A program made the translations under genes and the position numbers. Source: Deltaproteobacteria bacterium (GTDB lineage Bacteria > Myxococcota_A > Bradymonadia > REDH01). Taken from it: a DNA stretch of 64,000 nt. Shown in pieces: positions 1-64,000 of this stretch (the first letter of the stretch is position 1; each line of letters opens with the position of its first letter). A model generated the notes under the pieces. That model was given only the letters and a program-made list of their open reading frames with translations, ran no database searches and was not told the origin of the DNA. The DNA lies in assembly GCA_007693585.1 (NCBI GenBank), contig REDH01000075.1:29100-93099 (forward strand). Reading direction: 5' to 3'.

Positions 1-2
1 AC

Positions 3-545
3 ATGCGCATGCGCGAGATCGAAGACCGCGTCGGAGAACTCAAGGACGAGGTCTTCCGTTCGCGTTCTCGCCTCTTTCTGCTCCGCGAGCAGGTGCTTCA
101 GGATCGAATCGGCGGATCCAGGGTCGTGATCAACCACCGCGACCGCCTGGGCAACCGCTACCGCGTGGTCCGGGTGCTCTACGCGCTCAACGGCGAATCG
201 GTGTTCGTGGCCAACGAGGATACGACGGACTTTGCGGCCATTCGACACCATCAGGTTCACTCGGGATCGGCCATTGCGGGTCCCCAGAACATCACCGCTC
301 AGGTGTGGGTCGTCGGGAACCCGCTCGGTGTCTTCTCCTACATGTCGGGTTATCGCTTCACCATCCGGAACGCGCACTCCTTCAGCGTGGAAGAGGGCCA
401 GACGGCCGAGATTTCGGTGGTGATCGAGAGCCGGGGCGGCGTGAACACGCCCATCGACGAGCGGCTCGTCGTTCGCTTCGATGCCGACTTCTACGACACC
501 GTGGATGGGGTCGGTGACGAGGTCGCTGCCGGGCAGACCCCCTGA
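3..545 (+). CDS. Envelope-machine associated hypothetical protein (N-terminus at window edge)
   Basis: I do not recognise a named family with certainty. The first ~35 residues are a charged helix likely to form a coiled coil (IEDRVGELKDEVFRSRSRL), followed by a beta-rich C-terminal half containing RNAHSFSVEEGQTAEISVV and DERLVVRFDADFYDT. No signal peptide is visible, but the first ATG is at base 3 of the window, so the true start, and possibly an export signal, may lie upstream. The stop codon overlaps the next start by one base (TGATG), so it is translationally coupled to the big TPR gene. Small proteins with this coil plus beta layout accompany TPR genes in myxobacterial Glt-like clusters; membership in the same machine is an inference from coupling and position. 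Confidence 0.7.
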   Translation: MRMREIEDRVGELKDEVFRSRSRLFLLREQVLQDRIGGSRVVINHRDRLGNRYRVVRVLYALNGESVFVANEDTTDFAAIRHHQVHSGSAIAGPQNITAQVWVVGNPLGVFSYMSGYRFTIRNAHSFSVEEGQTAEISVVIESRGGVNTPIDERLVVRFDADFYDTVDGVGDEVAAGQTP

Positions 546-3229
546 TGTTCCTGCGCTTTCCTCATCTCGGGGTCTCCGCGTTCGCCGCGTGTCTGGTCCT
601 CGTTCCGCCTGTGACCGCATCGGCCCAGTCGGTAGGCGATCTGCGCTCTTCCGTGGAGCGAGTCGAGGGCATCATCGCGGACATGGCGACGTTCGATGAA
701 CGCTTTCTCGGTGATCTCTACATCGATCGGGCACGAGACTTCGAGCGCCGGATGGTGGAGGGACGGCTCCTGGTCGACCTCGAGCAGCATGATGCCGCGG
801 CCATCCTGCTGATGGACCTGTTCGAAGACCCCCGGCATCGTGAGCGTCCGGAGCGCACGGAGCTGCAGCGCCTGCTGGCGGACAGCCTGTACGCATCGGG
901 GGTGCATGATCTTGCGGTGCTGCATTACCGGGCGCTGTTGTACGAGCGAGATGCGGAGCTTCAGGTGCATGCGGGTCAGCGCCTGCTGGACATCGCCCTC
1001 CGAACGGGGCGCGTCGACCGTCTGCCGGAGACTCTCCGTGTGCTTGAGGAGGCCCTTCAGGGTCGGGACGCCGACGACGAGCTCAACTATCTGCGTGGCC
1101 GGGCGCTCTTCCACACCGGGGAGCGCCAGGCCGCCCTTCGGGCGTTCGATACCGTTCGCGGGAGCAGTTCGCTGGCAGAACGAGCATCCTACTTCGCAGC
1201 CGTCGTCGAGGCGGCGCTGGGGGACCACGAGGCTGCCCTGAGTCGGTTCCGCGATCAGTTCACGCGTCTCGCAGACGCCGGCGATGAATTGGCCAGAGAA
1301 CTCCGCAACCTTGCGGCACTCGGTGCGGCGAGGGTTCTCTACGAGCAGGGGAACTGGACCGGCGCACTGGGATTCTACGGTCGCGTGGATGCGGATTCGC
1401 GGCACTTCGACCGAGCGCTCTACGAGAGCAGCTGGACGATGATTCGCCTGGATCGCTTGCCGCAGGCCAGTCGCGATCTGGAGATTCTGGCTCTCACCGC
1501 ACTGGACAGCCGAGTTCGGCCCGAGGCGCTGCTGCTGCGGGGCGAGACGGAGCTGCGGCGTGGCGAGTTCGACTCGGCTGTTGCCGTCTTCGAGGAAGTC
1601 AGGGCGGCCTATGAGCCGATCGAGGACGAGGTGCGAGACGCCATGGGTCTTCTCCAGCGCCGCGTGCGGGAGGAGGGGGTGACCATCGAGGGCTTGCGGA
1701 TTCGACGCATCCTGTCGCCCCGCGCGCGCGACTGGCTGGATCGGGGGCGGGGGTCGGCCTCCCTGCTCGAAGACCTGGAGGACCTTCAGGCGGAGTTGCT
1801 GTTTCAGGTACAGCTCGTCGAGGACCTGAACGAAGCGCTGGCGCTCGATCGGCAGATCGCGGGATTTCCCATCCTGCGGAACGGCTGGAACCTCGCGCTG
1901 CAGTACCGAATGGAACTCGTGGCCATGGAGTCGTCGTTTCTCGACATGGAGCGCGATGCGCTCTGGGATCGACTGTCCGATGAAGAAAGGACGCGCTATC
2001 GAAGCATTCGCAACCAAAGGGTGATGCTGGCCCGCCAGGTGCAACGTCTGCCCAGCACAGCCCGGGCGATGGGGGAGCGAGAGGAACAGCGTGCGGCGCG
2101 AATCCGAGGCGCCGAGCAGGAACTCTTCCTTGCCATGCAGGAGCTGGAGGCCGATTCGGCCAGGCTCGATGCGATCGAGCAACTCGTGCGCGACGCACAG
2201 CGCCGCGGGGAGCCAATGGAGGACGAGGAACGGATTTTCGGGAACCTGGAGGTGTCACGCCAACGCGCTGCCGCCAGGATGGAAGTTGCGGAAGATCTGC
2301 GTCGACGACTCTCCCGCCTGCGTGCCGAGGCGCTCGGTGGAGGAAGCCTTACCCCGGATGAACGAGCCGCGCTCGACGCGTACGAGACGGTCGTTCTCGA
2401 GGAGCGTACCTTTCTTCAGCAGTACCGTTCCCGAGTGAGAGGATTGTCACCTGTCGACCCGGGGCGAGGCGACGCATCCGGGCGCGTTGCCCGCCTGCAG
2501 GCCGAAGGCGTCCTCGTGCGACGGGACCTGCGACAGCTACTGGACGAGATCGGACCGATCGAAGCCGCCCTGGATGACGAGCAGTCGCTCACGGAGAGCG
2601 AGCGCTCCCGAGCCCGCGCCGAGCTTGATCGATTGCGGGCCGACCTCGCTGCGCTGCTCGAACGGCTCGACGACGAGGTGGTGGCAAGGCTTCAGCGCGA
2701 GGAGGCAGCTCTCGGTGACGTCGTGGACGAGAGCGAACACGAACGCACCGCGAGGGTGGAAGAAATGGTCGATGATCTGATCCTGCTGGAGCGCGGCGCG
2801 CTGACCGCGGCCGAGATCGAACGTCGAAGGGAACTGCTTGGGCGGATCGACGAGGCCCGGGCCCGTCGTGATGTGGCAGAGCGCCAGGTGGCGGGGTTCT
2901 TCGCCGCCGCACAGGCGGTCGTGGCTGCTGAAGGTGATCGACTGCGGATCGCGCTCGATGCAGCCACCGATGAAGTGATCGCCCTTCAGGAGCAGTACGT
3001 GGTCACGGAAGCCGTGGCGCGACGCGCGGCGCTCGATCAGGCGCTCCTCGCCCTGGCTGGGGTGCGAGACCGCTTCGCCGATATCAACCTTCGGGCGAAC
3101 CTGGGCGTGCTGGACGTCTCATGGCGCGAGTTCGAGGAAGCCACAACCGAGCGTCGGAATGTCACACAGGAGCGAATACGTTCACTCAATGTGCTTCGCG
3201 CCGACTTCGAAGAGATTCTTGGGGAGTAG
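545..3229 (+). CDS. Exported TPR and coiled-coil protein (894 aa)
   Basis: A typical signal peptide (residues 1-28, cleavage near ASAQS) is followed by about 300 residues of TPR-like helical pairs, for example AAILLMDLFEDPRHRE and ALLYERDAELQVHAGQ. The remaining ~500 residues are highly charged, heptad-rich helix ending in a conserved-looking tail (LDVSWREFEEATTERR). It should be a long periplasmic scaffold. Start chosen at 545 because it overlaps the preceding stop by one base and places the signal peptide at the N-terminus. The next gene begins 5 bases after the stop. In Myxococcus, large TPR proteins of the GltD/NfsD kind connect the inner-membrane motor to outer-membrane parts; that role is inferred here from context. 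No catalytic motif was seen. Confidence 0.85.
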   Translation: MFLRFPHLGVSAFAACLVLVPPVTASAQSVGDLRSSVERVEGIIADMATFDERFLGDLYIDRARDFERRMVEGRLLVDLEQHDAAAILLMDLFEDPRHRERPERTELQRLLADSLYASGVHDLAVLHYRALLYERDAELQVHAGQRLLDIALRTGRVDRLPETLRVLEEALQGRDADDELNYLRGRALFHTGERQAALRAFDTVRGSSSLAERASYFAAVVEAALGDHEAALSRFRDQFTRLADAGDELARELRNLAALGAARVLYEQGNWTGALGFYGRVDADSRHFDRALYESSWTMIRLDRLPQASRDLEILALTALDSRVRPEALLLRGETELRRGEFDSAVAVFEEVRAAYEPIEDEVRDAMGLLQRRVREEGVTIEGLRIRRILSPRARDWLDRGRGSASLLEDLEDLQAELLFQVQLVEDLNEALALDRQIAGFPILRNGWNLALQYRMELVAMESSFLDMERDALWDRLSDEERTRYRSIRNQRVMLARQVQRLPSTARAMGEREEQRAARIRGAEQELFLAMQELEADSARLDAIEQLVRDAQRRGEPMEDEERIFGNLEVSRQRAAARMEVAEDLRRRLSRLRAEALGGGSLTPDERAALDAYETVVLEERTFLQQYRSRVRGLSPVDPGRGDASGRVARLQAEGVLVRRDLRQLLDEIGPIEAALDDEQSLTESERSRARAELDRLRADLAALLERLDDEVVARLQREEAALGDVVDESEHERTARVEEMVDDLILLERGALTAAEIERRRELLGRIDEARARRDVAERQVAGFFAAAQAVVAAEGDRLRIALDAATDEVIALQEQYVVTEAVARRAALDQALLALAGVRDRFADINLRANLGVLDVSWREFEEATTERRNVTQERIRSLNVLRADFEEILGE

Positions 3230-3234
3230 CTGCG

Positions 3235-6200
3235 ATGCGGATTCCCGAATGCTTTCAGTCCCGTCTGACGGACACGCTGCGCTCGGCGACGCTTGTGCTG
3301 TCGATCCTGCTCGCACATGGGGCGGTGGCGCTCGCCGGCGACGTACCCGACAACCCCGGCGACATGGAAGCGATGCGTCAAGGGGCTGCCGATGAGGACA
3401 CGTCAGCCGATGAAGAGGGAGACGACGAATCCGCGTCCAGCGAAGATCGGGACGAGGAAGTTGGGGGGGGGCTTTCACGTTCGCTGCCGAGGGCGAGCGG
3501 ACTATCGGCACGCGGCCGTGTGGAGCTCGGGCGATACGAGGAAGCGTTGCGCCTCTACTCCGATCAGTTCGAAGCGTTCCGCGAAGCCGTGGCTCGCGTC
3601 GTGCAGGAGGAGTACGAGCGACAGGTGCGGGTGATTGACGAGCGGCTTCAGCCTCGCATGGAGGAAGCGCGGAACCGGGAGACAAGGCACCGGCGGGACG
3701 CAATTGCTTCGTTCAGCCAGTTTGCGGAGCGATATCCGGATCATCCCGAATTTACAGGTGACGTTCTCTTCCGCCTCGCTCGACTCCAGAACGAGGAGGA
3801 GCAATACCTCCACATTCAGGCACTGAACGCGTACGACGAGCAGCAGCGGCGGTACGAGCTCGGCATGATTCCGGAACCGCCGACCTTTCCCATGCTGGAA
3901 CATGTGGACAGCCTTGCCACACTCTCTCGATTGCTGGAGACCTTTCCGGAATACCGTTACGCGGACGCGGCCCTCTACCTGCTTGCAATCGGCCAGCAGG
4001 ACGAGGAACTGGGCATGGCCTACTATGAGCGACTGATCCGGGAACGGCCCGACTCGGAGTTTGTCCAGGAGAGCTGGCTGCGAATCGGAGAACTTCTGTT
4101 CGATCTTGAACGGTTCCGAGACGCTCGCGAAGCATACCAGGAAGCGCTCGCCCTCGGCCCGTTCAACCGTACCGACCTCACTCTCTTCAAGCTCGGGTGG
4201 ACGAACTATCTCCTCAACGACTTCGGGTCTGCCCTGGAGAACTTTCACGATCTGCTCGTGCTGTATCAGGGAGACGAAGAAGCGGCATCGGTGCTGGAAG
4301 AGGCACGTCAGTACTACGCAATCGTTCTTGCCGAGCGCGACTGGAACCTCGATGGTCAGGTGGACGAGGACTTTCTCATGCCGCGTGTGCGGCACTATCT
4401 GTCGGGAGACGCAGGCTACGAACTGCCGGTTCTTGACGTCATGGCGGAGTTGCTCAGGGAACTCGAACCGCGCGAAGAGTACCTGCTTCACACCTCGGAT
4501 GTCATGGCATTTGCGGTCGCGAACTTCCCGCTCGATCGGGATACACCATCGCGCCATCTGCTGGTGTACGAGATTCTCTACGCGCTGGACTATGAGGAGG
4601 AGGCCGTGGCGGTCCTCGCCGAGATTGCGGCAAACTACGGTCCCGACAGCGATTGGTTCCTTGCCATGGAGCTTCAGGGAGAGATCGAGGCCATGGCGTT
4701 CGCCGAGCGACTCGGCCGTGAAGCCATGCTGAACAGCGCGGCGATCGCATTCTTTCGTGGCCGAACCCATCGGGACGAGTACGAACTGTCAGGCGATGCG
4801 ACCCTCGACGAGCGTGCTGTCGCATCCTTTCGGCAGGCGGCAGAGATCTACGGCGACTTTCTGAGCAGTTTTCCGAATGACGAAGCGGTCTACGAATCGC
4901 GATTCTTTCGGGCACGCGCACTCCATGAGGCACGACTGTACGAGGACGCCGTGGAGGAGTATGCCCGGGTTCGGGACTCCCGGTTGAGCGAGGCGCATCA
5001 GGAGGAGAGCGCAGCGCGACACATCGAGGCTCTCACGGCCCTTGCGCAGCAGGAGGTCCTGGCCGGGCTTCTCGACCCGAGGGGCGTCCCGGATCAGCCC
5101 AGCGAATGGCCCCGGCCGCTCGACGAAGGCGAAATCCCGGAGCCGGAGTCCATTCCCGACCGACTCCGGCAATTGCTCGCTTCGTACGACCGCTACATCG
5201 AGCTCGACGTCACGGTAGAGGACAGCCCCGAAGTTCAGGGCGAGGTCGCCCTCGCTGCCGCGCGAATCCTCCTGGAGTACGAACACAACCGTGAGGCGCG
5301 CCAGCGCTTCGTGCAGATGTTCGACCGGTACTGCGGCGAACGCCCGGCGGGCATTGCCGCGCTACTCCTGATTCAGTCGTACGAACGGGAGGGTGATTAC
5401 CGACACATGGAGTACTGGGCGAATCAGGTCGAGACCAGGTCGGACTGCATTTCACTGCCAGGTGACGATGCACAGCGCTTCGCGGAGAATATCGACATCT
5501 ACCGACGCAATGCTGCGTTCGCGAATGCGGAGAGACTGCGGGAGGCCGGGCGCTACGAAGCCGCAGCGCGTGAGTTCACACGAATCGCAGAGGCCTATCC
5601 GGAGTCCGATGATGCGCCGATCGGGCTCTATTTCGCCGGTGAGATCTACGAGGAGGAACTCCGACGATATGACCTCGCCATGGAGCGCTTCCGCACGCTG
5701 TACGAGCGCTATCCCGACACGCGATTCGCAGAGCCCGCTCTCCTCAGCCTTGCCATCAACTCGCAACAGTTCTTCGACTTCGATGGTGCGATTGCAGCCT
5801 TTCGTGAACTGCATACGCGCGGCTTCACCCTGCCCGCGGAAGGGGGAGGGCCCCGTTACCCCATCCTTGTGGCTGCCGAGATGCACGAAGTTCAGCGACA
5901 GCATGATCAGGCGGCAGAGGCTTACCTGATGTTCGTGGACGACAACCCCCGGGCACCGGAAGCGCCCCGTGCACTGTACAGGGCCGCCGTGAACCTCGAT
6001 GAGTCGGGTCGACAGCGTGAGATGGCAGACCTGATCGAGCGACTGATTCGTGAGCACGGAACACAGTCCGAAGTCGGCGGCTTCAACATCGACAACGCAG
6101 TCATCGATGGACTGGCGCGCGTGGCCGCATGGCATGGTGCACGCAACGACGCTCGGAATCTACGTCGCTTCGAGGACCGCGTTCTCAATGAATTCGAAGG

Positions 6201-6942
6201 CCGTGTGCCGCGTGATTGGGAGACCCCGGAGGAGCTGGCCCGAAACGCTCCTGCCCGGCGCGCGGCGGCCGACATCGCGATGCGACGTGCCCAGGAGTCG
6301 GTCGCCGAGTGGAGGCGTATCTCCGTCAGCAGCAATCCCCGCGCCGCACAGCGAGACATCGAACGAAAGAGGGATGGTCTCGCCACGGCGATTCAGGAGT
6401 TCGTGGACGTGGATCGATTGTTCAATGATCCGGACGCCAGCATCTGCGCCCGGCTCGAACAGGGACGGGTCGCGCGCGAAATGGCGGACTTCATCTTCGA
6501 TCTTCCGGTGCCCGACTTTCAGGGGGACATCTACGCGGAGGACGCGTACATGGAAATCATCGAGGACATCGTCCGACAGTATGAGGAAGTTGCTCTCGCC
6601 GAATGGCTGGAGCTGTACAACCTCATCGAGGAGATGGGCGTCGTGAACGACTGTACCATCGAAGCCTCGACCCTCCTGAATCAACGGTTCGGCGCCGAGT
6701 ACCCTGCCTACAAGCAGCGAATGCGTCCAGCCAGCTCCCGCGTGCTCTTTCCGGGGCTCATCAACGTGCCGGTAGGCGTTTCGGTCCGTGCCAGCCATGC
6801 ACCAACGCCCGACACGAATCTCGACGATATTCCGGCGCGCACCGATGCGTCTGGTCGGGACGAGGAAGCTTCGGAGCCGCCCGGTGCGAGCGAGACCGAA
6901 GTTCGTGCCGCGCCGAACGAGGAGGAGCCGGAGGATGAGTGA
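3235..6942 (+). CDS. Giant exported TPR-repeat protein (1235 aa)
   Basis: The ORF track starts at 3121, but the convincing start is the ATG at 3235. It sits 8 bases after GGGGAG, 5 bases after the previous stop, and begins a clean signal peptide (LVLSILLAHGAVALA). An acidic linker (about residues 40-80) leads into more than 1000 residues of TPR/outer-membrane-assembly-type repeats. Typical repeat phrases are AIASFSQFAERYPDHPEF, RLLETFPEYRYADAALYLL and FRTLYERYPDTRFAEPALL. The C-terminal ~60 residues are Glu/Pro-rich and disordered. Size and architecture recall GltD (AgmU)/NfsD-type periplasmic TPR proteins of the Myxococcus gliding and spore-coat machines. The assignment is by architecture only. 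It overlaps the next gene by 8 bases. Confidence 0.85.
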   Translation: MRIPECFQSRLTDTLRSATLVLSILLAHGAVALAGDVPDNPGDMEAMRQGAADEDTSADEEGDDESASSEDRDEEVGGGLSRSLPRASGLSARGRVELGRYEEALRLYSDQFEAFREAVARVVQEEYERQVRVIDERLQPRMEEARNRETRHRRDAIASFSQFAERYPDHPEFTGDVLFRLARLQNEEEQYLHIQALNAYDEQQRRYELGMIPEPPTFPMLEHVDSLATLSRLLETFPEYRYADAALYLLAIGQQDEELGMAYYERLIRERPDSEFVQESWLRIGELLFDLERFRDAREAYQEALALGPFNRTDLTLFKLGWTNYLLNDFGSALENFHDLLVLYQGDEEAASVLEEARQYYAIVLAERDWNLDGQVDEDFLMPRVRHYLSGDAGYELPVLDVMAELLRELEPREEYLLHTSDVMAFAVANFPLDRDTPSRHLLVYEILYALDYEEEAVAVLAEIAANYGPDSDWFLAMELQGEIEAMAFAERLGREAMLNSAAIAFFRGRTHRDEYELSGDATLDERAVASFRQAAEIYGDFLSSFPNDEAVYESRFFRARALHEARLYEDAVEEYARVRDSRLSEAHQEESAARHIEALTALAQQEVLAGLLDPRGVPDQPSEWPRPLDEGEIPEPESIPDRLRQLLASYDRYIELDVTVEDSPEVQGEVALAAARILLEYEHNREARQRFVQMFDRYCGERPAGIAALLLIQSYEREGDYRHMEYWANQVETRSDCISLPGDDAQRFAENIDIYRRNAAFANAERLREAGRYEAAAREFTRIAEAYPESDDAPIGLYFAGEIYEEELRRYDLAMERFRTLYERYPDTRFAEPALLSLAINSQQFFDFDGAIAAFRELHTRGFTLPAEGGGPRYPILVAAEMHEVQRQHDQAAEAYLMFVDDNPRAPEAPRALYRAAVNLDESGRQREMADLIERLIREHGTQSEVGGFNIDNAVIDGLARVAAWHGARNDARNLRRFEDRVLNEFEGRVPRDWETPEELARNAPARRAAADIAMRRAQESVAEWRRISVSSNPRAAQRDIERKRDGLATAIQEFVDVDRLFNDPDASICARLEQGRVAREMADFIFDLPVPDFQGDIYAEDAYMEIIEDIVRQYEEVALAEWLELYNLIEEMGVVNDCTIEASTLLNQRFGAEYPAYKQRMRPASSRVLFPGLINVPVGVSVRASHAPTPDTNLDDIPARTDASGRDEEASEPPGASETEVRAAPNEEEPEDE

Positions 6943-8389
6943 CTCTGCGGGACATGTGTTTTTCGCCCGAGGTGTGCTGCTGAGCTTCTGCCTCATGACG
7001 GCATGGGGATGCGCTGCGGGACATCAGCAGGCAACTGCAGACCCCTCCGATGGCATTGCAGTGACCCCCCAGCAGCGCCCGAATCCGGAGCTGGTCCACT
7101 CCATCTGGGACGAGGACGCCGTGGCGTTCGAGCCCGATGAGGAACGACCCGCTGTCGACGAAGCTGCCGACGATGACGACGATCTTCTCGATGTCGAACT
7201 GGAAGAGGAGTTTGCGGACGTACTCCCGCCCGAAGAGGAGCCGGAGACCGAGGAGCCCTGGGACGCGCGAGCGCTTGAGGCCTTCGCCGCAGCACGCGCC
7301 GATGTACTCGGCTCTCGCTATTCGAACGCGCGACGAACGCTCCAGACATTTCTGGACCACGAAGACCGGCGTGTCCGTTCACTGGCGCAGCACAACCTTG
7401 GCGTGGTGGCATGGTACGAGGGAGACCATGTGTCCGCCGAGAGCGCGTTCAGACGCGCCATGGACGAAGACCCAGGCCAGGCCGCACCGCTGAGAGCGTT
7501 GGTGAGGCTGTATCTCGCGGACGGACAGCACGACCATGCACGGTCTCTGGTACGCGAGCAGGTGACCCTCTCGGAAGAAGCGGCCTCGATTCGAGCCGTG
7601 GAGCTCCTGCTCCTGCTGGAAGAGGGACGCGATCAGGAAGTGGAGGAGCTGTCCCGTGCACTCCTTCTCGAAGATGGAGCCAACCTGGATATCTTTGAGG
7701 CCCTTGCCTTCACACAGCTCAACGCCCAGCGACTTCCGCTTGCGGAGTATATCGCGGAGCAGGGACTCGAACGCGACGAGACACGAACCGAGCTGTGGTA
7801 CGTGAGGGCAGTGACGGCAATGGAAAGAGGCGACAATCTGACCGCAATCCGCCATCTGGAAACGGCTCGGGAGCGCGGAGCAAACACGCGACAGCCCGAG
7901 CTGCTGAATCTGCTGGGCGTACTCTACCTCCGAACGCTACGCTGGGAGGATGCACAACGTGTTCTCGAGGAAGCCACGAGAGCTGCTCCCAGCTACGCCG
8001 ACGCCTGGGTCAACCTTGGAAATGCGCATGTAGGCTTGCGTGACTATGATGCAGCTCTCGTCGCGTATACGAGAGGACGTGATCTTGGCCTCGAAGGGGG
8101 CGGTCCACTGTTCAACCTGGGCCTCCTGTACATGGAACCCGGCTGGGAGCACATGGAACGCATCGCGCAGCTTCGAGAGGCAATCGAATTCTTTGATCGA
8201 TTCGCTGCGGAGCGTGGCGACATTCCCGAGTCACATCTTGTGCACGAGTACCGACGTGAAGCGCTGGCCGCAATTGAGGGAATGGAAGCGCTCGCGCGCC
8301 CACGAGAGCAGCCTGTCGAGCCGGTGTGCGACGACCCGTTCGGCTGCGACGATGAGCCGGTGTGCGACGACCCGTTCGGCTGCGACTGA
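6935..8389 (+). CDS. TPR lipoprotein with duplicated Cys/Asp tail
   Basis: Start chosen at ATG 6935, inside the end of the previous gene (8-base overlap) and right after a GGAGGAGCCGGAGG Shine-Dalgarno stretch; the longer ORF start at 6788 lies deep in that gene. The N-terminus ends in LMTAWGC, a plausible but imperfect lipobox, so this is probably a lipoprotein. An acidic segment (about residues 45-100) precedes eight or so TPR units, such as AESAFRRAMDEDPGQAAPL and ADAWVNLGNAHVGLRDYDAA. The last 24 residues hold two copies of EPVCDDPFGCD, which could form disulfides or bind a divalent metal. TPR lipoproteins of GltE/NfsE/AglT type occur in related motility clusters; equivalence is inferred. 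Confidence 0.85.
   Translation: MSDSAGHVFFARGVLLSFCLMTAWGCAAGHQQATADPSDGIAVTPQQRPNPELVHSIWDEDAVAFEPDEERPAVDEAADDDDDLLDVELEEEFADVLPPEEEPETEEPWDARALEAFAAARADVLGSRYSNARRTLQTFLDHEDRRVRSLAQHNLGVVAWYEGDHVSAESAFRRAMDEDPGQAAPLRALVRLYLADGQHDHARSLVREQVTLSEEAASIRAVELLLLLEEGRDQEVEELSRALLLEDGANLDIFEALAFTQLNAQRLPLAEYIAEQGLERDETRTELWYVRAVTAMERGDNLTAIRHLETARERGANTRQPELLNLLGVLYLRTLRWEDAQRVLEEATRAAPSYADAWVNLGNAHVGLRDYDAALVAYTRGRDLGLEGGGPLFNLGLLYMEPGWEHMERIAQLREAIEFFDRFAAERGDIPESHLVHEYRREALAAIEGMEALARPREQPVEPVCDDPFGCDDEPVCDDPFGCD
8318..8386 (+). repeat. 36-bp-period tandem duplication encoding EPVCDDPFGCD
   Basis: Two identical 33-base copies (8318-8350 and 8354-8386), separated by GAT, form the very end of the TPR lipoprotein gene, immediately before its TGA. 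Identity at every base, including synonymous positions, suggests a recent duplication or strong conversion rather than old protein repeats. Confidence 0.9.
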
Positions 8390-8415
8390 TCCGCGACACC
8401 TGACAGGAGACTGCC

Positions 8416-8694
8416 ATGAATGGCGCTGACGAAGTGGGCAGAGATCGTTTCGCGGGGTGGGGCAAGAGTGTTGCCTGCGCGTTTCTCGGCGTCGGGTTGC
8501 TGGCACTTGCCTCTGTCGAGGCCGTGGCTCAGTCAGGCGTCATTCGGCTGGAAGAGGAGGTATTCGAGGTGGAGATCGAAACCCCGACGGCCACGCTCTT
8601 TCTGGCACCGCATGCGCTGGAGTATCGATTCCGCGAGCCGGTAGACTCCTTTATGGATGCTCTTCTCGAAACCGTGGAAGACGAGCCGTTTTGA
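8416..8694 (+). CDS. Small secreted protein (92 aa)
   Basis: AGGAG lies 8 bases before the ATG, and the first ~39 residues make a signal peptide (AFLGVGLLALASVEAVAQS). The mature part is only ~53 residues: IRLEEEVFEVEIETPTATLF, then a segment ending in a short acidic helix. Small exported proteins beginning IRLxExxxEGxIxxP are familiar companions of TolQ/TolR clusters in this lineage, from memory rather than from a search. It lies between the TPR lipoprotein and the motor genes. No catalytic residues are visible, so a structural or plug-like role is the only reasonable guess. The 237 bases after it show no gene, just a weak 6-bp hairpin near 8782-8796. Confidence 0.75.
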   Translation: MNGADEVGRDRFAGWGKSVACAFLGVGLLALASVEAVAQSGVIRLEEEVFEVEIETPTATLFLAPHALEYRFREPVDSFMDALLETVEDEPF

Positions 8695-8931
8695 CGGCTT
8701 GCGCGGGGTGCTGGGTGCAGCGGTCGAATTGCTGGCCACCCTGCACGCACTGTGATAGACCGACCGACGCAAAGGCGCTTCCGTTGGTCTCCAACGAAGT
8801 GTGAGAGGCGCTTCCGGCATTGCGCACGGAACGCATGACGTAACGAGGGGAATGATGTGGTCCCTTGCGCCAGTGAATGACTGGTGCCGCATCATTTCCG
8901 GGAAGCCACCCCACGCAGGAGAGAGTCGAAC

Positions 8932-9576
8932 ATGGGAACCATCGCTGAAGCATTTCGGGTTAGTGGCATCTGGATGTATCTCATCCTGGTGATCTCGATC
9001 TTCGCGCTCGGCATTGTGCTCGAGCGGTTCATCTTCCTGTTCTTCAAGTACAACATCAACGCCTTGGCATTCATGCGGCAGATCGAGAAGCTCGTCATGG
9101 CGGGCAACATCGACCGTGCGCTGAAGCTCTGCAGTGCTGCGCAGGATGCCGCACTTCCGAAGGTTGTGAAGGCGGGTCTCATGCGTGCTCGGAAGAGCAA
9201 GGAGTCCATCCAGAACGCCATCGAGGAAGCGACACTCGAAGTGATTCCGCTGGTGACGCGTCGCACGCCTGCGCTGCTTGCACTCGCGAATATCGCCACT
9301 CTCCTTGGTCTGCTGGGTACCATCGTCGGTCTGATCGATGCGTTCGCGGCCCTGGAGAACGCAGCTCCGGAAGAGCGTCAGCAGCTTCTGGCGCGTGGTA
9401 TCTCGCTCGCGATGTACACGACGGCCGCTGGTCTCATCGTGGCGATTCCGACGATGCTCTTCCATCTGTTCCTGAGCGGAATGACGAAGAAGATCGTCGA
9501 GGAGATCGACCAGAACGCCGTCAAGATCGAGAACCTGTTGGTTGCCCAGGCGCGCGGTACGGCCGCCGCGGAGTGA
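8932..9576 (+). CDS. MotA/TolQ/ExbB-family proton channel subunit (AglR-like)
   Basis: This is a 214-aa inner-membrane motor subunit with three membrane helices: about residues 11-32, 100-123 (LLALANIATLLGLLGTIVGL) and 150-175 (SLAMYTTAAGLIVAIPTMLF). The last two carry the family's small-residue faces and the Thr-rich third helix that lines the proton path. The cytoplasmic loop between helices 1 and 2 (about 35-98) holds the RAL..C and KxGL motifs usual for TolQ/ExbB. Start chosen at 8932, preceded by CAGGAGAGA; the ORF start at 8884 has no such site. It is followed by two TolR-type genes, the same one-plus-two arrangement as AglR-AglQ-AglS of Myxococcus gliding, and presumably converts proton flow into motion in the periplasm. 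Confidence 0.93.
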   Translation: MGTIAEAFRVSGIWMYLILVISIFALGIVLERFIFLFFKYNINALAFMRQIEKLVMAGNIDRALKLCSAAQDAALPKVVKAGLMRARKSKESIQNAIEEATLEVIPLVTRRTPALLALANIATLLGLLGTIVGLIDAFAALENAAPEERQQLLARGISLAMYTTAAGLIVAIPTMLFHLFLSGMTKKIVEEIDQNAVKIENLLVAQARGTAAAE

Positions 9577-9688
9577 CTTCCGGTGCTGGAGGGCTCGGTC
9601 TGCGACTGAATGCAGGCTGAGCCCATTTTTCGGAACTCCGCGCACGAAAAGTTGTCCCTGTCTGAGCAGGGACGCCCGAGGAGGAGCC

Positions 9689-10477
9689 ATGGCGAAGCGA
9701 CGCAGGAAAGATGTGGTGGATGAGGTCCAGGATCTGAACCTGGCGCCGATCATGAACATGGTCATGATTCTCATTCCACTGCTGCTTCTCTCCACCGAGT
9801 TCATGAAGGCCGGTGTGGTCAACATCAGCTCGCCGCGACAGGCACAGGCGACGCAGGCTGACAGCGAGGAACAGGAAGAAGAGGATCCGGTGCCCCGAGT
9901 ACTGATCGCGATTTCCAGTGATGGTTTTCGTGTGATGGACCAGCGCAACCTTCCGGACTTCGCTGGCTTCACGACGCCGATCGAGCGATGTGGCGGCGCA
10001 GCCGCGGCGGGTGGAGAGGAGACGCCGGCGGGTGGGTCGCCCCACGCGCGAGCAGAGACCCTTCCGCCGACGATTTGCTTGCGCACGGAGTCGTCCGATG
10101 GTGACGCGCTGCTCGACCGGCTGGATTACGCCTCGCTCTACAATCACCTTGCGACCATCCGGCTTCAACCGCAGTGGTACGACCGGTTCTCCGAGGAGAA
10201 CAATGACGTGATCAGCCTGCTCGCCAGCCCCGAGGTGGATTTCGCGTCGCTGATGAAGACCATGGATACCGTCCGGTTCTTCCTGAGGCCCGAGGGTACG
10301 GATCCAGGTGAGCCAAGTGGCGGAGCGAACATAGACGCGTTTCTGTTGGGGGGAGGCGGCGAGCCGACGCTCGAGCAGCTCGAGAACGCAACGTATCTCA
10401 CCGGAGGCGAGGACGGCCCGTACCGGTTCCGACTGTTTCCCGACCCAGTGCTGATGTTGCCGCGTGCAGGTGGCTGA
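9689..10477 (+). CDS. ExbD/TolR-like motor protein with Asn in place of the proton-carrying Asp
   Basis: Start chosen at ATG 9689 after GAGGAGGAG. A basic cytoplasmic N-terminus (AKRRRKD) is followed by one membrane helix, LNLAPIMNMVMILIPLLLLS, and a ~220-residue periplasmic part. In TolR/ExbD the helix normally begins TPLVDV with an Asp that carries protons; here the equivalent residue is Asn23. The periplasmic part is larger than in ExbD (total ~140 aa there, 262 here). It includes an Ala/Gly-rich loop between two Cys (IERCGG ... PTICLR) and an acidic linker after the helix. It probably pairs with the next TolR-like subunit, which has the Asp, so the two may not be equivalent. Function as half of an asymmetric motor stator is inferred. 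Confidence 0.85.
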   Translation: MAKRRRKDVVDEVQDLNLAPIMNMVMILIPLLLLSTEFMKAGVVNISSPRQAQATQADSEEQEEEDPVPRVLIAISSDGFRVMDQRNLPDFAGFTTPIERCGGAAAAGGEETPAGGSPHARAETLPPTICLRTESSDGDALLDRLDYASLYNHLATIRLQPQWYDRFSEENNDVISLLASPEVDFASLMKTMDTVRFFLRPEGTDPGEPSGGANIDAFLLGGGGEPTLEQLENATYLTGGEDGPYRFRLFPDPVLMLPRAGG

Positions 10478-10549
10478 CACGCCCGACAGCACGGGTTCGA
10501 AGGAGAATGCTGCGCCAATCTGGCGGGCTTGAAGCAGGAGTAGGTAGCA

Positions 10550-11155
10550 ATGTCTGACATTATCAGCGGACCGCAGCAGGATCAGGATGACGCGCTGGAT
10601 GCGGACAAGAAGGCGAAACGCGCCGCTCGTTCCGCTTCAAGGCGCGACGACGGTGGTGGTGGGCTGAACATCAACTCGATGATGGACATGATGACCATTA
10701 TCCTGGTGTTCCTTCTGAAGAGTTACAGTACCGAGCCCATCCAGATCAATCAGAGCGAGGACCTCCGACTTCCCTGGTCAACCACGGAGTTGGCGCCCGA
10801 GGACACGATGACCATCACGCTCACGAAGACGAGTGTCCTTGTGAATGACGAGCTTGTGGTTGCGGTCAACGATGATGGTCGAATCGACCCATCGCATCTG
10901 CAGTCCGCCGATTCGCCACTGATCCCCAATCTTCAGCAGAAGATCGAGGACGAGCTTGAGGTAGCCGCCCGAAATCGGCTTCGAGGTTCAGGCGATGTCC
11001 AGCGCGTGGTGACCATCATTGCGGATTCTGATGTGCGTTACGAACTCCTGACTCAGGTGATGATCACGGCGTCTGCGGCGCAGGTGCAGAACTTCAAATT
11101 TGCGGGAATTCAGCGCGAACAGGGATCAGGTCTGCTGCAGGCGGCTGCGCCCTGA
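10550..11155 (+). CDS. ExbD/TolR-like motor protein (AglS/AglQ-like)
   Basis: A 201-aa protein with a charged cytoplasmic N-terminus of ~38 residues, then a membrane helix beginning LNINSMMDMMTIILVFLL. Asp46 sits at the position of the proton-carrying Asp of ExbD/TolR. A periplasmic domain of ~140 residues follows, with the TolR-type segment VTIIADSDVRYELLTQVM near 143-160, matching the canonical 'hxaDxxxxyxxhhxhh' region. GGAGTAGGT precedes the ATG. It is the canonical partner to the TolQ-like subunit upstream, and together with the Asn-variant TolR it makes a three-gene motor like AglRQS. It acts in the inner membrane, presumably pulling on the bitopic AgmX-domain protein encoded next or on the TPR scaffold. 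Confidence 0.92.
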   Translation: MSDIISGPQQDQDDALDADKKAKRAARSASRRDDGGGGLNINSMMDMMTIILVFLLKSYSTEPIQINQSEDLRLPWSTTELAPEDTMTITLTKTSVLVNDELVVAVNDDGRIDPSHLQSADSPLIPNLQQKIEDELEVAARNRLRGSGDVQRVVTIIADSDVRYELLTQVMITASAAQVQNFKFAGIQREQGSGLLQAAAP

Positions 11156-11257
11156 GTTCTGCCCGGGAGGGTGCGCCGCCACAACTGTGCAGGCAGGCGG
11201 AGTAGGAAGATGGAATTGACCCCGCACGTTTCTGGAAGACCGTAGCCTGGTGTAGCG

Positions 11258-12628
11258 ATGGCGACACAGTCCGGACAGAAGATTCTCCGAGTAGGTGTGA
11301 TTCAGAACGATCGGGTGATCGAGGAACGAATCTTCCGCACTCGTGAGTCCGTGACGATCGGTCAGGGGTTCCAGAACACGCTGGTCGTCCCGCTGGCCGA
11401 GGCGCCGAAGTCCTTCACGCTCTTCGATGTGCGCGGCGGGAAGTACTACCTGTGCTTCACGCCCGAGATGAGCGGCCGAGTGGCATCGGGAGCGTCCGCC
11501 ACTTCCCTGGCCGAACTTCGTTCGAGTGGAAAGGCCACGGTGTCCGGAAAGGCGGCGATGGTCGAGCTGCCGGAGAATGGACGGGGCAAGGTCACCCTTG
11601 GGGAAGTGACGTTCCTGTTCCAGTTCGTGAATCCACCTCCACTCCGCGTCCTTCCGCAGCTTCCCGCGAACATGCGCGGGGGAATGCTTCAGTTTCTCTC
11701 GACGATCATGGGTTTGAGCGGCGCCTATCTCTGGGCATTGCTCTTCTCGTTCATCGTGCAGTTTGGAGCTGCGCTCTACCTGGTTCTGCTTGTCCCGCCG
11801 CCACCGCGCCCTCGCAGCATTGATGAAATGTCGAGCCGCTTCGTGCGGGCTGTGGAGCTTCCAGAGCAGCAGGAACAGGAGCCCGACGAGTCGGAGCCGG
11901 ATGACTCCGCCGAGCTCGTGCCGGAGGCGGCACCCGAGCCCGAACCAACGCGGGAGCGGGAGCCTGAGCCGGAACCGTCGGTCGAACGACGTCCGTCGGA
12001 GACCCGGGAGGAAGCCATGCGAGTGGTGGAACAGACTGCGATCGGCGCTGCCTTTGTAGCCGACGGTGGCATTGATCTGGGACTTTCCGCGGTAGATCGA
12101 ACGGGCCAGCGTGACCTTTCCGAGGTGCTGGCCGGCGGAAATATCGGAGGGTCCGAGCCCGGGCTGGCGAGCAATCTCGGTGCCCGTCCAGGGATCGATC
12201 CCGGTCAACGGCCGGCGACAGGGAGCAACATCGACACCAGCTCAACGGGACCGGCCGTCGCGACAGGGCCTGCCGACTCCGGGCCGAGTCGACCCACCGG
12301 GTCCATTCGTGCAGGCGGCTTCGAAACGGCCGGGACCGGTTCACTCGATCGGGACAACATCAACGGGGTGCTTCGTCGCGCGAATCGACAGATCGAGTCG
12401 TGCTATCAGCGCGCACTCGGAAACAACCCGAGTCTTGCCGGACGAATGGAGGTGCGTTTCGAGATCGGTGGCGATGGTCGAGTGGCCAGCGTGCGGATTC
12501 CGAGCCACAATCTTGGACGAGAAGTGCAGTCGTGCATCGAGGGTGTTTTTCGCGGTCTGAGGTTCCGTGCGCCCGACGGCGGATCGGTCTGGGTGCAGCG
12601 GCCGTACGTCTTTTCGTCCGGACGCTAG
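11258..12628 (+). CDS. Bitopic FHA-like/AgmX-domain protein (GltG-like)
   Basis: Three parts are visible in 456 residues. Residues ~8-125 are a beta-rich cytoplasmic module with an FHA-like opening (TRESVTIGQGFQNTLVVP). One membrane helix follows near 155-180 (LWALLFSFIVQFGAALYLVL). A long Pro/Glu-rich periplasmic linker then leads to an AgmX/PglI-type C-terminal domain from ~365, with IESCYQRAL, VRFEIGGDGRVASV and QSCIEGVFRGLRF. That last domain is TonB-like and typical of GltG/GltJ (AgmX) proteins, which transmit motor force to outer-membrane partners. Encoded directly after the TolQ/TolR/TolR genes, it is the natural energy transducer of the cluster. A paralogue lies at 32781-34067. The FHA-like call is weak because the canonical SxxH motif is not obvious. 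Confidence 0.88.
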   Translation: MATQSGQKILRVGVIQNDRVIEERIFRTRESVTIGQGFQNTLVVPLAEAPKSFTLFDVRGGKYYLCFTPEMSGRVASGASATSLAELRSSGKATVSGKAAMVELPENGRGKVTLGEVTFLFQFVNPPPLRVLPQLPANMRGGMLQFLSTIMGLSGAYLWALLFSFIVQFGAALYLVLLVPPPPRPRSIDEMSSRFVRAVELPEQQEQEPDESEPDDSAELVPEAAPEPEPTREREPEPEPSVERRPSETREEAMRVVEQTAIGAAFVADGGIDLGLSAVDRTGQRDLSEVLAGGNIGGSEPGLASNLGARPGIDPGQRPATGSNIDTSSTGPAVATGPADSGPSRPTGSIRAGGFETAGTGSLDRDNINGVLRRANRQIESCYQRALGNNPSLAGRMEVRFEIGGDGRVASVRIPSHNLGREVQSCIEGVFRGLRFRAPDGGSVWVQRPYVFSSGR

Positions 12629-12849
12629 TCCCTGCAGGTTCGACAGGTGGGCGTCAGCGGCCTGGGACTGTGGTTCACGGGAAGGACTGGGCGCCTTCAG
12701 TGGTGTATGTGGCGGATTTTCAACGGTGTGTGGCTGGCGCCGGGTGATGGAGTCAGGTTGCGCCGGTTCGAGTTGCAATGGCGCCCCGCACTTGACCGGA
12801 GTGCTGTGCGCGTGTAGGCAACGTCTGTCTGGTCTTCACAGGAGTCCTC

Positions 12850-13422
12850 ATGGCTAGTCTACGTATCTTCGTTACGGGTTCTTGGGCCGCGCTCATGCTG
12901 ATTGTGCTTTGCTCGGTGGCGTTTGCCGTCGAGGAAGAACCCGAGCAACTCTCGGACGAGGCGGTCGATGCGTTGATGGAGGAGGCCGCCGAGCTCCTCG
13001 CTGGAATCAACAGTGACGTGGAGCGGGTCGTGGCGATCGAGGGCGAAGTGCGAGGCAGCGACCCCGATCTTGCGGATTCGTGTGTTGCTCCGGTTCTGAC
13101 CACCATCCGGGCCATCGGAAGAAGCGCCCAGCAGCAAGTCGAGGCGATGTCGGGCCTGGTGCAGGACGGCCGTTCAGACCAGCTGAGCAGGGAGATGAGC
13201 TCCCTGAGCCGGCTCGCTGCGCAGGCCGCAGGAAGCAGGCAGGAGGCGGAGCGCTGTCTCGGTGAAGCCGAGGGAGTGAGTGATCCCGTGGACGGACAGA
13301 CAAGGTCCGCCGAAATCGACGAACCCCTTGATGGAGCGGATCTCGACATGGAGTTCGATGCCGTGGTTGACGACGACGTGGTTGTCGATGATCGTACGCC
13401 GGAAGCAACTCCCTTCTTCTGA
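12850..13422 (+). CDS. Small exported helical protein (190 aa)
   Basis: ACAGGAG lies 6-7 bases before ATG. A signal peptide (AALMLIVLCSVAFAVEEE) is followed by mostly helical sequence with two Cys (DSCVAP and AERCLGEA) that could form a disulfide clamping two helices. The last 40 residues are acidic and disordered. I do not recognise a family. The stop codon is one base before the ATG of the beta-barrel gene, so the two are probably coupled, and the helical protein may be a periplasmic partner of that barrel. The 221 bases before it contain no gene or convincing terminator. Confidence 0.8.
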   Translation: MASLRIFVTGSWAALMLIVLCSVAFAVEEEPEQLSDEAVDALMEEAAELLAGINSDVERVVAIEGEVRGSDPDLADSCVAPVLTTIRAIGRSAQQQVEAMSGLVQDGRSDQLSREMSSLSRLAAQAAGSRQEAERCLGEAEGVSDPVDGQTRSAEIDEPLDGADLDMEFDAVVDDDVVVDDRTPEATPFF

Positions 13423-13423
13423 G

Positions 13424-14734
13424 ATGTCCATGATGCGTTCGTTCATGTCCACCAATCGCCGGAACCCGTCGTGTGCCTTGTCGGCACTCGCGGTGAGCGT
13501 TCTGATGGTGTCGACCTTTGCGGGAACCTCAGAGGTGGCGGCGCAGGACGGCGTGTCAGTCGGTGAGCTGCGCCTTGGCGCCGGACTCGGCGCGGGTGCA
13601 GGGTACAACAGCAATCTGTTCCTCGCCGCCGATAACAATCCCGATGGACAGGTATCGTCGGTCAGCGCCTTCGTGGAGCCACGGATCGGCCTGTCGACCA
13701 TCGAGCCGAGAAGCTACGACTTCGATCTCGAACTGTCGGCCGAATGGATGCAGTACATCAGCGAAGAAGAAGGCGAGCGGGAGCAGAGTGGACTATCATT
13801 GACGGGACACACGGGTCTGCGACTCAATCCGATTGGGGATGTCAGCGCTGCGGCATCCTTCCGGGTAAGGCGAACGAACGACCCCGCCTATTCGGTCGAC
13901 GGTTCACCGCTGCGGAACTGGCGTTTGGCACCCGGCGTGGAGGTCGGTTTCCATCCCGGTGGAATCGGGGAGTCGCGCCTCGGATTCAGCGGTTACCTGC
14001 GTGGCACGTATCGAGTCGCCCGGTTCGAAGAGCGGTCGCAGCTCGATCGAAACACCCCAGGAGTCAGTGCGCGGCTTCAGTACAATTTCCTCCCGCGAAC
14101 GGCCCTCTACGTCACCGGCGGTCTGGCGCGAACGATGTACGTGGATGAGCGCGATGAGGAAGGAGGAGCGGGGGAGGATGCCCGGAGTGCCGCGCGTTCG
14201 GACTCGACGTCGCTGAACGGTGTTCTCGGTTTCACAACAGCCTGGACGCGGTTTCTTGGAACACGTACGGCTGTAGGTTACGCAAGTATCAATCACGATG
14301 TGGGCCCCAGTGCGGCAGCGTTGACAGCCGAGGCATCGGTGATGCTGCAGCCTGTGTCCTCCCTTCGGCTGACCGCTGGATGGCGGCGAGGGCTCGAGGA
14401 TTCTCCCGTGGCGAATGCGCTCCGGTATGATGGGATTCGGCTCGAGGGAAGCTACCGGTGGAACATCGTCGAGCTCGAGGCGTATACGGGTCTTCGCTTC
14501 GTGAGACTCGATTCGTTCGTGTCCGGAGATGGAGAACTCGAGGATCGGACGGATCGATTGCTGGACGCCGGTTCGTCGCTGCGGGTGGCGGTGGCTCGAA
14601 ACGTCGGGATCGGTGTGCGCTACCGGCTGCGAAGCAGTCTGGATGAAGCGGAAGAGTTCGAGGAGGGTGTCAGTGCGCTGCCCCGCGGCTATGTGCAGCA
14701 TCTGGTCTCGGGTGGAGTGGATGTCCGGTTCTAG
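13424..14734 (+). CDS. Outer-membrane beta-barrel protein, likely polysaccharide export partner (Wzp-like)
   Basis: Several ATGs are possible (13424, 13430, 13433, 13448). I take 13424, one base after the previous stop. The signal peptide ends near SEVAAQD. The mature ~400 residues alternate in the manner of a transmembrane beta-barrel, beginning with GAGLGAGAGYNSNLFLAADN, a pattern common in 'outer membrane beta-barrel' proteins of polysaccharide loci, and ending with an aromatic strand (LVSGGVDVRF, terminal Phe). The OPX gene starts inside its last 14 bases. In Myxococcus, short OPX proteins work with a separate ~18-stranded beta-barrel (WzaX with WzpX and its paralogues) to make a composite export pore. 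This coupled pair fits that model; the functional assignment is inferred. Confidence 0.85.
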   Translation: MSMMRSFMSTNRRNPSCALSALAVSVLMVSTFAGTSEVAAQDGVSVGELRLGAGLGAGAGYNSNLFLAADNNPDGQVSSVSAFVEPRIGLSTIEPRSYDFDLELSAEWMQYISEEEGEREQSGLSLTGHTGLRLNPIGDVSAAASFRVRRTNDPAYSVDGSPLRNWRLAPGVEVGFHPGGIGESRLGFSGYLRGTYRVARFEERSQLDRNTPGVSARLQYNFLPRTALYVTGGLARTMYVDERDEEGGAGEDARSAARSDSTSLNGVLGFTTAWTRFLGTRTAVGYASINHDVGPSAAALTAEASVMLQPVSSLRLTAGWRRGLEDSPVANALRYDGIRLEGSYRWNIVELEAYTGLRFVRLDSFVSGDGELEDRTDRLLDAGSSLRVAVARNVGIGVRYRLRSSLDEAEEFEEGVSALPRGYVQHLVSGGVDVRF

Positions 14735-15401
14735 CCAACGGACGTCTCCGCGAGCACAGTCGAAAGGAGGAGCGGTTGCGCTACGGAAGCAGCGCGCGCT
14801 GCTGGTCCTGTTGGTTCTGTGCGTCGTGGGATTCGCGTCTGCATGCGGTACGCGGATCAGTTCCGACTATCTCGCGCACTCGCTGGATTCGTTTCAAGGC
14901 GAGTTCTCGACTGCATTGGGTCCGGGTGATCGGTTCGAAGTCCGGGTGTTCAGGGAAGAGGAACTCTCTGGGGAGTACTCCGTTTCATCCCGTGGGATAG
15001 TCGGCTTCCCGCTTGTCGGTTCGTTTGAGGTTGCGGGCCTGAGCTGTGAAGACGTGGAAGAGATTCTGGTGGAGCGCCTGGGTGATGGGTTGATTCATGA
15101 ACCATCGGTACAGTGCAGGATCGTCGAGCAGAGATCCCTGCAGGTTCTGGTCGTCGGTTCTGTGAGTTCACCGAGGAGCATTCCCTACTCGGATTCGCTC
15201 ACGATTGTGGAAGCGATTGCGTTGGCGGGGGGACTGTCGCAGAATGCGTCCGAGGACCGTGCCATTGTCACGCGGCGTGTGGACGGAGAGATGGTGGAGA
15301 TTGAGGTGCCGCTTCGGCTGGTCATGAGTGGACGGGCTCCCAACCTGCGGCTCTGGCCGAACGACCTTGTGTTCGTGCCGGCTTACCGGTTTCTGCAGTA
15401 G
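14721..15401 (+). CDS. Short OPX-family polysaccharide export lipoprotein (Wza-like)
   Basis: Start chosen at ATG 14721, which overlaps the barrel gene by 14 bases and is preceded by GGTGGAG; the in-frame region after the barrel stop has no start codon before the signal peptide. The hydrophobic segment ends VVGFASACG, a likely lipobox. The mature protein has the Poly_export domain (LGPGDRFEVRVFREEELSGE ... GIVGFPLVGSFEVAGLS) and one SLBB-like domain (QVLVVGSVSSPRSIPYSD ... LTIVEAIALAGGLS), then ends with LWPNDLVFVP. At 226 residues it lacks room for the C-terminal amphipathic helix with which E. coli Wza crosses the outer membrane, so it would need a partner barrel. Confidence 0.93.
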   Translation: MSGSSQRTSPRAQSKGGAVALRKQRALLVLLVLCVVGFASACGTRISSDYLAHSLDSFQGEFSTALGPGDRFEVRVFREEELSGEYSVSSRGIVGFPLVGSFEVAGLSCEDVEEILVERLGDGLIHEPSVQCRIVEQRSLQVLVVGSVSSPRSIPYSDSLTIVEAIALAGGLSQNASEDRAIVTRRVDGEMVEIEVPLRLVMSGRAPNLRLWPNDLVFVPAYRFLQ

Positions 15402-15451
15402 AACGCTCACGGTGTGGGTGGCCACGGTCCACCGGAAAGGAACAGGGAGCC

Positions 15452-17695
15452 ATGGAAGCTGGGGAGCGTCGAGAGTCTAGTGCGGGGGACCGGAACGCCG
15501 ATGGTTCGGTGGCGGCGGTCCAGTTCTGGATCGGCCTTCTGTGGAGACACGCCTGGGCCATGCTCGCGGTGTTCGTGGTCGTGTCTGCCGGAGGGTACTG
15601 GTACACCATGCAACAGCCGAATGTCTATCAGGCTTCGGCAACGGTACTTGTGTCGCCCGAAGGCGATCAGGTTCGCGCGCTGAGTCCTTTCGGAGATGGA
15701 GCGGCTCCACAGGGGAGCAGCTTCATGGCCAACAGGATCCAGTTCGCCATGCAGGAGCATCTGCTGCGGAGTCCCGAGCTTCTGGACGAGGTCGCCGAGA
15801 GGCTATCGTTGCGGAGTAGCCCATCATTCCTCGGTCTCTTCGGTGACGAAGCCACACCAGACGCGATTGTGGAACGATCGGCAGTTGCAAATCCGGCGAT
15901 CATGCTCCGCGGAATGCTGCGCGTGAACGCGGATGATGAGCGAAGAGTGGTGCAGATTACGATGTCCTCCCGGGATCCTGTTCTGGCCGCGGACGTGGTG
16001 AACGCTGTGGCGGAGGCTCACGTGGAGAGGAACCTCCTGCGCCAGCTCGAGGCCACGGATCAGGCGCTGGACTGGTTGATGGAGCAGAGCGCAAGCCTTC
16101 GCTCCTCATTGGAGAACGCCGAGCTTGCGCAGTTGGACTATCTGCGTGACCAGGGAACGCTTTCGGTCGCGCTCGACGATAGGCGGAACCTGAGCGTGCG
16201 CGCCGTGGAGGAGTTGAGCACTCAGCTGGCGAACGCAAGACTGGAGGTGGACAGGCTGGGTTCGGTCGTGCGGCAGATTCGCACGTACGACTCACTGGAT
16301 GATCTGCTTGCGGCGAATATTCCGGAAATACTGGATAACAGCATGATTCAGTCCTTCAAGGGTCAACTGGTGGCTCTGGACGAGAGGGACCTGGAACTGC
16401 GCGAGCGCTACGGTGAGCTGTGGCCTGAGCGACGCGCGGTACTCGCAAGAAGGGAGATGCTGGAGAATGTCCTTGAGCGGGAGATCCAGAACGTTCTTCG
16501 TTCATACGTCCAGCGTTTCGAGACGGCACAGCTTCTCGAGCGTACGGTGGCCGAGCGGCTGTCCAGCGCGCAACGGGATGTTTTGCGAAGTGGAGAGAAC
16601 GAAATTGCATTCAACGCGCTCCGTCGTGAAGCGGAGACGAATCGCGAGCTCTTTGGAGTGATGGAGCGCCGGCTGAAGGAGATCGAGCTTCACCGCATGT
16701 TGCAGCACAACAACCTCAGTGTGCTGGAGTCCGCAGTCGTCCCCGTCGTTCCCGTTCGGCCGCGAAGGGCAGTGTATTTTCTCGCGACACTGTTGCTTGC
16801 GGGTGTTCTGTCCCTTGGAACCGCTCTTGCGCTGGAGTTTCTGGATCAGAGCGTCAAGCCCGATACCGACTTCGACCGCGAGTTCGGACTTGGACTCCTC
16901 GGAATGTTGCCGGAGATCTCTGCAGGCAAGGGGCGTCGAGGGAGTTCGCGTGGTCCGGCCAAGGGCCAGGAGTTCAACCCCGACATCTTCGTTCACAGCT
17001 TTCCACGTTCCGGAATGGCGGAAGCGTGTCGGTCCATCCGTACCAACCTCTTGTTCATGGACCGTGAGGACACGCTGAAGCGAATGCTGGTAACGTCCAG
17101 CGGACCGCGCGAAGGGAAGACGCTGACATCGGTCAGCCTCGCTACGGTGTTCGCGCAGTCCGGGAACCGCACGGTGCTTGTGGATGCGGACATGCGCAAG
17201 CCAAGACTCGGAAGGGTGTTCGGGGTCGATGATGCAGGTCGAGGTCTGGTCAATGTGTTGGTGGGAGAGTGCACGCTTGATGAGGCGCTCGTGGAAACCG
17301 AGGTGCCGGGCCTCTTCTTGCTTCCGTGCGGTTCGGTACCTCCGAATCCGGTCGAGATTCTGCACTCGGTGGCCTTCGGCCGCTTGCAGGACGAGCTGGA
17401 CGAACGATTCGATCGAGTGCTTTTCGACACGCCTCCTGTCGGTCCGGTGACGGATGCGCGTGTCCTCTCCGGGAGGGTGGGCGGCGTTGTTCTTGTCGCG
17501 CGCGCGTCGCATACGAACAAGGATGCGTTCGCGCGCGCGATCGATGACCTTGACGCAGTCAAGGCCAATCTCCTCGGCATTGTGCTGAACAGCGTGAACT
17601 TCGAGAAGCGGTCAACGGGAGGTGGGTACTACCGGTACTACTATCAGCAGTACAACCAGTACTATGGGGATGCGGAGGAGTCAGCGAGCAGCTAG
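15452..17695 (+). CDS. Wzc-type polysaccharide co-polymerase and BY-kinase
   Basis: The N-terminal Wzz-type half has membrane helices near 36-50 and 440-465, flanking a periplasmic coiled coil (about 60-435). The cytoplasmic BY-kinase domain follows. It contains Walker A SSGPREGKT (about 548-556), Walker A' VLVDADMRKP, Walker B VLFDTPP, and a C-terminal Tyr cluster GGGYYRYYYQQYNQYYG for autophosphorylation. At 747 aa it is a standard single-chain PCP-2 kinase controlling chain length and export of a surface polysaccharide. AAAGGAACAGGGAG precedes the ATG. It is the last gene of the left operon; no glycosyltransferases, flippase or polymerase are linked in this window, so the polymer must be made elsewhere. 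Confidence 0.95.
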   Translation: MEAGERRESSAGDRNADGSVAAVQFWIGLLWRHAWAMLAVFVVVSAGGYWYTMQQPNVYQASATVLVSPEGDQVRALSPFGDGAAPQGSSFMANRIQFAMQEHLLRSPELLDEVAERLSLRSSPSFLGLFGDEATPDAIVERSAVANPAIMLRGMLRVNADDERRVVQITMSSRDPVLAADVVNAVAEAHVERNLLRQLEATDQALDWLMEQSASLRSSLENAELAQLDYLRDQGTLSVALDDRRNLSVRAVEELSTQLANARLEVDRLGSVVRQIRTYDSLDDLLAANIPEILDNSMIQSFKGQLVALDERDLELRERYGELWPERRAVLARREMLENVLEREIQNVLRSYVQRFETAQLLERTVAERLSSAQRDVLRSGENEIAFNALRREAETNRELFGVMERRLKEIELHRMLQHNNLSVLESAVVPVVPVRPRRAVYFLATLLLAGVLSLGTALALEFLDQSVKPDTDFDREFGLGLLGMLPEISAGKGRRGSSRGPAKGQEFNPDIFVHSFPRSGMAEACRSIRTNLLFMDREDTLKRMLVTSSGPREGKTLTSVSLATVFAQSGNRTVLVDADMRKPRLGRVFGVDDAGRGLVNVLVGECTLDEALVETEVPGLFLLPCGSVPPNPVEILHSVAFGRLQDELDERFDRVLFDTPPVGPVTDARVLSGRVGGVVLVARASHTNKDAFARAIDDLDAVKANLLGIVLNSVNFEKRSTGGGYYRYYYQQYNQYYGDAEESASS

Positions 17696-17730
17696 TTGTT
17701 TCCCGGGTGCACGATGGACCGATCCGTCCC

Positions 17731-17762
17731 CGTTCGACGGTGGCAACGACGCCGCTCGAACG
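17731..17762. terminator. Hairpin between convergent wzc-like and ribF genes
   Basis: CGTTCGA ... TCGAACG forms a 7-bp outer stem. An inner stem GTGGC/GCCGC closes an AACGAC loop, with a two-base bulge on one side. No T-run follows on either strand, so it would be a GC-rich or Rho-assisted bidirectional terminator. The position, between two convergent stop codons, supports the call. Confidence 0.5.
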
Positions 17763-17811
17763 TCAGGGGGTTCGGAAGAGGAGGGGGGCTGGTGAAGGGC
17801 GAGGCGACGCT

Positions 17812-18783
17812 TTACACGGTTGCCTGGGAGCGTTCGTGATACGCTGCGGCACGTGCACGATCATCCGCGACTTGTTCAAGAAGGGCGTCGGTGGAGGGGA
17901 AACGTCGTTCCTCGCGGATGCGCGAGAGAAAGCTGACGTCTATCCGAACGCCCGGTTGTACATCTGGTGCCATGGGGCCCAGACACATGGTTTCCACGCT
18001 GATGCCGCTGTCGACTTCGAAGGTGGGTCGGTAGCCTACGTTCGTGACGGCGCCTGCATGGAACCCGGTTGCAGGTACGCGCAGGGTGGTCACGTAGACT
18101 CCAGGAGGAGGAAGCAGGCGACCTTGTGGATAGAGGTTGATGGTCGGAATTCCGATACCAGTTCCACGTCCTGCGCCCGGTGTTCTTGGGCCGGACAGCG
18201 ACCAGGGTTGACCGAGCAGTCGGTTCACTTCCTCACAATCTCCGCGTCGAAGAGCGGACCGAATCCGGGTTGATGACACGGGAGCGCCATCATCGATGAC
18301 TGCGGGATGAACCGTTGCCGTCAGTTCGCCGTGCTTCGCATAGTCAAGCAGGGTGGCGGTGCTTCCCGAGCGGCGGTGACCGAAGTTGAAGTCGTAGCCG
18401 ACATGGATGCTCTCGGCCCGCAGGGTGCGGACAAGGAGTGCATCCAGAAAGTCGAGAGGGGAGATGGCTGCGAAGTCCCGACTGAAGGGTACGGTCCAAA
18501 CCTCACTCAAGCCAGCGTCCAGGAGGGCCTGTCTTCGTTCGTCTGCGGTGGCAAGCCGGAACTCCTTCGGCGCCTTCTCGGCGAAGATCTCCACCGGGTG
18601 TGGCTCGAAGGTCATCGCCAATGCGGGCAGTTCACGATGCTCGGCGTCTTCGACCGTCGAGCGCAGAATCGCTCGATGACCGCGGTGGAGTCCGTCGAAG
18701 TTCCCAATGGTCCAGACCGCGCCCTGGTGCACCAGTTCACGAACGTGTGAGGGGGGAACGACTGGAAGAGCCGGAAAGATCAT
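17812..18783 (-). CDS. ribF: Bifunctional riboflavin kinase / FAD synthetase
   Basis: This makes FMN from riboflavin and then FAD from FMN, using ATP, in the cytoplasm. The N-terminal nucleotidyltransferase has the signature GNFDGLHRGHRAIL (about 27-40), the HVGYDFNFGHRRSG loop and SSTRIRSAL. The C-terminal flavokinase domain starts about residue 205 with GRGTGIGIPTINL, followed by GVYVTTL and TNVGYRPTF. At 323 residues it has the usual RibF length. It is divergent from aroE with only 50 bases between starts, which leaves little room for two separate promoters. It is convergent with the wzc-like gene. Confidence 0.96.
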   Translation of the reverse strand: MIFPALPVVPPSHVRELVHQGAVWTIGNFDGLHRGHRAILRSTVEDAEHRELPALAMTFEPHPVEIFAEKAPKEFRLATADERRQALLDAGLSEVWTVPFSRDFAAISPLDFLDALLVRTLRAESIHVGYDFNFGHRRSGSTATLLDYAKHGELTATVHPAVIDDGAPVSSTRIRSALRRGDCEEVNRLLGQPWSLSGPRTPGAGRGTGIGIPTINLYPQGRLLPPPGVYVTTLRVPATGFHAGAVTNVGYRPTFEVDSGISVETMCLGPMAPDVQPGVRIDVSFLSRIREERRFPSTDALLEQVADDRARAAAYHERSQATV

Positions 18784-18833
18784 GGCATCAGTTGCAGGCG
18801 CAGGTACGGGTTTGTCCCGGGTGAAGGAGTAAC

Positions 18834-19805
18834 ATGGACACGAAGCGAGAACCAGTCATGCCCGGGCAGACGTTCGGAGCGGAACTGGTGCTTCTGGGGC
18901 GACCCGTTGCCCACTCGGTGTCGCCGGCCTTCCAGACTGCAGGGTTGCGCGCCTGCGATCTCGGGTGGCGCTACCGTGCCGTGCTGGCGGACGAGGCCAC
19001 AGTGGAACGTGCCTTCGCTGCCATGGAGTCGGATGACCTCGTGGGAGCGAACGTCACCCTTCCATGGAAGGGACTCGCGGCCCGAGGTCGGTTCGCCCCG
19101 AGTGACTCGGTCGTCCGGACCGGGGCAGCAAATACGCTCTGGCGGGACGGGCAGGGAGCTTGTCGTACCGCCAACACGGATGTGTACGGCGTGCGTGCAT
19201 CCCTTCACGCTCTCGGCATTCGGGAAGGTGATCCGGTGGAGGCGGTCGTCCTCGGCGGTGGCGGTGCTGCTGCGGCTGCCATTTCCTGTTGCCGAGGATA
19301 TCGGCTCCCGGTTCGAGTCGTGGTGAGACGGCCCAGAGCGGTGACTGCCATCCTGGCACAGGACCTTGTCGAGGAGGTAGACGTGCGGTGCTGGGATGCG
19401 AGCGCTCTGGACGACTTGAGGGGTTCGCTCCTCGTGATCGACGCCACTTCACTGGCGCATCAGGATCCGCGAGTGGCCTCTCGGGCGTACCGCGTGCTCG
19501 GCCTCGCGAAACCGATGGCCGACAGCCGTTGGCTGAGCCTGAGCTACAGCCGCGAACGCCTGTCCTTCGAGAAGCTGGCCCTGCAGGCAGGCGCACCATG
19601 CCTTGATGGTCGGGTGATGCTTCTTCATCAAGGGGCGGTGTCCTTCGAGTTGTGGACCGGCCTTGAAGCGCCACTGCAGGTGATGGCGAGCGCTCTCGAC
19701 TCGGCCACGAACGCCATTGCCAGCGGTCGGATGCCCACCGAACCGATCCATGAGGCCGTCCGTGCAGGCGTGGAGGCGGAACGTTTCCTCGCACGGGGGA
19801 GCTGA
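18834..19805 (+). CDS. aroE: Shikimate dehydrogenase
   Basis: NADPH-dependent reduction of 3-dehydroshikimate to shikimate in aromatic amino-acid synthesis. Seen: substrate-binding GRPVAHSVSPAFQ near the N-terminus, catalytic Lys in GANVTLPWKG, the Asp followed by GAANTLW, NTDVYGV, a nucleotide-binding GGGGAAAAA turn, and the C-terminal LLHQGAVSFELWTG motif. Length 323 is slightly above the ~275 norm because of a longer N-terminus and C-terminal tail. AAGGAG sits 5-6 bases before the ATG. The next shikimate-pathway gene in the window, aroQ, is 40 kb away. The stop codon is inside a perfect hairpin shared with the convergent gene. Confidence 0.94.
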   Translation: MDTKREPVMPGQTFGAELVLLGRPVAHSVSPAFQTAGLRACDLGWRYRAVLADEATVERAFAAMESDDLVGANVTLPWKGLAARGRFAPSDSVVRTGAANTLWRDGQGACRTANTDVYGVRASLHALGIREGDPVEAVVLGGGGAAAAAISCCRGYRLPVRVVVRRPRAVTAILAQDLVEEVDVRCWDASALDDLRGSLLVIDATSLAHQDPRVASRAYRVLGLAKPMADSRWLSLSYSRERLSFEKLALQAGAPCLDGRVMLLHQGAVSFELWTGLEAPLQVMASALDSATNAIASGRMPTEPIHEAVRAGVEAERFLARGS

Positions 19806-19820
19806 GCGCCTCCGCTCAGC
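19801..19820. terminator. Perfect 8-bp hairpin spanning two convergent stop codons
   Basis: GCTGAGCG-CCTC-CGCTCAGC is a perfect inverted repeat. The TGA of aroE (19803-19805) lies in the left arm and the TGA of the minus-strand gene (19818-19816) in the right arm, so one palindrome supplies both stops and a bidirectional terminator-like stem. There is no T-tract on either strand. Confidence 0.6.
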
Positions 19821-21429
19821 GCAGGATACCGCGAATTCCTGCGGACAGGATGGCATCGACGAGCACAGTCCGGCTCTGCATCGTCCATGGATAGGCAAGC
19901 CCTCCCTGCACTTCGAGGAAGAGTGGCAGGCTGCTCTGCCAACGAAGCGCGACGTGTCCGCCAATTGCGTGGTGCGTGGTTTGCGCGCCCATCGTGCCAG
20001 CGATGGGGTTGGATAGCATGCCCAGTCGCCAGTACTCGACAGCAGCGAAGCCGCTGAGCTGTCGCGAAGTGATCCCTGCGCGCGAGCCGACGCCTACCCT
20101 GGAGAACTGCATTCCGCGTTCGGTGGGTGGACCGTCCTGCGTGGTGAGTGCAAAGTCACGTCGGACGTCGACATGAAGTCCGACATGCCGGAAGTGCATG
20201 CCCTGCATCAGCCGCAAGGTCATGCCGCGTTCGACCTGTCCGCCGATCTGTCCACTGAAGAGCTGCGTGCCCGAACCCAGAAGCATGAACACCTCTGTGG
20301 TCGAATCGGCGCGAGCCGAGCCGGGCGTGATCAGGACGAGCAGCACGACCGTCCACGCTGCCGATGGTCGGCTCAGGCGAAGAAGACCGAGAAGCAGGAC
20401 GAGGCTGAAGAGAAGGGGGAGCGCAGTCAGGGCGCCTCGTGTCGCATGACAGCCTCCAGACCGGTCATCCTCCACAAGGCAGTATCCGTCAGATGTGCAG
20501 GTTTCCGAGCTGGCACAGTCGGCCACCCCGGTACATTCGAGCGGTGTCGCGATCACGGTGTGCTGGAAGGTTCCAAGACAGGGCCCGGGAGCGCACGTGA
20601 CACGAAGCACGAGCCGATCGCCGATTCCCAGCACTTCCGGTCCGGTCGTGCCCGACTGGACACCACCGGCTTCCATGTTCAGGTCCAGGCGTTCCAGAGG
20701 GCCACTCGTGCCGGCGCATGTTCGCGGCACGCGCCGCCCACGCGCACAGTCCTCATGCACCATGAGGCGCGTATCCAGTGGTCCGTCGGGAAACGACACG
20801 ACATGGATTCCCTCCTCGAGAACAAAGCTCCTCGTGGTGCCGCCGACACCGGGGCACGTGGGAGAGGCACTCCTGGTCGCTTCCGGGACCAACTCCGTAC
20901 CCGACAGAGTACGGATGGTCACCGCAAGGTCGGCGTCCACATCAGTCACGAGCCAGACGGAATCCCGTGGAATCTGGAGCCGAAAGGAAGGTTGAAATCC
21001 CGGAAGTGGCCTCTCTTCGATGCGCACGAGGAGTGGTGTGCCTACCTCTCGTACAAGGGGAAGGGCGTTCAGGTCTTCCTCCGTGGGCTCCGCGAAGGAG
21101 TGCGGAGCCGGGTTGACGCGCCGCCCCGAGCCGGAACGAAGCAGCGTACACGCCTCATCATCCACGCGACCACTGGTCTGGGCCTGGACCTCGATCTGGA
21201 CCCGCGTCTCGGTCCCTTCGGCTTCCTCCAGCGCGACCATCCAGTCCATGGAAAGCCTGCCGATGACCGGCTGGGTATACAGGATGCCGGAATCGTCCTG
21301 TACTTCGGAAAACTCGAGGGTCTGCAACTCACCGATGTCCTGCACGTCGCATGTGGCACCAAGTGCCATCACCGCCAGAACAAGGACAGCGCCCTTCAGA
21401 GGCGAACGAGGACCGATGGATCGGTTCAT
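19816..21429 (-). CDS. Cell-surface protein: lipoprotein-like domain with MYXO-CTERM-like tail fused to an outer-membrane barrel
   Basis: Start chosen at 21429, giving a 4-base ATGA overlap with the upstream NAD(P)HX gene and a signal sequence ending ALGATC (an imperfect lipobox). Residues ~25-300 are beta-rich, ending in a small Cys-rich module (CASSETCTSDGYCLVEDD). Then comes GGCHATRG plus a hydrophobic stretch and Arg-rich end, the layout of a MYXO-CTERM sorting tail. Unexpectedly the frame continues into a second signal-like helix (VVLLVLITPGSARA) and ~165 residues of beta-barrel character. Either two genes have fused, or an internal start is used; no ATG lies at the junction. Last gene of the long minus-strand operon. 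Function unknown. Confidence 0.75.
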   Translation of the reverse strand: MNRSIGPRSPLKGAVLVLAVMALGATCDVQDIGELQTLEFSEVQDDSGILYTQPVIGRLSMDWMVALEEAEGTETRVQIEVQAQTSGRVDDEACTLLRSGSGRRVNPAPHSFAEPTEEDLNALPLVREVGTPLLVRIEERPLPGFQPSFRLQIPRDSVWLVTDVDADLAVTIRTLSGTELVPEATRSASPTCPGVGGTTRSFVLEEGIHVVSFPDGPLDTRLMVHEDCARGRRVPRTCAGTSGPLERLDLNMEAGGVQSGTTGPEVLGIGDRLVLRVTCAPGPCLGTFQHTVIATPLECTGVADCASSETCTSDGYCLVEDDRSGGCHATRGALTALPLLFSLVLLLGLLRLSRPSAAWTVVLLVLITPGSARADSTTEVFMLLGSGTQLFSGQIGGQVERGMTLRLMQGMHFRHVGLHVDVRRDFALTTQDGPPTERGMQFSRVGVGSRAGITSRQLSGFAAVEYWRLGMLSNPIAGTMGAQTTHHAIGGHVALRWQSSLPLFLEVQGGLAYPWTMQSRTVLVDAILSAGIRGILR

Positions 21430-22907
21430 CGCGGTCCCAGTTCGGACAGGACGGACGGGACGTTCCGAGCCACTTCCTGTGCTCGCACCCGAAGGGAGCC
21501 GGTGGCCAGAGCGGCTGCGTGGCCCGCCGCGGCATGGACCCAGCAACCGAGGATCGCTGACTCCAGTGGGGGGAGATGAGGACGCAGTGCTGCAATGATT
21601 CCTGCCAGAACATCGCCGCAGCCGGCGGATGCCATCTTCGAGGAACCCGGTTCGACAAAGTAGACGGGACCATCCGGCGCCGCGATGACTGCCCCAGCGG
21701 TCTTGGCGACGACGACGGCATTCCACATGCGAGCGGCTCGCATGGCTGCTCCCGGGAGATCGCCGAGAACGTCGGCAAGCTCCACGCCGAGAAGACGCGC
21801 CAGCTCGGCAGGATGGGGGGTGAGGATTGCACTCCAGTGCTCCGTGGAACCCACGAGTCCACGTGCCGCCATCAGGTTGAGCGCATCTGCATCGAGGACA
21901 AGCGGACCTCGCACCTCGGTCACGGTGGACTCGAGTTCCGCCGCGGCTTCGTCGCTGGTGCCACGTCCCGGCCCGATGAGCACCACATCGTGCTGGCGCC
22001 CCGAGTGCGCAGCGACACACTCCGGTACGGTGCGGAGCACCAGCGAGAGAACGTCCTCCGAGGCATCGACGGAGAGAAGACCGGTGCCCGTCATCACAGC
22101 GCCCAGAGCTGCCAGCACCGCAGCACCGGGCATCTTCGGCGAACCTGCCCTGAGCAGAATCGTACCACTGCATCCCTTGTGCACGTTTCTCGAACGCTGT
22201 GGCACGAGCGTGCCAGCCATGCGTCGGTCGACGATCGTCGCAGCGGCGGCCTCGTCGAGCCAGCACCGGGGTAGCCCGATGTCTGCCACCTCGACCGTTC
22301 CACAGCGCTCGGCTCCGTCGCCGAGGACATGGCACCACTTCAGTGCACCCATGGCGACTGTGTGGGTTGCGCTCAGCGTTCCAGGATCGCAGCTCCCGGT
22401 GTCGCTGTGAACGCCGCTGGGTACGTCCACCGCGAGCACGGTGCCGTCATGTTCACGACGGACGATGTCGAGTAGTTGCACCACCTCGCGGGGAAGTGTA
22501 CCGCTCAAGCCGATTCCGAACAGCGCATCAACGACGACGGGCCTCTGGTGAAGCTCCGCCCGCAGGCGATCAGGTGAAGCCGGGGCAATCTCGCAGCCGG
22601 CCCGACGGGCGATCTCCAGATTGGCGCTGGCGTCGGGAGGGTAGCTGTTCGGGTCGCCCAGCGTCAGGATGGTCGCACGATGCCCACGACACCGACGAAT
22701 GCGTGCAATGCAGGACCCGTCACCACCGTTGTTGCCGGGTCCAGCGAGGATCAGCGACGGTGCTCCGGGCGCCAGGCGTTCGAGAGCATCCGCACAGACC
22801 AGAGAGGCTCGCTCCATAAGCACCATACCCGGGATTCCGAGTGAGTCGATGGCGCGCCGGTCGAGCGCTGCCATCGCTTTGGAGGTCAGGACTCTCTGGT
22901 GGATCAA
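21426..22907 (-). CDS. nnr: Bifunctional NAD(P)HX epimerase / ADP-dependent dehydratase
   Basis: Repairs hydrated NADH and NADPH. The N-terminal YjeF_N epimerase domain (about 1-215) has MERAS, the GPGNNGGDG motif that binds potassium and NAD(P)HX, and [13 protein letters not shown]. The C-terminal carbohydrate-kinase-like dehydratase (about 225-493) has [12 protein letters not shown] and the catalytic [14 protein letters not shown] segment. The usual KGxxGxVLVVAGS stretch is degenerate here ([16 protein letters not shown]). The 493-aa length matches fused bacterial Nnr. It overlaps pdxJ upstream and the lipoprotein/barrel gene downstream, each by 4 bases, so it is translationally coupled to both. 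Confidence 0.95.
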
Positions 22908-23665
22908 TGTCGACGATGGGGAACGGGGTTCAGGGCGTCGAGCATCTCTCGGACCGCCTGGTCAAAGCCGACCATGATGGCCCTGGCCACGATGGCATGA
23001 CCGATGTTGTACTCCACGATCTGCGGAATCGTGGTGAGCGCGCCCACATTTCGGTAGTCGAGGCCATGCCCGGCCGCCACGGTCAGTCCGCAAGCCTGCG
23101 CGTGCTCGGCTGCGGCCCGGAGGCGGTGCAATTCCCGCTCCTGGTCATCATCCCGACCCGTCGCGTGCGCGTAGTCACCCGTGTGGAGCTCGATCATCGG
23201 AATGCCGAGTTCAGCGCACGCCTCGATCACCTGCAGATCGGGAGCAACGAATGCACTGCAGGTGATGCCCGCCGAGCCAAGAGCCTCGCTGAACCTCTCA
23301 AGCGAACTCGATGTTTTTCGCACATCCAGCCCCCCCTCTGTCGTGCGCTCCTCGCGACGCTCGGGTACCAGCGTCACCATCGAGGGACGCTGGTCGAGCG
23401 CGATGCCCAGCATCTCGTCCGTCATCGCCATCTCGAGGTTGAGGCGCGTCGTCACCACCTCGCGGAGTACCGAAACATCCCGCTCCTGAATGTGCCGTCT
23501 ATCCTCCCGCAGATGAACGGTAATCTGGTCCGCCCCCGCCAGCTCCGCCACCATCGCGGCCGCCACCGGGTCAGGATAGCGTGTTCCTCTGGCCTGCCGA
23601 ATGGTGGCGACGTGGTCGACGTTGACCCCCAGTGCGGGCCTTGCGTGTTCGCGAGCAAGCGTCAT
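22904..23665 (-). CDS. pdxJ: Pyridoxine 5'-phosphate synthase
   Basis: Condenses 1-deoxyxylulose 5-phosphate with 3-amino-2-oxopropyl phosphate to make vitamin B6. Recognisable TIM-barrel signatures: [17 protein letters not shown] at the N-terminus, [44 protein letters not shown], and the terminal [15 protein letters not shown]. At 253 aa it has a normal length. It lies 37 bases after glmM and overlaps the NAD(P)HX repair gene by 4 bases. pdxJ next to glmM and the nnr gene is a common bacterial arrangement. Confidence 0.97.
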
Positions 23666-23702
23666 GAACCGGGCTCCGTGTTCTGGCCGTATGGCCGAGC
23701 GA

Positions 23703-25058
23703 TCAGCGGTCGAGTTCCTTCACGAGGGTGTCGGCGAGGTCCTCTGCCATCTCTCGGATGCGAGCCTCGTCCTCGCCCTCCACCATAACGCGAATCTTCG
23801 ACTCCGTTCCAGAGTATCGCACCAGAAGTCGACCTCGGCCTGCGAGCGACCGCTCGAGGTTCGCCATGAGTGCCTGTGAGGCGGGGAGTTCCTCCACCGG
23901 CCTCTTTCGCGAAACGGCGCGGTTGACGAGGACCTGCGGTACGCGCTGCATGATCCCGGAGAGCTCGCTCAGAGGTCGCTGCCGCGAAAGCATCACGTTG
24001 AGCACCTGAATCGCTGCGGCAATGCCGTCTCCCGTGGTCGCATGGTCCAGGAACACCAGGTGGCCAGACTGCTCTCCTCCAAAATTCAGGCCTGTCTCGC
24101 GCATGTGCTGCACGACGTAGCGGTCACCCACGTCGGTTCGCACCAGCCCTACCCCTTCGCCGGCGAGGGCGTGTTCCAATCCCAGATTGCTCATGACCGT
24201 CGCCACCACTGTCGGTCCCCGCAGTCTTCGTTCCTGGTGAAGGTGCAGGCCGCACAGGGCGAGAATGGCATCCCCATCCACCACCTCGCCGCGCTCGTCG
24301 AGAAGGATGAGTCGATCCGCGTCGCCGTCGAGTGCCACACCAAGATCCGCACCATGCTTGCGCACGGCCTCTGCGCAGCACTCCGGATGCAGACTGCCGC
24401 ACGACGCATTGATGTTCAGCCCGTTGGGGTGAACCCCCAGCGGAATCACTTCTGCGCCAAGTTCCTCGAACACGGCCGGAGCCGCTCGATAGCCGGCTCC
24501 GTTGGCGCAGTCCACCACAACGCGCAGCCCGTCGAGGTCAAACGTCTCGTGCAGCAGGGCCTTGAGGTGCGTGATGTACCGGCCGTTCGCGTCCTCGATA
24601 CGGCGCGCACGGCCAATATCCGCACCCCGCGCCAGATCGGGATGCTCGAGTTCGGACTCCATGCGGAGCTCGAGCGCGGCCTCCACCTCATCCGGAAGCT
24701 TGAATCCATCATGCCCGAACACCTTGAGGCCGTTATCCTCGTAGGGATTGTGGCTCGCGCTGATCACGATGCCCGCCTCCGCGCGCATGCTCGTGGTCAG
24801 GTAGGCGATACCAGGGGTCGGGATGGGACCAAGCAGGATCACGTCGGCGCCGGTGCTCGTGATGCCGGCCACGAGCGCAGACTCCAGCATGTAGCCGCTC
24901 AGGCGAGTATCCTTGCCGACGAGGATCTTCGGCCGACTTTTGCTCGATGCGCCGAACGTGAACGCCACGGCACGCCCGAGACGCAAGGCGTTCTCCACCG
25001 TCATCGGGTCACTGTTCGCAAGGCCCCGAATGCCGTCGGTACCAAAGTACTTTCTCAT
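23703..25058 (-). CDS. glmM: Phosphoglucosamine mutase
   Basis: Converts glucosamine 6-phosphate to glucosamine 1-phosphate for UDP-GlcNAc and thus peptidoglycan and LPS. Seen: N-terminal [13 protein letters not shown], active-site phosphoserine loop [13 protein letters not shown] (about 98-110), magnesium site [15 protein letters not shown], sugar-binding GGEQSGHL, and the C-terminal phosphate-binding [15 protein letters not shown]. Length 451 is typical. It follows cdaR by 39 bases. In Firmicutes, CdaA, CdaR and GlmM form a complex in which GlmM inhibits c-di-AMP synthesis; gene order here is consistent with the same complex. Confidence 0.98.
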
Positions 25059-25097
25059 CGTGCTGCTTCCGGTGTGATGGAACCCACGGTCGACCCC

Positions 25098-26066
25098 TCA
25101 CTCATCGCCTTCCTCCCCCGTCTCGTCATCGCTCTCCGGCGCCTCCTCGTGCTCGGCGACACGAACCCGGACATCCCGCGGCTGAAGATCCATGACCTCG
25201 ATTCCCTCGGGCAGATTGCGGACTGCAGGCGCGACGGTGTACGTGCCCGGACGACTGCTGTCGAACTGGTCCAGTGACACGGAGACGAACACCTCCTCGG
25301 TCTCCAGGCGCTCCACCAGGCTGCGCGGCCCTCGAACCCGCAGCCTCACGGCGCCTACCTCGACGCTGGCCGTCGATGGCCAGCTCCCGAGCCGTTCCAC
25401 GGGAACGGCTTCCAGCACCCGCACGGTCTCCTCCACCGAAATGTCTACCCGAACACGGATGGCCGAGTCGTCGGTCCGGCTCAGGAAGGGGCGGTGAAGC
25501 GCCAGATCGACCTCCCGTTCGACGGTCGACCGTTGCTGGCTCAGCGAAATCGTCTGCGTGAAGACGGTATCGAGCCCCTCCAGTGACGAGCGCGGCCCGG
25601 AGACCTCCACCCGGGCAGGCTGGACGTCGATGTCGCCCAGTTCGTACCCTTCCGGCGGACTCCCGCGAAGGTTGGCCCGCACCGCCACCATGCGGCGCTC
25701 GCGTGTCTCCACGTGAATCCGCACGGTGGCCGGGACGATCGATCGAAGAGTGACTCCAGCCGGCAGCCGAATCTGAGCATCCCGCAGGGTGTAGTCGTGC
25801 TCTCCCTCATGAATTTCCGGCAGCTTGAGAGAAGGTGTCTCGGCCAGACTCCAGCGTCGAAGGACGTTGCGCCGTCCCTCCAGGGTCAGGCTGATCTCCG
25901 GGAGCGGAGACAGCAGCATCTGCTCCTCGTCAAGCGCGGGAAGTTCCAGGGGGACCACCATCGTCTGGATGTCGCGACGCTCCGCATCCACCAGGAGGAA
26001 GAGAATCAGCGTCAGGACAAAACTGAGGATCACGGCAGGCAGATTCCGTCTGCGCTGAGGCGTCAT
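25098..26066 (-). CDS. cdaR: CdaR/YbbR-domain regulator of diadenylate cyclase
   Basis: A single N-terminal membrane helix (VILSFVLTLILFLLV) is followed by three YbbR-type beta domains outside the membrane. Diagnostic segments are PEISLTLEGRRNVLRRW, PEGYELGDIDVQPARVEVSG and VRLRVRGPRSLVERLE. The acidic C-terminus (ESDDETGEEGDE) is probably disordered. It overlaps cdaA by 4 bases. YbbR proteins bind and modulate CdaA in other bacteria; here that is inferred from adjacency. Length 322 is within the family range, which varies with the number of repeats. Confidence 0.93.
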   Translation of the reverse strand: MTPQRRRNLPAVILSFVLTLILFLLVDAERRDIQTMVVPLELPALDEEQMLLSPLPEISLTLEGRRNVLRRWSLAETPSLKLPEIHEGEHDYTLRDAQIRLPAGVTLRSIVPATVRIHVETRERRMVAVRANLRGSPPEGYELGDIDVQPARVEVSGPRSSLEGLDTVFTQTISLSQQRSTVEREVDLALHRPFLSRTDDSAIRVRVDISVEETVRVLEAVPVERLGSWPSTASVEVGAVRLRVRGPRSLVERLETEEVFVSVSLDQFDSSRPGTYTVAPAVRNLPEGIEVMDLQPRDVRVRVAEHEEAPESDDETGEEGDE

Positions 26067-26872
26067 GAGCGAGCCTCCGCGCGCTTATCGCCTCCGCCAG
26101 CGCCACGAAGCGCCAGCTCGTGCTGCAGGAGCTCGCGCAACTGGTTGCTGTCCAGCCCGCGACGAATCTGGCCGTTCAGGCACACCGACACGGTTCCCGT
26201 CTCCTCCGAGACCACGAGGACAACCGCGTCCGAGTCCTCGCTGAGGCCGATGGCCGCACGATGCCGTGTGCCCAGCGTCTGATCAACTCGAGGGTTGCTG
26301 GTCAAGGGCAGAAAGCACCCGGCTGCGGAGACCCGCCCGTTACGAATGATCGTGGCGCCATCATGCAAGGGATTGGCATTCGCCGGGTTGAAGATCGCGA
26401 AGAGCAGTTCGTCCGTGACCTGCGCGTCCACCGCGATTCCCTCCTCGGTGTAGGGGCTGAGGTCGGCATTGCGCTCCAGGACGATCAGGGCACCGATGGA
26501 CGCATTGCTCAGCTGTTCCGCGGCCTTCACCAGCTCCTGGATGATGTGCGTCTGCTCCGCAGGCTTCAGGCCCATGAGGAAGCGCGTGTTCGTGAACTTG
26601 AGCAGCCCAAGGCGAATGTCCTTCTGGAACAGGACCACGAGGACGAGAAAGAACGAGGCCATGAACTTGTCGAGCAGCCAGTTGAGCGTCTGAAGGCCGA
26701 GCACGTTGTCGCCCGAGACGAAGAACACGACGATGATGCCCAGCAGCCCGATCAGCATCTGCATGGCCCGGGTGCCACGAATCAGCAGCAGGAGCTGGTA
26801 GATCACCAGGAACACGATCGCGAAGTCCAGAACCCGCAGCGCGAATTCCTGAATGGAGTCGAAGGTGCTCAA
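26063..26872 (-). CDS. cdaA: Membrane diadenylate cyclase (c-di-AMP synthase)
   Basis: Makes c-di-AMP from two ATP at the membrane. Three N-terminal helices (about 12-32, 37-55, 63-82) precede the DAC domain. That domain has the catalytic NPLHDGATIIRNGRV motif and GTRHRAAIGLSE, both intact, plus LIVLERN near the start of the domain. At 269 aa it is a standard CdaA. It is the first gene after a 177-base gap behind folP, and a possible promoter lies near 27016-27043, so cdaA-cdaR-glmM may have a start of its own within the larger operon. Confidence 0.97.
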   Translation of the reverse strand: MSTFDSIQEFALRVLDFAIVFLVIYQLLLLIRGTRAMQMLIGLLGIIVVFFVSGDNVLGLQTLNWLLDKFMASFFLVLVVLFQKDIRLGLLKFTNTRFLMGLKPAEQTHIIQELVKAAEQLSNASIGALIVLERNADLSPYTEEGIAVDAQVTDELLFAIFNPANANPLHDGATIIRNGRVSAAGCFLPLTSNPRVDQTLGTRHRAAIGLSEDSDAVVLVVSEETGTVSVCLNGQIRRGLDSNQLRELLQHELALRGAGGGDKRAEARS

Positions 26873-27015
26873 GGCGTTCGCTGCCTGATCCGGCCGCTTG
26901 TGCGGCGAAGGGAGGGGACGTGGGGTGCCGCCTCACGCGCCGCGGAACCGTCTGTTTCGGCCGCGAAGTCCACCACGACCTCCGGCTTGCGGACAACGCG
27001 CGTCGAGGATGCGAT

Positions 27016-27043
27016 ACCCTATCCGATCGAACACAGGAATCAA
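27016..27043 (-). promoter_or_regulatory. Possible promoter upstream of cdaA
   Basis: On the minus strand TTGATT (27043-27038), 16 bases, then TAGGGT (27021-27016), about 145 bases before the cdaA start and at the 3' edge of folP. The -10 match is weak. It would allow c-di-AMP genes to be expressed apart from ftsH and folP. The rest of the 177-base folP-cdaA gap shows no gene or clear hairpin. Confidence 0.25.
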
Positions 27044-27049
27044 GGGCGT

Positions 27050-27955
27050 TCAGGTCGACGGCACCCGCTCCCCCTCTCCGGATCCACTGTCAGGCGCGGC
27101 GTGTTGCCGAAGCGCATCCACCACTGCCAGGGCAGCCCGGACCGAGCGTACATCATGTACACGAAAGATGGACGCTCCAGCCATCCGTGCGAACGCACAC
27201 GCCGTGGCTGTAGCCACATCCAGGGCGTCCTCCGTCACATCTGCTCCCGCCGTGGAAAGGGCGTCCCGGAGCATTCGCTTGCGACTGACACCCACCAGCA
27301 GCGGCCGCCCTGGTCTGCGCAACTCCCGAAACGCCGACAGCAGACGCCAGTTGTCGGCGGTCTGCTTCCCGAACCCGAACCCGGGATCGAGCACGATCTG
27401 CAACTCCTCGACGCCGGCCTCGCGTGCGATGCGCATCGACCCCTCGAGAGAGGCTCTCACGCTCGCAGTCACGTCCGCGTACGTGGCGTGGTTCATCATC
27501 TCCCGGGGGCGTGCGGGTGTGTGCATGAGGACGCAGCCCGCCCGGTGCTCCCCAACCACCCCAGCCAGATCGGGCTCGAACCGAAACCCCGAGATGTCAT
27601 TGATGATGTCCGCGCCCTCGTCGAGGGCTGCGGCCGCCACCGAAACCCGAGTGGTGTCCACGGAAATCGGTACGGCGGAGCGTGCCCGAAGCGCTCGAAC
27701 GACCGGTACGATGCGCTTCAGTTCCTCGTGTTCCTCCACCCGGACGGCGCCCGGTCGAGTGCTCTCACCCCCAACATCGATGATCGAGGCGCCCGCTTCC
27801 TCCAGACGCAGCGCCTGACTCACCGCAGCGTCCAACGAAAGGTACCGGCCACCATCCGAGAACGAGTCCGGTGTCACGTTCACCACACCCATCAAGGCCG
27901 GCGTGTGCTCGACATCCAGCACCCCACGACGATGCGCCCAGACCGCCCGACTCAC
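27050..27955 (-). CDS. folP: Dihydropteroate synthase
   Basis: Joins p-aminobenzoate to dihydropterin pyrophosphate in folate synthesis; the sulfonamide target. TIM-barrel signatures: [17 protein letters not shown], the second pterin motif [50 protein letters not shown], and the C-terminal IFRVHDV. All expected substrate residues appear present. Length 301 includes a Ser/Gly/Glu tail. It overlaps ftsH by 4 bases; ftsH-folP adjacency is widespread in proteobacteria. Confidence 0.97.
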
Positions 27956-29940
27956 GTGCCGGCACTGCTCGCCGGACTGGAACCGGCAAGGGCCGTCACC
28001 CGTCCGGACGCTTCGTCTTCCTCGTCTTCATCCGCATAGGACGTGCCCGGTCTCGGCTGTTCAGCAGCCTTCTCGGCGCGCTGAAGGCGCCTGCGCACGC
28101 GCGCCTCCTCGCCCCGGCCCTCGACGAAGAGACGGATCTCCTCCGCGTCGACCACCTCGAACTCCAGCAGCGCCGACGCCACCTCCTCGAGAAGCGTCAT
28201 GTTGTCCCGCAACAACTGGCGCGCCCGATCGTAGCTCGACTGCACGATGTTGCGGACCTCCTCGTCTATCTCGATCGCGGTTCGCTCCGAGAAGCCGCGC
28301 GACGTCCGGTTGTAGTCCCGACCGAGGAACACCTCCTCCTTTCCATCCCCATAGTGGATCGGACCGAGTCGTTCGCTCATTCCCCAGTCGCACACCATGT
28401 TGCGCGCCATGTCCGTCGCCTGCTGGATGTCCGAACTGGCCCCCGTGGTGATCTGGCCGAACACCAGCTCCTCCGCGATTCGACCCCCCATCGCGATCGC
28501 AATGCGGTTCAGCGCCCACTCTCGCGTGACGTTCAGGCGGTCTTCGGAGGGCAGCTGCTGCATCACCCCGAGGGCACGACCCCGCGGGATGATCGTGACC
28601 TTGTGCACCGGGTCGACATCACGCCCCTCCGGCAGCAGCGCGGCCACCAGCGCGTGCCCCGCTTCATGAAAGGCCGTCACCCTCCTGTCCCGCTCGGAGA
28701 TGACCGCAGTCCTCCGCTCCGCACCCATCAACACCTTGTCGCGCGCAGTCTCGAAGTCCTCCGGCTCAAGCCGATCCTTGCCGAGCCTCGCCGCGATCAA
28801 CGCAGCCTCGTTCACCAGATTCTCCAGGTCCGCTCCACTGAATCCCGGCGTTCCCCGTGCGATCTGATCAAGGTCGACGGCCGGATCCAGCGGCGTCCTG
28901 CGCGTATGCACCTCGAGGATGCCCTTGCGCCCGGCAATGTCGGGCCGTGGCACCACAACGCGTCGGTCGAAGCGCCCGGGGCGCAGCAACGCCGGATCAA
29001 GCACGTCCGGGCGGTTCGTGGCAGCGATGAGGATGACACCCTCGTTGCTCTCGAAACCATCCATCTCCACCAGCAACTGATTCAACGTCTGCTCACGCTC
29101 GTCATGGCCCCCGCCCATCCCCGCCCCACGGTGACGTCCCACGGCGTCAATCTCGTCGATGAAGATGATGCACGGCGCATGCTTCTTGCCCTGCTCGAAC
29201 AGGTCGCGAACTCGGCTTGCACCCACCCCGACGAACATCTCCACGAAGTCAGAGCCACTGATGGAGAAGAAGGGAACACCAGCCTCACCGGCCACGCCGC
29301 GAGCCAGCAGCGTCTTTCCCGTCCCCGGAGGACCCATCAGAAGAACTCCCTTCGGAATCCGTCCTCCCAACCGGGTGAAGCGCTTCGGATCCCGAAGGAA
29401 CTCGATGATCTCCTGAAGCTCCTCCTTCGCCTCCTCCACCCCCGAGATGTCCGCGAACGTCACCTTGTTCTGGTTCTCGTTGAGTAGCTTGGCCCGAGAC
29501 TTGCCAAAACTCATGGCCTTCCCGCCTCCCCCCTGCAGCTGGCGCATGAAGAAGAAGAAAATGAACAGGATGAGCAGCAACGGAAGAGCAATGGTCAGGA
29601 TGGGCGTCCACAGGCTCGGCTCCTCCCGGCGGAAGGTGAACTCCACCCCCTGCGCCACCAGCACGTCCTGAAGGTCGTCCGACACGCGTCCCACCGTCTC
29701 GAACGCGGCGATCCCTTCCTCCGACCACTCCGCGATCGCGTCCTCCCGCAGCTCGCCGGTGATGCGACCATCCCCGTGGATCGTCATCTGCTCGACGGCG
29801 CCAGCCTCGATCGCCGCCCGGAGATTCGAAAACGCGATCTCCTCCGTCGGACCGTCATCGGCCGTGATGATCTGAACGATGATCACCACGACCGCGATCA
29901 GGAGAAGCCACAGCAGGATCGACTTGTGGGACTGCTTCAA
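27952..29940 (-). CDS. ftsH: ATP-dependent membrane zinc protease FtsH
   Basis: A hexameric inner-membrane AAA+ protease for membrane and regulatory proteins. Two N-terminal helices (about 8-27 and 113-135) bracket the periplasmic domain. Walker A is GPPGTGKT (about 200), the pore loop is [15 protein letters not shown], Walker B is IIFIDEID, the second region of homology is [20 protein letters not shown], and the zinc motif is HEAGH (about 424) with a distal acidic ligand region. The 662-aa length and C-terminal coil are normal. It overlaps both tilS and folP by 4 bases. Confidence 0.98.
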
Positions 29941-31409
29941 CGGAACCCTCGCACCGGGGGGTGGGGGGATGCGGATCCCCCGCCGGAATCTGATGAACTA
30001 AGCGGAACAGAGCCTCCACGCAAGGGACCCGCCCCAACGAATCCTGGCCCCGTTCCGTACGACCAGCAAAGCATCCCCCGCAAATCTCCAGCCCCTTCGG
30101 TCGGCGTGGACCGGACTCCGGAGGACCATCGTCCGCCAACGACGCCGAGCAGGTCGTCACCATCCTGCAGAACGGGGGCGCATCTGCGCTCGCGATCCGG
30201 CCACCCGTCCCGAGCAAGGCGCGCCAGCAGATCCATCTCGGAGCCCTCGCGCCACGGGATCCTGTCGCCCGCCGCGGGACAACGCAGAAGAAGCGGCCCG
30301 GAAACGCGCTCCGGCAAGGGCACCGCGCCCGACCACCCGCGAGCACGCTCGGGCATGGCCGGCGCGCGTTCGCGCGCCCAGCACACCCTGAGCAATCCCC
30401 AGGGCACCCACTCTCCCGGCCGCAGGACCCGCTCCTCCTCTCCCTCCAGCAACGCGCGTCGCGGACTCAGACGAAGGCTGCGAACACCGAGAACCGCATC
30501 AACACCGCTTCCGCGAAGCGTTCCCTCCCGACCCTCCGCAAGCATCGTGCACAGCGAGGACACAAGACGTCGACTCGGTCGCACGCCCATCTGGCGACAC
30601 GCCTCCGCCAGCACTGCACGGACCGTCGGCCCCGGCTCGGCCGCAAGGCCCGCACGATCGATCCGCAACGTCCCCGTCGGATAGGGCCGCGACAACCGCT
30701 CCAGCACGTCCCGCAAGAGAGCGCCCAGCAACTGCCCATCCTCCTCCAGCTGCTGCAGCGAACGCGCCAACGGCACCAGACCGTGCGGCCCGTCCACCGC
30801 TCGCTGCACCAGCGGTCCGACCACATCCGAACGCAGCGTCACCCGAAGGCGACCACGATCCTCGTTCATCGGATCATCCAGCCAGGGCAGCGACCGAGCC
30901 AACGCTTCACGCCGCACGCCGGAGCGGCTCCACGCAAGCATCGGCCGATGCCACATCACCCCCTCGATCTCCACACTCCGCCGAGGCCCCGCGAGCCCGG
31001 CCGCGCTCGTCCCCTGAATCAGCCGAAGCAGGAGCGTCTCCAGCCGATCATCGAGCGTGTGCGCCGTCACCCCGTGAGCCGCTCCCAGCGAACGAACGGC
31101 TCGGGCCAGCAGCCCATACCGTTCCTGTCGCGCGGCGCCCTCGATGCCCTCGTCCCCTCTCCGGATGACCAGAGGATCGGCGTGCAGTACCTCCAGTGGC
31201 ACGCCCAGCGCGCGCGCCAGCCGTCGCGCCATGGCCTCGAGCTGCGCAGCAGCAGGTTGAAGATGGTGGTTCACATGAACGAGATGAGCGTCGCCCCGGA
31301 CCGCCACGGCCGCCGCAGCCAGCAGTGCCGAATCCGCTCCCCCACTGACGCCCAGCACCAACGGGCCGGGCAGGGACGCGAGCTCCCCGCACAGGACGTC
31401 CCACGTCAT
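29937..31409 (-). CDS. tilS: tRNA(Ile)-lysidine synthetase
   Basis: Modifies C34 of tRNA-Ile(CAU) with lysine so that it reads AUA. The PP-loop is intact ([12 protein letters not shown], about 19-30), with VHVNHHLQP and [18 protein letters not shown] as expected for the N-terminal ATPase domain. The C-terminal half is divergent and long for the family (490 against ~430), ending in a Gly/Ser/Pro-rich tail. It is coupled by 4-base overlaps to ftsH downstream and to the pseudo-protease gene upstream. The tilS-ftsH pairing is widely conserved, which supports the call. Confidence 0.92.
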
Positions 31410-32401
31410 CGGCTCCGGGGGCGCAGCGCATCCTCCCCCGTCGTTGGCTCCACCTGCTCCTCAATGACCCGGGGCCGGAGCTGGCCGCTCCCCTCGGGGT
31501 CGATGCGATCCCGGTTCTCGTACCAGTCTCGAATCAGCGTCATCGGCACCGCCAGCACCTCGCCTCGCCGTGTGGCCGCCGGAAAGCTGGACAAGGCCAC
31601 CAGCTCCCCGTGAACGTTCACGATGGGATAGCCATTGCGAAAGCGGAACGGACTGTGGATCAGCAGCGTCTGCTCTCGGCCGATCCGCGCCGGCTGGGCG
31701 TCCAGGGTGCCGGGGTGCAGCAGGGGAGTACCAGAGCCCTGAAGCGTCGTCGCAGGAGTGGTCGAGGCGGCCGATGCCCCCCCAGTCCGGTTGTCATCCG
31801 CCTCCGGGACGGGGTGTGGCCCCCGAACGTAGACGTCCGGAGGGCTCGGCCACTCCTCGGCCAGAGGCAGGGCACGGCCCCTGGCCACCCCGTCCGGAAT
31901 CGAGCTGACGTCGAGGGCAGTGACGCCATGCACCGCACTCGCCCAGCGCGTCTCGACGACGTGGCCGACATCCCCCACATACACCGTGATCCGATCCGCC
32001 CGGTCCAGAGGGCCGAGGGGAAAGAGAAGCAGCGGGTCGCTATCGTCGCTGGCCTGCACGAGCGTGGCCACACCCTCCGCATGGACGTACCGCGGGTGGA
32101 AGCCCGCTCCCAGGTCCTCCCGGATTCGCACCGGAAACATGGCCCGCTGCAGCGCCTCGTCCACTCGCTGGAGATCCGCGGCCCGGACCGGACCGGGAAG
32201 GCGATCCGAACGCGTTCTCTCTCGCTCCCCGGCGCCATCCTCCGCATGCACTACGACGGACCACGCCAGCGACGCGAAACCGGCCACGGCGCAGGCCAGC
32301 ACGAGGGTCCTTCCCACCCACGGACACCGACCCCGGGAAGGGATCGCGGAAGACTGGACTCCATTCCACATCACGTCTGGCTCGTCTCGCCATGGGAACA
32401 A
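31406..32401 (-). CDS. Membrane-anchored degenerate trypsin-like protein
   Basis: A signal anchor (TLVLACAVAGFASLAWSVVV, about 31-50) precedes a periplasmic beta-rich region. Near the end, FRNGYPIVNVHGELVALSSF resembles the GNSGGPLxNxxGxVVGI region of S1C/HtrA-type proteases, but the nucleophile motif reads RNGYP, so the catalytic Ser and neighbouring Gly are gone. No convincing His or Asp catalytic motif was found. The likely role is binding rather than cutting, in an operon led by this gene and followed by tilS and ftsH. An alternative start is the internal ATG for MWNG eleven codons in. The family call is by eye and tentative. Confidence 0.6.
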   Translation of the reverse strand: MFPWRDEPDVMWNGVQSSAIPSRGRCPWVGRTLVLACAVAGFASLAWSVVVHAEDGAGERERTRSDRLPGPVRAADLQRVDEALQRAMFPVRIREDLGAGFHPRYVHAEGVATLVQASDDSDPLLLFPLGPLDRADRITVYVGDVGHVVETRWASAVHGVTALDVSSIPDGVARGRALPLAEEWPSPPDVYVRGPHPVPEADDNRTGGASAASTTPATTLQGSGTPLLHPGTLDAQPARIGREQTLLIHSPFRFRNGYPIVNVHGELVALSSFPAATRRGEVLAVPMTLIRDWYENRDRIDPEGSGQLRPRVIEEQVEPTTGEDALRPRSR

Positions 32402-32780
32402 GGGGCGACGAAGGGCGCGTCGACGACCACGGCCCTGCCATGGCCCGCTCCCCGACCGCCGCCAGCGACGCTAACGCTCCCGCGGACCTTCCGCAAATCC
32501 CTGTCGCCGACCCGCGCCCCGTCGAGCCGCCGGCAACAACCGCCTCGAGCGGACCCACGAGAGGATCTGCACCCCGCGGGAACTTTGTCCGCGCGACGGT
32601 GTCCACCCTGCCTGAGCCCTCATGGCGGTCTCGGGGAAAGACCTTGACCGTTCTGTGGCGCCCCCGTAGTCTCTCCGCGCCCCGGGTGCGGCATCCTCAA
32701 GGAACCACGGACACCTGGCCGCGGTCCAATCGCCGCAACCCCCCCGGCATCCAGAGTCAGTTCATCAACGGTGAGCCATC
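32402..32780. other. Divergent intergenic region (379 bp)
   Basis: No convincing gene. It separates the pseudo-protease/tilS/ftsH operon from the second FHA-like/AgmX gene, so it should hold promoters in both directions. Only the plus-strand candidate at 32644-32672 was readable. A Pro/Ser/Arg-rich plus-strand ORF crosses it but looks like non-coding high-GC sequence. Confidence 0.6.
32644..32672 (+). promoter_or_regulatory. Candidate sigma-70 promoter for the second FHA-like/AgmX gene
   Basis: TTGACC, a 17-base spacer, then TAGTCT. The -35 is one base from consensus and the spacing is ideal; the -10 is weak. It would give a 5' leader of about 100 bases before the GTG start at 32781. Confidence 0.35.
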
Positions 32781-34067
32781 GTGAGCAGCAAGCTTCTTCG
32801 GGTAGCCCTCGTCTGGAACGGTACGGTCATCAACGAGCGGATCCTCCGCAAGCCGGAGGACGTCGTCGTCGGACCCAGCCCGAAGGCCATGTTCGTCGTG
32901 CCGGCCGCCGACGTGGAGGAGCACGTGCTCTTCACCCCCTCCGGCAGCGAGTACACCGCCTCCCTGCTCTCCGGCATGGATGGACAGGTCACTCTCGCCG
33001 GAGACAACAAGGCGATCTCCGCCCTCGGGACGAGCTTCCAGATCCGCCCGGGGGACTACGGCGTCCTCACCATCGGAGAAGTGAGCATCTTCTTCCAGTG
33101 GGTCGATGACGAAGGAGCCATCCTCGGCGCCTCGCCGCTCTCCACCGTGGACTTCAACCTGGCGTCCACGGTGCTCGTGGCCGCCGTCGTCCACATGCTC
33201 CTCCTCCTCTTCGCCTTCATCACCTTCGACCCCGAACTCCGGCGCGCAAGCATGGAGTTCCCCGATCGCTTCGTCCGCATTCTCGCCCAGGAACCCCCCG
33301 ACATCCTCGAGGAAGAGGAAGACGAGGTGCCCGACGAGACCATGTCGGAAGCCGCCGCAGGCGAAGAAGGCGAGTTCGGTGATCCGGAAGACGAAACCGA
33401 GACGGAACTCCCCGACCACGATGCTCCACTCGTCGAGGAACTCGAGACCCCCGAACTCGGACGCGCCTTCGACGCCGCCATCGCCGAGTCCGGTGCGCTC
33501 ACCAACATCTTCCAGCAGAACGACAGCTTCGCCAACCAGTTCGGCGCCGACTTCGCCACCGCCGGCGAAGGCGACGCCTTCAACGCCGGTCACGGCAGCC
33601 TCGGCCTCGGCGGCTCCGGCTCCGGCTCCGGCGGCGGCGGATTCGGGGCCGGTCGGGCCGGGGGCGTGGGATCCCTCGACACCGGCGGCGGACGAGGGCA
33701 GGGCGCCGCGGTCGGACGTCGTCAGGCGCGAGCGCCCCAGGCCCGCGTCGAACGCGGCAGCCCCTCTGTCTCCGGATTCCTCACCCGGGAACAGATCGAA
33801 CGCGTCGTGCGACGACACAGCCGCGGAATCCGCTTCTGCTACGAACGTGAACTGCAGACCGATCCGTCCCTCGGTGGCCGCGTTGCCGTCAACTGGACCG
33901 TCGGGCTCGATGGACGCGTCACCGCACAGTCCGTCGTCGAGAACACCATGGGCAACCGAAACGTCGAGTCCTGCATCCTCCGCGAAGTCAGCAGGATGCG
34001 CTTCGACGAGCCCGACGGCGGCATGGTCAACGTCACCTACCCGTTCACCTTCCGCTCCGCCGAGTAG
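32781..34067 (+). CDS. Bitopic FHA-like/AgmX-domain protein, orphan paralogue
   Basis: Starts with GTG (32781); GGTGAG lies just upstream. The layout mirrors the protein at 11258: a beta-rich cytoplasmic N-terminus (RKPEDVVVGPSPKAMFVVP), one membrane helix near 124-146 (TVLVAAVVHMLLLLFAFITF), an acidic then Gly-rich periplasmic linker (GSGSGSGGGGFGAGRAGG), and an AgmX/TonB-like C-terminal domain (RFCYERELQTDPSLGG ... VESCILREVSRMRFDEP). Unlike the first copy it has no TolQ/TolR genes beside it, so it must borrow a motor from elsewhere, perhaps the left cluster. The conserved CYERxL and SC pattern argues for a functional C-terminal domain. Confidence 0.87.
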   Translation: MSSKLLRVALVWNGTVINERILRKPEDVVVGPSPKAMFVVPAADVEEHVLFTPSGSEYTASLLSGMDGQVTLAGDNKAISALGTSFQIRPGDYGVLTIGEVSIFFQWVDDEGAILGASPLSTVDFNLASTVLVAAVVHMLLLLFAFITFDPELRRASMEFPDRFVRILAQEPPDILEEEEDEVPDETMSEAAAGEEGEFGDPEDETETELPDHDAPLVEELETPELGRAFDAAIAESGALTNIFQQNDSFANQFGADFATAGEGDAFNAGHGSLGLGGSGSGSGGGGFGAGRAGGVGSLDTGGGRGQGAAVGRRQARAPQARVERGSPSVSGFLTREQIERVVRRHSRGIRFCYERELQTDPSLGGRVAVNWTVGLDGRVTAQSVVENTMGNRNVESCILREVSRMRFDEPDGGMVNVTYPFTFRSAE

Positions 34068-34100
34068 CGCGCGGATGCCGCACGAAACAGCTCGGTTCAC

Positions 34101-34266
34101 CCGGGCACGGTGCACACCCCGATGCGCTGAACCTCCGCGCATCGCGGATGGCCCGAAGCTGAACCTCCGCGCATCGCGGAAGGCCCGAAGCTGAACCCAT
34201 CCGCGCGCATCGACGCATCACCGCACTGACCGGAGATGCCTCGCGCAACCGATGCGCCGTGCCCGG
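34101..34266. repeat. 32-bp tandem repeats enclosed by a 10-bp inverted repeat
   Basis: Two near-identical 32-base units (34126-34157 and 34158-34189) and a degenerate third (34190-34212) each contain the small palindrome CCGCG-CAT-CGCGG. They are enclosed by CCGGGCACGG (34101-34110) and its exact reverse complement CCGTGCCCGG (34257-34266). The patch fills most of the gap between two convergent genes (34067 and 34365), which otherwise holds no gene. It could be a multi-hairpin terminator, a REP-like element or a protein-binding array. Confidence 0.75.
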
Positions 34267-34364
34267 CACGCAGCCAACCGTCCCGAGAAGGCCCCCTCAG
34301 GGGCCCGACGAGATACCGGGCGCGAGTGCAAGCCGAGGCACCTGGCGGCCCCCAGACCAACCCG

Positions 34365-34649
34365 TCAGCCCTCGCTCGCACCGTGAACGATGCCGTGCTG
34401 CTCAAGCAGGGGAACAAGCTCCCCCGACTCGTCCAGCGCGCGGAGATCCGTGAACCCCCCGACGCTCACGTCCCCCACGAAGATCTGCGGCACCGTGCGC
34501 ATGCCCGTTCGCTCGAGAAGAGCGGCCCGCTGCGCCGCGTCCGTCGTGACATCCACGCTGGTCCACGGCACGCCGCGCGCGTCCAGCAGGCGCTTTGCCA
34601 TGTCGCAGTAGGGGCAGTAGCCCGTGACGTAGATCGTGACGACACTCAT
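34365..34649 (-). CDS. grxC: Glutaredoxin (GrxC type)
   Basis: A 94-aa thiol oxidoreductase that uses glutathione to reduce disulfides. Dithiol active site CPYC is at residues 11-14 (YVTGYCPYCDMAKRLL), with the cis-Pro loop MRTVPQIFVG and the GGFTDL glutathione-binding turn. Start chosen at 34649, where GAGGAAAGCG precedes the ATG on the minus strand; the longer ORF start at 34763 adds unrelated sequence. Monocistronic, divergent from xseA. Confidence 0.94.
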   Translation of the reverse strand: MSVVTIYVTGYCPYCDMAKRLLDARGVPWTSVDVTTDAAQRAALLERTGMRTVPQIFVGDVSVGGFTDLRALDESGELVPLLEQHGIVHGASEG

Positions 34650-35002
34650 CGCTTTCCTCGAGAAGCAGGGGGGCATCGGCCGCTGGGGTGGCCCGCGGGC
34701 CGGACAGACGTCCCCTAGGGGCGCTCCATGGCAATGGCCAGTCACGGAGGAAGCCCCGTTCAAGAGCGAGCCATGACCTCTCTCGGAAGATCAGGGCCAG
34801 ACACCTACGCCGCCGCTCCGAGGCCTTCCGCACCCGACCGCGTACTCGCGCCCCCACCCGCGCACACACGGCCATGGTTGCCCCATCGTTCGCGTCGTTG
34901 CAGGCTGCCTCTGCGCGGCGAACCGGATCATGCCGCAACACGACACCGACCACGACGATTGACGCCGCACGGCAGCGCTCTCTCCACCCTCCACGAGTTC
35001 TC
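34650..35002. other. Divergent intergenic region between glutaredoxin and xseA (353 bp)
   Basis: No gene I would support. The xseA frame stays open through it, but the translation is Arg/Pro-rich and unlike any XseA N-terminus, so I treat it as non-coding. A perfect palindrome CCCCTAGGGG lies near the glutaredoxin end. Promoters for both flanking genes should be here, but none is clear. Confidence 0.5.
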
Positions 35003-36790
35003 ATGCCCTTCCCCGACCGGGTCGCCTGGTTCGACAACGACCGGTTGTGCATCCGCTTCTCGTTCTCGATGAGCCTCAAGGATCAGGTCAAGGCCATCCC
35101 GGGAACCCGCTGGAGCCCCCACGAGAAGTGCTGGTGGGTGCCCGCGACCGAAGCCGATCGCGTGGTGCCGTCCCTGCGCGAGCTGCACTTCACGATCGAG
35201 GACGACCCGCTGCCCGGCGGCGAAGCAGAGCCGCTCCGCGACGGTCGCGAGCCAGATCGCCGAAGCGCCCAGGCCGTCCCCGCACCCAATGGCCAACCGG
35301 CCCTTCGCGTCAGCGAACTCAACCGCACCGCGCACCAGGCGCTCTCCGGCGTCTTCCCCGCGCCCCTCTGGCTGATCGCCGAGATCGACAATCTCCGTGC
35401 ACGCTCCGGGAACTACTGGTTCTCCCTCGTGGAGCGCGATGCCGCAGGGCAGATCACCGCCGCCGTCCCCGCCGTCATCTTCGCTCGACAACGAACCGCC
35501 ATCGATGCGGCACTCCAGGCCAACGGCCTCCTGCTCGAGGACGAACTCACCGTCTGCATGCGTTGCCGCGTCACCCTCTACGAACCGCGCGGAACGTTCC
35601 AGGTCATCGTCGATGGCGTCGACCCCCGACACTCCCTCGGCGACCTCGCCCGACGCAAGGAAGAGGTCCTCGAACAACTGCGCACCGAACACCTCGATCG
35701 CCGCGCGCTCGACCGTCTCGAACCCCTGCTCCCTCTCAGGGTCGCCCTGCTCACCAGCCGCGAGGGCGATGCCCGTGCAGATGTGCTGCGCACCCTCGAG
35801 GACTCCGGCTACCCCTTCGTCGTCGACGCATTCGACATCCGCGTCCAGGGCCCACGGCTCCGCGCCACGGCCTGCGCCGCCCTCGATGCCGTGGCCTCCA
35901 CACCCGACGCATGGGACGTCTGCCTCATCACCCGCGGCGGGGGCAGTCGCAGCGAGCTCGGCGCCTGGAACGACATCCAGATCGCCCGGCGGATCGCCCG
36001 TCTTCCCGTCAAGACGCTGGTCGCCATCGGGCATGAACTCGACCGCTGCGCACTCGACGAGATCGCCTGGTCGGAACGCACGCCCACCGCCGCCGCACAG
36101 GCGCTGGTCGCTAGGGTCGCCGCACAGGAGCAACGCCTCCACGACGCCACGAAGGTGCTCGTCCATCTGGCGCCGCTTCGTCTGGAACGGGCGGGAACCG
36201 CGCTCGCAACGCGCGCCCATCGCTTCGAGCGCGGCGTCTCCCGCGCCCTCGACATCGAACGCCAGCGCGCCCGCACCGTCTGGCCCGAGCGCCTCCGCCG
36301 TGGCGCGACATCCTTGCTCCTGCACCAGCAGAAACGCCTGCAGCAGCGCGCCCACGACATCATCGCCCGCCGCACCCGCGCCCGCCTCGCCCGTGAACAC
36401 CACACCATCCTCGACCTCGACCGCCGCCTCGCCCGCGGCTTCCAGCACAGGATCCTCCGCGGCCGGACAGAGCTCTCACACCTCGAACGACGACTCCTGC
36501 GAACCCCTCCCGCTCGCCTGCGGCATGCCGCCGAACTGCTCGACTCCGCCTCCGCCCGCGTCAGGCTCGCCGAACCGGAGCGCCTCCTCGCACGCGGACT
36601 CGCCGTGGTGCGGGATGCCGATGGTCATGCCATCCGCTCCCGCTCCGCCCTCGTCGAAGGCCTCCCCGTCCGCGTCGAGGTCGCCGACGGGGGAATCGCC
36701 GCCCGGTTGACCGAGGTGGAACTCGTGGACCACAACCGGCAGCCGACACCGTCACCGTCCCTGGACACCCGCAACAAGGACCCGAAATGA
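35003..36790 (+). CDS. xseA: Exodeoxyribonuclease VII large subunit with N-terminal HARP-like domain
   Basis: Degrades single-stranded DNA together with XseB. From about residue 95 it is standard XseA: OB-fold (LRVSELNRTAHQALSGVF ... GNYWFSLVE), catalytic domain (VALLTSREGDARADVLRTL, LITRGGGSRSELGAWND, VAIGHELDRCALDEIA), a long coiled coil, and a C-terminal LARGLAVVRDADG segment. The first ~70 residues are extra: IPGTRWSPHEKCWWVPATEA resembles the small HARP/SMARCAL1-type domain found on DNA-processing proteins. Start chosen at ATG 35003 because it begins exactly this domain; no strong Shine-Dalgarno is seen. Coupled to xseB by 4 bases. Confidence 0.93.
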   Translation: MPFPDRVAWFDNDRLCIRFSFSMSLKDQVKAIPGTRWSPHEKCWWVPATEADRVVPSLRELHFTIEDDPLPGGEAEPLRDGREPDRRSAQAVPAPNGQPALRVSELNRTAHQALSGVFPAPLWLIAEIDNLRARSGNYWFSLVERDAAGQITAAVPAVIFARQRTAIDAALQANGLLLEDELTVCMRCRVTLYEPRGTFQVIVDGVDPRHSLGDLARRKEEVLEQLRTEHLDRRALDRLEPLLPLRVALLTSREGDARADVLRTLEDSGYPFVVDAFDIRVQGPRLRATACAALDAVASTPDAWDVCLITRGGGSRSELGAWNDIQIARRIARLPVKTLVAIGHELDRCALDEIAWSERTPTAAAQALVARVAAQEQRLHDATKVLVHLAPLRLERAGTALATRAHRFERGVSRALDIERQRARTVWPERLRRGATSLLLHQQKRLQQRAHDIIARRTRARLAREHHTILDLDRRLARGFQHRILRGRTELSHLERRLLRTPPARLRHAAELLDSASARVRLAEPERLLARGLAVVRDADGHAIRSRSALVEGLPVRVEVADGGIAARLTEVELVDHNRQPTPSPSLDTRNKDPK

Positions 36791-37029
36791 GCACCACCTC
36801 CGCCGACGAAGAGACCAGCTGGGCAGCAGCCGTGGACGAACTCGAGGACATCCTGCGCGCCATCGAGGACGAACAGCTCGACATCGATTCCCTCGGCCCG
36901 CAGGTCGAGCGCGCAGCGACCCTCATCCGCACCTGTCGGTCGATTCTCGACGAAACCGGCATCCGCGTGCGCGAGGCCCTCGTCAGTCTCGAACCCGAGC
37001 AGGGCGAACCCGAGCAGGGCGACGCGTGA
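36787..37029 (+). CDS. xseB: Exodeoxyribonuclease VII small subunit
   Basis: An 80-aa helical hairpin that binds the XseA coiled coil in multiple copies. The family signature is clear: AAVDELEDILRAIEDEQLDIDSL followed by a second helix. The C-terminus carries a short duplication, EPEQGEPEQG, at both protein and DNA level. Overlaps xseA by 4 bases (ATGA) and the transporter gene by 4 bases (GTGA). Confidence 0.95.
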   Translation: MSTTSADEETSWAAAVDELEDILRAIEDEQLDIDSLGPQVERAATLIRTCRSILDETGIRVREALVSLEPEQGEPEQGDA

Positions 37030-38399
37030 TCGCGCGCCTCGGTACATGGCTGAGCGCCCTCGCCAGCAGAGTCGTCCCGGACCCCTTCGTCCTCGCCCTC
37101 GGGCTGACCCTCCTCGTCCTCCTCGCAGGCTGGGTGCTTGTCGGGCCCGTCGGCATCGAAGCCGCCGAGGCCACCGGGTTCTGGACCCTCCTCCTCGCCT
37201 GGGCCGAGGGCCTCGCCAACCCCGGAGGACTCGCCTTCGCCCTCCAGATGTCCCTCATCCTCGTCACCGGACACGCGCTCGCGGTCAGCCCACCCGTGCA
37301 GTACCTCGTCCGATGGATCGCCAGCCTTCCACGCTCCGGAGCCGGCGCAGTCTTCCTCGTCGCCCTGGTCGCCTGTCTCGCGGGAACGCTGCACTGGGGC
37401 CTCGGCGCCATCGTCGGCGCGCTGCTGGCGCGAGAGATCGGCCGCAGCGCCGCAGCGCGGAACACACCGCTCCACTACCCACTCCTCGGGGCGGCAGCCT
37501 ACGCCGGCATGGCGGTCTGGCATGGCGGACTCAGCGGCTCCGCACCCCTGACCTCCGCCATGGAAGGACACTTCGCCGAGCCCGCCGCCGGCGTCGTCCC
37601 CCTCGGCGACACGATCTTCAGCCCCATGAACACCCTCGTGATGCTCGCGCTGATCATCACCATTCCACTCGTCTTCCGTGCCATGCACCCCGCAGACGGC
37701 CGGCCCGTCACCGGCATGCCGGCACTGCCCCCGATCTCATCCCCCCCCGACCCGCAGGGCGATGGAAGCCTCGTCGACCGCATCCAGCGCAGCCCATGGC
37801 CAGGCCGGCTGCTCGGCGCACTCGGGCTCCTCTTCCTCACCGCAGCCGTGGCACGGGGCGAGCGATCCTTCGACCTCAACGCCGTGAACCTCGGCTTCCT
37901 CAGCGCCGGCCTCGTGCTCCAGGGCTCCCTCAAGGCCTACGCCGACGCCGTCGCCGACGGCGCCCGCGGCGCCGGAGCGATCATCCTGCAGTTCCCCTTC
38001 TACTTCGGTATCCTCGGAATCATGCGCGCCGCCGGCATGATCGACTGGATCAGCGCAGGACTCGTCACCCTCTCCACACCCCTCTCCTTCCCCACCGTCG
38101 CCTTCCTCTCCGCAGGCATCGTCAACTTCTTCGTGCCCAGCGGAGGCGGCCAGTGGGCCGTGCAGGCCGATATCCTCCTCCAGGCCGGCCAGACCCTGGG
38201 CGTCGCCCCCCACGTCACCATCCTCGCCTTCAGCCATGGCGACGCCTGGACCAACATGCTCCAGCCCTTCTGGGCACTTCCGCTCCTCGGCATCATGGGG
38301 CTCCGCGCCCGCGACATCATCGGCTACACCGCCGTCATCTTCCTGCTCATGGCCGTGCTCGTGCCCGCTCTCCTCACCCTCGCCGTGCTGATGGGCTGA
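37026..38399 (+). CDS. atoE: AtoE-family short-chain fatty acid transporter
   Basis: A 457-aa membrane protein of about 12 helices, starting at GTG inside the xseB stop (GTGA). Family-specific segments: FALQMSLILVTGHALA, the HWGLGAIVGALLARE loop, GGLSGSAPL, FFVPSGGGQWAVQAD and SHGDAWTNMLQPFWALPLLG. It is predicted to import short-chain fatty acids such as acetoacetate or butyrate across the inner membrane. Coupling to exonuclease VII genes looks accidental, but the next gene is a FadL-like outer-membrane channel, which makes a plausible uptake pair. Confidence 0.93.
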   Translation: MIARLGTWLSALASRVVPDPFVLALGLTLLVLLAGWVLVGPVGIEAAEATGFWTLLLAWAEGLANPGGLAFALQMSLILVTGHALAVSPPVQYLVRWIASLPRSGAGAVFLVALVACLAGTLHWGLGAIVGALLAREIGRSAAARNTPLHYPLLGAAAYAGMAVWHGGLSGSAPLTSAMEGHFAEPAAGVVPLGDTIFSPMNTLVMLALIITIPLVFRAMHPADGRPVTGMPALPPISSPPDPQGDGSLVDRIQRSPWPGRLLGALGLLFLTAAVARGERSFDLNAVNLGFLSAGLVLQGSLKAYADAVADGARGAGAIILQFPFYFGILGIMRAAGMIDWISAGLVTLSTPLSFPTVAFLSAGIVNFFVPSGGGQWAVQADILLQAGQTLGVAPHVTILAFSHGDAWTNMLQPFWALPLLGIMGLRARDIIGYTAVIFLLMAVLVPALLTLAVLMG

Positions 38400-38573
38400 C
38401 CCGTCTGCCGAGGCACCCACGGACTGACGCCTCGCGTCACGTGCATTCGTTGACGTCGCAAGGGATTCCGGACACGGCCAGAGGGTTGTCGCCGCTCCGG
38501 GGGGACCGCAGCATCGTGCGCCCACCCGCAGCCAGTCCCCCCCCGTCCCGAAACACCGACGGAGCCAACCCTC

Positions 38574-40172
38574 ATGGCCCACGCCAGCCGCCTGCTCGTC
38601 TGCTCCCTCCTCCTCGTGGCCCTGTCGACCACGGAGGCCTTCGCCGCCGGGTTCACCTTCCCCGAGAACCTGACCCGCGCCATGGGCCGAGGCGGTGCAT
38701 GGATCGCCGGCGTCGACGACGCCAGCGCGCTCTACCTCAACCCCGGGGCGCTCACCCGCATCGAGCGCGGCTCCCTCCTCCTCAACGTCAACATCATCGA
38801 CCACGACCTGCGCTTCCAGCGAAACCCCCGCGAGGACCGCAGCAACCCCCTCAACCCCCTTAGCTTCGAGTACGACGAGGTCCGCAACGAGTCCCGACCC
38901 TACATCGCTCCGATGCTCTTCGGCGGCATGCGCGTCGGTGACCTGCCCCTCGTCCTCGCCACCGGAATCTACGGACCCTCCTCCGTCGGACGCCTCCGCT
39001 TCCCCGATCCACCCATCCGCGACGACCGCAGCGGCGACGAGAGCCTCGACGGCGGACAGCGGTACATGATCATCGAACAGGACGTCATCCTCTTCTACCC
39101 CAGCATCGCCGCCGCCTGGCGATTCGATGACATCAACCTCAGCCTCGGAATCACCGGCCAGCTCGCCGTCACCATGATCGACTACAACATCGCCATCGAT
39201 GGCAGCCACTCCAACCCCACCGTCCGAGCCAACGGCTCCGTCACCGTACGCGACCAGCTCGAGAGCGAGACCTACCTCACACGCACCCGCCTCGACGTCT
39301 CCGGCGCAGTACCCACCCTCATCCTCGGCGCACTCTGGGAACCCCACCCCCGCTTCGCCCTCGGCGCCAGCTGGCGGCCCCGCTTCACCGTACGATCCTC
39401 GGGAACCATCGATGTCGAGTTCCCACCAGACCTCCGAGGCCTCTCCGACGACGGAAGCATCGCCATCCTCAACGATGACGTGCGACTCGAAATCAACTTC
39501 CCCCACGTCGTCCGACTCGGCGCGCTCTACCGCCACCTCGGCGCCGAAGACCGCGAGCACTTCAACGTCGAACTCGCCGGCGTCTACGAAGGCTGGTCCG
39601 TCCTCGAGGAGTACGTCGTGCGCACCGACGTTCAGGTCCAGCTCCCCAACCTCGCCGCACACGGCGATCAGGACCCCTTCTTCGTTCGCGAACTCCCCGA
39701 CCTCCGCCTCCCCAAGCAGTACCGCGACTCCGTCTCCATCCGCCTCGGCGGCGAGTTCCACCCCCTCCACCACAACCCCGAGACCCCCCGGCTCTCCCTC
39801 CGCGCCGGCGGATTCCTCGAAACCGCCGCCACCCGACCCGAGTACGCCCACCTCGACTTCCTCTCCCCTCGCAGAATCGGAACCTCCGTCGGAGCAAGCT
39901 GGAACGTGCTCCATCGCTCCGGGGCCGTCTCCAGCATCGATGTCGGCTTCAGCATGATCTTCAGCCCCGACATCGTGCTCCAGGAAGGCGAAGGCCGCTA
40001 CGACCTCCTCGTGCCCCTGTGGATCTGCGGAAGCCCACAGACCGACGCCGAACGCGAGTACTGCGACACCGTCGCACCCGAGGACGCACCAGGGGTCGGC
40101 CAGCCCGTCAACGAAGGGCGCTACCAGTCCCACATGAACATCTTCAGCGTCGGACTCAGCCACCGCTGGTGA
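38574..40172 (+). CDS. FadL/OmpP1/TodX-family outer-membrane transporter
   Basis: Signal peptide ends EAFAAGF, and the mature N-terminus reads TRAMGRGGAWIAGVDDASALYLNPGAL in the characteristic FadL hatch style (AMGRAG.A...DA...YNPAG). The rest alternates as a 14-stranded barrel, with RFALGASWRPRFTV and a final strand FSVGLSHRW ending in an aromatic residue. It probably carries hydrophobic molecules across the outer membrane. Following atoE by 174 bases, it may supply fatty acids to it; this link is positional inference. No strong promoter was visible in the gap. Convergent with the bat operon. Confidence 0.9.
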   Translation: MAHASRLLVCSLLLVALSTTEAFAAGFTFPENLTRAMGRGGAWIAGVDDASALYLNPGALTRIERGSLLLNVNIIDHDLRFQRNPREDRSNPLNPLSFEYDEVRNESRPYIAPMLFGGMRVGDLPLVLATGIYGPSSVGRLRFPDPPIRDDRSGDESLDGGQRYMIIEQDVILFYPSIAAAWRFDDINLSLGITGQLAVTMIDYNIAIDGSHSNPTVRANGSVTVRDQLESETYLTRTRLDVSGAVPTLILGALWEPHPRFALGASWRPRFTVRSSGTIDVEFPPDLRGLSDDGSIAILNDDVRLEINFPHVVRLGALYRHLGAEDREHFNVELAGVYEGWSVLEEYVVRTDVQVQLPNLAAHGDQDPFFVRELPDLRLPKQYRDSVSIRLGGEFHPLHHNPETPRLSLRAGGFLETAATRPEYAHLDFLSPRRIGTSVGASWNVLHRSGAVSSIDVGFSMIFSPDIVLQEGEGRYDLLVPLWICGSPQTDAEREYCDTVAPEDAPGVGQPVNEGRYQSHMNIFSVGLSHRW

Positions 40173-40266
40173 TCCCGACGCCCGCCCCCCCCACCGACAA
40201 TCCGCATCGGCCAGACACTCACCTCGGCCAGCTCCATCCCCCGGGGGCGCCCGCTCCGCGATGAAC

Positions 40267-41061
40267 TCACTCGCCGCGCGACACCTTCGACCCGAGGAAG
40301 CCCTCCACCGCGTCGGCGCGCACCCACACCCGCTCCCCGTCCGCGAGCTCCACGTGCGCCCACCCCGAGCGCTCCTCCAGTCGCCTCACCAGCGCTCCCT
40401 CGTGCAGCGCGGGAAGCACGCGCTGCGCCGCCAGCAGGTCCGGAGCTTCCCGACCCTGCACGCCGGCAGCCACCACCACCGCCGGGTCCACCGCCTCCAG
40501 CACCCGCGGTGCCGCCGCAAGCAAGCCCGCAAGCGTCAACGCAAGCACCAGACACACCAGCGCACCCACTCCACCGAGATCCAGGCCCCCCTCCGCGCGA
40601 GACCGCAGCGCACGCACACCCAGTGCACCGCCGACCCAGGCCAGGGCAACCATCCACCACGCCGCTGTCGACACCGGCAACGAATGCGTCAGGCGCAAAA
40701 GGAAGAACCCGCGCGGCTCTCCACCGGTCAACCGGATCATGCCCTCATCACCCAGATGCCGGCGGCGCGTCTCCGTCCGCACCACCTCCAGCGCCCGGTC
40801 CACCGCCCGATCCTGCGGTGCCACCAGCCGCGCGCGCTCCAGCGCAAGGATCGAGTGGCCCATGCGGCCGTCCCAGGCTTCCTGAAGTCCGCGGGCATAC
40901 TGCCCCGATGAAGACCGAGGCGACGACTCCAGCACCTCCCCGATATGCCGTCGAAGCTCCTCGCCCGGACCCTGCAGCTCCCCGGCCATCGACGCGGCGC
41001 CCGCCAGCGGCCAGAAGAACAGCAGCGCCACAAGGACGCCGGTCCAGCGCAACACGCTCAT
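40267..41061 (-). CDS. batE: BatE-like TPR/SH3 membrane protein
   Basis: Signal sequence (1-22), a short helical repeat region (about 30-100), two membrane helices (STAAWWMVALAWVGGALGV and VGALVCLVLALTLAGLLAAA), then a C-terminal bacterial SH3 domain (ALVRRLEERSGWAHVELADGERVWV). This order matches BatE of aerotolerance operons. It is the last gene of the Bat operon and overlaps batD by 4 bases. SH3 domains of this type usually bind peptidoglycan or peptides; the exact job is unknown. Confidence 0.85.
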   Translation of the reverse strand: MSVLRWTGVLVALLFFWPLAGAASMAGELQGPGEELRRHIGEVLESSPRSSSGQYARGLQEAWDGRMGHSILALERARLVAPQDRAVDRALEVVRTETRRRHLGDEGMIRLTGGEPRGFFLLRLTHSLPVSTAAWWMVALAWVGGALGVRALRSRAEGGLDLGGVGALVCLVLALTLAGLLAAAPRVLEAVDPAVVVAAGVQGREAPDLLAAQRVLPALHEGALVRRLEERSGWAHVELADGERVWVRADAVEGFLGSKVSRGE

Positions 41062-42929
41062 CCCGCTTCCTCCTGAACCAGCACGCGAATCTCCGCGATG
41101 ACCGCATCGACGAGCGCGCGTGACTCCTCGGCCGGACGACCCGCATACCGAGCGCGTTCCACTCGACCCAGAAGGTCCACCAGCCGCTCCTCGCGCGGAC
41201 CGACGAGCCCGCGAAGTCGCTCCGCGGTCAAGCCACGGGTCTCGCGCCCGATCCGGTGGGTCAGGGCCGCATGAACGGCCTGCGTCGCGGCGCCGAGCGC
41301 CTGCGACGCAGGCGCGTCACGGGACTCCTCCTCCAGTGCGTCGAGCAGCGACACCAGAACCGGGGGGCGCCGGCGTCCCGCCAACGCGTCCCGCCACCGC
41401 GGCCCGAGCAGCAGCGCCACGAGGACGAAGAACGGCAAGGCCGTCAGAAACCAGGGGACCCACCCCTCCGCCAGACGGCGCTGGGGTGCCGGACCGATCC
41501 GTGAACGATCCGGAAAGGGAGGAAGCGCAGCCTGCCACGGCGCATCCGGAACCGGAGCGGATGCCCCGCGAGCCACGGAGTCACCCGTCGCCAGCAGGCG
41601 CAGCGGTTCCGTGCGGACCAGAAGCCAGTCTCCCGCCCACGGATCCCAAAGGCTCATCTCCAGCGCCGGGATGTCGAACGAACCGGGCTCGACGGGCCTC
41701 AGCCGCCACTCCCGGACCGACTCTCCGGACGGCCATACGCCACGCTCCTGATGGAAGCGGTCACGCGGAGGCTCGACCGCCACCCCGTCAAGGTCCGGAA
41801 GATCGGGCAGCCGAAAGCGACTCACCAGCCCGTGTCCGCTGACCCGAAGCGTGAGCACCGTGGGCGTGCCCGTCTCCACACGGTCGTGACTGAGGGCCCA
41901 GCCGGCGTGGACGCTGCCCACGTTGGCCTCCACATGCCCCGCCGGGCGCCCGTCCGAAGGCACCGGACGCACACGAAGCGGAGCCGGGAGACTCCGCAGA
42001 TGAACTTCCCCGTCGTCCTGGAAGAACCCCCGAATACGGGCATGGGCGCCCACCGGCGGGAGCTCGTCCAGACCCTCGCGCAACGGGACCACACTGTACG
42101 AGCGCAGAAGGTGGATGTCGTGCAGCTCACCACGTACCCGCGCCGCCCCGAGTCGGCTCTGGCGACGCGGACTGCGGGCTCGCGTGATCTCGTTGAACCA
42201 GAATCCCTCGAACACCGGATCGTCCATGTCGTAGATCTCGAGCCCCATCTGTGTCGACGGCACGTGGAGGAGGAAGTCGACGATGAACGGCTCCCCCACC
42301 ACGGGGGTGTCCGTGCTCAGGCTTGCCACGAGGAAGGGCTGACCGCGCGGGGCCGTGGGCATGGGCCCCGCGACCATCTCCGCACTTCCTGGGGGCGGAG
42401 GAGGAGCAGGCGTCGCACCCGGGCTGCCCGAGGAGTCCGGCACCGGCGCCGGCTGGGGAGACGCCACCCGGGGGGCAGGTGCCCGCGGCTGCGCCGACGG
42501 TGCCGGCCGATGACCCCCGTCCACCACGACCGTGAACGGCTCGGTGTGGGTCATGCCCGATGGCGTGCGGATCGGAACGCGCCCGACCAGCAGGCGACCC
42601 GTGCGGTTCGCACGCAGGTGGTAGTCGATCACGGTGTGCTGGATCGCCGGTCGCCCAGGCCGCTGCTGGGACTGCGTACGCATCGAGTGACGATGCACCG
42701 TGAAGTCCTCGCCCTCGGGGCTACCTGCGGCGATCACGGACTCGCCCTCCACGGTCACGCGTACCCGGAGCAGCTCGTTCGGTGACATCCGGGTCCGATC
42801 CGGCTCCACCGACACCCGAGCACTTGCGGCGGCATCGCCGGGATGGAACAACCACGCGGCGCACAGGGCCATCCCGGCCACGACATGCAGGATCCGGGCT
42901 GCCCGGTATTCGGTGAAACCCTTCACCAC
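41058..42929 (-). CDS. batD: BatD family protein (oxygen/stress tolerance)
   Basis: Starts with GTG. Two consecutive GTG codons precede the overlapping stop of the upstream gene, so 42926 (4-base GTGA overlap) is as likely as 42929. Signal sequence, then repeated immunoglobulin-like BatD domains (VSVEPDRTRMSPNELLRVRV, GQPFLVASLSTDTPVVGEP) joined by a Pro/Ala linker. A membrane helix lies near 465-485 (FLTALPFFVLVALLLG), with a cytoplasmic helical C-terminus. The 623-aa length is usual. BatD is the periplasmic arm of the MoxR-Bat complex; its biochemical function is unknown in the family. Confidence 0.93.
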   Translation of the reverse strand: MVKGFTEYRAARILHVVAGMALCAAWLFHPGDAAASARVSVEPDRTRMSPNELLRVRVTVEGESVIAAGSPEGEDFTVHRHSMRTQSQQRPGRPAIQHTVIDYHLRANRTGRLLVGRVPIRTPSGMTHTEPFTVVVDGGHRPAPSAQPRAPAPRVASPQPAPVPDSSGSPGATPAPPPPPGSAEMVAGPMPTAPRGQPFLVASLSTDTPVVGEPFIVDFLLHVPSTQMGLEIYDMDDPVFEGFWFNEITRARSPRRQSRLGAARVRGELHDIHLLRSYSVVPLREGLDELPPVGAHARIRGFFQDDGEVHLRSLPAPLRVRPVPSDGRPAGHVEANVGSVHAGWALSHDRVETGTPTVLTLRVSGHGLVSRFRLPDLPDLDGVAVEPPRDRFHQERGVWPSGESVREWRLRPVEPGSFDIPALEMSLWDPWAGDWLLVRTEPLRLLATGDSVARGASAPVPDAPWQAALPPFPDRSRIGPAPQRRLAEGWVPWFLTALPFFVLVALLLGPRWRDALAGRRRPPVLVSLLDALEEESRDAPASQALGAATQAVHAALTHRIGRETRGLTAERLRGLVGPREERLVDLLGRVERARYAGRPAEESRALVDAVIAEIRVLVQEEAG

Positions 42930-45900
42930 TCGCGCTCCCGTTGTCTGGGGGGCGCGCCCTGGAGCGCGCGCTGCAGCGGCAGGTTCCCCTGCTCCTCGAG
43001 GCTGTCGAGAAGGTTGAGCAGCAGGCGGCGCTCCTCGTCATCGAGCCCGGGGTCCGGTCCGGGCGCCTCCTCGTCACTGGAGTCCTCGCCGTCGTCGTCG
43101 TCAGCGCCCGCGGAATCATCTTCCCCGTCCTGTCCCGAGGGGTCGCCGTCGTCGTCGCCCGAGCTGTCCTCCTCCGGCGCGTCTCGGTCGTCGCCATCCT
43201 CACGATCGCTGCCGTCCGCGTCATCGCCCGCACTGGGGTCGTCATCGCCCGCACTGGGGTCGTCATCGCCCGCACTGGAGTCGTCATCGCCCGCACTGGA
43301 GTCGTCATCGCCGTCGCCCGAACCGTCGCCCTCGTCCGGCGGGGGCTGCAGGTCCGGGCTGTCCAGATGGTAGAACCCGGGCTCGCCCGCCACCCGGAGG
43401 ACCACACGGTCGGTGTCCGCCGGTCGGACGAACGCCACGGCCCGCTGAAACGGCTTGAGCGGGTCGGCGACCTCGGACGCAGGAGCCGGGTCGCCCAGCT
43501 CCGACAACGCCGCGCCGGTGAGCGTCCACGCCAGGATCTCCTGATCACGCTGCTCGCTTCGCGTCACGAACAGCAAGGGATCCGTCGCCTGCGGATCCTC
43601 GGCGCCTCCGTCCTCCAACGCGAACGGGCCGACCTCGAACCACGCCGCTCTCCCCTCGCACAGCCGGAGGTGCCGGACCGGAAAATCGGCCGGCTCCAGC
43701 GACGCACGCTGGGCGGGGGAGAAGTTCGGCGCGTGGCGATCGGCCACCGGGCACGGCTGGAAAGGATACACGCCGATGGTGTGGCTGCCCTCGGCACCGT
43801 CTCCCCCCCGGACCCGGACGCGGACCACGTCGCCCGCCGTCGCGGGATCGACGCGCACCTCCACCAGACCGCGCTCGTCCGGAGACGCGACCGCCAACGG
43901 CCGCTCGCCACGCGCCGGCAGCACCGTGACCTCCAGCGGCCGGACGCTGTCCTCCCGGTCGACGAGGGGGTGCACGTCCAGAAAGAGCACCTCCACGCCG
44001 CGCACGTCCACGCCATACCAGTCCTCGTCGCCCGCACAGTGGATCAGCGCGTGATCGCCCGCCGGGAGCGGAACCGGATTGTGGGCCGAACCAACGCCGG
44101 CCGGGTGCCCCTTGAGGCGGCGGCAGCCCGGCTCGAGCGTGACCTCCAGACGCCCCTCGAACTCCGTCGGACCCACGGCATCCAGCCGGATCAGGGCCAG
44201 CTCACCCGCCGGATCGACCGTCGCGGGGATCTCCGTCTCGGGCAGCGCGCGGGAGAACCGGTCGAGGCTCCGCTCGGCGGTGTCCGGAGGGGCCTCCGCG
44301 AATGGCCTCAGGTGGCCGGTGTCCAGAAGCGTCAGGCCGACCTGGCTGCGGGGGCCGCGCGCCGGAAGGGCGTCGCCTCCGGTGTCATCGCGCAGTCGCT
44401 CGAGGCGAAGGACGGCGCTCACGCGATCCCCCGGAAAGACCCGTACGGCGAAGTGGTCCGGACGACCCGGGCACAGGACGAGGCGCTCGTCCGCGTCCTC
44501 TGGCAGCGGTGGGGCATCCTCCGGTGGGCTCGCGTAGAAGACGTCGGGGAGATGCACCGCGCTGCCCGGGGAGTGGTTGGGCGAGAAGAAATCATCGAGC
44601 TCGGCGCAGGGCGGAAACAGGCGCCGGTGCGCGATCTCGAGGTTGCGGCGCGCATCGGCGTGATCCGGGTCGAGACGCAACGCGCGGCGAAAGCGGAGAT
44701 GCGCCTCCTCGACGTCATCGAGGGCGAGCAGGGTGACCCCCAGCCCGTTGAGCGCGTCCGCCTCCAGCGCCGGATCGTCGGTGCCAAGGGCCAGCAGGAA
44801 CGCGTCCCGGGCCTCCTCATGCCGGTCCAGCCCATGGAGCAGCAGCCCACGATTGTAGGCGAAGAGGGGATCGTCGCGAAGCACCGGATCCGCCTCGTCG
44901 AGCAGGGCCAGCGCTTCCTCGACCGAGCCCGACTCGGCCAGCCGGATGGCCTCCCGGACGGTCCGGTCCTCGCGCTGCAGTCCGTCGGCGCAGGCGCCCG
45001 GCAGCAGGGCGGCGAGGAACAGGGCGGTCAGCAGACGTCGCATGGGCGGGCGGGGCGTTCCGAGAAAGAGGGCGAGCAGGAGCAGCACGATGGCCGGAAG
45101 CAGGAAGACCCCGAACCGGTCCGCGTATTCCATGCGCACCACCGGCTCGAAGGCCATGCCGTCGTGTCCGCGAAGCGCGTCCAGCAACGCCGCCGCCACC
45201 CGCCCCTCGGCATCGAGGTGCAGGAACGCCCCTCCGCCCGCTTCGGCCACCGCCACGAGCTGGTCGCGCTCGAGCACGGTGTGCACGATGTTGCCCGCGC
45301 GATCGCGAAACCAGTCCGGCCGGCCCCGCGCATCCCGGACGGGAATCCGTGCGCCCTCCGGCGTGCCCACGCCGACCGCGAAGACGATGATCCCGTGCTC
45401 CTCGTGCAGACGCCGCGCCACCGCGACCGGATCCCCCTCGTGATCCTCTCCGTCGCCCACGAGCACGATGAGCTGGGAGGGAGCCCGGCGGACCGGGTGC
45501 TGCTCCGTGCCGAGCAGCGCCTCGCCAGCCAGCTCGAGTGCCGCCGCCGTGGCCGTGCCCTGGACCGGGATGTCGTCCGGATGCAGCCGGCGCAGGTAGG
45601 TCCGGAGCGTGCCATGATCCACCGTGAGCGGGGACTGCCGCCAGGCGATGCCCGCGAACGGGACCAGCGCCACACGGTGCCCGCGGAGCTGGCGGAGAAA
45701 GCGATCCATCTCCTCCACCGACGACTGGAGCCGCGACGGGGGAACGTCCTCGGCGAGCATCGAGCGCGACAGATCGAAGACGATCGCAATGTCGATCCCG
45801 CTGCGCGTGAAGTGGCGCGGCTGCTCGCCCCACTGGGGCCGAGCCGTGGCGAGCACCACCAGAAAGAGGGAGAGCAGCACCAGCGTGGCCTGCACGTGTC

Positions 45901-46144
45901 GACGGCGCCATACCACACCCGTCGACATGGCCCGCACCGTCGACGCGTCCCCGAGCGCGGCCGTGACCCGGTGGTGCCAGCGCAGATGCGCGACGTAAAC
46001 GAACGTCAACCCGATGGGGACCAGCACGAGCGCGAGAAGCCCGGGCGCCGCGAAGCGCACGATGCTGCCCAGGAGCACCGCGCCTCCGCCGAAGCCGAGG
46101 ACCGCCGCCAGCATCGGGGCGGTGAAGGAGGGGAGGACCTTCAT
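42923..46144 (-). CDS. batB: BatB-BatC fusion: VWA domain, TPR, PPC-like domains, acidic tail
   Basis: Start at 46144 (4-base overlap with batA). Residues ~1-90 carry membrane helices. A VWA domain with MIDAS DLSRS (about 120) follows, then a closing helix (FLLPAIVLLLLALFLG). Immediately after is MRRLLTALFLAALLPGACADG, which looks like an in-frame lipoprotein signal of a former batC. TPRs follow (LFAYNRGLLLHGLDRHEEA). Then come ~400 residues with three PPC-like beta units (CAGDEDWYGVDV), an Asp/Ser tail with 7-residue repeats, and the BatC-type ending REREW. In most genomes batB and batC are separate; here no stop separates them, and no Shine-Dalgarno precedes the internal ATG at 45043. Confidence 0.9.
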   Translation of the reverse strand: MKVLPSFTAPMLAAVLGFGGGAVLLGSIVRFAAPGLLALVLVPIGLTFVYVAHLRWHHRVTAALGDASTVRAMSTGVVWRRRHVQATLVLLSLFLVVLATARPQWGEQPRHFTRSGIDIAIVFDLSRSMLAEDVPPSRLQSSVEEMDRFLRQLRGHRVALVPFAGIAWRQSPLTVDHGTLRTYLRRLHPDDIPVQGTATAAALELAGEALLGTEQHPVRRAPSQLIVLVGDGEDHEGDPVAVARRLHEEHGIIVFAVGVGTPEGARIPVRDARGRPDWFRDRAGNIVHTVLERDQLVAVAEAGGGAFLHLDAEGRVAAALLDALRGHDGMAFEPVVRMEYADRFGVFLLPAIVLLLLALFLGTPRPPMRRLLTALFLAALLPGACADGLQREDRTVREAIRLAESGSVEEALALLDEADPVLRDDPLFAYNRGLLLHGLDRHEEARDAFLLALGTDDPALEADALNGLGVTLLALDDVEEAHLRFRRALRLDPDHADARRNLEIAHRRLFPPCAELDDFFSPNHSPGSAVHLPDVFYASPPEDAPPLPEDADERLVLCPGRPDHFAVRVFPGDRVSAVLRLERLRDDTGGDALPARGPRSQVGLTLLDTGHLRPFAEAPPDTAERSLDRFSRALPETEIPATVDPAGELALIRLDAVGPTEFEGRLEVTLEPGCRRLKGHPAGVGSAHNPVPLPAGDHALIHCAGDEDWYGVDVRGVEVLFLDVHPLVDREDSVRPLEVTVLPARGERPLAVASPDERGLVEVRVDPATAGDVVRVRVRGGDGAEGSHTIGVYPFQPCPVADRHAPNFSPAQRASLEPADFPVRHLRLCEGRAAWFEVGPFALEDGGAEDPQATDPLLFVTRSEQRDQEILAWTLTGAALSELGDPAPASEVADPLKPFQRAVAFVRPADTDRVVLRVAGEPGFYHLDSPDLQPPPDEGDGSGDGDDDSSAGDDDSSAGDDDPSAGDDDPSAGDDADGSDREDGDDRDAPEEDSSGDDDGDPSGQDGEDDSAGADDDDGEDSSDEEAPGPDPGLDDEERRLLLNLLDSLEEQGNLPLQRALQGAPPRQREREW
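43221..43304 (-). repeat. Four 21-bp tandem repeats encoding DDDSSAG/DDDPSAG
   Basis: Four units of TCATCGCCCGCACTGGGGTCG (third and fourth with one A change) lie in the acidic tail of the batB-batC gene. Being a multiple of three bases, copy number can vary without breaking the frame, as in a VNTR. Confidence 0.9.
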
Positions 46145-47226
46145 GGATACCTCCGCAGCCAGCGAAACCGCAGCCCGAACGCACCCGCCATCAGGAGCAA
46201 CGCCAGGACGAGGAGCGGATGAAAGTGATCGCGCCGTGACGCCCGCGCGATGTCCTGCATCCGGGTCCGCTCGAGGGTCTCGAGAATCGCCTCCAGATCC
46301 CGGCTCAGGTCCTCCTCCTTCGTGGCTCCGGACCACGCCCCGCCCGTCATCTCGGCAAGCTCGTCCAGAAGGTCCGGATCGATGGGGTGGACCTCCGGGT
46401 GATAGGTCATCGGTCGGCCTCCGGGGGACGGCCGCCGGCTCGGCATCATCGTCGGACCGTCCTCTCCGATCAGGATCGGGTAGATCCGGATGCCCTCGTC
46501 CGCGGCCAGGCGCGCCGCGTCACGGGGCTCCACGTTGCCGCCATGCTGCTTGCCGTCCGTGATGAGAATGATCGCCCGCGTCTCCGCCGTGGACTCCAGC
46601 AGCCCGCGCAGACTCAGGCCGATGGCGTTGCCGATGGCCGTCGCGCTCGCATCGATCATGCCGATCTCCAACTGATCGATCATCGCCAGCATCGCCCCGT
46701 AGTCCAGCGTCAGCGGAAACTGCACGTAGGCCTCGCGGGCGAACACCACGAGCCCGACCCGATCCCGCTCACGCCGCTCCACGAACCCCCGCAGCACCTC
46801 CCTCGCGATCTCGATCCGGTTCGGTGGCTCCGTGCCGTGCGCACGCTGCCACGCCACGATCTCCTCCGCCGAGAGGTCCACCGCGTACATCGAACCCGAC
46901 AGATCGAGCGCGATCATGAGGTCCAGCCCCTCGACCTCCTGCAGCTCCGGATCCTCCGTCTGCGGCCGGGCAAGCGCCGCGATCATCACGACGAGCGCGG
47001 CAAGCTGGAGCACCTTGGGCAGCCCCTGCGCCCGTGCGCGCAGGCTCCCGGGCAGGGATCGCATCCACGATCCCTCGCTCGAGCCGAGGACCGCACGAGG
47101 ACCGCGCCGCCGCCACCCCATCCAGAGCAGCAGCACGAACGGGATCAGCAGGAGCAGCGCCAGCGGCTGCGCGAACAGAACCCCGCCCAGCCGGATCTCC
47201 GCGAGGACAGTCGCACCCGGACTCAT
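46141..47226 (-). CDS. batA: BatA: VWA-domain membrane protein
   Basis: Start chosen at 47226, giving the 4-base overlap with the upstream gene; the ORF track extends far into it. Two N-terminal helices (LALLLLIPFVLLLWMGW and LQLAALVVMIAALARP) precede a VWA domain with an intact MIDAS (DLSGSM; later the T in GMIDASATAIG and D in ITDGKQHGG). A final helix (PLLVLALLLMAGAFGL) closes it. At 361 aa it is a typical BatA. VWA proteins of this set are thought to be substrates or partners of the MoxR AAA+ chaperone encoded at the head of the operon. Confidence 0.95.
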   Translation of the reverse strand: MSPGATVLAEIRLGGVLFAQPLALLLLIPFVLLLWMGWRRRGPRAVLGSSEGSWMRSLPGSLRARAQGLPKVLQLAALVVMIAALARPQTEDPELQEVEGLDLMIALDLSGSMYAVDLSAEEIVAWQRAHGTEPPNRIEIAREVLRGFVERRERDRVGLVVFAREAYVQFPLTLDYGAMLAMIDQLEIGMIDASATAIGNAIGLSLRGLLESTAETRAIILITDGKQHGGNVEPRDAARLAADEGIRIYPILIGEDGPTMMPSRRPSPGGRPMTYHPEVHPIDPDLLDELAEMTGGAWSGATKEEDLSRDLEAILETLERTRMQDIARASRRDHFHPLLVLALLLMAGAFGLRFRWLRRYP

Positions 47227-48368
47227 GGCGCACCCCCTTCGGGAACCCGCGCCCTGCGCCGCTCCTCGGCATCGTGCAGCGCGCGGATCATGGCCCCGGT
47301 GTCCTCCAGAAGCTGCCGGGTGGCCGCCGCCGTGATGTCCTTCCCCGCGAAACGCACGAGATCGCTCTGCCGAAGGAGACCGAGCAGCCCGGCCGCATCC
47401 TCCTCCGACCCGTGGCCGACCAGCAGCGCCGTGAGCTCCGCCGTCGTGCTCTCGCGAGCCGGCACGTCCAGCGTCCGTGTCAGGTACTGCCTCGCCACGA
47501 GCGACAGCCCTGCCAGGACCGCCCGACGTTCCTCGATGGACCCCACCGGCGACTGCCGGAGCGCCTCGATGCCCTGCATCGCCTCCTCGATCGCCGGTAT
47601 CGGCGGCGGCGGAGGAGGAGGGGGACGCCGCAACCACCAGCGCACAGCGACCCAGCCGAGCAGCGCCAGGGCCGCCCCGCCGGCCGCCACCGGCCAGGCC
47701 GGCAGGGCCCTCAACAGTCGCTCCAGGGTGGCCGACAGCCGAGGGATCAGATCGGCGTCCTCCTCCAGCACGGACTCCACCGTCACCTCGATGCCAGGAA
47801 GCTCGAGCAGCCGTCGCCCTCCCTCCTCCCCGAGCACCTGCAGCGCGAGCGCGTGCAGCCGGAACCGTCCCGGCCGATCGATCACGATCCGCCACCGGAT
47901 TCCCCCCGCAAGCTGCTCGACGTCCAGATCGTCCACGATGCGGCGATCCGCCCCCGTCACCCCCAGCACGCGCTCCTCCGGCGGAACCACCACCGGGAAC
48001 GTGACCGTGATCGGCTGACCGACGAGCGCCGGCTGCGGATCGATCGCGACCGACTCGACGGCATGTCCCGCGCCCTGGGCGCTCACCACGATCGAAAGAA
48101 GGACCATGAACACTGCGAACGGCCCGGACACATCGACCGTGCACCAAGCAGCTGCACGCCCTCGCCGTGCCGCAACCGGAGTCCGGGGGCCCGTGTGCCG
48201 ATGCGCGGGGGCCGTGCCCATTAGCCGCGCTCCGGAAGGGTCGGTCCGTCGAGGCCACGCTCGGGCACTTCCCCGGCACAAGGTGACTGCCGTGGTCCGG
48301 TGCGCGGGCCTTCGCCGTTCGGCGGTGGCCTCCACCCGCTGCGTCGCTGGGATCGAGTCCACGTTCAT
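47223..48368 (-). CDS. DUF4381-like membrane protein of the MoxR-Bat operon
   Basis: Start chosen at 48368, overlapping the DUF58 stop by 4 bases. This leaves an unusually long basic leader before the signal-like helix (GPFAVFMVLLSIVVSAQGAG), so an internal start (e.g. MGTAP) is possible. A periplasmic beta domain (PALVGQPITVTFPVVVPPEE) is followed by a membrane helix (WPVAAGGAALALLGWVAVRW), eight consecutive Pro, and a cytoplasmic helical domain (LSLVARQYLTRTLDVPARES). That architecture and the place between DUF58 and batA match the DUF4381 class. Likely a scaffold for the Bat complex. Confidence 0.8.
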   Translation of the reverse strand: MNVDSIPATQRVEATAERRRPAHRTTAVTLCRGSARAWPRRTDPSGARLMGTAPAHRHTGPRTPVAARRGRAAAWCTVDVSGPFAVFMVLLSIVVSAQGAGHAVESVAIDPQPALVGQPITVTFPVVVPPEERVLGVTGADRRIVDDLDVEQLAGGIRWRIVIDRPGRFRLHALALQVLGEEGGRRLLELPGIEVTVESVLEEDADLIPRLSATLERLLRALPAWPVAAGGAALALLGWVAVRWWLRRPPPPPPPPIPAIEEAMQGIEALRQSPVGSIEERRAVLAGLSLVARQYLTRTLDVPARESTTAELTALLVGHGSEEDAAGLLGLLRQSDLVRFAGKDITAAATRQLLEDTGAMIRALHDAEERRRARVPEGGAP

Positions 48369-49252
48369 CGTCCCCTGCTCCTCGCTGCGCGGCGACGGAA
48401 CCACCCCGCGATCTCCGGAACCCAGGGTTGGTCGGTGCGCACCCGGACGAGGTCCAGCTTCAGCCGCCGAAAGAGCGCATCAAGGTCCTCTCCACGCCGG
48501 CGCCTCTGCTCGGCGAGCGCTTCGCGGGTGCGGCGGTCCCCGAGGTCGACCAGGGTCGTCTCGCCGGTCTCGAGGTCTCGCATGGGCACCACCGCATCGA
48601 TCGCGGGGACCTCGAGTTCGAAGGGATCCTGCATCAGGATCGGGATGACGTCGTGCTTCATGCGGAGCAACCTCAGGGGCTGCTCGAAGCCGTCGTCGAG
48701 GAAGTCGGACAGCAGGAACACCACGGCGCGTCGGCGCTGGACGTGGCGGACGAACTCCAGGGCGGCGCTCAGTCGGGTCCCCCGCGAACGGCTGCGGTGG
48801 CTCAGGACATCGGAGATGACTCGCAGGACGTGCCGGCGCCCCTTCCGCGGGGGGATGTAGTGCTCGACGTCCTCGCTGAACATCAGCAGACCCACCCGAT
48901 CGTTGTTGCGGATCGCGCTGAACGCGAGGACCGCGGCGACCTCGGCGGCCACGGCGCGTTTGGACCGGCTGGCCGTGCCGAGATCGAAGCTGCCGGAGAC
49001 GTCCACGGCGACGATGACGGTCAGCTCGCGCTCCTCGACGAAACGCTTGATGTGGAGGTCGCCGGAGCGCGCCGTGACCTTCCAGTCCACGAGGCGCACG
49101 TCGTCCCCCGTCTGATAGGCCCGAACCTCGTCGAACTCGATGCCCTGTCCCTTGAAGACCGACTCGTACTGCCCTGCGAGCTGGTCCGTCACGAGACGCC
49201 GGACGACGATCTCGAGCAACCGGACCTGTCGTGCGATCTCGCGGGTCAGCAT
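48365..49252 (-). CDS. DUF58 family protein
   Basis: A 295-aa cytoplasmic protein of the MoxR-associated DUF58 family. Its hallmark is near residue 47: RAYQTGDDVRLVDWKVTAR, followed by a degenerate VWA-like fold (VAVDVSGSFDLGTASRSK, VFLLSDFLDD). A partial MIDAS (DVSGS) is visible. Encoded 52 bases after moxR and coupled to the DUF4381-like gene. In the family it bridges the MoxR ATPase and membrane VWA proteins; that role is presumed. Confidence 0.95.
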   Translation of the reverse strand: MLTREIARQVRLLEIVVRRLVTDQLAGQYESVFKGQGIEFDEVRAYQTGDDVRLVDWKVTARSGDLHIKRFVEERELTVIVAVDVSGSFDLGTASRSKRAVAAEVAAVLAFSAIRNNDRVGLLMFSEDVEHYIPPRKGRRHVLRVISDVLSHRSRSRGTRLSAALEFVRHVQRRRAVVFLLSDFLDDGFEQPLRLLRMKHDVIPILMQDPFELEVPAIDAVVPMRDLETGETTLVDLGDRRTREALAEQRRRRGEDLDALFRRLKLDLVRVRTDQPWVPEIAGWFRRRAARSRGR

Positions 49253-49304
49253 GCGTCGGCGGGTCGTGCGGTGGGGCTGGGGCTCGGGGAGGCGGGGGCG
49301 GGCT

Positions 49305-50291
49305 TCACGGCACGTCGACGCCGTCGAGAATCGCCTGGACGAGCTGGTCGCCGTCGATCTCGTCGGCTTCGGCCTCGAAGCTGGGGATCACCCTGTGACG
49401 GAGCACGTCGTGGGCAATGGCCTTCACGTCCTCGGGGACCACGTAGCCACGCCCGTCGACGAAGGCGTGGGCACGGGAGGCGCGGGCGAGGAAGATGGTC
49501 GCCCGGGGGCTGGCGCCGCAGGCGATCCACGGTGCGATGCGCTCGATACCGGCCTCGGCCGGCTGGCGGGAGGCCATGACGAGGTCGACGATGTACTCGC
49601 GGATCGCCTCGTCGAGATGGATCCTTTCCACGACGCTGCGGGCGGAGAGCAGGGTGTCTCCGTCGATGACCGGATCGAGTGGCGGAGAGGTCTCACCGCT
49701 CATCCGGTCCAGGATCAGCCGTTCCTCCGCCCTGGTCGGGTATCCGACCTTCACCATCAGCATGAACCGGTCCATCTGGGCCTCGGGGAGGGGGTAGGTT
49801 CCCTCCTGGTCGATGGGGTTCTGGGTGGCGAGGACGAGGAACGGCTTCGGCAGGGGGAAGGTCTGGTCGCCGATGGTGACCTGCTTCTCCTGCATCGCTT
49901 CGAGCAGCGCGCTCTGCACCTTGGCCGGTGCCCGGTTGATCTCGTCGGCGAGCACGAGGTTGGCAAAGATCGGGCCCTTTCGCGGCTCGAATCCCTGCGT
50001 CTTCGGGTTGTAGATCGGTGTCCCGACGATGTCGGCCGGGAGCAGGTCCGGGGTGAACTGGATGCGGGAGAACTCCGCCCGCGTGAGCTCGGCGAGGGTC
50101 GACACGGTCAGCGTCTTGGCGAGGCCCGGAAGGCCCTCCAGCAGCACATGGCCTCCGGTGAGCAGCCCGATGAGCAGCCGCTGCACCATCTGCTCCTGGC
50201 CCACGATGCGGCGGGCCGCCTCCTTCATGAGGCCATCGACAAAGGCACCGGTTTCCTCGACGGCGCGGGTGATCTCGTTCACGTCCTGCAT
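49305..50291 (-). CDS. moxR: MoxR-family AAA+ ATPase
   Basis: A 328-aa AAA+ chaperone. Walker A is LLEGLPGLAKT (about 48-58), Walker B VLADEINRAPAKVQSALLEA, sensor 1 FLVLATQNPIDQEGTYPLPE, and the C-terminal lid contains RGYVVPEDVKAIA. First gene of the Bat operon: moxR, DUF58, DUF4381-like, batA, batBC, batD, batE. It probably inserts cofactors into, or remodels, the VWA proteins encoded downstream. Promoter not identified; 114 bases separate it from the upstream ASH lipoprotein gene on the same strand. Confidence 0.97.
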   Translation of the reverse strand: MQDVNEITRAVEETGAFVDGLMKEAARRIVGQEQMVQRLLIGLLTGGHVLLEGLPGLAKTLTVSTLAELTRAEFSRIQFTPDLLPADIVGTPIYNPKTQGFEPRKGPIFANLVLADEINRAPAKVQSALLEAMQEKQVTIGDQTFPLPKPFLVLATQNPIDQEGTYPLPEAQMDRFMLMVKVGYPTRAEERLILDRMSGETSPPLDPVIDGDTLLSARSVVERIHLDEAIREYIVDLVMASRQPAEAGIERIAPWIACGASPRATIFLARASRAHAFVDGRGYVVPEDVKAIAHDVLRHRVIPSFEAEADEIDGDQLVQAILDGVDVP

Positions 50292-50405
50292 GGTGGCCGG
50301 AAATGGGGGTGCGGAAGCGCACGGGCTTCACCGGGCTCGGCGAAGCATGTGCGGCAGTCGGGAAAACCAACGTGCCGGAGCGGGGATTGATTCCGCCTCG
50401 GCTCC

Positions 50406-52298
50406 CTACTCCACGAAGAGCGTCCGCTGACAGCGGGTCTCGGCTTCGCGTTCGACGACGGTGAGGAACACGGTCCAGGTGCCGGCGCTGTCGAACGCGA
50501 GGCTCACGGTCTGGCCCCGCTCTGCGCTGAGGGTGGCCCGGGAGCCGTCCGGTCGGGTGGCGAACCACGCGCTCTGGGAGAGGTTGAGGTCCGGGGGGTC
50601 GTTGTTGGACGACGAGCCGCCGGCGTCGAGGGTCACCGTGCCGCCCACGGCGTAGGGTTCACTGCCCGATGCATTGATGACGCAGGTCGGCGGCAGGGTG
50701 ACGCCGGCCTGGGTGGAGATGCCGACCAGATTGACGGTGGCGGTGGGCCGGGCCTCGTCGGTCGTGGTCAGCGTGAGCGTCGCCTGGTGGTTCTCCAGGG
50801 TCGGAGCCGACTCCCGCTCGTACACGACCGTGATGATCTCGGACGACCTCGGCCCCACCGTGAGCGGGGCTTCCGGGGAAACCGAGAACAGGGCAGCGTG
50901 GGTGCCGGTGATCTCCATCCCCGTGACCTCGAGGTTTCCACGTCCGTTGTTGAAAACGAGGAACTCGCGGGGCGACGGCGTGTTGTTCTCGATCTGACCC
51001 CAGCGGAGGTCGGTGTCGGAGAGGTCGAAGAGGGGCACGGCCTCTCCGGCGGAGAAGGGGATCTCCACCCGCGTGCGGACCGGGTCGTTGGTCGTCATGC
51101 GCATCAGCCCGTTCACGGCCGGGGAGCCGCCGGCGCCAGGCTGGAACACCAGCCGGTACCCACGCGTCTGGCCGGGGTTCAGCGTCTGCTGGGCGGATCC
51201 CACGGAGAGCCCGTCCGCGTCCTCGATGCGCAGGGACTGTCGCGCGTCCTCGGGGATCAGGTTGAAGAAGCTGTAGGAGAACGTGAGGGTCGCGCTGCCG
51301 GTGTTGCGCACGTTGAAGGGGACCGAAGACCTGCCGTCCTCCAGTGGCGGGAAGTCGAGCTGACGCAGCGGTGTCTCCGCCTCGTCGGTCACCTCGACCG
51401 CGGGCGCCGCGTCCCCGGTGCTCGACACGCCGACGTTGATGGTCGGGTTGATCGCATCGTCGGACCGGATCACGATGCTGTTGCTGATGGAGAGCTCGCC
51501 CGCCCGCGGTGTCCAGGTCACGCGGTAGGTGAAGCGGGCGCCGGCGGTCATCGTGATGGGGAGCGAGATGTTGCTGGTTTCGCGGATGGTCACGTTCTCG
51601 TCCGGCGCGCCGAGGCGCACCTCCTCGAGGAACACCGGGCCGGTGCCGATGTTCTGGATCACGAACTCGGTGGTCTGGGGCACGTTGGCCACGCCATCGG
51701 AGAACACGAGCTGCGTCGGATCGACGGCGAGCTGGCCACCGTCGCCGGCCACCCGGATCGGCACACGGATGATCCCGTCGCCGGATACGCCGCTGTTGCG
51801 GGTCTCGATCCGGAGCGTTCCGCAGTCCGCCTGCCCGTTCGGGCACTCCGGGTTGAGGCTGCCGCCGCGCTGGAGGGTGACGCGCAGGTCGATCTGCAGC
51901 GTGGCCCCGGGCTCGATCACGAACGCGATCCCGTTGGGATCGAACGAGGTGATGTTGTTGTTGTCGTTCAGAACCGGATCCCACGCCTCGCCATCGGGCT
52001 GAAGGGTGGAGTTCAGGACCCGTCGGCGGAATTCGTCATCGAACCCGACGAACGGGCTGCTCTCCGCGACGGACAGTCCGGTGATGCGCGCCGGCGCGCC
52101 GCCGTTGTTGGTCAGCCGCACGAAGGCGGTGCGGCTGAGCTGCGAGGGGTTCGGGGCGGGGAGCGCCACCTCGCAGTTGCCCACGCACTCGAGCTGGGCG
52201 GTGTCCACGTCGCCGAGGTCGCTGCCGCAGGCGGCGACGGTGGAGAGCGCCAGAGCGGCGCAGGCGGCCAGGGCTGCAGAGAGGAATCGCTGGTTCAT
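50406..52298 (-). CDS. ASH/choice-of-anchor-D lipoprotein (630 aa)
   Basis: Signal peptide with lipobox STVAACGS (about 19-25). The mature protein has several Hydin/ASH-type beta-sandwich repeats, e.g. QTTEFVIQNIGTGPVFLEEV, SSVPFNVRNTGSATLTFSYS and NTPSPREFLVFNNGRGNLEV, each with the 'N.G...L.i' signature. A C-terminal PKD-like domain (GGTVTLDAGGSSSNNDPP) ends the protein. Start 52298 taken; ATG 52307 (MGP before MNQ) is an alternative. A surface or periplasmic adhesive/structural role is likely. It is 181 bases downstream of the related ASH-VWA gene and probably co-transcribed with it. No enzyme motif. Confidence 0.87.
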   Translation of the reverse strand: MNQRFLSAALAACAALALSTVAACGSDLGDVDTAQLECVGNCEVALPAPNPSQLSRTAFVRLTNNGGAPARITGLSVAESSPFVGFDDEFRRRVLNSTLQPDGEAWDPVLNDNNNITSFDPNGIAFVIEPGATLQIDLRVTLQRGGSLNPECPNGQADCGTLRIETRNSGVSGDGIIRVPIRVAGDGGQLAVDPTQLVFSDGVANVPQTTEFVIQNIGTGPVFLEEVRLGAPDENVTIRETSNISLPITMTAGARFTYRVTWTPRAGELSISNSIVIRSDDAINPTINVGVSSTGDAAPAVEVTDEAETPLRQLDFPPLEDGRSSVPFNVRNTGSATLTFSYSFFNLIPEDARQSLRIEDADGLSVGSAQQTLNPGQTRGYRLVFQPGAGGSPAVNGLMRMTTNDPVRTRVEIPFSAGEAVPLFDLSDTDLRWGQIENNTPSPREFLVFNNGRGNLEVTGMEITGTHAALFSVSPEAPLTVGPRSSEIITVVYERESAPTLENHQATLTLTTTDEARPTATVNLVGISTQAGVTLPPTCVINASGSEPYAVGGTVTLDAGGSSSNNDPPDLNLSQSAWFATRPDGSRATLSAERGQTVSLAFDSAGTWTVFLTVVEREAETRCQRTLFVE

Positions 52299-52479
52299 CG
52301 GACCCATGGGGAACGCGTGGGAAGTCTGGGGATGCGCGGAGGAACCCCGCAGCATCGGGGAGGTTCTAGCGGAGGCGCCACGGGCCCGCAAGGCAGCCGG
52401 CCAGGTTCCCGGGGCAACGCTCGCTCGGCGCGTTCGGCCCCGAGCGGGGTCGCGCATGGCCGTTCTCGGGACGCGCCCC

Positions 52480-55400
52480 TCAGAAGCAGCGCGCCTCGTA
52501 TTCGACTTCGAACTCGGTGTTCTCGGCCGGGATGGAGCCCTCCTCCCACACGATCGAGTTGGTGTCCGGGAAGTACCGATAGTCACGCCCGGGCTGCATC
52601 ACCGTACCTCCGACCCGCACCTCGATGGTCGCCGGATCGGCGATGCGGGTGAGGTAGAACTCGATCTGCGCCTGGAACGCGATGTCCGCGATGGCCTCGA
52701 GGGTTCCGGTGAAGTCCTCGCAGATGCTGCCCCAGACGCCTCCGGTGCGGGTGGTGATGTCCACGTAGCGCGGGGCGCGGTCCGCGCCGCCACTGCCTGC
52801 TCCGTCGTCGCAGTCGCGGTCGCGCGGTCCGGAGATCGAGTGGGCCGCGAAGAGGTTGGTGTTGCGCATCCCCTTGATGGACTGGAAGAAGTCCACGAAG
52901 AAGTCGAGGTCCCCGCGGCTCTGCTCCTCCTCGTCGGAGAAGAAGATGATCTGGAGCGAAGCGTTGTCGCGGACGAAGCCCCGGTTGAACCCGCCGCAGC
53001 CGCCGTCCACGCAGAGATAGGGCTCCTCGCAGGCGGAGCAGTCCTCGTCGAGGTCGGTGATCAGCGGATCGCTCAGGGCGAGCCGAGCGCTCTCGAAGCC
53101 GCGCTCGATGGCGGACTCGGGGCTGTTGCTGACCCCGACGAGCACGGTGTTCTGGATCTGGGTGCGATAGTTCGGGGTCTGCGGCGTGATGATCCGCGGA
53201 TCGCCCAGGAGCTCTCCCGGCTCGCGGCGCCCGGAGAAGTTGTCGTGCGGGATGGTGCCCTCGGTCTGCGTGGTCACGACCCCGACCTGGAAATTGGAGC
53301 TGAACACCTCGGCGCGGCTCACGAAGCTCTGGATCCGCTGGCGGAAGCTGTTCTGCAGGTTGCCCATGGAGCCCGAGTTGTCGACGACCATCAGGATGTC
53401 GACGTCCTGCCCGGAGTTCTGCGTGAAGCGATCCACCTGGCGGCTTCGCGTGGTGCCCGTTCCGCGGAGCGGCACGATGTGGCGGCCCCCGGTCATCTGG
53501 CCGGTGAAGGCGATGCGACAGCTCGTGGTGACACCGTCGTCATCGGGCTGTCGGGGGGTGTAGCGCACCTGGATCTCCATCTGCTGCTGCGGATCGAGCT
53601 GGCGCGGCAGCAGAGGGACGCCGGCGAGCTGGAAGCGGCCGTCGCAGCCCTCGAGCGAGATGCTCTCCACCACCACCGGAGCATTGCCGATCGAGTACGC
53701 CGTGATGGTCTCGGTCTGGCTGTTGCATCCGAGGGTGACGTCGCCGGCGTCGAAGCGGCCGGGGATGGTGGCGAGCTCGGCGACCCCGCTGCTGCCCTGC
53801 AGCCGCACGTTGCAGATCGACTGCTCCTGGCCGGGCAGGGGAATGGCGAAGCCGCCGGGCTGCACGCCGCACTGCACACGCTCGTTGCCCCGGTTCGGGT
53901 CCTGCACGTTGAAGCCGATGAGGGTCTCGTCCCGGGCGTCGTCGCCGAAGGCCGAGGCCACGCGTGGCTCGTAGCGGAAGTCGATCTCGACCTCCTCGCC
54001 GGGGGCGAGGCCCACCTGCGGGAGACCGGGCCGGGTGCCGAGGAAGCGGTAGAACTCGCCGAATCCGGGGAGGATGTCGAAGAAGTTCGACTGGATGGCG
54101 CCGCTCATCATGTTGCACGGCCCCGAACCGGTGACGCGGGCCCGCACGCTGGCGTCGTTGACCGTTCCCCGGATGACCTGACCGAAGTTGTGGGTGGCGG
54201 TCGGGAGAAAGGTGATCTCGCAGACGGGTTCGGTGCCGGCGACGGCGGTCAGCGGCACGCTCTCGCCGCCGAGCACCCGCGGGTCATTGACGCCCGAAAT
54301 CCAGATCAGGTCATTGTACCCGGCGTTGAATGCGGCATCCGAAGGAGTGGTGAACGAGACCGTGAACAACTCCTCCTCCCCGGGGGCGATCCGGACCGGT
54401 CCGAAGCCGCCGCCCCCGCCGGGACAGTCCTGTAGCGGACCGGCGGTGAGCGTGGGGTGGGTGAGGCTGAACTGCGCGACCCTGGGCGAGCAGATCTCGT
54501 TGATCACCAACTCCGCGGAGCCGACGTTCTGGAAGCGGAGGGAGCGTCGCGCGGTGATGCCCCGGGCGATGATGCCGAAGTCGATGTCGGGCGGATCGAT
54601 GACGAGCACCGGGGAGGCGGGGCTGCCGCCCACGAAGACGGTGCCCTCGGGCTGCCGGAAGGGATCGTTGCTGATCAGGACCACCTCGGCCTGCAGTCCG
54701 TGGCGGGAGTCCGGATCGGCGACGCGGGGGGCGTACTCGAGCACGATCTCCACGGCATCGCCGGGGTCGAGGGACCGGCTGGAGGCGGCGCGATCGTACT
54801 CCTCGCCGCCGATGGAGACGATGCGCGCGTCCGCGGGGGTCGCGGGAGCACCCGGGATCGGGCTGAGGTTGCGCAGCCAGATGTCCTCGATCCCGAGCTC
54901 GGCTGCGCCGACGTTGGTGATGGTCAGGGTCTCCTGCTGCGGTGCATCGTAGGGGACCGCGCCGAACTGGACCGGGTCGGGCTCGGCGAGGATCTCGCCG
55001 GCGAGGCTGTCGATCTCGATGGGCACCACGAACCGGTTGCTGACGCAGTTCTGGGCGGTGCAGCGCAGGATGAGCTCGCCCTGCACGCTCACGACGTCGG
55101 CGGGGGTGTACCCGAGGGTAATGGAGAAGGTGGACCCGTCGCGCCCGCCCGGCGCGAGCTCGAGCGGCTCGGCGAGGCTCAGTTCCGGGGCCTCGAGGAT
55201 CTCGAATCCGGCGGTGGGCACGAAGGTCTCGATTTCGGTGACCTCGAACGCGCGGTTGCCGATGTTCTCGACGGTCACACCGATCTCGGTGCGCTCGCCG
55301 AAACTGCTGCTGACGATGCGGATGGGGTTCGGCTGCACCTGGATCCGCGAGGAGTCCCCGCCGGTGGTCAGACGCAGCAGGTTCCCGCGGCCGTCGGGAA

Positions 55401-55776
55401 CGTTGCCCTCGAAGCGGAGGGTGGCCTCGCCGGCCTCGCCGGTGACCGGGGCGTAGACCACCCCGAACTGCCGCTCCTCGCCGGCTTCCAGCTCGAATGG
55501 ATCGAGGCGGTTGATGCGGAATTCTTCCGCCATGCCCGCCCAGGTGAAGCGCTCGATCCGGAGGGTACCGGTGCCGGCGTTGCGCACGGTGAGGGTCTGG
55601 ACAATCTCCTCGCCGGGAGGGACCGAGGCGAACTGCATCGGGTTCGGCGTGAGCACGAGGTCGGGCGCGCGGCCCTCGCTGAGGCTCTCGCCGCAGCTCC
55701 ACAGGGCGAGGGCGCACAGCAGCACGGGCAGGGCCGCGCGACGCAGATGCGCGTGGAGGTCAGGTCGTGGGTTCAT
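52480..55776 (-). CDS. Giant ASH-repeat and VWA-domain lipoprotein (1098 aa)
   Basis: Lipobox ALWSCG follows a 27-residue signal. About 700 residues of ASH/Hydin-like repeats (PGEEIVQTLTVRNAGTGTLR, QQETLTITNVGAAELGIEDI, RRSLRFQNVGSAELVINEI) lead to a VWA domain with MIDAS DNSGSMG (about residue 795) and an acidic/Cys-rich insertion (DEDCSACEEPYLCVDGGCGG). The end (NSIVWEEGSIPAENTEFEVE) resembles the final beta strands often found after VWA domains in myxobacterial surface proteins. Read from the strong promoter at 55902-55930. Probably outer-membrane anchored, binding other proteins or surfaces through the metal site; partner unknown. Confidence 0.9.
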   Translation of the reverse strand: MNPRPDLHAHLRRAALPVLLCALALWSCGESLSEGRAPDLVLTPNPMQFASVPPGEEIVQTLTVRNAGTGTLRIERFTWAGMAEEFRINRLDPFELEAGEERQFGVVYAPVTGEAGEATLRFEGNVPDGRGNLLRLTTGGDSSRIQVQPNPIRIVSSSFGERTEIGVTVENIGNRAFEVTEIETFVPTAGFEILEAPELSLAEPLELAPGGRDGSTFSITLGYTPADVVSVQGELILRCTAQNCVSNRFVVPIEIDSLAGEILAEPDPVQFGAVPYDAPQQETLTITNVGAAELGIEDIWLRNLSPIPGAPATPADARIVSIGGEEYDRAASSRSLDPGDAVEIVLEYAPRVADPDSRHGLQAEVVLISNDPFRQPEGTVFVGGSPASPVLVIDPPDIDFGIIARGITARRSLRFQNVGSAELVINEICSPRVAQFSLTHPTLTAGPLQDCPGGGGGFGPVRIAPGEEELFTVSFTTPSDAAFNAGYNDLIWISGVNDPRVLGGESVPLTAVAGTEPVCEITFLPTATHNFGQVIRGTVNDASVRARVTGSGPCNMMSGAIQSNFFDILPGFGEFYRFLGTRPGLPQVGLAPGEEVEIDFRYEPRVASAFGDDARDETLIGFNVQDPNRGNERVQCGVQPGGFAIPLPGQEQSICNVRLQGSSGVAELATIPGRFDAGDVTLGCNSQTETITAYSIGNAPVVVESISLEGCDGRFQLAGVPLLPRQLDPQQQMEIQVRYTPRQPDDDGVTTSCRIAFTGQMTGGRHIVPLRGTGTTRSRQVDRFTQNSGQDVDILMVVDNSGSMGNLQNSFRQRIQSFVSRAEVFSSNFQVGVVTTQTEGTIPHDNFSGRREPGELLGDPRIITPQTPNYRTQIQNTVLVGVSNSPESAIERGFESARLALSDPLITDLDEDCSACEEPYLCVDGGCGGFNRGFVRDNASLQIIFFSDEEEQSRGDLDFFVDFFQSIKGMRNTNLFAAHSISGPRDRDCDDGAGSGGADRAPRYVDITTRTGGVWGSICEDFTGTLEAIADIAFQAQIEFYLTRIADPATIEVRVGGTVMQPGRDYRYFPDTNSIVWEEGSIPAENTEFEVEYEARCF

Positions 55777-55901
55777 CGCAGGTGCTCCCGGTTGCCGAGC
55801 GTGGCGTCGGCGTGCTTTACGGTGGAAGGGCCGAACGTGGGTGGTTCCACGACCGCTCCTCGGGGGTCGAGGCGAGCGGGGCCGGAGTTCGACGCGCCGT
55901 G

Positions 55902-55930
55902 AGTATAATCTTGAGCGAAATTGTCGTCAA
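55902..55930 (-). promoter_or_regulatory. Strong sigma-70 promoter for the ASH-VWA lipoprotein genes
   Basis: On the minus strand TTGACG (55930-55925), exactly 17 bases, then TATACT (55907-55902). It stands in an AT-rich island within very GC-rich sequence. It predicts transcription start near 55895 and a leader of ~120 bases to the start at 55776. The same island reads TATAAT on the plus strand (55904-55909), 43 bases before the divergent lipoprotein start, so opposite promoters may overlap. Confidence 0.7.
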
Positions 55931-55952
55931 TCATGCCGCTCGGGCGCGGAAG

Positions 55953-57269
55953 ATGCGCCGGTGGGGATGCGTGATCGTCGCGCTGCTGCTCGGAATCATC
56001 GTCTCCGGCGCAGCGGGCTGCGGCGCGTGTCCGGAGGTCGAGCGACAGTGGAATGACGCGCGACGTCAGCAGCTCGCCGCCGCGTCCGCCGGCCGAGCTC
56101 TGGACAGCCGGGGGGCGTCGCACATCGAGCTGTCGCTGCGGGGGGCGCTGGCCGGCGAGCATCTCCGCGAACGCCTCGCACCTCATCTCGAAGGGGAGCG
56201 ACGGCGGCGGGTCGTGCTCGACGCGGAGCTCGATGCCACGCGCGCCATGCTGACGCTGGAGGTCGATCCGGTGGTGGCAGACGTTCGTCTGGCCGATGGG
56301 GAGTCGGGTCCGGTGGTGGAGGTGGTCCTGGAGGTGGCCACGCGATCGCTGGCGCGTGCGGGTGGTCGGGAGCGTGCGAGCACGGGCAGTACCCTGGTGA
56401 CGCTCGAGCTGCCCCTGCGATGGCAGGAGGAGGACGGGGCGATTCGGGTCGATGCCCGGCTTGATCAGGCCGTGTTTCCTCCTCCTGCCCTGCTGTCGGG
56501 GGATCTGCCGCGAACAGTGGCGCGGGCGGCCGGCGACCTGCTCGGCACGATGCTGCAGCAGCGCATCCTCGAGGATCCTGTCCCCGTTCCGGTCCTTGAG
56601 CTGCGGTCGAGCACCCTCGATCCGGACCTCGTGGTGCACGTCGACGAGCTTCTGCTGGCCGGAGATGCGGCGCGTCCGGACCTCGTGCTCGTCCTGCGCA
56701 CGAACCTCTATCCGCGGCAGGTCGCGTCCGGTCGCAGGGATCGGGAGGCGATGGCGCGCGGGGTGGACGTCCGGGTCGACTTCCATCCGGGCCTGCTCGA
56801 GGCCGGAGTGCGAGATGCCCTCTTCCCCGGCGGCGTGGCGGTGGGGGTGAATGCGTTGGGGGAGCCGATTCCGGGAGCGCGCCGCCGGCTGGTGATGCGG
56901 GAGCTCTCGCTCGAGGCCGATGGAGCGCGGCTTGCGCTGTCGGTGTTCCGTCCGGTGGGCCGATGCTCGGCGTGCACGGTCGAGGTCGCCGCGCCGGTCG
57001 CGGGGCTGGATACTCCTGATGCCGGAGTCGTGGAGGTGGAGATCATCGGGCGATCGGCGCCCGTGGACGTCGAGAATCTGGCGGGTGGGGCCATCGTCCA
57101 CGATGCGATGGGGCACCTGGAGCGCTGGCTGGACGGGGGCTGGATTCGTCTGCCTTCGGCGACGTCGTTCGTGGCGCCCGTGCGTCCCGAAGCCCGCCAG
57201 GTGCGCAGGGCCAGGGTGGACGCGACCCATTCCTGGCCGAGGGTGGACTTCGTGTTCGAGTCGCCGTGA
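55953..57269 (+). CDS. Lipoprotein of unknown function (438 aa)
   Basis: Start chosen at ATG 55953; the ORF start at 55767 lies beyond the promoter island. Signal ends SGAAGCGAC, with Cys in lipobox position. The mature protein is mixed alpha/beta with no family I recognise. Two regions look like lipid-binding or BPI/SRPBCC-style beta sheets (LTLEVDPVVADVRLADGE and VVHVDELLLAGDAARPDLVL), but this is only an impression. A CSAC pair sits late in the protein. Divergent from the ASH-VWA gene, with which it may share regulation, and convergent with the glycosyltransferase-like gene. Confidence 0.8.
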   Translation: MRRWGCVIVALLLGIIVSGAAGCGACPEVERQWNDARRQQLAAASAGRALDSRGASHIELSLRGALAGEHLRERLAPHLEGERRRRVVLDAELDATRAMLTLEVDPVVADVRLADGESGPVVEVVLEVATRSLARAGGRERASTGSTLVTLELPLRWQEEDGAIRVDARLDQAVFPPPALLSGDLPRTVARAAGDLLGTMLQQRILEDPVPVPVLELRSSTLDPDLVVHVDELLLAGDAARPDLVLVLRTNLYPRQVASGRRDREAMARGVDVRVDFHPGLLEAGVRDALFPGGVAVGVNALGEPIPGARRRLVMRELSLEADGARLALSVFRPVGRCSACTVEVAAPVAGLDTPDAGVVEVEIIGRSAPVDVENLAGGAIVHDAMGHLERWLDGGWIRLPSATSFVAPVRPEARQVRRARVDATHSWPRVDFVFESP

Positions 57270-57280
57270 AGGGCCGCGCA

Positions 57281-57294
57281 CCGGTCGCCACCGG
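57281..57294. terminator. Short hairpin between convergent genes
   Basis: CCGGT-CGCC-ACCGG, a 5-bp stem in the 37-base gap between the stop codons of the 438-aa lipoprotein gene and the glycosyltransferase-like gene. No T-run; weak on its own but correctly placed. Confidence 0.3.
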
Positions 57295-57306
57295 GGGGGA
57301 CGGGAA

Positions 57307-59751
57307 TCAGCGGAGGTCGAAGGTGCCGACGTGGATGCGGTCGTCCTCGCTGGGGGGGCGGACCGTCATGCGGGTGTCGTTGCGGAAGAAGCCGATGTGC
57401 AGGTCGTAGACGCCCCGCGGGTCGCGGATGCTGACCGGGATGGTCTCGCGGTCGACGATGATCTCGCCGGGTACCCAGTGGGCGAGGGGGTAGACCTCCC
57501 CGCCGGGTCGGCGATCGAGGACGATGCGGCGACCGGGACCCTCGGCGTGGAGGAAGCGCATCCACTCGCCGGGGGTCGGGCGGAGGACCTCGAAGTAGAC
57601 CTCCAGCTCGACCTGGCCCGCCTGGAGGTGGTTGGGCTGGACTCGCCATCCACGCAGGCTCAGGGCGTTGCCGGCGACGATGGGGTGCTCGGGGGCGACG
57701 AGGTCGTGCGGCAGGTCATCCTCCGTGACGACCAGGTTCGCGAGAGGGGAACGGTCGACCTCGCCGGGCCGCAGGTGCGAGGCGATGAGGAGGTGGCGCG
57801 GGGAGGCGTTGTCGAGGACGCTGATCCGCAGGGGGTCGCGGCACTCCGCATCGGAGTCGCCCGAGGGAGGGCGGGCGGGCAGGGGGCGGTGGAGCTCGAA
57901 GCGCAGGGCGGTGAAGTCTTCCCGCTTCACGATGGCGACGGCTCGGCGGTCGTCCTGCCCCGTCGCGCAGAGATGCTGGCGGAGGGCTTGCGCGTCGGCC
58001 AGCGGGACGAAGCGGTCTTCGCGGAGATGCCAGCCGCGTTGTGCGCGGTCCATGCCCACGACGGCGATGGGCTCGCCGTCGGCGTGCGCCGTGGCGGCGT
58101 GTGCGATGTCGCGCGTGGAGTAGTGGCTGGCCATGACCGGGACGTCGCGGAGGGCCAACTCCACCCCCCAGGCGGCGAAGGAGGCGAAGAGGAGGGTGGA
58201 GAGGATGCTTCGGGTGTGTGTGGGGTCGAGGCGGAGCGGGGCCTTGCCGAGGTGACGGGTGAGCGCGGGGGCGAGCAGGGCGGCCGTCACGAGCAGCAGC
58301 CACGCGAGGAGGAAGGCGTGGATGAGGGCGAAGCGGTAGTCACCGGGGAAGGAGGTGATGCCGTCGAGGAGGAGCGGCTCGAAGATGACGTGGGGTCCGG
58401 GGCGGCCGATCTCGAGGTTCTGGGTGCCGCGAACATCCCGGCTGGTCATCAGAAGCAGGAGGACGGCGATCAGCGCGTGCAGGCGCGGGATGGCGGGCGA
58501 GCGGAGGTGGAGGCTGGGGAGCCAGTGGGGGTCGGTGAGCGCGAGCACCGCGAGGACGACGACGGGGAGCACGGCGAGGGGTGCGAGCTGTCCGGTGGTG
58601 GGCGCGGCGAGGGCGCCGAGGAAGAAGGCGGCGAGCATCCACGCGAGCAGCATCCTGCGGGCGAGGGCCTCGTGGGGCGATCCGCCCGTCGGTTCGTCGA
58701 GACTCCACGCGACGGCGGCGGGAACGAGGATGCAGGCGGGGAACGTGGCGAATGCGGTGAGGCGGATGAAGTGGTCGAAGTACAGGTGGCCCTCGATGGC
58801 GAGCTCGACGAGGGGCGGGACGGTTGCGAGGCTCAGGAGCGCGGGAGCGGGGCCGACGATCGCGATGAGGGCGCCGAGGAGGGCGGCGGCGGGGAGGAGC
58901 GCGGCGAGCCACCAGCCGAGGCCGCTGCGGCGGAGGAGGGGGGCGAGCGGGGTGCCGCTCGCGGTGAGCAGCAGGGTTGCCGTGGGGAGGGTGGTCGCCG
59001 CGAGGGCCAGGGCGAGGGCGCGGCCCTCCATGACCGGGGAGATGGCCAGGGCGGCTGTGCCGCCGAAGCCGGCGACGAGGAGGGCTGTGCCGAGGATGCG
59101 CGCGGCGGGTGGCGAGGGCGCTCGTGGTCGTCGGGAGCGTGGCCAGGTGAGGGCGACCAGGGCGGGGGTTCCGAGGGTGACGAGCGCCCCCGGGACGCCG
59201 CTGGCGAAGATGGCGAGGGTGGTGAGCAGTCCTGCGAGAGCGAGGGTGCCGGGGCGGGCGCCTGGTCGAAGCGCTGCGAGCAGGGAGAGGAGCGCAAGGG
59301 CCTGGAGCCCGAGCCCGATGCCGTCGCCGGAGGTGTGGCTGCCGGCGAGGAGAAACCCGGGGGCTGCGGCGAGGGTGGCGAGGGCGAGGAGCGCGCGGGC
59401 GGGCCCGAAAAGGCGTGCGAGGATGGGGAGGGCTGCGGCGAGGGCCAGGAGAAGGAGGATCAGCCCGGGAAGGCGGACGCCCTGGCCATCCAGGATGGGC
59501 AGGGCTGCGGCGAGGAGCAGGAGTCGCAGGGGGGGAATGCGAACGTGATCGGGGTGCTCGGGGTCGAGGAGCCGGAGGGCGTCGGCGGGCCGCTGCTGGC
59601 CTTCGAGGCCGAGGGCGAGGGTCGCTTCGGCGGGTTCCCACAGGCCGGTGTCCAGCGCGCCCGGCAGCCAGAGGGATCCGGCGAAGACGATCAGGAGCGC
59701 GGTCAGGGCGAGGGTCGCCGTCTTCGGGGGCGTTGCGGGGTGGGCGGGCAT
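57307..59751 (-). CDS. GT39/ArnT-like polytopic membrane glycosyltransferase with altered catalytic motif
   Basis: About 12 hydrophobic helices in the first ~540 residues, then a soluble ~270-residue C-terminal beta region including VYPLAHWVPGEIIVDRETIP, the sandwich domain often following GT-C enzymes. The first loop reads LWEPAEATLAL where ArnT/PMT-like enzymes usually have LWEPDEARYA. So the acidic pair DE has become AE (Ala41, Glu42), and the enzyme may be inactive or use other residues. If active it would transfer a sugar from a polyprenyl-phosphate donor on the outer face of the inner membrane. Composition is extremely Leu/Ala-rich with C/G-ending codons. GT39 membership is by architecture and this motif. 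Confidence 0.75.
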   Translation of the reverse strand: MPAHPATPPKTATLALTALLIVFAGSLWLPGALDTGLWEPAEATLALGLEGQQRPADALRLLDPEHPDHVRIPPLRLLLLAAALPILDGQGVRLPGLILLLLALAAALPILARLFGPARALLALATLAAAPGFLLAGSHTSGDGIGLGLQALALLSLLAALRPGARPGTLALAGLLTTLAIFASGVPGALVTLGTPALVALTWPRSRRPRAPSPPAARILGTALLVAGFGGTAALAISPVMEGRALALALAATTLPTATLLLTASGTPLAPLLRRSGLGWWLAALLPAAALLGALIAIVGPAPALLSLATVPPLVELAIEGHLYFDHFIRLTAFATFPACILVPAAVAWSLDEPTGGSPHEALARRMLLAWMLAAFFLGALAAPTTGQLAPLAVLPVVVLAVLALTDPHWLPSLHLRSPAIPRLHALIAVLLLLMTSRDVRGTQNLEIGRPGPHVIFEPLLLDGITSFPGDYRFALIHAFLLAWLLLVTAALLAPALTRHLGKAPLRLDPTHTRSILSTLLFASFAAWGVELALRDVPVMASHYSTRDIAHAATAHADGEPIAVVGMDRAQRGWHLREDRFVPLADAQALRQHLCATGQDDRRAVAIVKREDFTALRFELHRPLPARPPSGDSDAECRDPLRISVLDNASPRHLLIASHLRPGEVDRSPLANLVVTEDDLPHDLVAPEHPIVAGNALSLRGWRVQPNHLQAGQVELEVYFEVLRPTPGEWMRFLHAEGPGRRIVLDRRPGGEVYPLAHWVPGEIIVDRETIPVSIRDPRGVYDLHIGFFRNDTRMTVRPPSEDDRIHVGTFDLR

Positions 59752-60152
59752 GCGCGCGGGGGCGTGCGGGTGGGTGCGGGCGGCGTGCGCGGGGCGCGGG
59801 TGCCGGGTCTCACAGTCCGAGGGGCGGCGTCAACGAGGAGCGCGAGCACGGGGCGCCGTGGCAGGGCAGTCGCAAGGTCGCCACGCAGCCCCTTCCCGTA
59901 GTGGCGACATGGTCGGGGACCACCCTGCTTCGGGTCGTTGCGGGAGACGCGGTCCACCGAAGGGGGCCCGGCGGGGTCGAAACCCGGACGTCGCGCTCAC
60001 CGTTGGGGGGCGGGGCAGGGGTGGTGGCATCGCATCGGGGCACCGGGAGCGGAGGGGGGGCGGATCGCCAGTCCGTCGCGGGGGTGGCGTGGGGAGCGAC
60101 CTCGGTGTAGCCTCCGGGCGGGGTGCGAGAGGGCTTCGGCGTGCGAGGGATC
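59752..60152. other. Gene-free, very GC-rich intergenic region (401 bp)
   Basis: Lies between the divergent glycosyltransferase-like gene and aroQ. Small ORFs here are Gly/Arg/Pro-rich and show no start signal or recognisable protein. It contains an 8-bp inverted repeat (59877-59908) and presumably promoters for both sides, though none matches sigma-70 consensus well. Confidence 0.55.
59877..59908. promoter_or_regulatory. Inverted repeat, possible operator or leader hairpin
   Basis: GTCGCCAC and GTGGCGAC, perfect 8-base arms separated by 16 bases, centred about 140 bases upstream of the glycosyltransferase-like start. The spacing suits a dimeric regulator; it could also fold as RNA. No further support. 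Confidence 0.3.
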
Positions 60153-60599
60153 ATGCGCATCGACGTGTTCAACGGACCGAATCTCAACCTCCTGGGGCAG
60201 CGTGAGCCGTCTGTGTACGGGACGATGACCCTGCCCGCGCTGGAGCTGGCTCTCGTGGAGCGGGGGGAGGCGCTGGGGGTTCGGGTGGTCTGCTGCCAGC
60301 ACAACGGGGAGGGTGCACTCGTTGATGCGATTCAGGGCGCAGCGGCAGCGGGGAGTGCCGGCGCGCTGGTGAACGCCGGCGGATACACGCACACGAGCGT
60401 CGCGATCCGGGATGCACTGACCGGCACGACCCTTCCCTTCGTCGAGGTTCACCTCTCCAACATTCATGCCCGGGAGCCCTTTCGCCACCGTTCCCTGCTG
60501 AGCGACGTGGCTCTCGGGGTGATCGTCGGGCTCGGTCCGGCGGGGTATCTTCTCGGTCTGGACGGGCTGGTCGCGCGGCTGTCGGAGCGGTTGCCGTGA
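60153..60599 (+). CDS. aroQ: Type II 3-dehydroquinate dehydratase
   Basis: Dehydrates 3-dehydroquinate to 3-dehydroshikimate, the step before AroE (whose gene lies at 18834). Signatures: VFNGPNLNLLGQREPSVYG at the N-terminus with the catalytic Tyr, CQHNGEGALVDAIQGA, LVNAGGYTHTSVAIRDAL, and EVHLSNIHAREPFRHRSL with the catalytic His. At 148 aa it has the usual length. ATG 60153 chosen because it opens directly into the family N-terminus; the GTG at 60123 would add ten unrelated residues. Confidence 0.97.
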   Translation: MRIDVFNGPNLNLLGQREPSVYGTMTLPALELALVERGEALGVRVVCCQHNGEGALVDAIQGAAAAGSAGALVNAGGYTHTSVAIRDALTGTTLPFVEVHLSNIHAREPFRHRSLLSDVALGVIVGLGPAGYLLGLDGLVARLSERLP

Positions 60600-60612
60600 T
60601 GCTCCTTGCACG

Positions 60613-60650
60613 GGGAGGGTCGGCGCGGTAGACGCGCCCGCAGCCCTCCC
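60613..60650 (+). terminator. Two-stem hairpin after aroQ
   Basis: GGGAGGG pairs with CCCTCCC (outer), and inside it GGCGCG pairs with CGCGCC around a GTAGA loop. It starts 14 bases after the aroQ stop. There is no T-tract, but it is the strongest stem in the neighbourhood and would separate aroQ from efp. Confidence 0.55.
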
Positions 60651-60719
60651 GTGGCGTCGCGCCTGCCGCAGCGCGTTGCCGTGGTCTGCCGAACTGTCCT
60701 CCCGAGGAGTGAGTAGAGC

Positions 60720-61277
60720 ATGGATACCGGTGACTTTCGCAAGAACCTGAAGATCGAGATCGACGGCGAGCCGTGGGTCATCCTCGAAGCCACCCACGTG
60801 AAGCCGGGCAAGGGCGTGGCATTCGTGAAGACGCGCATGAAGAACCTGCTCACGGGGCGCGTCCTCGAGCGGAACTTCCGGTCGGGAGACAAGGTCGAGA
60901 AGCCCGACCTGCTCGAGCGACCGATGCAGTACTCGTACCCCGAGGGGGACATGCTGGTGTTCATGGACACCAGCAACTTCGAGCTGGTCAACCTCACCCG
61001 GGACGCCGTCTCCGAAGTGCTCCCGTACCTCATCGACAATCTCGAGGTGAACATCCTCTTCTACCAGGGGAAGGCCATCTCGGTCGATCTCCCGACCTTC
61101 GTCGAGCTGGAGATCGTGGAGACCGATCCCGGGGTGAAGGGCGACACGGCCCAGGGCGGGTCGAAGCCGGCGACGCTCCAGACCGGTCACGTCATCAACG
61201 TGCCGCTCTACATCAAGCAGGGGGAGCGGGTGAAGGTGGACACCCGCACCGGGGAATTCGCGGAGCGCGTCAAGTAG
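60720..61277 (+). CDS. efp: Elongation factor P
   Basis: Relieves ribosome stalling at polyproline. The 185-aa protein has the KOW-like domain I with the modifiable Lys in VKPGKGVAF (Lys at about 32), then two OB folds (YPEGDMLVFMDTSNFELV and the C-terminal GVKGDTAQGGSKPATLQTG signature, ending VNVPLYIKQGERVKVDTRTG-like). GAGGAGTGAG precedes the ATG. Polyproline-bearing proteins in this window (for example the eight-Pro stretch in the DUF4381-like protein) would be clients. No epmA or epmB gene is adjacent. Confidence 0.98.
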   Translation: MDTGDFRKNLKIEIDGEPWVILEATHVKPGKGVAFVKTRMKNLLTGRVLERNFRSGDKVEKPDLLERPMQYSYPEGDMLVFMDTSNFELVNLTRDAVSEVLPYLIDNLEVNILFYQGKAISVDLPTFVELEIVETDPGVKGDTAQGGSKPATLQTGHVINVPLYIKQGERVKVDTRTGEFAERVK

Positions 61278-61353
61278 GACCCGGGGGACCCTGCAGTCGT
61301 CCCCATGGCGACCGGGGGAGCCTCGCGCGATGACGCCTCCGGAGGGAGAAGCA

Positions 61354-63777
61354 GTGGACCGCAACAGCCTGATCGCGAGCGCACAGAAGTACATTCAGAA
61401 GGGACAGCTCGATCGGGCGATCGAGGTGTACCGCAAGCTCGTCGCAGGAGATCCGTCCGACGTGCGCCTCCTGCTGAAGATGGCCGATCTTCAGGAGCGG
61501 TCGGGCAAGCGCGACGACGCCGCACAGACGTTTCGCGAGGCCGCCGCGCACTTCATCGAGAAGGGCTTCCTCTTCAAGGCGCTCGCCGTCTACAAGCAGC
61601 TCCACAGGCTGACCCCGGACGACCTGGACGTCCGGATGACCCTCGCAGACCTCCACGCGGACGTGAGCCTCACGAACGACGCCCGACGGCTCTACGCGTC
61701 GCTGTCCCGGGAGTTCGAGCGCGCAGGACGCACCGGGGACGCGATCGACACCCTGCGCAAGCTGATCGACATCGAGTCGGGAGACGCCAGCCTCCACATC
61801 CGCCTCGCCGAACTCCACGCCCGGTCCGGGAGCACCGATGCGGCCGCCGATGCCATGATCGCGGCCGGGCGCGAGCTGCTGCGCAACCGCCGATACAGCG
61901 AATACGGCCGCGTCGCCGAGCGCATCCTCGCGTGGAGAGAGGAGCACGCCGAGACACTGCGCGGCCTCGCGGAGGCCCTGATCGCACTCGGTGAGCCCCG
62001 GCGCGCCATCGGACGGGCGCAAAAGGCCTACCGGCTGGATCCCGAGGACGTCGAGGCGCTCGGCCTTCTCGCACGGGGTCTCGATGCCATGGGCGAGTCG
62101 GCGCGTGCCGAGAAGCTGCTGGCCGACGTCGAGGCCAAGTACCGGAACGATGGTCGCGACGACCTGGCGGAGGCCGTGGTGGCGCTCCGGAGCAGCCTCG
62201 ACGAACCCGATGGGCCGGCACGCACCGAGACCCCCATCGCCGTGGCCGCGCTCCAGGCGCAGGCCGCCGCGCGCGACCCCGTCGATGAGGCGCAGCGGCT
62301 GCTCGACGAGGTGGCGGTCTACCGGAAGTACGGCCTGCACGACAAGGCGATCGCCCACGTCGACAGGGTCCTCGGCATGATCCCCATGCACCCGCCCGCG
62401 CTCACCCTGCGAGCGGAGCTCCTGGACGAAGCTGGCGACGCTGCAGGGGCCGCCGAGGCACGCGCGCTGCTCGAGGGCGCGACCTCCTCCGGAGATCCCA
62501 CCCCCCGGGACGGGGTCGACGTCGTGGTCGATGACCTGGACGACCTGATGCCCCTCGACGACGACGAACTGGAGGACGGGGCGTTCTTCGGCGGCGGGGA
62601 CGATGCACTCGACGACGAGACGTTCGTCGTGGACGAGGATGATGGACCCTTGACCAATGCGGAGCCTGCACGGCCGGGTGGATCGGACACCTTTGCCGAA
62701 CTGCCGGATCCCTTGCGGGAAGCCCTCTCCCATGTGGCGGATCGGATGGACGCGGGAGATGAGGATCAGGCCCGCGCTGGCCTCCTCGACCTGCTCGGTG
62801 ACTGGCCGGCGCACGCAGAGCCGATTCTTCAGGCCATGGACCGACTGACCGAGTTGCGCGACCTGCTGGGTGGGCAGACCACGGCTGACGAGCCCGCACC
62901 CCTTCTGGAGGACGTGGAGTTCGAACCCCTCCCGGAGGACGACGCGTCACTGAAGGAACTGGCCACGCACGACGTGGAGTTCACGGACGACGATGCGGAC
63001 CTTGCGGACGTCGATTTCGTGGATGCGGACGATGAGGAGGACGTCGCGTTCCTGACGGGCGACGTGGAGTTCGTGGACGACGATGTCGACGCAGGCGACG
63101 TGGAGTTCGTGGACGATGATGCGGACCTTGCGGATGTCGATTTCGTGGATGCGGACGATGATGCGGACGTCGCGTTCCTGACGGGCGACGTGGAGTTCGT
63201 GGACGACGACGCAGACGACGTGGAGCTCGCCGATGCGGAGTTCGAGCCCCTCGATGAGGACGCCACCGAGGTGGCGGGGCTCGCTGGCGATCCGGATGAT
63301 GGGCCGCTGGATACGCCACACGATGAAGACGCCGTGGATGCTGTGGACGCGCCCGAAGGAAGGCCAGGTGCGGCGGTGACGCTGGTGTTCACGCCGAGTG
63401 CGACCGTTCTCTTCGATCAGGGGGAGAGCGAGCTCGCCGAGGCCATTCAGCAGCGCATGGCCGGCAACGGCCTCATGGTGATGTCGGTGCTCGAGGAGGA
63501 GATCTTCGGCGCGAACACGGTGGCGGCGAGTTACGAGCTGGCCATGGCCCAGATGCAGATGGGGCTGTACCTGGATGCGGCCATGGGCATGGAGGGCCTG
63601 CTCCGCGTGCCGGACCTCAGCGAAGACGATGTGGCGTTGCTGCACTATGTCCGCGGCATCTGCTTCGAAGCCCTTGCGCAGGTCGACTCGGCCCGGGAGG
63701 CGTTCGGCTCGATTGCACCGGAACAGGAGAGGCACTTTCCCGACCTCGCGACCCGGGTCCGGCGCCTCGCGGACTGA
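61354..63777 (+). CDS. TPR protein with acidic repeat linker (807 aa)
   Basis: Start chosen at GTG 61354, 5 bases after GGAGGGAG; the ATG at 61330 lies upstream of that site. No signal peptide, so it is probably cytoplasmic. Residues 1-360 are TPRs (ASAQKYIQKGQLDRAIEVYR, KAYRLDPEDVEALGLLARGL). Residues ~390-660 are extremely acidic and repetitive (DVEFVDDDADLADVDFVDAD). The last ~130 residues return to TPR-like helices (MGLYLDAAMGMEGLLRVPDL). TPR proteins starting MDRNxLIxxAQKYxxKGQ are widespread in myxobacteria; their function is not established. It follows efp by 76 bases and precedes the tRNA gene. Confidence 0.88.
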   Translation: MDRNSLIASAQKYIQKGQLDRAIEVYRKLVAGDPSDVRLLLKMADLQERSGKRDDAAQTFREAAAHFIEKGFLFKALAVYKQLHRLTPDDLDVRMTLADLHADVSLTNDARRLYASLSREFERAGRTGDAIDTLRKLIDIESGDASLHIRLAELHARSGSTDAAADAMIAAGRELLRNRRYSEYGRVAERILAWREEHAETLRGLAEALIALGEPRRAIGRAQKAYRLDPEDVEALGLLARGLDAMGESARAEKLLADVEAKYRNDGRDDLAEAVVALRSSLDEPDGPARTETPIAVAALQAQAAARDPVDEAQRLLDEVAVYRKYGLHDKAIAHVDRVLGMIPMHPPALTLRAELLDEAGDAAGAAEARALLEGATSSGDPTPRDGVDVVVDDLDDLMPLDDDELEDGAFFGGGDDALDDETFVVDEDDGPLTNAEPARPGGSDTFAELPDPLREALSHVADRMDAGDEDQARAGLLDLLGDWPAHAEPILQAMDRLTELRDLLGGQTTADEPAPLLEDVEFEPLPEDDASLKELATHDVEFTDDDADLADVDFVDADDEEDVAFLTGDVEFVDDDVDAGDVEFVDDDADLADVDFVDADDDADVAFLTGDVEFVDDDADDVELADAEFEPLDEDATEVAGLAGDPDDGPLDTPHDEDAVDAVDAPEGRPGAAVTLVFTPSATVLFDQGESELAEAIQQRMAGNGLMVMSVLEEEIFGANTVAASYELAMAQMQMGLYLDAAMGMEGLLRVPDLSEDDVALLHYVRGICFEALAQVDSAREAFGSIAPEQERHFPDLATRVRRLAD
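62971..63216 (+). repeat. 126-bp-period acidic repeat in the TPR gene
   Basis: A 90-base unit encoding DVEFxDDDADLADVDFVDAD plus ten more residues occurs at 62971-63060 and 63097-63186. A 36-base related unit sits between, and a truncated third copy begins at 63187. The copies differ by only a few bases, indicating recent expansion. Confidence 0.85.
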
Positions 63778-63880
63778 GTCTCGGTCGGTCCGCCGTGCGC
63801 CCGTTTGGGTCTGCGTTCTCGTTGCCTGCAGGAGTGCCGCGGCTGCCCCGAACCGGCACCCATGGGGTGTCGCTTTCCGC

Positions 63881-63909
63881 TTGACGGTGTCACGGTCCGG
63901 CGACACTAT
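63881..63909 (+). promoter_or_regulatory. Promoter of the tRNA-Gly gene
   Basis: TTGACG, 17-base spacer, CACTAT, ending 10 bases before the tRNA. Good -35 and spacing, moderate -10. The GCGCGCG run between -10 and the tRNA is the kind of GC-rich discriminator found at growth-rate-controlled stable RNA promoters. Confidence 0.6.
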
Positions 63910-63919
63910 CGCGCGCGTT

Positions 63920-63992
63920 GCGGACTTAGCTCAGCTGGCAGAGCGCGAGCTTCCCAAGCTCGAGGTCGCGGGTTCGATCCCCGTAGTCCGCT
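63920..63992 (+). tRNA. tRNA-Gly (anticodon CCC)
   Basis: A complete cloverleaf: acceptor GCGGACT/AGTCCGC, D-arm GCTCAGCTGGCAGAGC, anticodon stem CGAGC/GCTCG with loop TTCCCAA (anticodon CCC, reading GGG), and T-arm GCGGG-TTCGATC-CCCGT. The discriminator is T and the CCA end is not encoded. It has its own promoter immediately upstream. Confidence 0.96.
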
Positions 63993-64000
63993 CTTCATGT

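Follow-up and report, generated by a model that had tools for sequence, protein, structure and literature searches.

A Glt-type trans-envelope machine and a polymer export channel are encoded together in a locus whose pairing of the two is kept across Myxococcota, and which links the G4 and M2 gene sets of Myxococcus xanthus with a surfactant-polysaccharide exporter. The locus lies in a window of 64,000 nt (contig REDH01000075.1 of assembly GCA_007693585.1, positions 29,100–93,099, forward strand), and comprises thirteen genes, g1 to g13. We give somewhat better than an even chance to the reading that it specifies a dedicated transducer, driven by protons, that acts on the polymer leaving its own Wzp/OPX channel.

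A motor, a scaffold and a polysaccharide exporter share one locus

The initial annotation described thirteen same-strand genes spanning positions 3–17695 of the window. All thirteen were confirmed on the + strand and g2–g13 lie inside the window, but g1 starts 171 bases upstream of it (L005:18929), and positions 3–545 are the 3′ part of that gene. The features are:

1–545 (start 171 bp before the window), +: g1, exported protein of 238 aa, coiled coil and beta-sandwich domain, no Pfam family (AlphaFold; conserved first gene)
545–3229, +: g2, GltC-like protein of 894 aa, TPR and coiled coil (NF033756)
3235–6942, +: g3, large periplasmic TPR protein of 1235 aa (TPR families and tol_pal_ybgF repeats; position and size of GltD/AgmU)
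6935–8389, +: g4, GltE-like TPR protein of 484 aa, probable lipoprotein (NF033758; Cys in the signal region)
8416–8694, +: g5, small exported protein of 92 aa in the GltF position (size and position)
8932–9576, +: g6, TolQ/AglR-type motor subunit of 214 aa (PF01618, MotA/TolQ/ExbB, E=4.9e-26; tree)
9591–9624, +: hairpin of 14 pairs, then T5, between g6 and g7
9689–10477, +: g7, first TolR-like subunit, Asn23 replacing the membrane Asp (PF02472, ExbD/TolR, E=3.6e-6)
10550–11155, +: g8, second TolR-like subunit, membrane Asp46 retained (PF02472, E=5.1e-10)
11258–12628, +: g9, GltG-like transducer (NF033760, NF033768, alignment, tree)
12850–13422, +: g10, exported helical protein of 190 aa, no known family, cysteines C78 and C136 (counterparts in relatives)
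13424–14734, +: g11, outer membrane beta-barrel of Wzp/EpsX type (BBP2_2, PF10082, E=5.3e-06; AlphaFold)
14721–15401, +: g12, short OPX protein of 226 aa, periplasmic domains only, probable lipoprotein (Poly_export, PF02563, E=2e-15, and SLBB)
15452–17695, +: g13, Wzc, a Wzz-type co-polymerase with BY-kinase and Tyr-rich tail (TIGR01007, 190 bits, cut-off 108; TIGR01005)

Profile searches for the Glt families matched GltC, GltE and GltG to g2, g4 and g9, but every match fell under the curated NCBIfam cut-off: g2 scored 59 bits with NF033756 (E=3.6e-16, cut-off 450 bits), g4 47.4 bits with NF033758 (E=1.4e-12, cut-off 225 bits) and g9 103.9 bits with NF033760 (E=8.5e-30, cut-off 650 bits). The AgmX/PglI C-terminal domain of g9 is recognised above its 40-bit cut-off (NF033768, 77.5 bits, E=6.3e-22); it is preceded by an FHA-like cytosolic region, one transmembrane segment and a periplasmic linker rich in proline and glutamate. 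The AlphaFold model of g1 (pLDDT 78.6) has a helix at residues 54–94 and a strand-rich domain, for which a PDB structure search gave only weak, uninformative beta-sandwich matches. A counterpart of g5, at 92 aa close to the 89 aa of GltF, sits at the same position in 15 of 20 relatives inspected. Most relatives also have a counterpart of g10 between g9 and the barrel, and C78 and C136 are invariant in 36 aligned members that were chosen via the first Cys motif.

The exporter half resembles the class-3 OPX/Wzp translocons EpsY/EpsX, ExoA/ExoB and WzaB/WzpB, with which it shares a short OPX protein, an 18-stranded barrel and a Wzc. The model of g11 has 18 strands (pLDDT 83.4; PDB matches are porins), as do WzpX/EpsX, ExoB and WzpB. 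The Poly_export and SLBB domains of the adjoining g12 fill residues 65–219, and from its length and domain span alone an outer membrane-spanning helix was judged absent. The barrel that had been counted among the machine parts is present, but it belongs with the OPX protein as a Wzp-type component rather than with the Glt-type barrels. A whole-genome search found g12 to be the only OPX protein. Wzc adjoins the exporter, a trait of Wzx/Wzy-dependent pathways; of the other pathway parts sought in the draft genome (97.7% complete), the initiating transferase had no PF02397 match, the flippase one PF13440 match and the polymerase only sub-threshold Wzy_C matches.

The locus is conserved across Myxococcota

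Motor, scaffold and exporter had been proposed to form one locus, and the order of genes in related genomes bears this out. The series g1-g2-g3-g4-g5-g6-g7-g8-g9-(g10)-g11-g12 is found again in other members of the class, with protein identities mostly of 25–45%, and the scaffold-g9-barrel-OPX part recurs across the phylum, so an arrangement peculiar to the source genome was rejected. Among 63 named Myxococcota loci with enough flanking sequence, the barrel follows the transducer in 59 and the OPX gene in 52; the scaffold is retained in 53 of 53 and the motor genes in 29 of 53. Wzc lies in only 13 of the 63 loci, making the BY-kinase the least conserved part. Nine loci have no OPX gene nearby and might seem counter-examples, but all of these genomes hold an OPX gene elsewhere, of the g12 type in seven of the nine. 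In some relatives, genes for a UDP-sugar dehydrogenase, an epimerase, a glycosyltransferase and Wzc follow the OPX gene.

The transducer belongs to an OPX-linked clade

In a tree of g9 and its relatives, the OPX-linked transducers form a clade apart from the Glt, Nfs and solo paralogues (SH-aLRT 96), and the loci of these paralogues contain an OPX gene in 0 of 23 cases. The true Myxococcus GltG (1097.8 bits) falls in the other clade, whereas the g9 of one M. xanthus contig (L090) groups inside the g9 clade. Together with the low GltC, GltE and GltG scores, this separation led us to reject the thirteen-gene locus as a member of Glt or Nfs.

We also asked how well the data fit linkage without mechanical coupling, in which a Tol-like complex would serve envelope integrity or outer membrane assembly and the exporter genes would be co-inherited or co-regulated neighbours. 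Departure of the motor genes in many genomes, and of the OPX gene in some, while the rest stays in place would agree with this, as would the lack of a known mutant phenotype for G4 (see below). Such linkage nonetheless seems quite unlikely, given that the order survives phylum-wide at about 30% identity, that the paralogous Glt/Nfs-type loci have no OPX gene, and that loss of the OPX gene from the locus usually leaves the genome with an OPX gene of that type.

With the Glt gliding machinery (GltA–K plus AglRQS) the locus shares GltC-, GltD-, GltE-, GltF- and GltG-like proteins and a motor of TolQ plus two TolR subunits; it differs in the added Wzp, OPX and Wzc proteins and in the Asn for Asp exchange in one TolR-like subunit. 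None of the thirteen genes was recognised as GltA, GltB, GltH, GltI, GltJ or GltK. The Nfs spore-coat machine offers an analogy, a Glt-like transducer acting on secreted polysaccharide, but it borrows AglRQS, the gene for its exporter ExoA lies apart in an exo locus, and the Glt/Nfs-type GltG sits in the clade without OPX. A gliding machine carrying its own slime exporter would agree with the Glt-like transducer and Agl-type motor, and with the view that Glt and slime function jointly. This is highly improbable: the locus falls outside the Glt clade and far under the GltC, GltE and GltG cut-offs, M. xanthus G4 and M2 mutants glide normally, and another Glt-like cluster, which includes a giant TPR protein, lies elsewhere in the genome (L197), in which no GltJ match reached the cut-off.

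The motor has an asymmetric TolR pair

The one TolQ-like and two TolR-like genes (g6, g7, g8) follow an AglRQS-type layout. In the AglRQS-type motor of another locus (L193) both TolR-like subunits carry the membrane Asp, whereas here g7 has Asn23 and only g8 has the acidic residue, Asp46. It can be seen that this asymmetry is widespread, the first subunit having Asn in 52 of 70 relatives (Asp in 16 of 70) and the second Asp in 68 of 72. Membership of the Tol-Pal system was rejected, as g6 scores only 54.3 bits against a TolQ cut-off of 221 bits and no TolA, TolB or Pal is found among the thirteen genes. In the TolQ-family tree g6 shares a clade with a second Myxococcus motor (on C57), and the AglR-type C11 lies outside.

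The Myxococcus counterpart adjoins a polysaccharide exporter

Two Myxococcus loci (L106 and L088) have the order g1-g2-g3-g4-g5-g9-g10-barrel-OPX. By gene order, eight genes of L106 (GltD-, GltE- and GltF-like, g9, cNMP-binding, g10, barrel and OPX) correspond to MXAN_1922 to MXAN_1915, the g3 orthologue (L106:4283-8101) being MXAN_1922 and the G4 gltG homologue MXAN_1919. Of the ends of this run, MXAN_1922 is the gltD homologue of the G4 cluster, and MXAN_1916/1915 are WzpB/WzaB, the exporter of biosurfactant polysaccharide (BPS). The G4 Glt cluster therefore lines up as adjoining wzpB-wzaB, in what appears to be a gene-for-gene match of the Myxococcus member to MXAN_1922-1915. The view that the equivalent parts are encoded separately in Myxococcus accordingly holds for the motor and Wzc, which lie elsewhere, but not for the G4 scaffold and transducer. 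Whereas the source locus contains both motor and Wzc, in Myxococcus WzcB is 1 Mb away, the motor is elsewhere (presumably M2), and a cNMP-binding gene separates g9 from g10.

The separate Myxococcus motor, on C57, groups with the motors encoded within such loci and away from AglRQS. It is evidently M2 (MXAN_3003-5), because this is the sole additional complete Agl set in M. xanthus; it is dispensable for motility and sporulation. M2 would then be the candidate motor of G4. The published work consulted treats G4 and WzaB separately, and a search of literature outside subscription journals found nothing linking G4 or M2 with WzaB.

The mutants bear on what the transducer could do. A polar MXAN_1922 mutant shows no appreciable change in motility, whereas wzaB mutants are impaired in type IV pilus (T4P)-dependent swarming, indicating either that wzpB-wzaB is separately transcribed there or that the transducer is dispensable for export. 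This argues against the transducer being simply essential for export. Furthermore, Myxococcus encodes its EPS and spore-coat OPX/barrel pairs away from such loci, only the third OPX gene being G4-linked, so that export through an OPX/barrel pair as such needs no motor; the motor-driven transducer adjoins only the g12-type clade. Both observations weigh against energised outer membrane export, in which a TonB-like g9 would use the proton-motive force to open the Wzp/OPX channel or to ratchet polymer through it. We consider this unlikely, even though the end of g9 is TonB-C-like, the motor belongs to the ExbBD/TolQR class, the genome's only OPX gene sits in the locus, and, among the exporter parts, the barrel has the tightest linkage to the transducer (59/63 loci; OPX, 52/63).

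A model for a transducer with its own exporter

As we picture the dedicated transducer, the locus would encode one machine in two halves. In the inner membrane, TolQ (g6) would surround a heterodimer of the TolR-like g7 and g8, driven by the proton-motive force. The transducer g9 would span this membrane, couple to the motor and extend its AgmX/TonB-C-like end into the periplasm, while the TPR proteins g2–g4, with g1, g5 and g10, would relay movement towards the outer membrane, through putative contact of g9 or the scaffold with the barrel. There polysaccharide supplied by Wzc (g13) would be exported through the Wzp-type barrel (g11) and a short OPX ring (g12). Most likely, the transducer acts on the polymer as it leaves or immediately afterwards, and shifts or organises either the exit complex or the polymer coming out of it, much as Agl-Nfs moves spore-coat polymer but with the exporter built in; pushing or distributing a surface polymer, as the initial annotation suggested, may be the outcome. 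The Myxococcus version would consist of G4 (around MXAN_1922-1917) and WzpB/WzaB, with M2 as motor and BPS as cargo.

We favour this reading because the order is conserved class-wide, with barrel, OPX and scaffold retained as counted above (59/63, 52/63 and 53/53); because the OPX-linked g9 clade is separate from paralogues with no OPX gene (0/23); because genomes with OPX-less loci keep an OPX elsewhere, of g12 type in 7/9; because the Myxococcus genes match MXAN_1922-1915 and the C57 motor joins the in-locus clade; and because g11 is predicted to be 18-stranded, g12 is the sole OPX and sugar genes lie 3′ of OPX in some relatives. Counting against it are the unchanged motility of the polar MXAN_1922 mutant beside the wzaB swarming defect, and the absence of motor genes from 24 of 53 loci. 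BPS is released rather than surface-bound, which makes it a strange cargo for a surface-moving machine. In Agl mutants of the Glt and Nfs systems, export of slime and Exo also continues, and Nfs does not colocalise with the sites where Exo is exported.

A 'core complex' of GltC, D, E and G plus AglRQS occurs in gammaproteobacteria, Geobacter and others (Luciano 2011, PMC3169522). As described there, it likewise has scaffold, motor and transducer in one cluster and is of unknown function, but no exporter is mentioned. The present locus suggests what role this complex had prior to driving gliding, and prompts the question of whether short OPX/barrel channels can be driven by the proton-motive force. 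A bolder version, which we hold to be doubtful, is that this would be the first outer membrane polysaccharide channel powered from the inner membrane, a single-Asp, asymmetric TolR-pair proton motor of TolQR type driving Wzp/OPX via the trans-envelope TPR scaffold; such a module, which M. xanthus would retain as G4, M2 and WzpB/WzaB, would be ancestral and may be older than gliding and spore-coat assembly. For M. xanthus, the G4 transducer and the MXAN_3003-5 motor, both of unknown function, gain a predicted partner and cargo in the BPS exporter.

Gene junctions and transcription

The tight spacing noted initially applies to g1/g2, g2/g3, g3/g4, g4/g5, g10/g11, g11/g12 and g12/g13, which overlap or are separated by at most 50 bp, but not to the remainder: g5–g6 and g9–g10 are 237 bp and 221 bp apart, and g6, g7, g8 and g9 are spaced by 70–115 bp. 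Given these two larger gaps and the hairpin with T5 between g6 and g7, a single transcript across 3–17695 is plausible at best. The hairpin, a possible attenuator, is strong in the window, but relatives have no uniformly comparable structure and a conserved terminator between the TolQ and TolR genes was rejected. A second GltG-like gene in the window, at 32775–34067, stands alone and does not belong to the thirteen-gene locus.

A Glt-like transducer and a polysaccharide exporter in one gene order

The window is the terminal part of a 93-kb contig of a 4.97 Mb draft genome (97.7% complete). The thirteen genes under study, g1-g13, are all on the + strand, start 171 bases upstream of the window and end at 17695.

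Genes of the locus
g1, +, coiled coil and beta-sandwich, no Pfam family
g2, +, GltC-like
g3, +, large TPR protein at the GltD position
g4, +, GltE-like TPR protein, probable lipoprotein
g5, +, at the GltF position
g6, +, TolQ-like
g7 and g8, +, both TolR-like
g9, +, GltG-like, AgmX/PglI C-terminal domain
g10, 12850-13422, +, exported, two cysteines
g11, +, beta-barrel
g12, +, short outer-membrane polysaccharide export protein (OPX)
g13, +, Wzc with BY-kinase

On the opposite strand, 3' of g13, lies a gene judged by sequence to be ribF-like (17812-18783), and in the relative locus L203 ribF (FAD synthetase/flavokinase) is likewise found downstream of OPX. The g10 family, for which there is no Pfam family, comprises exported helical proteins of ~190-230 aa with two invariant cysteines and occupies the transducer-barrel interval in most relatives. 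Some relatives have a ~1270-aa protein inserted between g9 and the barrel (L070:12993-16799, with FG-GAP repeats, and L136:12929-16768); it is possibly a surface component of the machine.

The g11 product is predicted to have 18 strands (pLDDT 83), as reported for each of EpsX, ExoB and WzpB, and its nearest solved folds are general porins. The g12 protein (226 aa) has periplasmic domains only and is the sole OPX in the source genome. One Wzx-type flippase and weak Wzy candidates are present in that genome, and a PF02397 initiating transferase was not found in the 97.7% complete draft. Genes for UDP-sugar dehydrogenase, epimerase, glycosyltransferase and Wzc lie downstream in loci L225 and L226.

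The order is conserved among relatives

The joint order of motor, scaffold and exporter picked out in the initial annotation recurs in related genomes. Twenty loci in relatives, each 5-20 kb around a best g9 match, have the same gene order as the window, with OPX 3' of g9 in every one whose contig extends far enough. A g9-alignment scan of 84,980 species genomes, partly overlapping this set in that some genomes are in both, yielded 80 loci, whose record titles are Myxococcota or unnamed or old 'delta' MAGs with one exception. The title of this record (L088, BNCN01000011.1) is Comamonas sp. KCTC 72670; in both trees, that of g9 and that of TolQ, it clusters closely with Myxococcus, and it is probably mislabelled or mixed.

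Among the 63 loci with at least 4 kb downstream, the barrel is present in 59, OPX (scored if on the same strand and within 9 kb) in 52 and Wzc in 13. Where there was enough upstream sequence, the scaffold is found in 53/53 loci and the motor in 29/53. All nine genomes with no OPX near the locus carry OPX genes elsewhere, and in seven of them one OPX reaches 161-247 bits against the g12 model, compared with 90-120 bits for the other OPX proteins found in Myxococcus and Archangium. Three loci from one family of the class (L252, L253, L254) have motor and g9, but within the stretch read neither scaffold nor barrel nor OPX could be recognised.

Relation to Glt and Nfs

In the g9 tree two clades separate with an SH-aLRT of 96%. 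The larger (n=97) includes g9 of the window and every one of the 65 members linked to an OPX, many of its 'no OPX' members sitting on short contigs; L250-L254 are divergent members, without OPX in the stretch read. None of the 23 members of the smaller clade has an OPX neighbour, and these include true Myxococcus GltG (L196; 1097.8 bits against a cut-off of 650), other Glt/Nfs-like clusters, L197 and solo AgmX proteins. With OPX on one side of the split only, the g1-g13 locus is a sister type of machine, distinct from both Glt (gliding) and Nfs (spore coat).

L197 (contig C83, 1-18000) is a second Glt-like cluster of the source genome, with GltC-, D-, E-, F- and G-like genes and, after them, a GltI-like TPR open frame of >3000 aa; neither motor nor OPX was found in the 18 kb read. 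Since g6-g8 are the only TolQ plus two TolR set recognised in this genome, the motor may be common to both scaffolds. A second GltG-like gene of the window stands alone beside xseA (32775-34067; GltG 139 bits, AgmX domain 109 bits), and its product belongs to the no-OPX clade.

The motor

In the TolQ tree, the second Agl-type motor of Myxococcus and Archangium (contigs C57, C3, C132) falls within the in-locus motor clade (support 91-93), and the other Myxococcus motor, C11, taken as AglRQS, lies apart. With the window TolR-like models, the two TolR-like neighbours of the C57-type motor outscore those of C11. Because MXAN_3003-5, which neither motility nor sporulation requires, is the sole additional complete Agl set (Wartel et al. 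2013, PMC3858216), C57 is evidently M2 by elimination, with the Glt cluster G4 its natural partner. Both M2 (MXAN_3004) and G4 (gltD homologue MXAN_1922) are recorded as of unknown function (Luciano et al. 2011, PMC3169522).

In the 9689-9800 part of g7 the membrane Asp is replaced by Asn at residue 23 (Asn in 52/70 relatives, Asp in 16/70); in g8 it is kept at residue 46 (68/72 relatives). Given that Asp-to-Asn substitution in AglQ abolishes Agl function (PMC3858216), we infer that the window motor appears to work with one Asp per TolR pair. Unlike this asymmetric pair, the TolR-like subunits of the second Myxococcus motor (L192) both carry Asp. A strong 14-pair hairpin followed by T5 lies between the TolQ and TolR genes (9591-9624); it may terminate transcription in part and could thereby tune the proportions of the subunits.

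Myxococcus G4 and the WzpB/WzaB exporter

The 'orphan-like' MXAN_1915 has been identified as WzaB in the pathway for biosurfactant polysaccharide (BPS), with the other pathway genes 1 Mb away (Islam et al. 2020, PMC7310880); the WzpB barrel is MXAN_1916 (PMC9603273). Myxococcus locus L106 runs through eight genes (GltD-like, GltE-like, GltF-like, g9, cNMP-binding, g10, barrel, OPX), equal to the eight tags from MXAN_1922 to MXAN_1915, and the mapping is based on this order. Exactly three OPX genes occur in the Myxococcus-like genome G060: one EpsY above cut-off, one G4-linked and a third that is neither. From the matching order and this tally we conclude, on genomic grounds, that G4 and the BPS exporter form one locus. 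Of the proposal that Myxococcus keeps motor, scaffold and exporter at separate loci, the separation of scaffold from exporter thus falls, G4 being joined to WzpB/WzaB by gene order, and that of the motor stands, if it is M2 (MXAN_3003-5).

The transducer and exporter halves are each already known. In the literature examined we found neither the pairing of G4 and M2 with WzpB/WzaB, nor the linkage of the halves, its conservation or the separate clade: the main text of PMC3169522 lacks the word 'polysaccharide', PMC9603273 lacks 'glt', and the matching passages of a 2025 review (PMC12288465) do not make the link. Two unknowns of a model organism thereby become directly testable, hence the high interest.

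Possible action on the exporter

We propose a proton-driven trans-envelope transducer that would act where polysaccharide leaves the channel encoded with it. Its force may open or pull the Wzp/OPX channel in a TonB-like manner, the barrel being the most tightly retained exporter part (59/63); an essential role in export, however, is hard to square with the polar MXAN_1922 mutant, which has no appreciable motility change (PMC3169522), whereas wzaB mutants swarm poorly. By analogy with Nfs, it may instead displace the exit complex and polymer, as post-export polymer movement is known for Agl-Nfs (PMC3858216), but BPS is described in the relevant passages of PMC12288465 as released, not surface-bound, which speaks against a surface-moving role.

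The Sandaracinaceae locus L113 has a Wzc gene close by. Between g9 and g10, the Myxococcus and Archangium loci (L106:11345-11797, also L094 and L100) encode a protein labelled cyclic-nucleotide-binding-like from its sequence appearance rather than a family search, perhaps a regulator of the machine.
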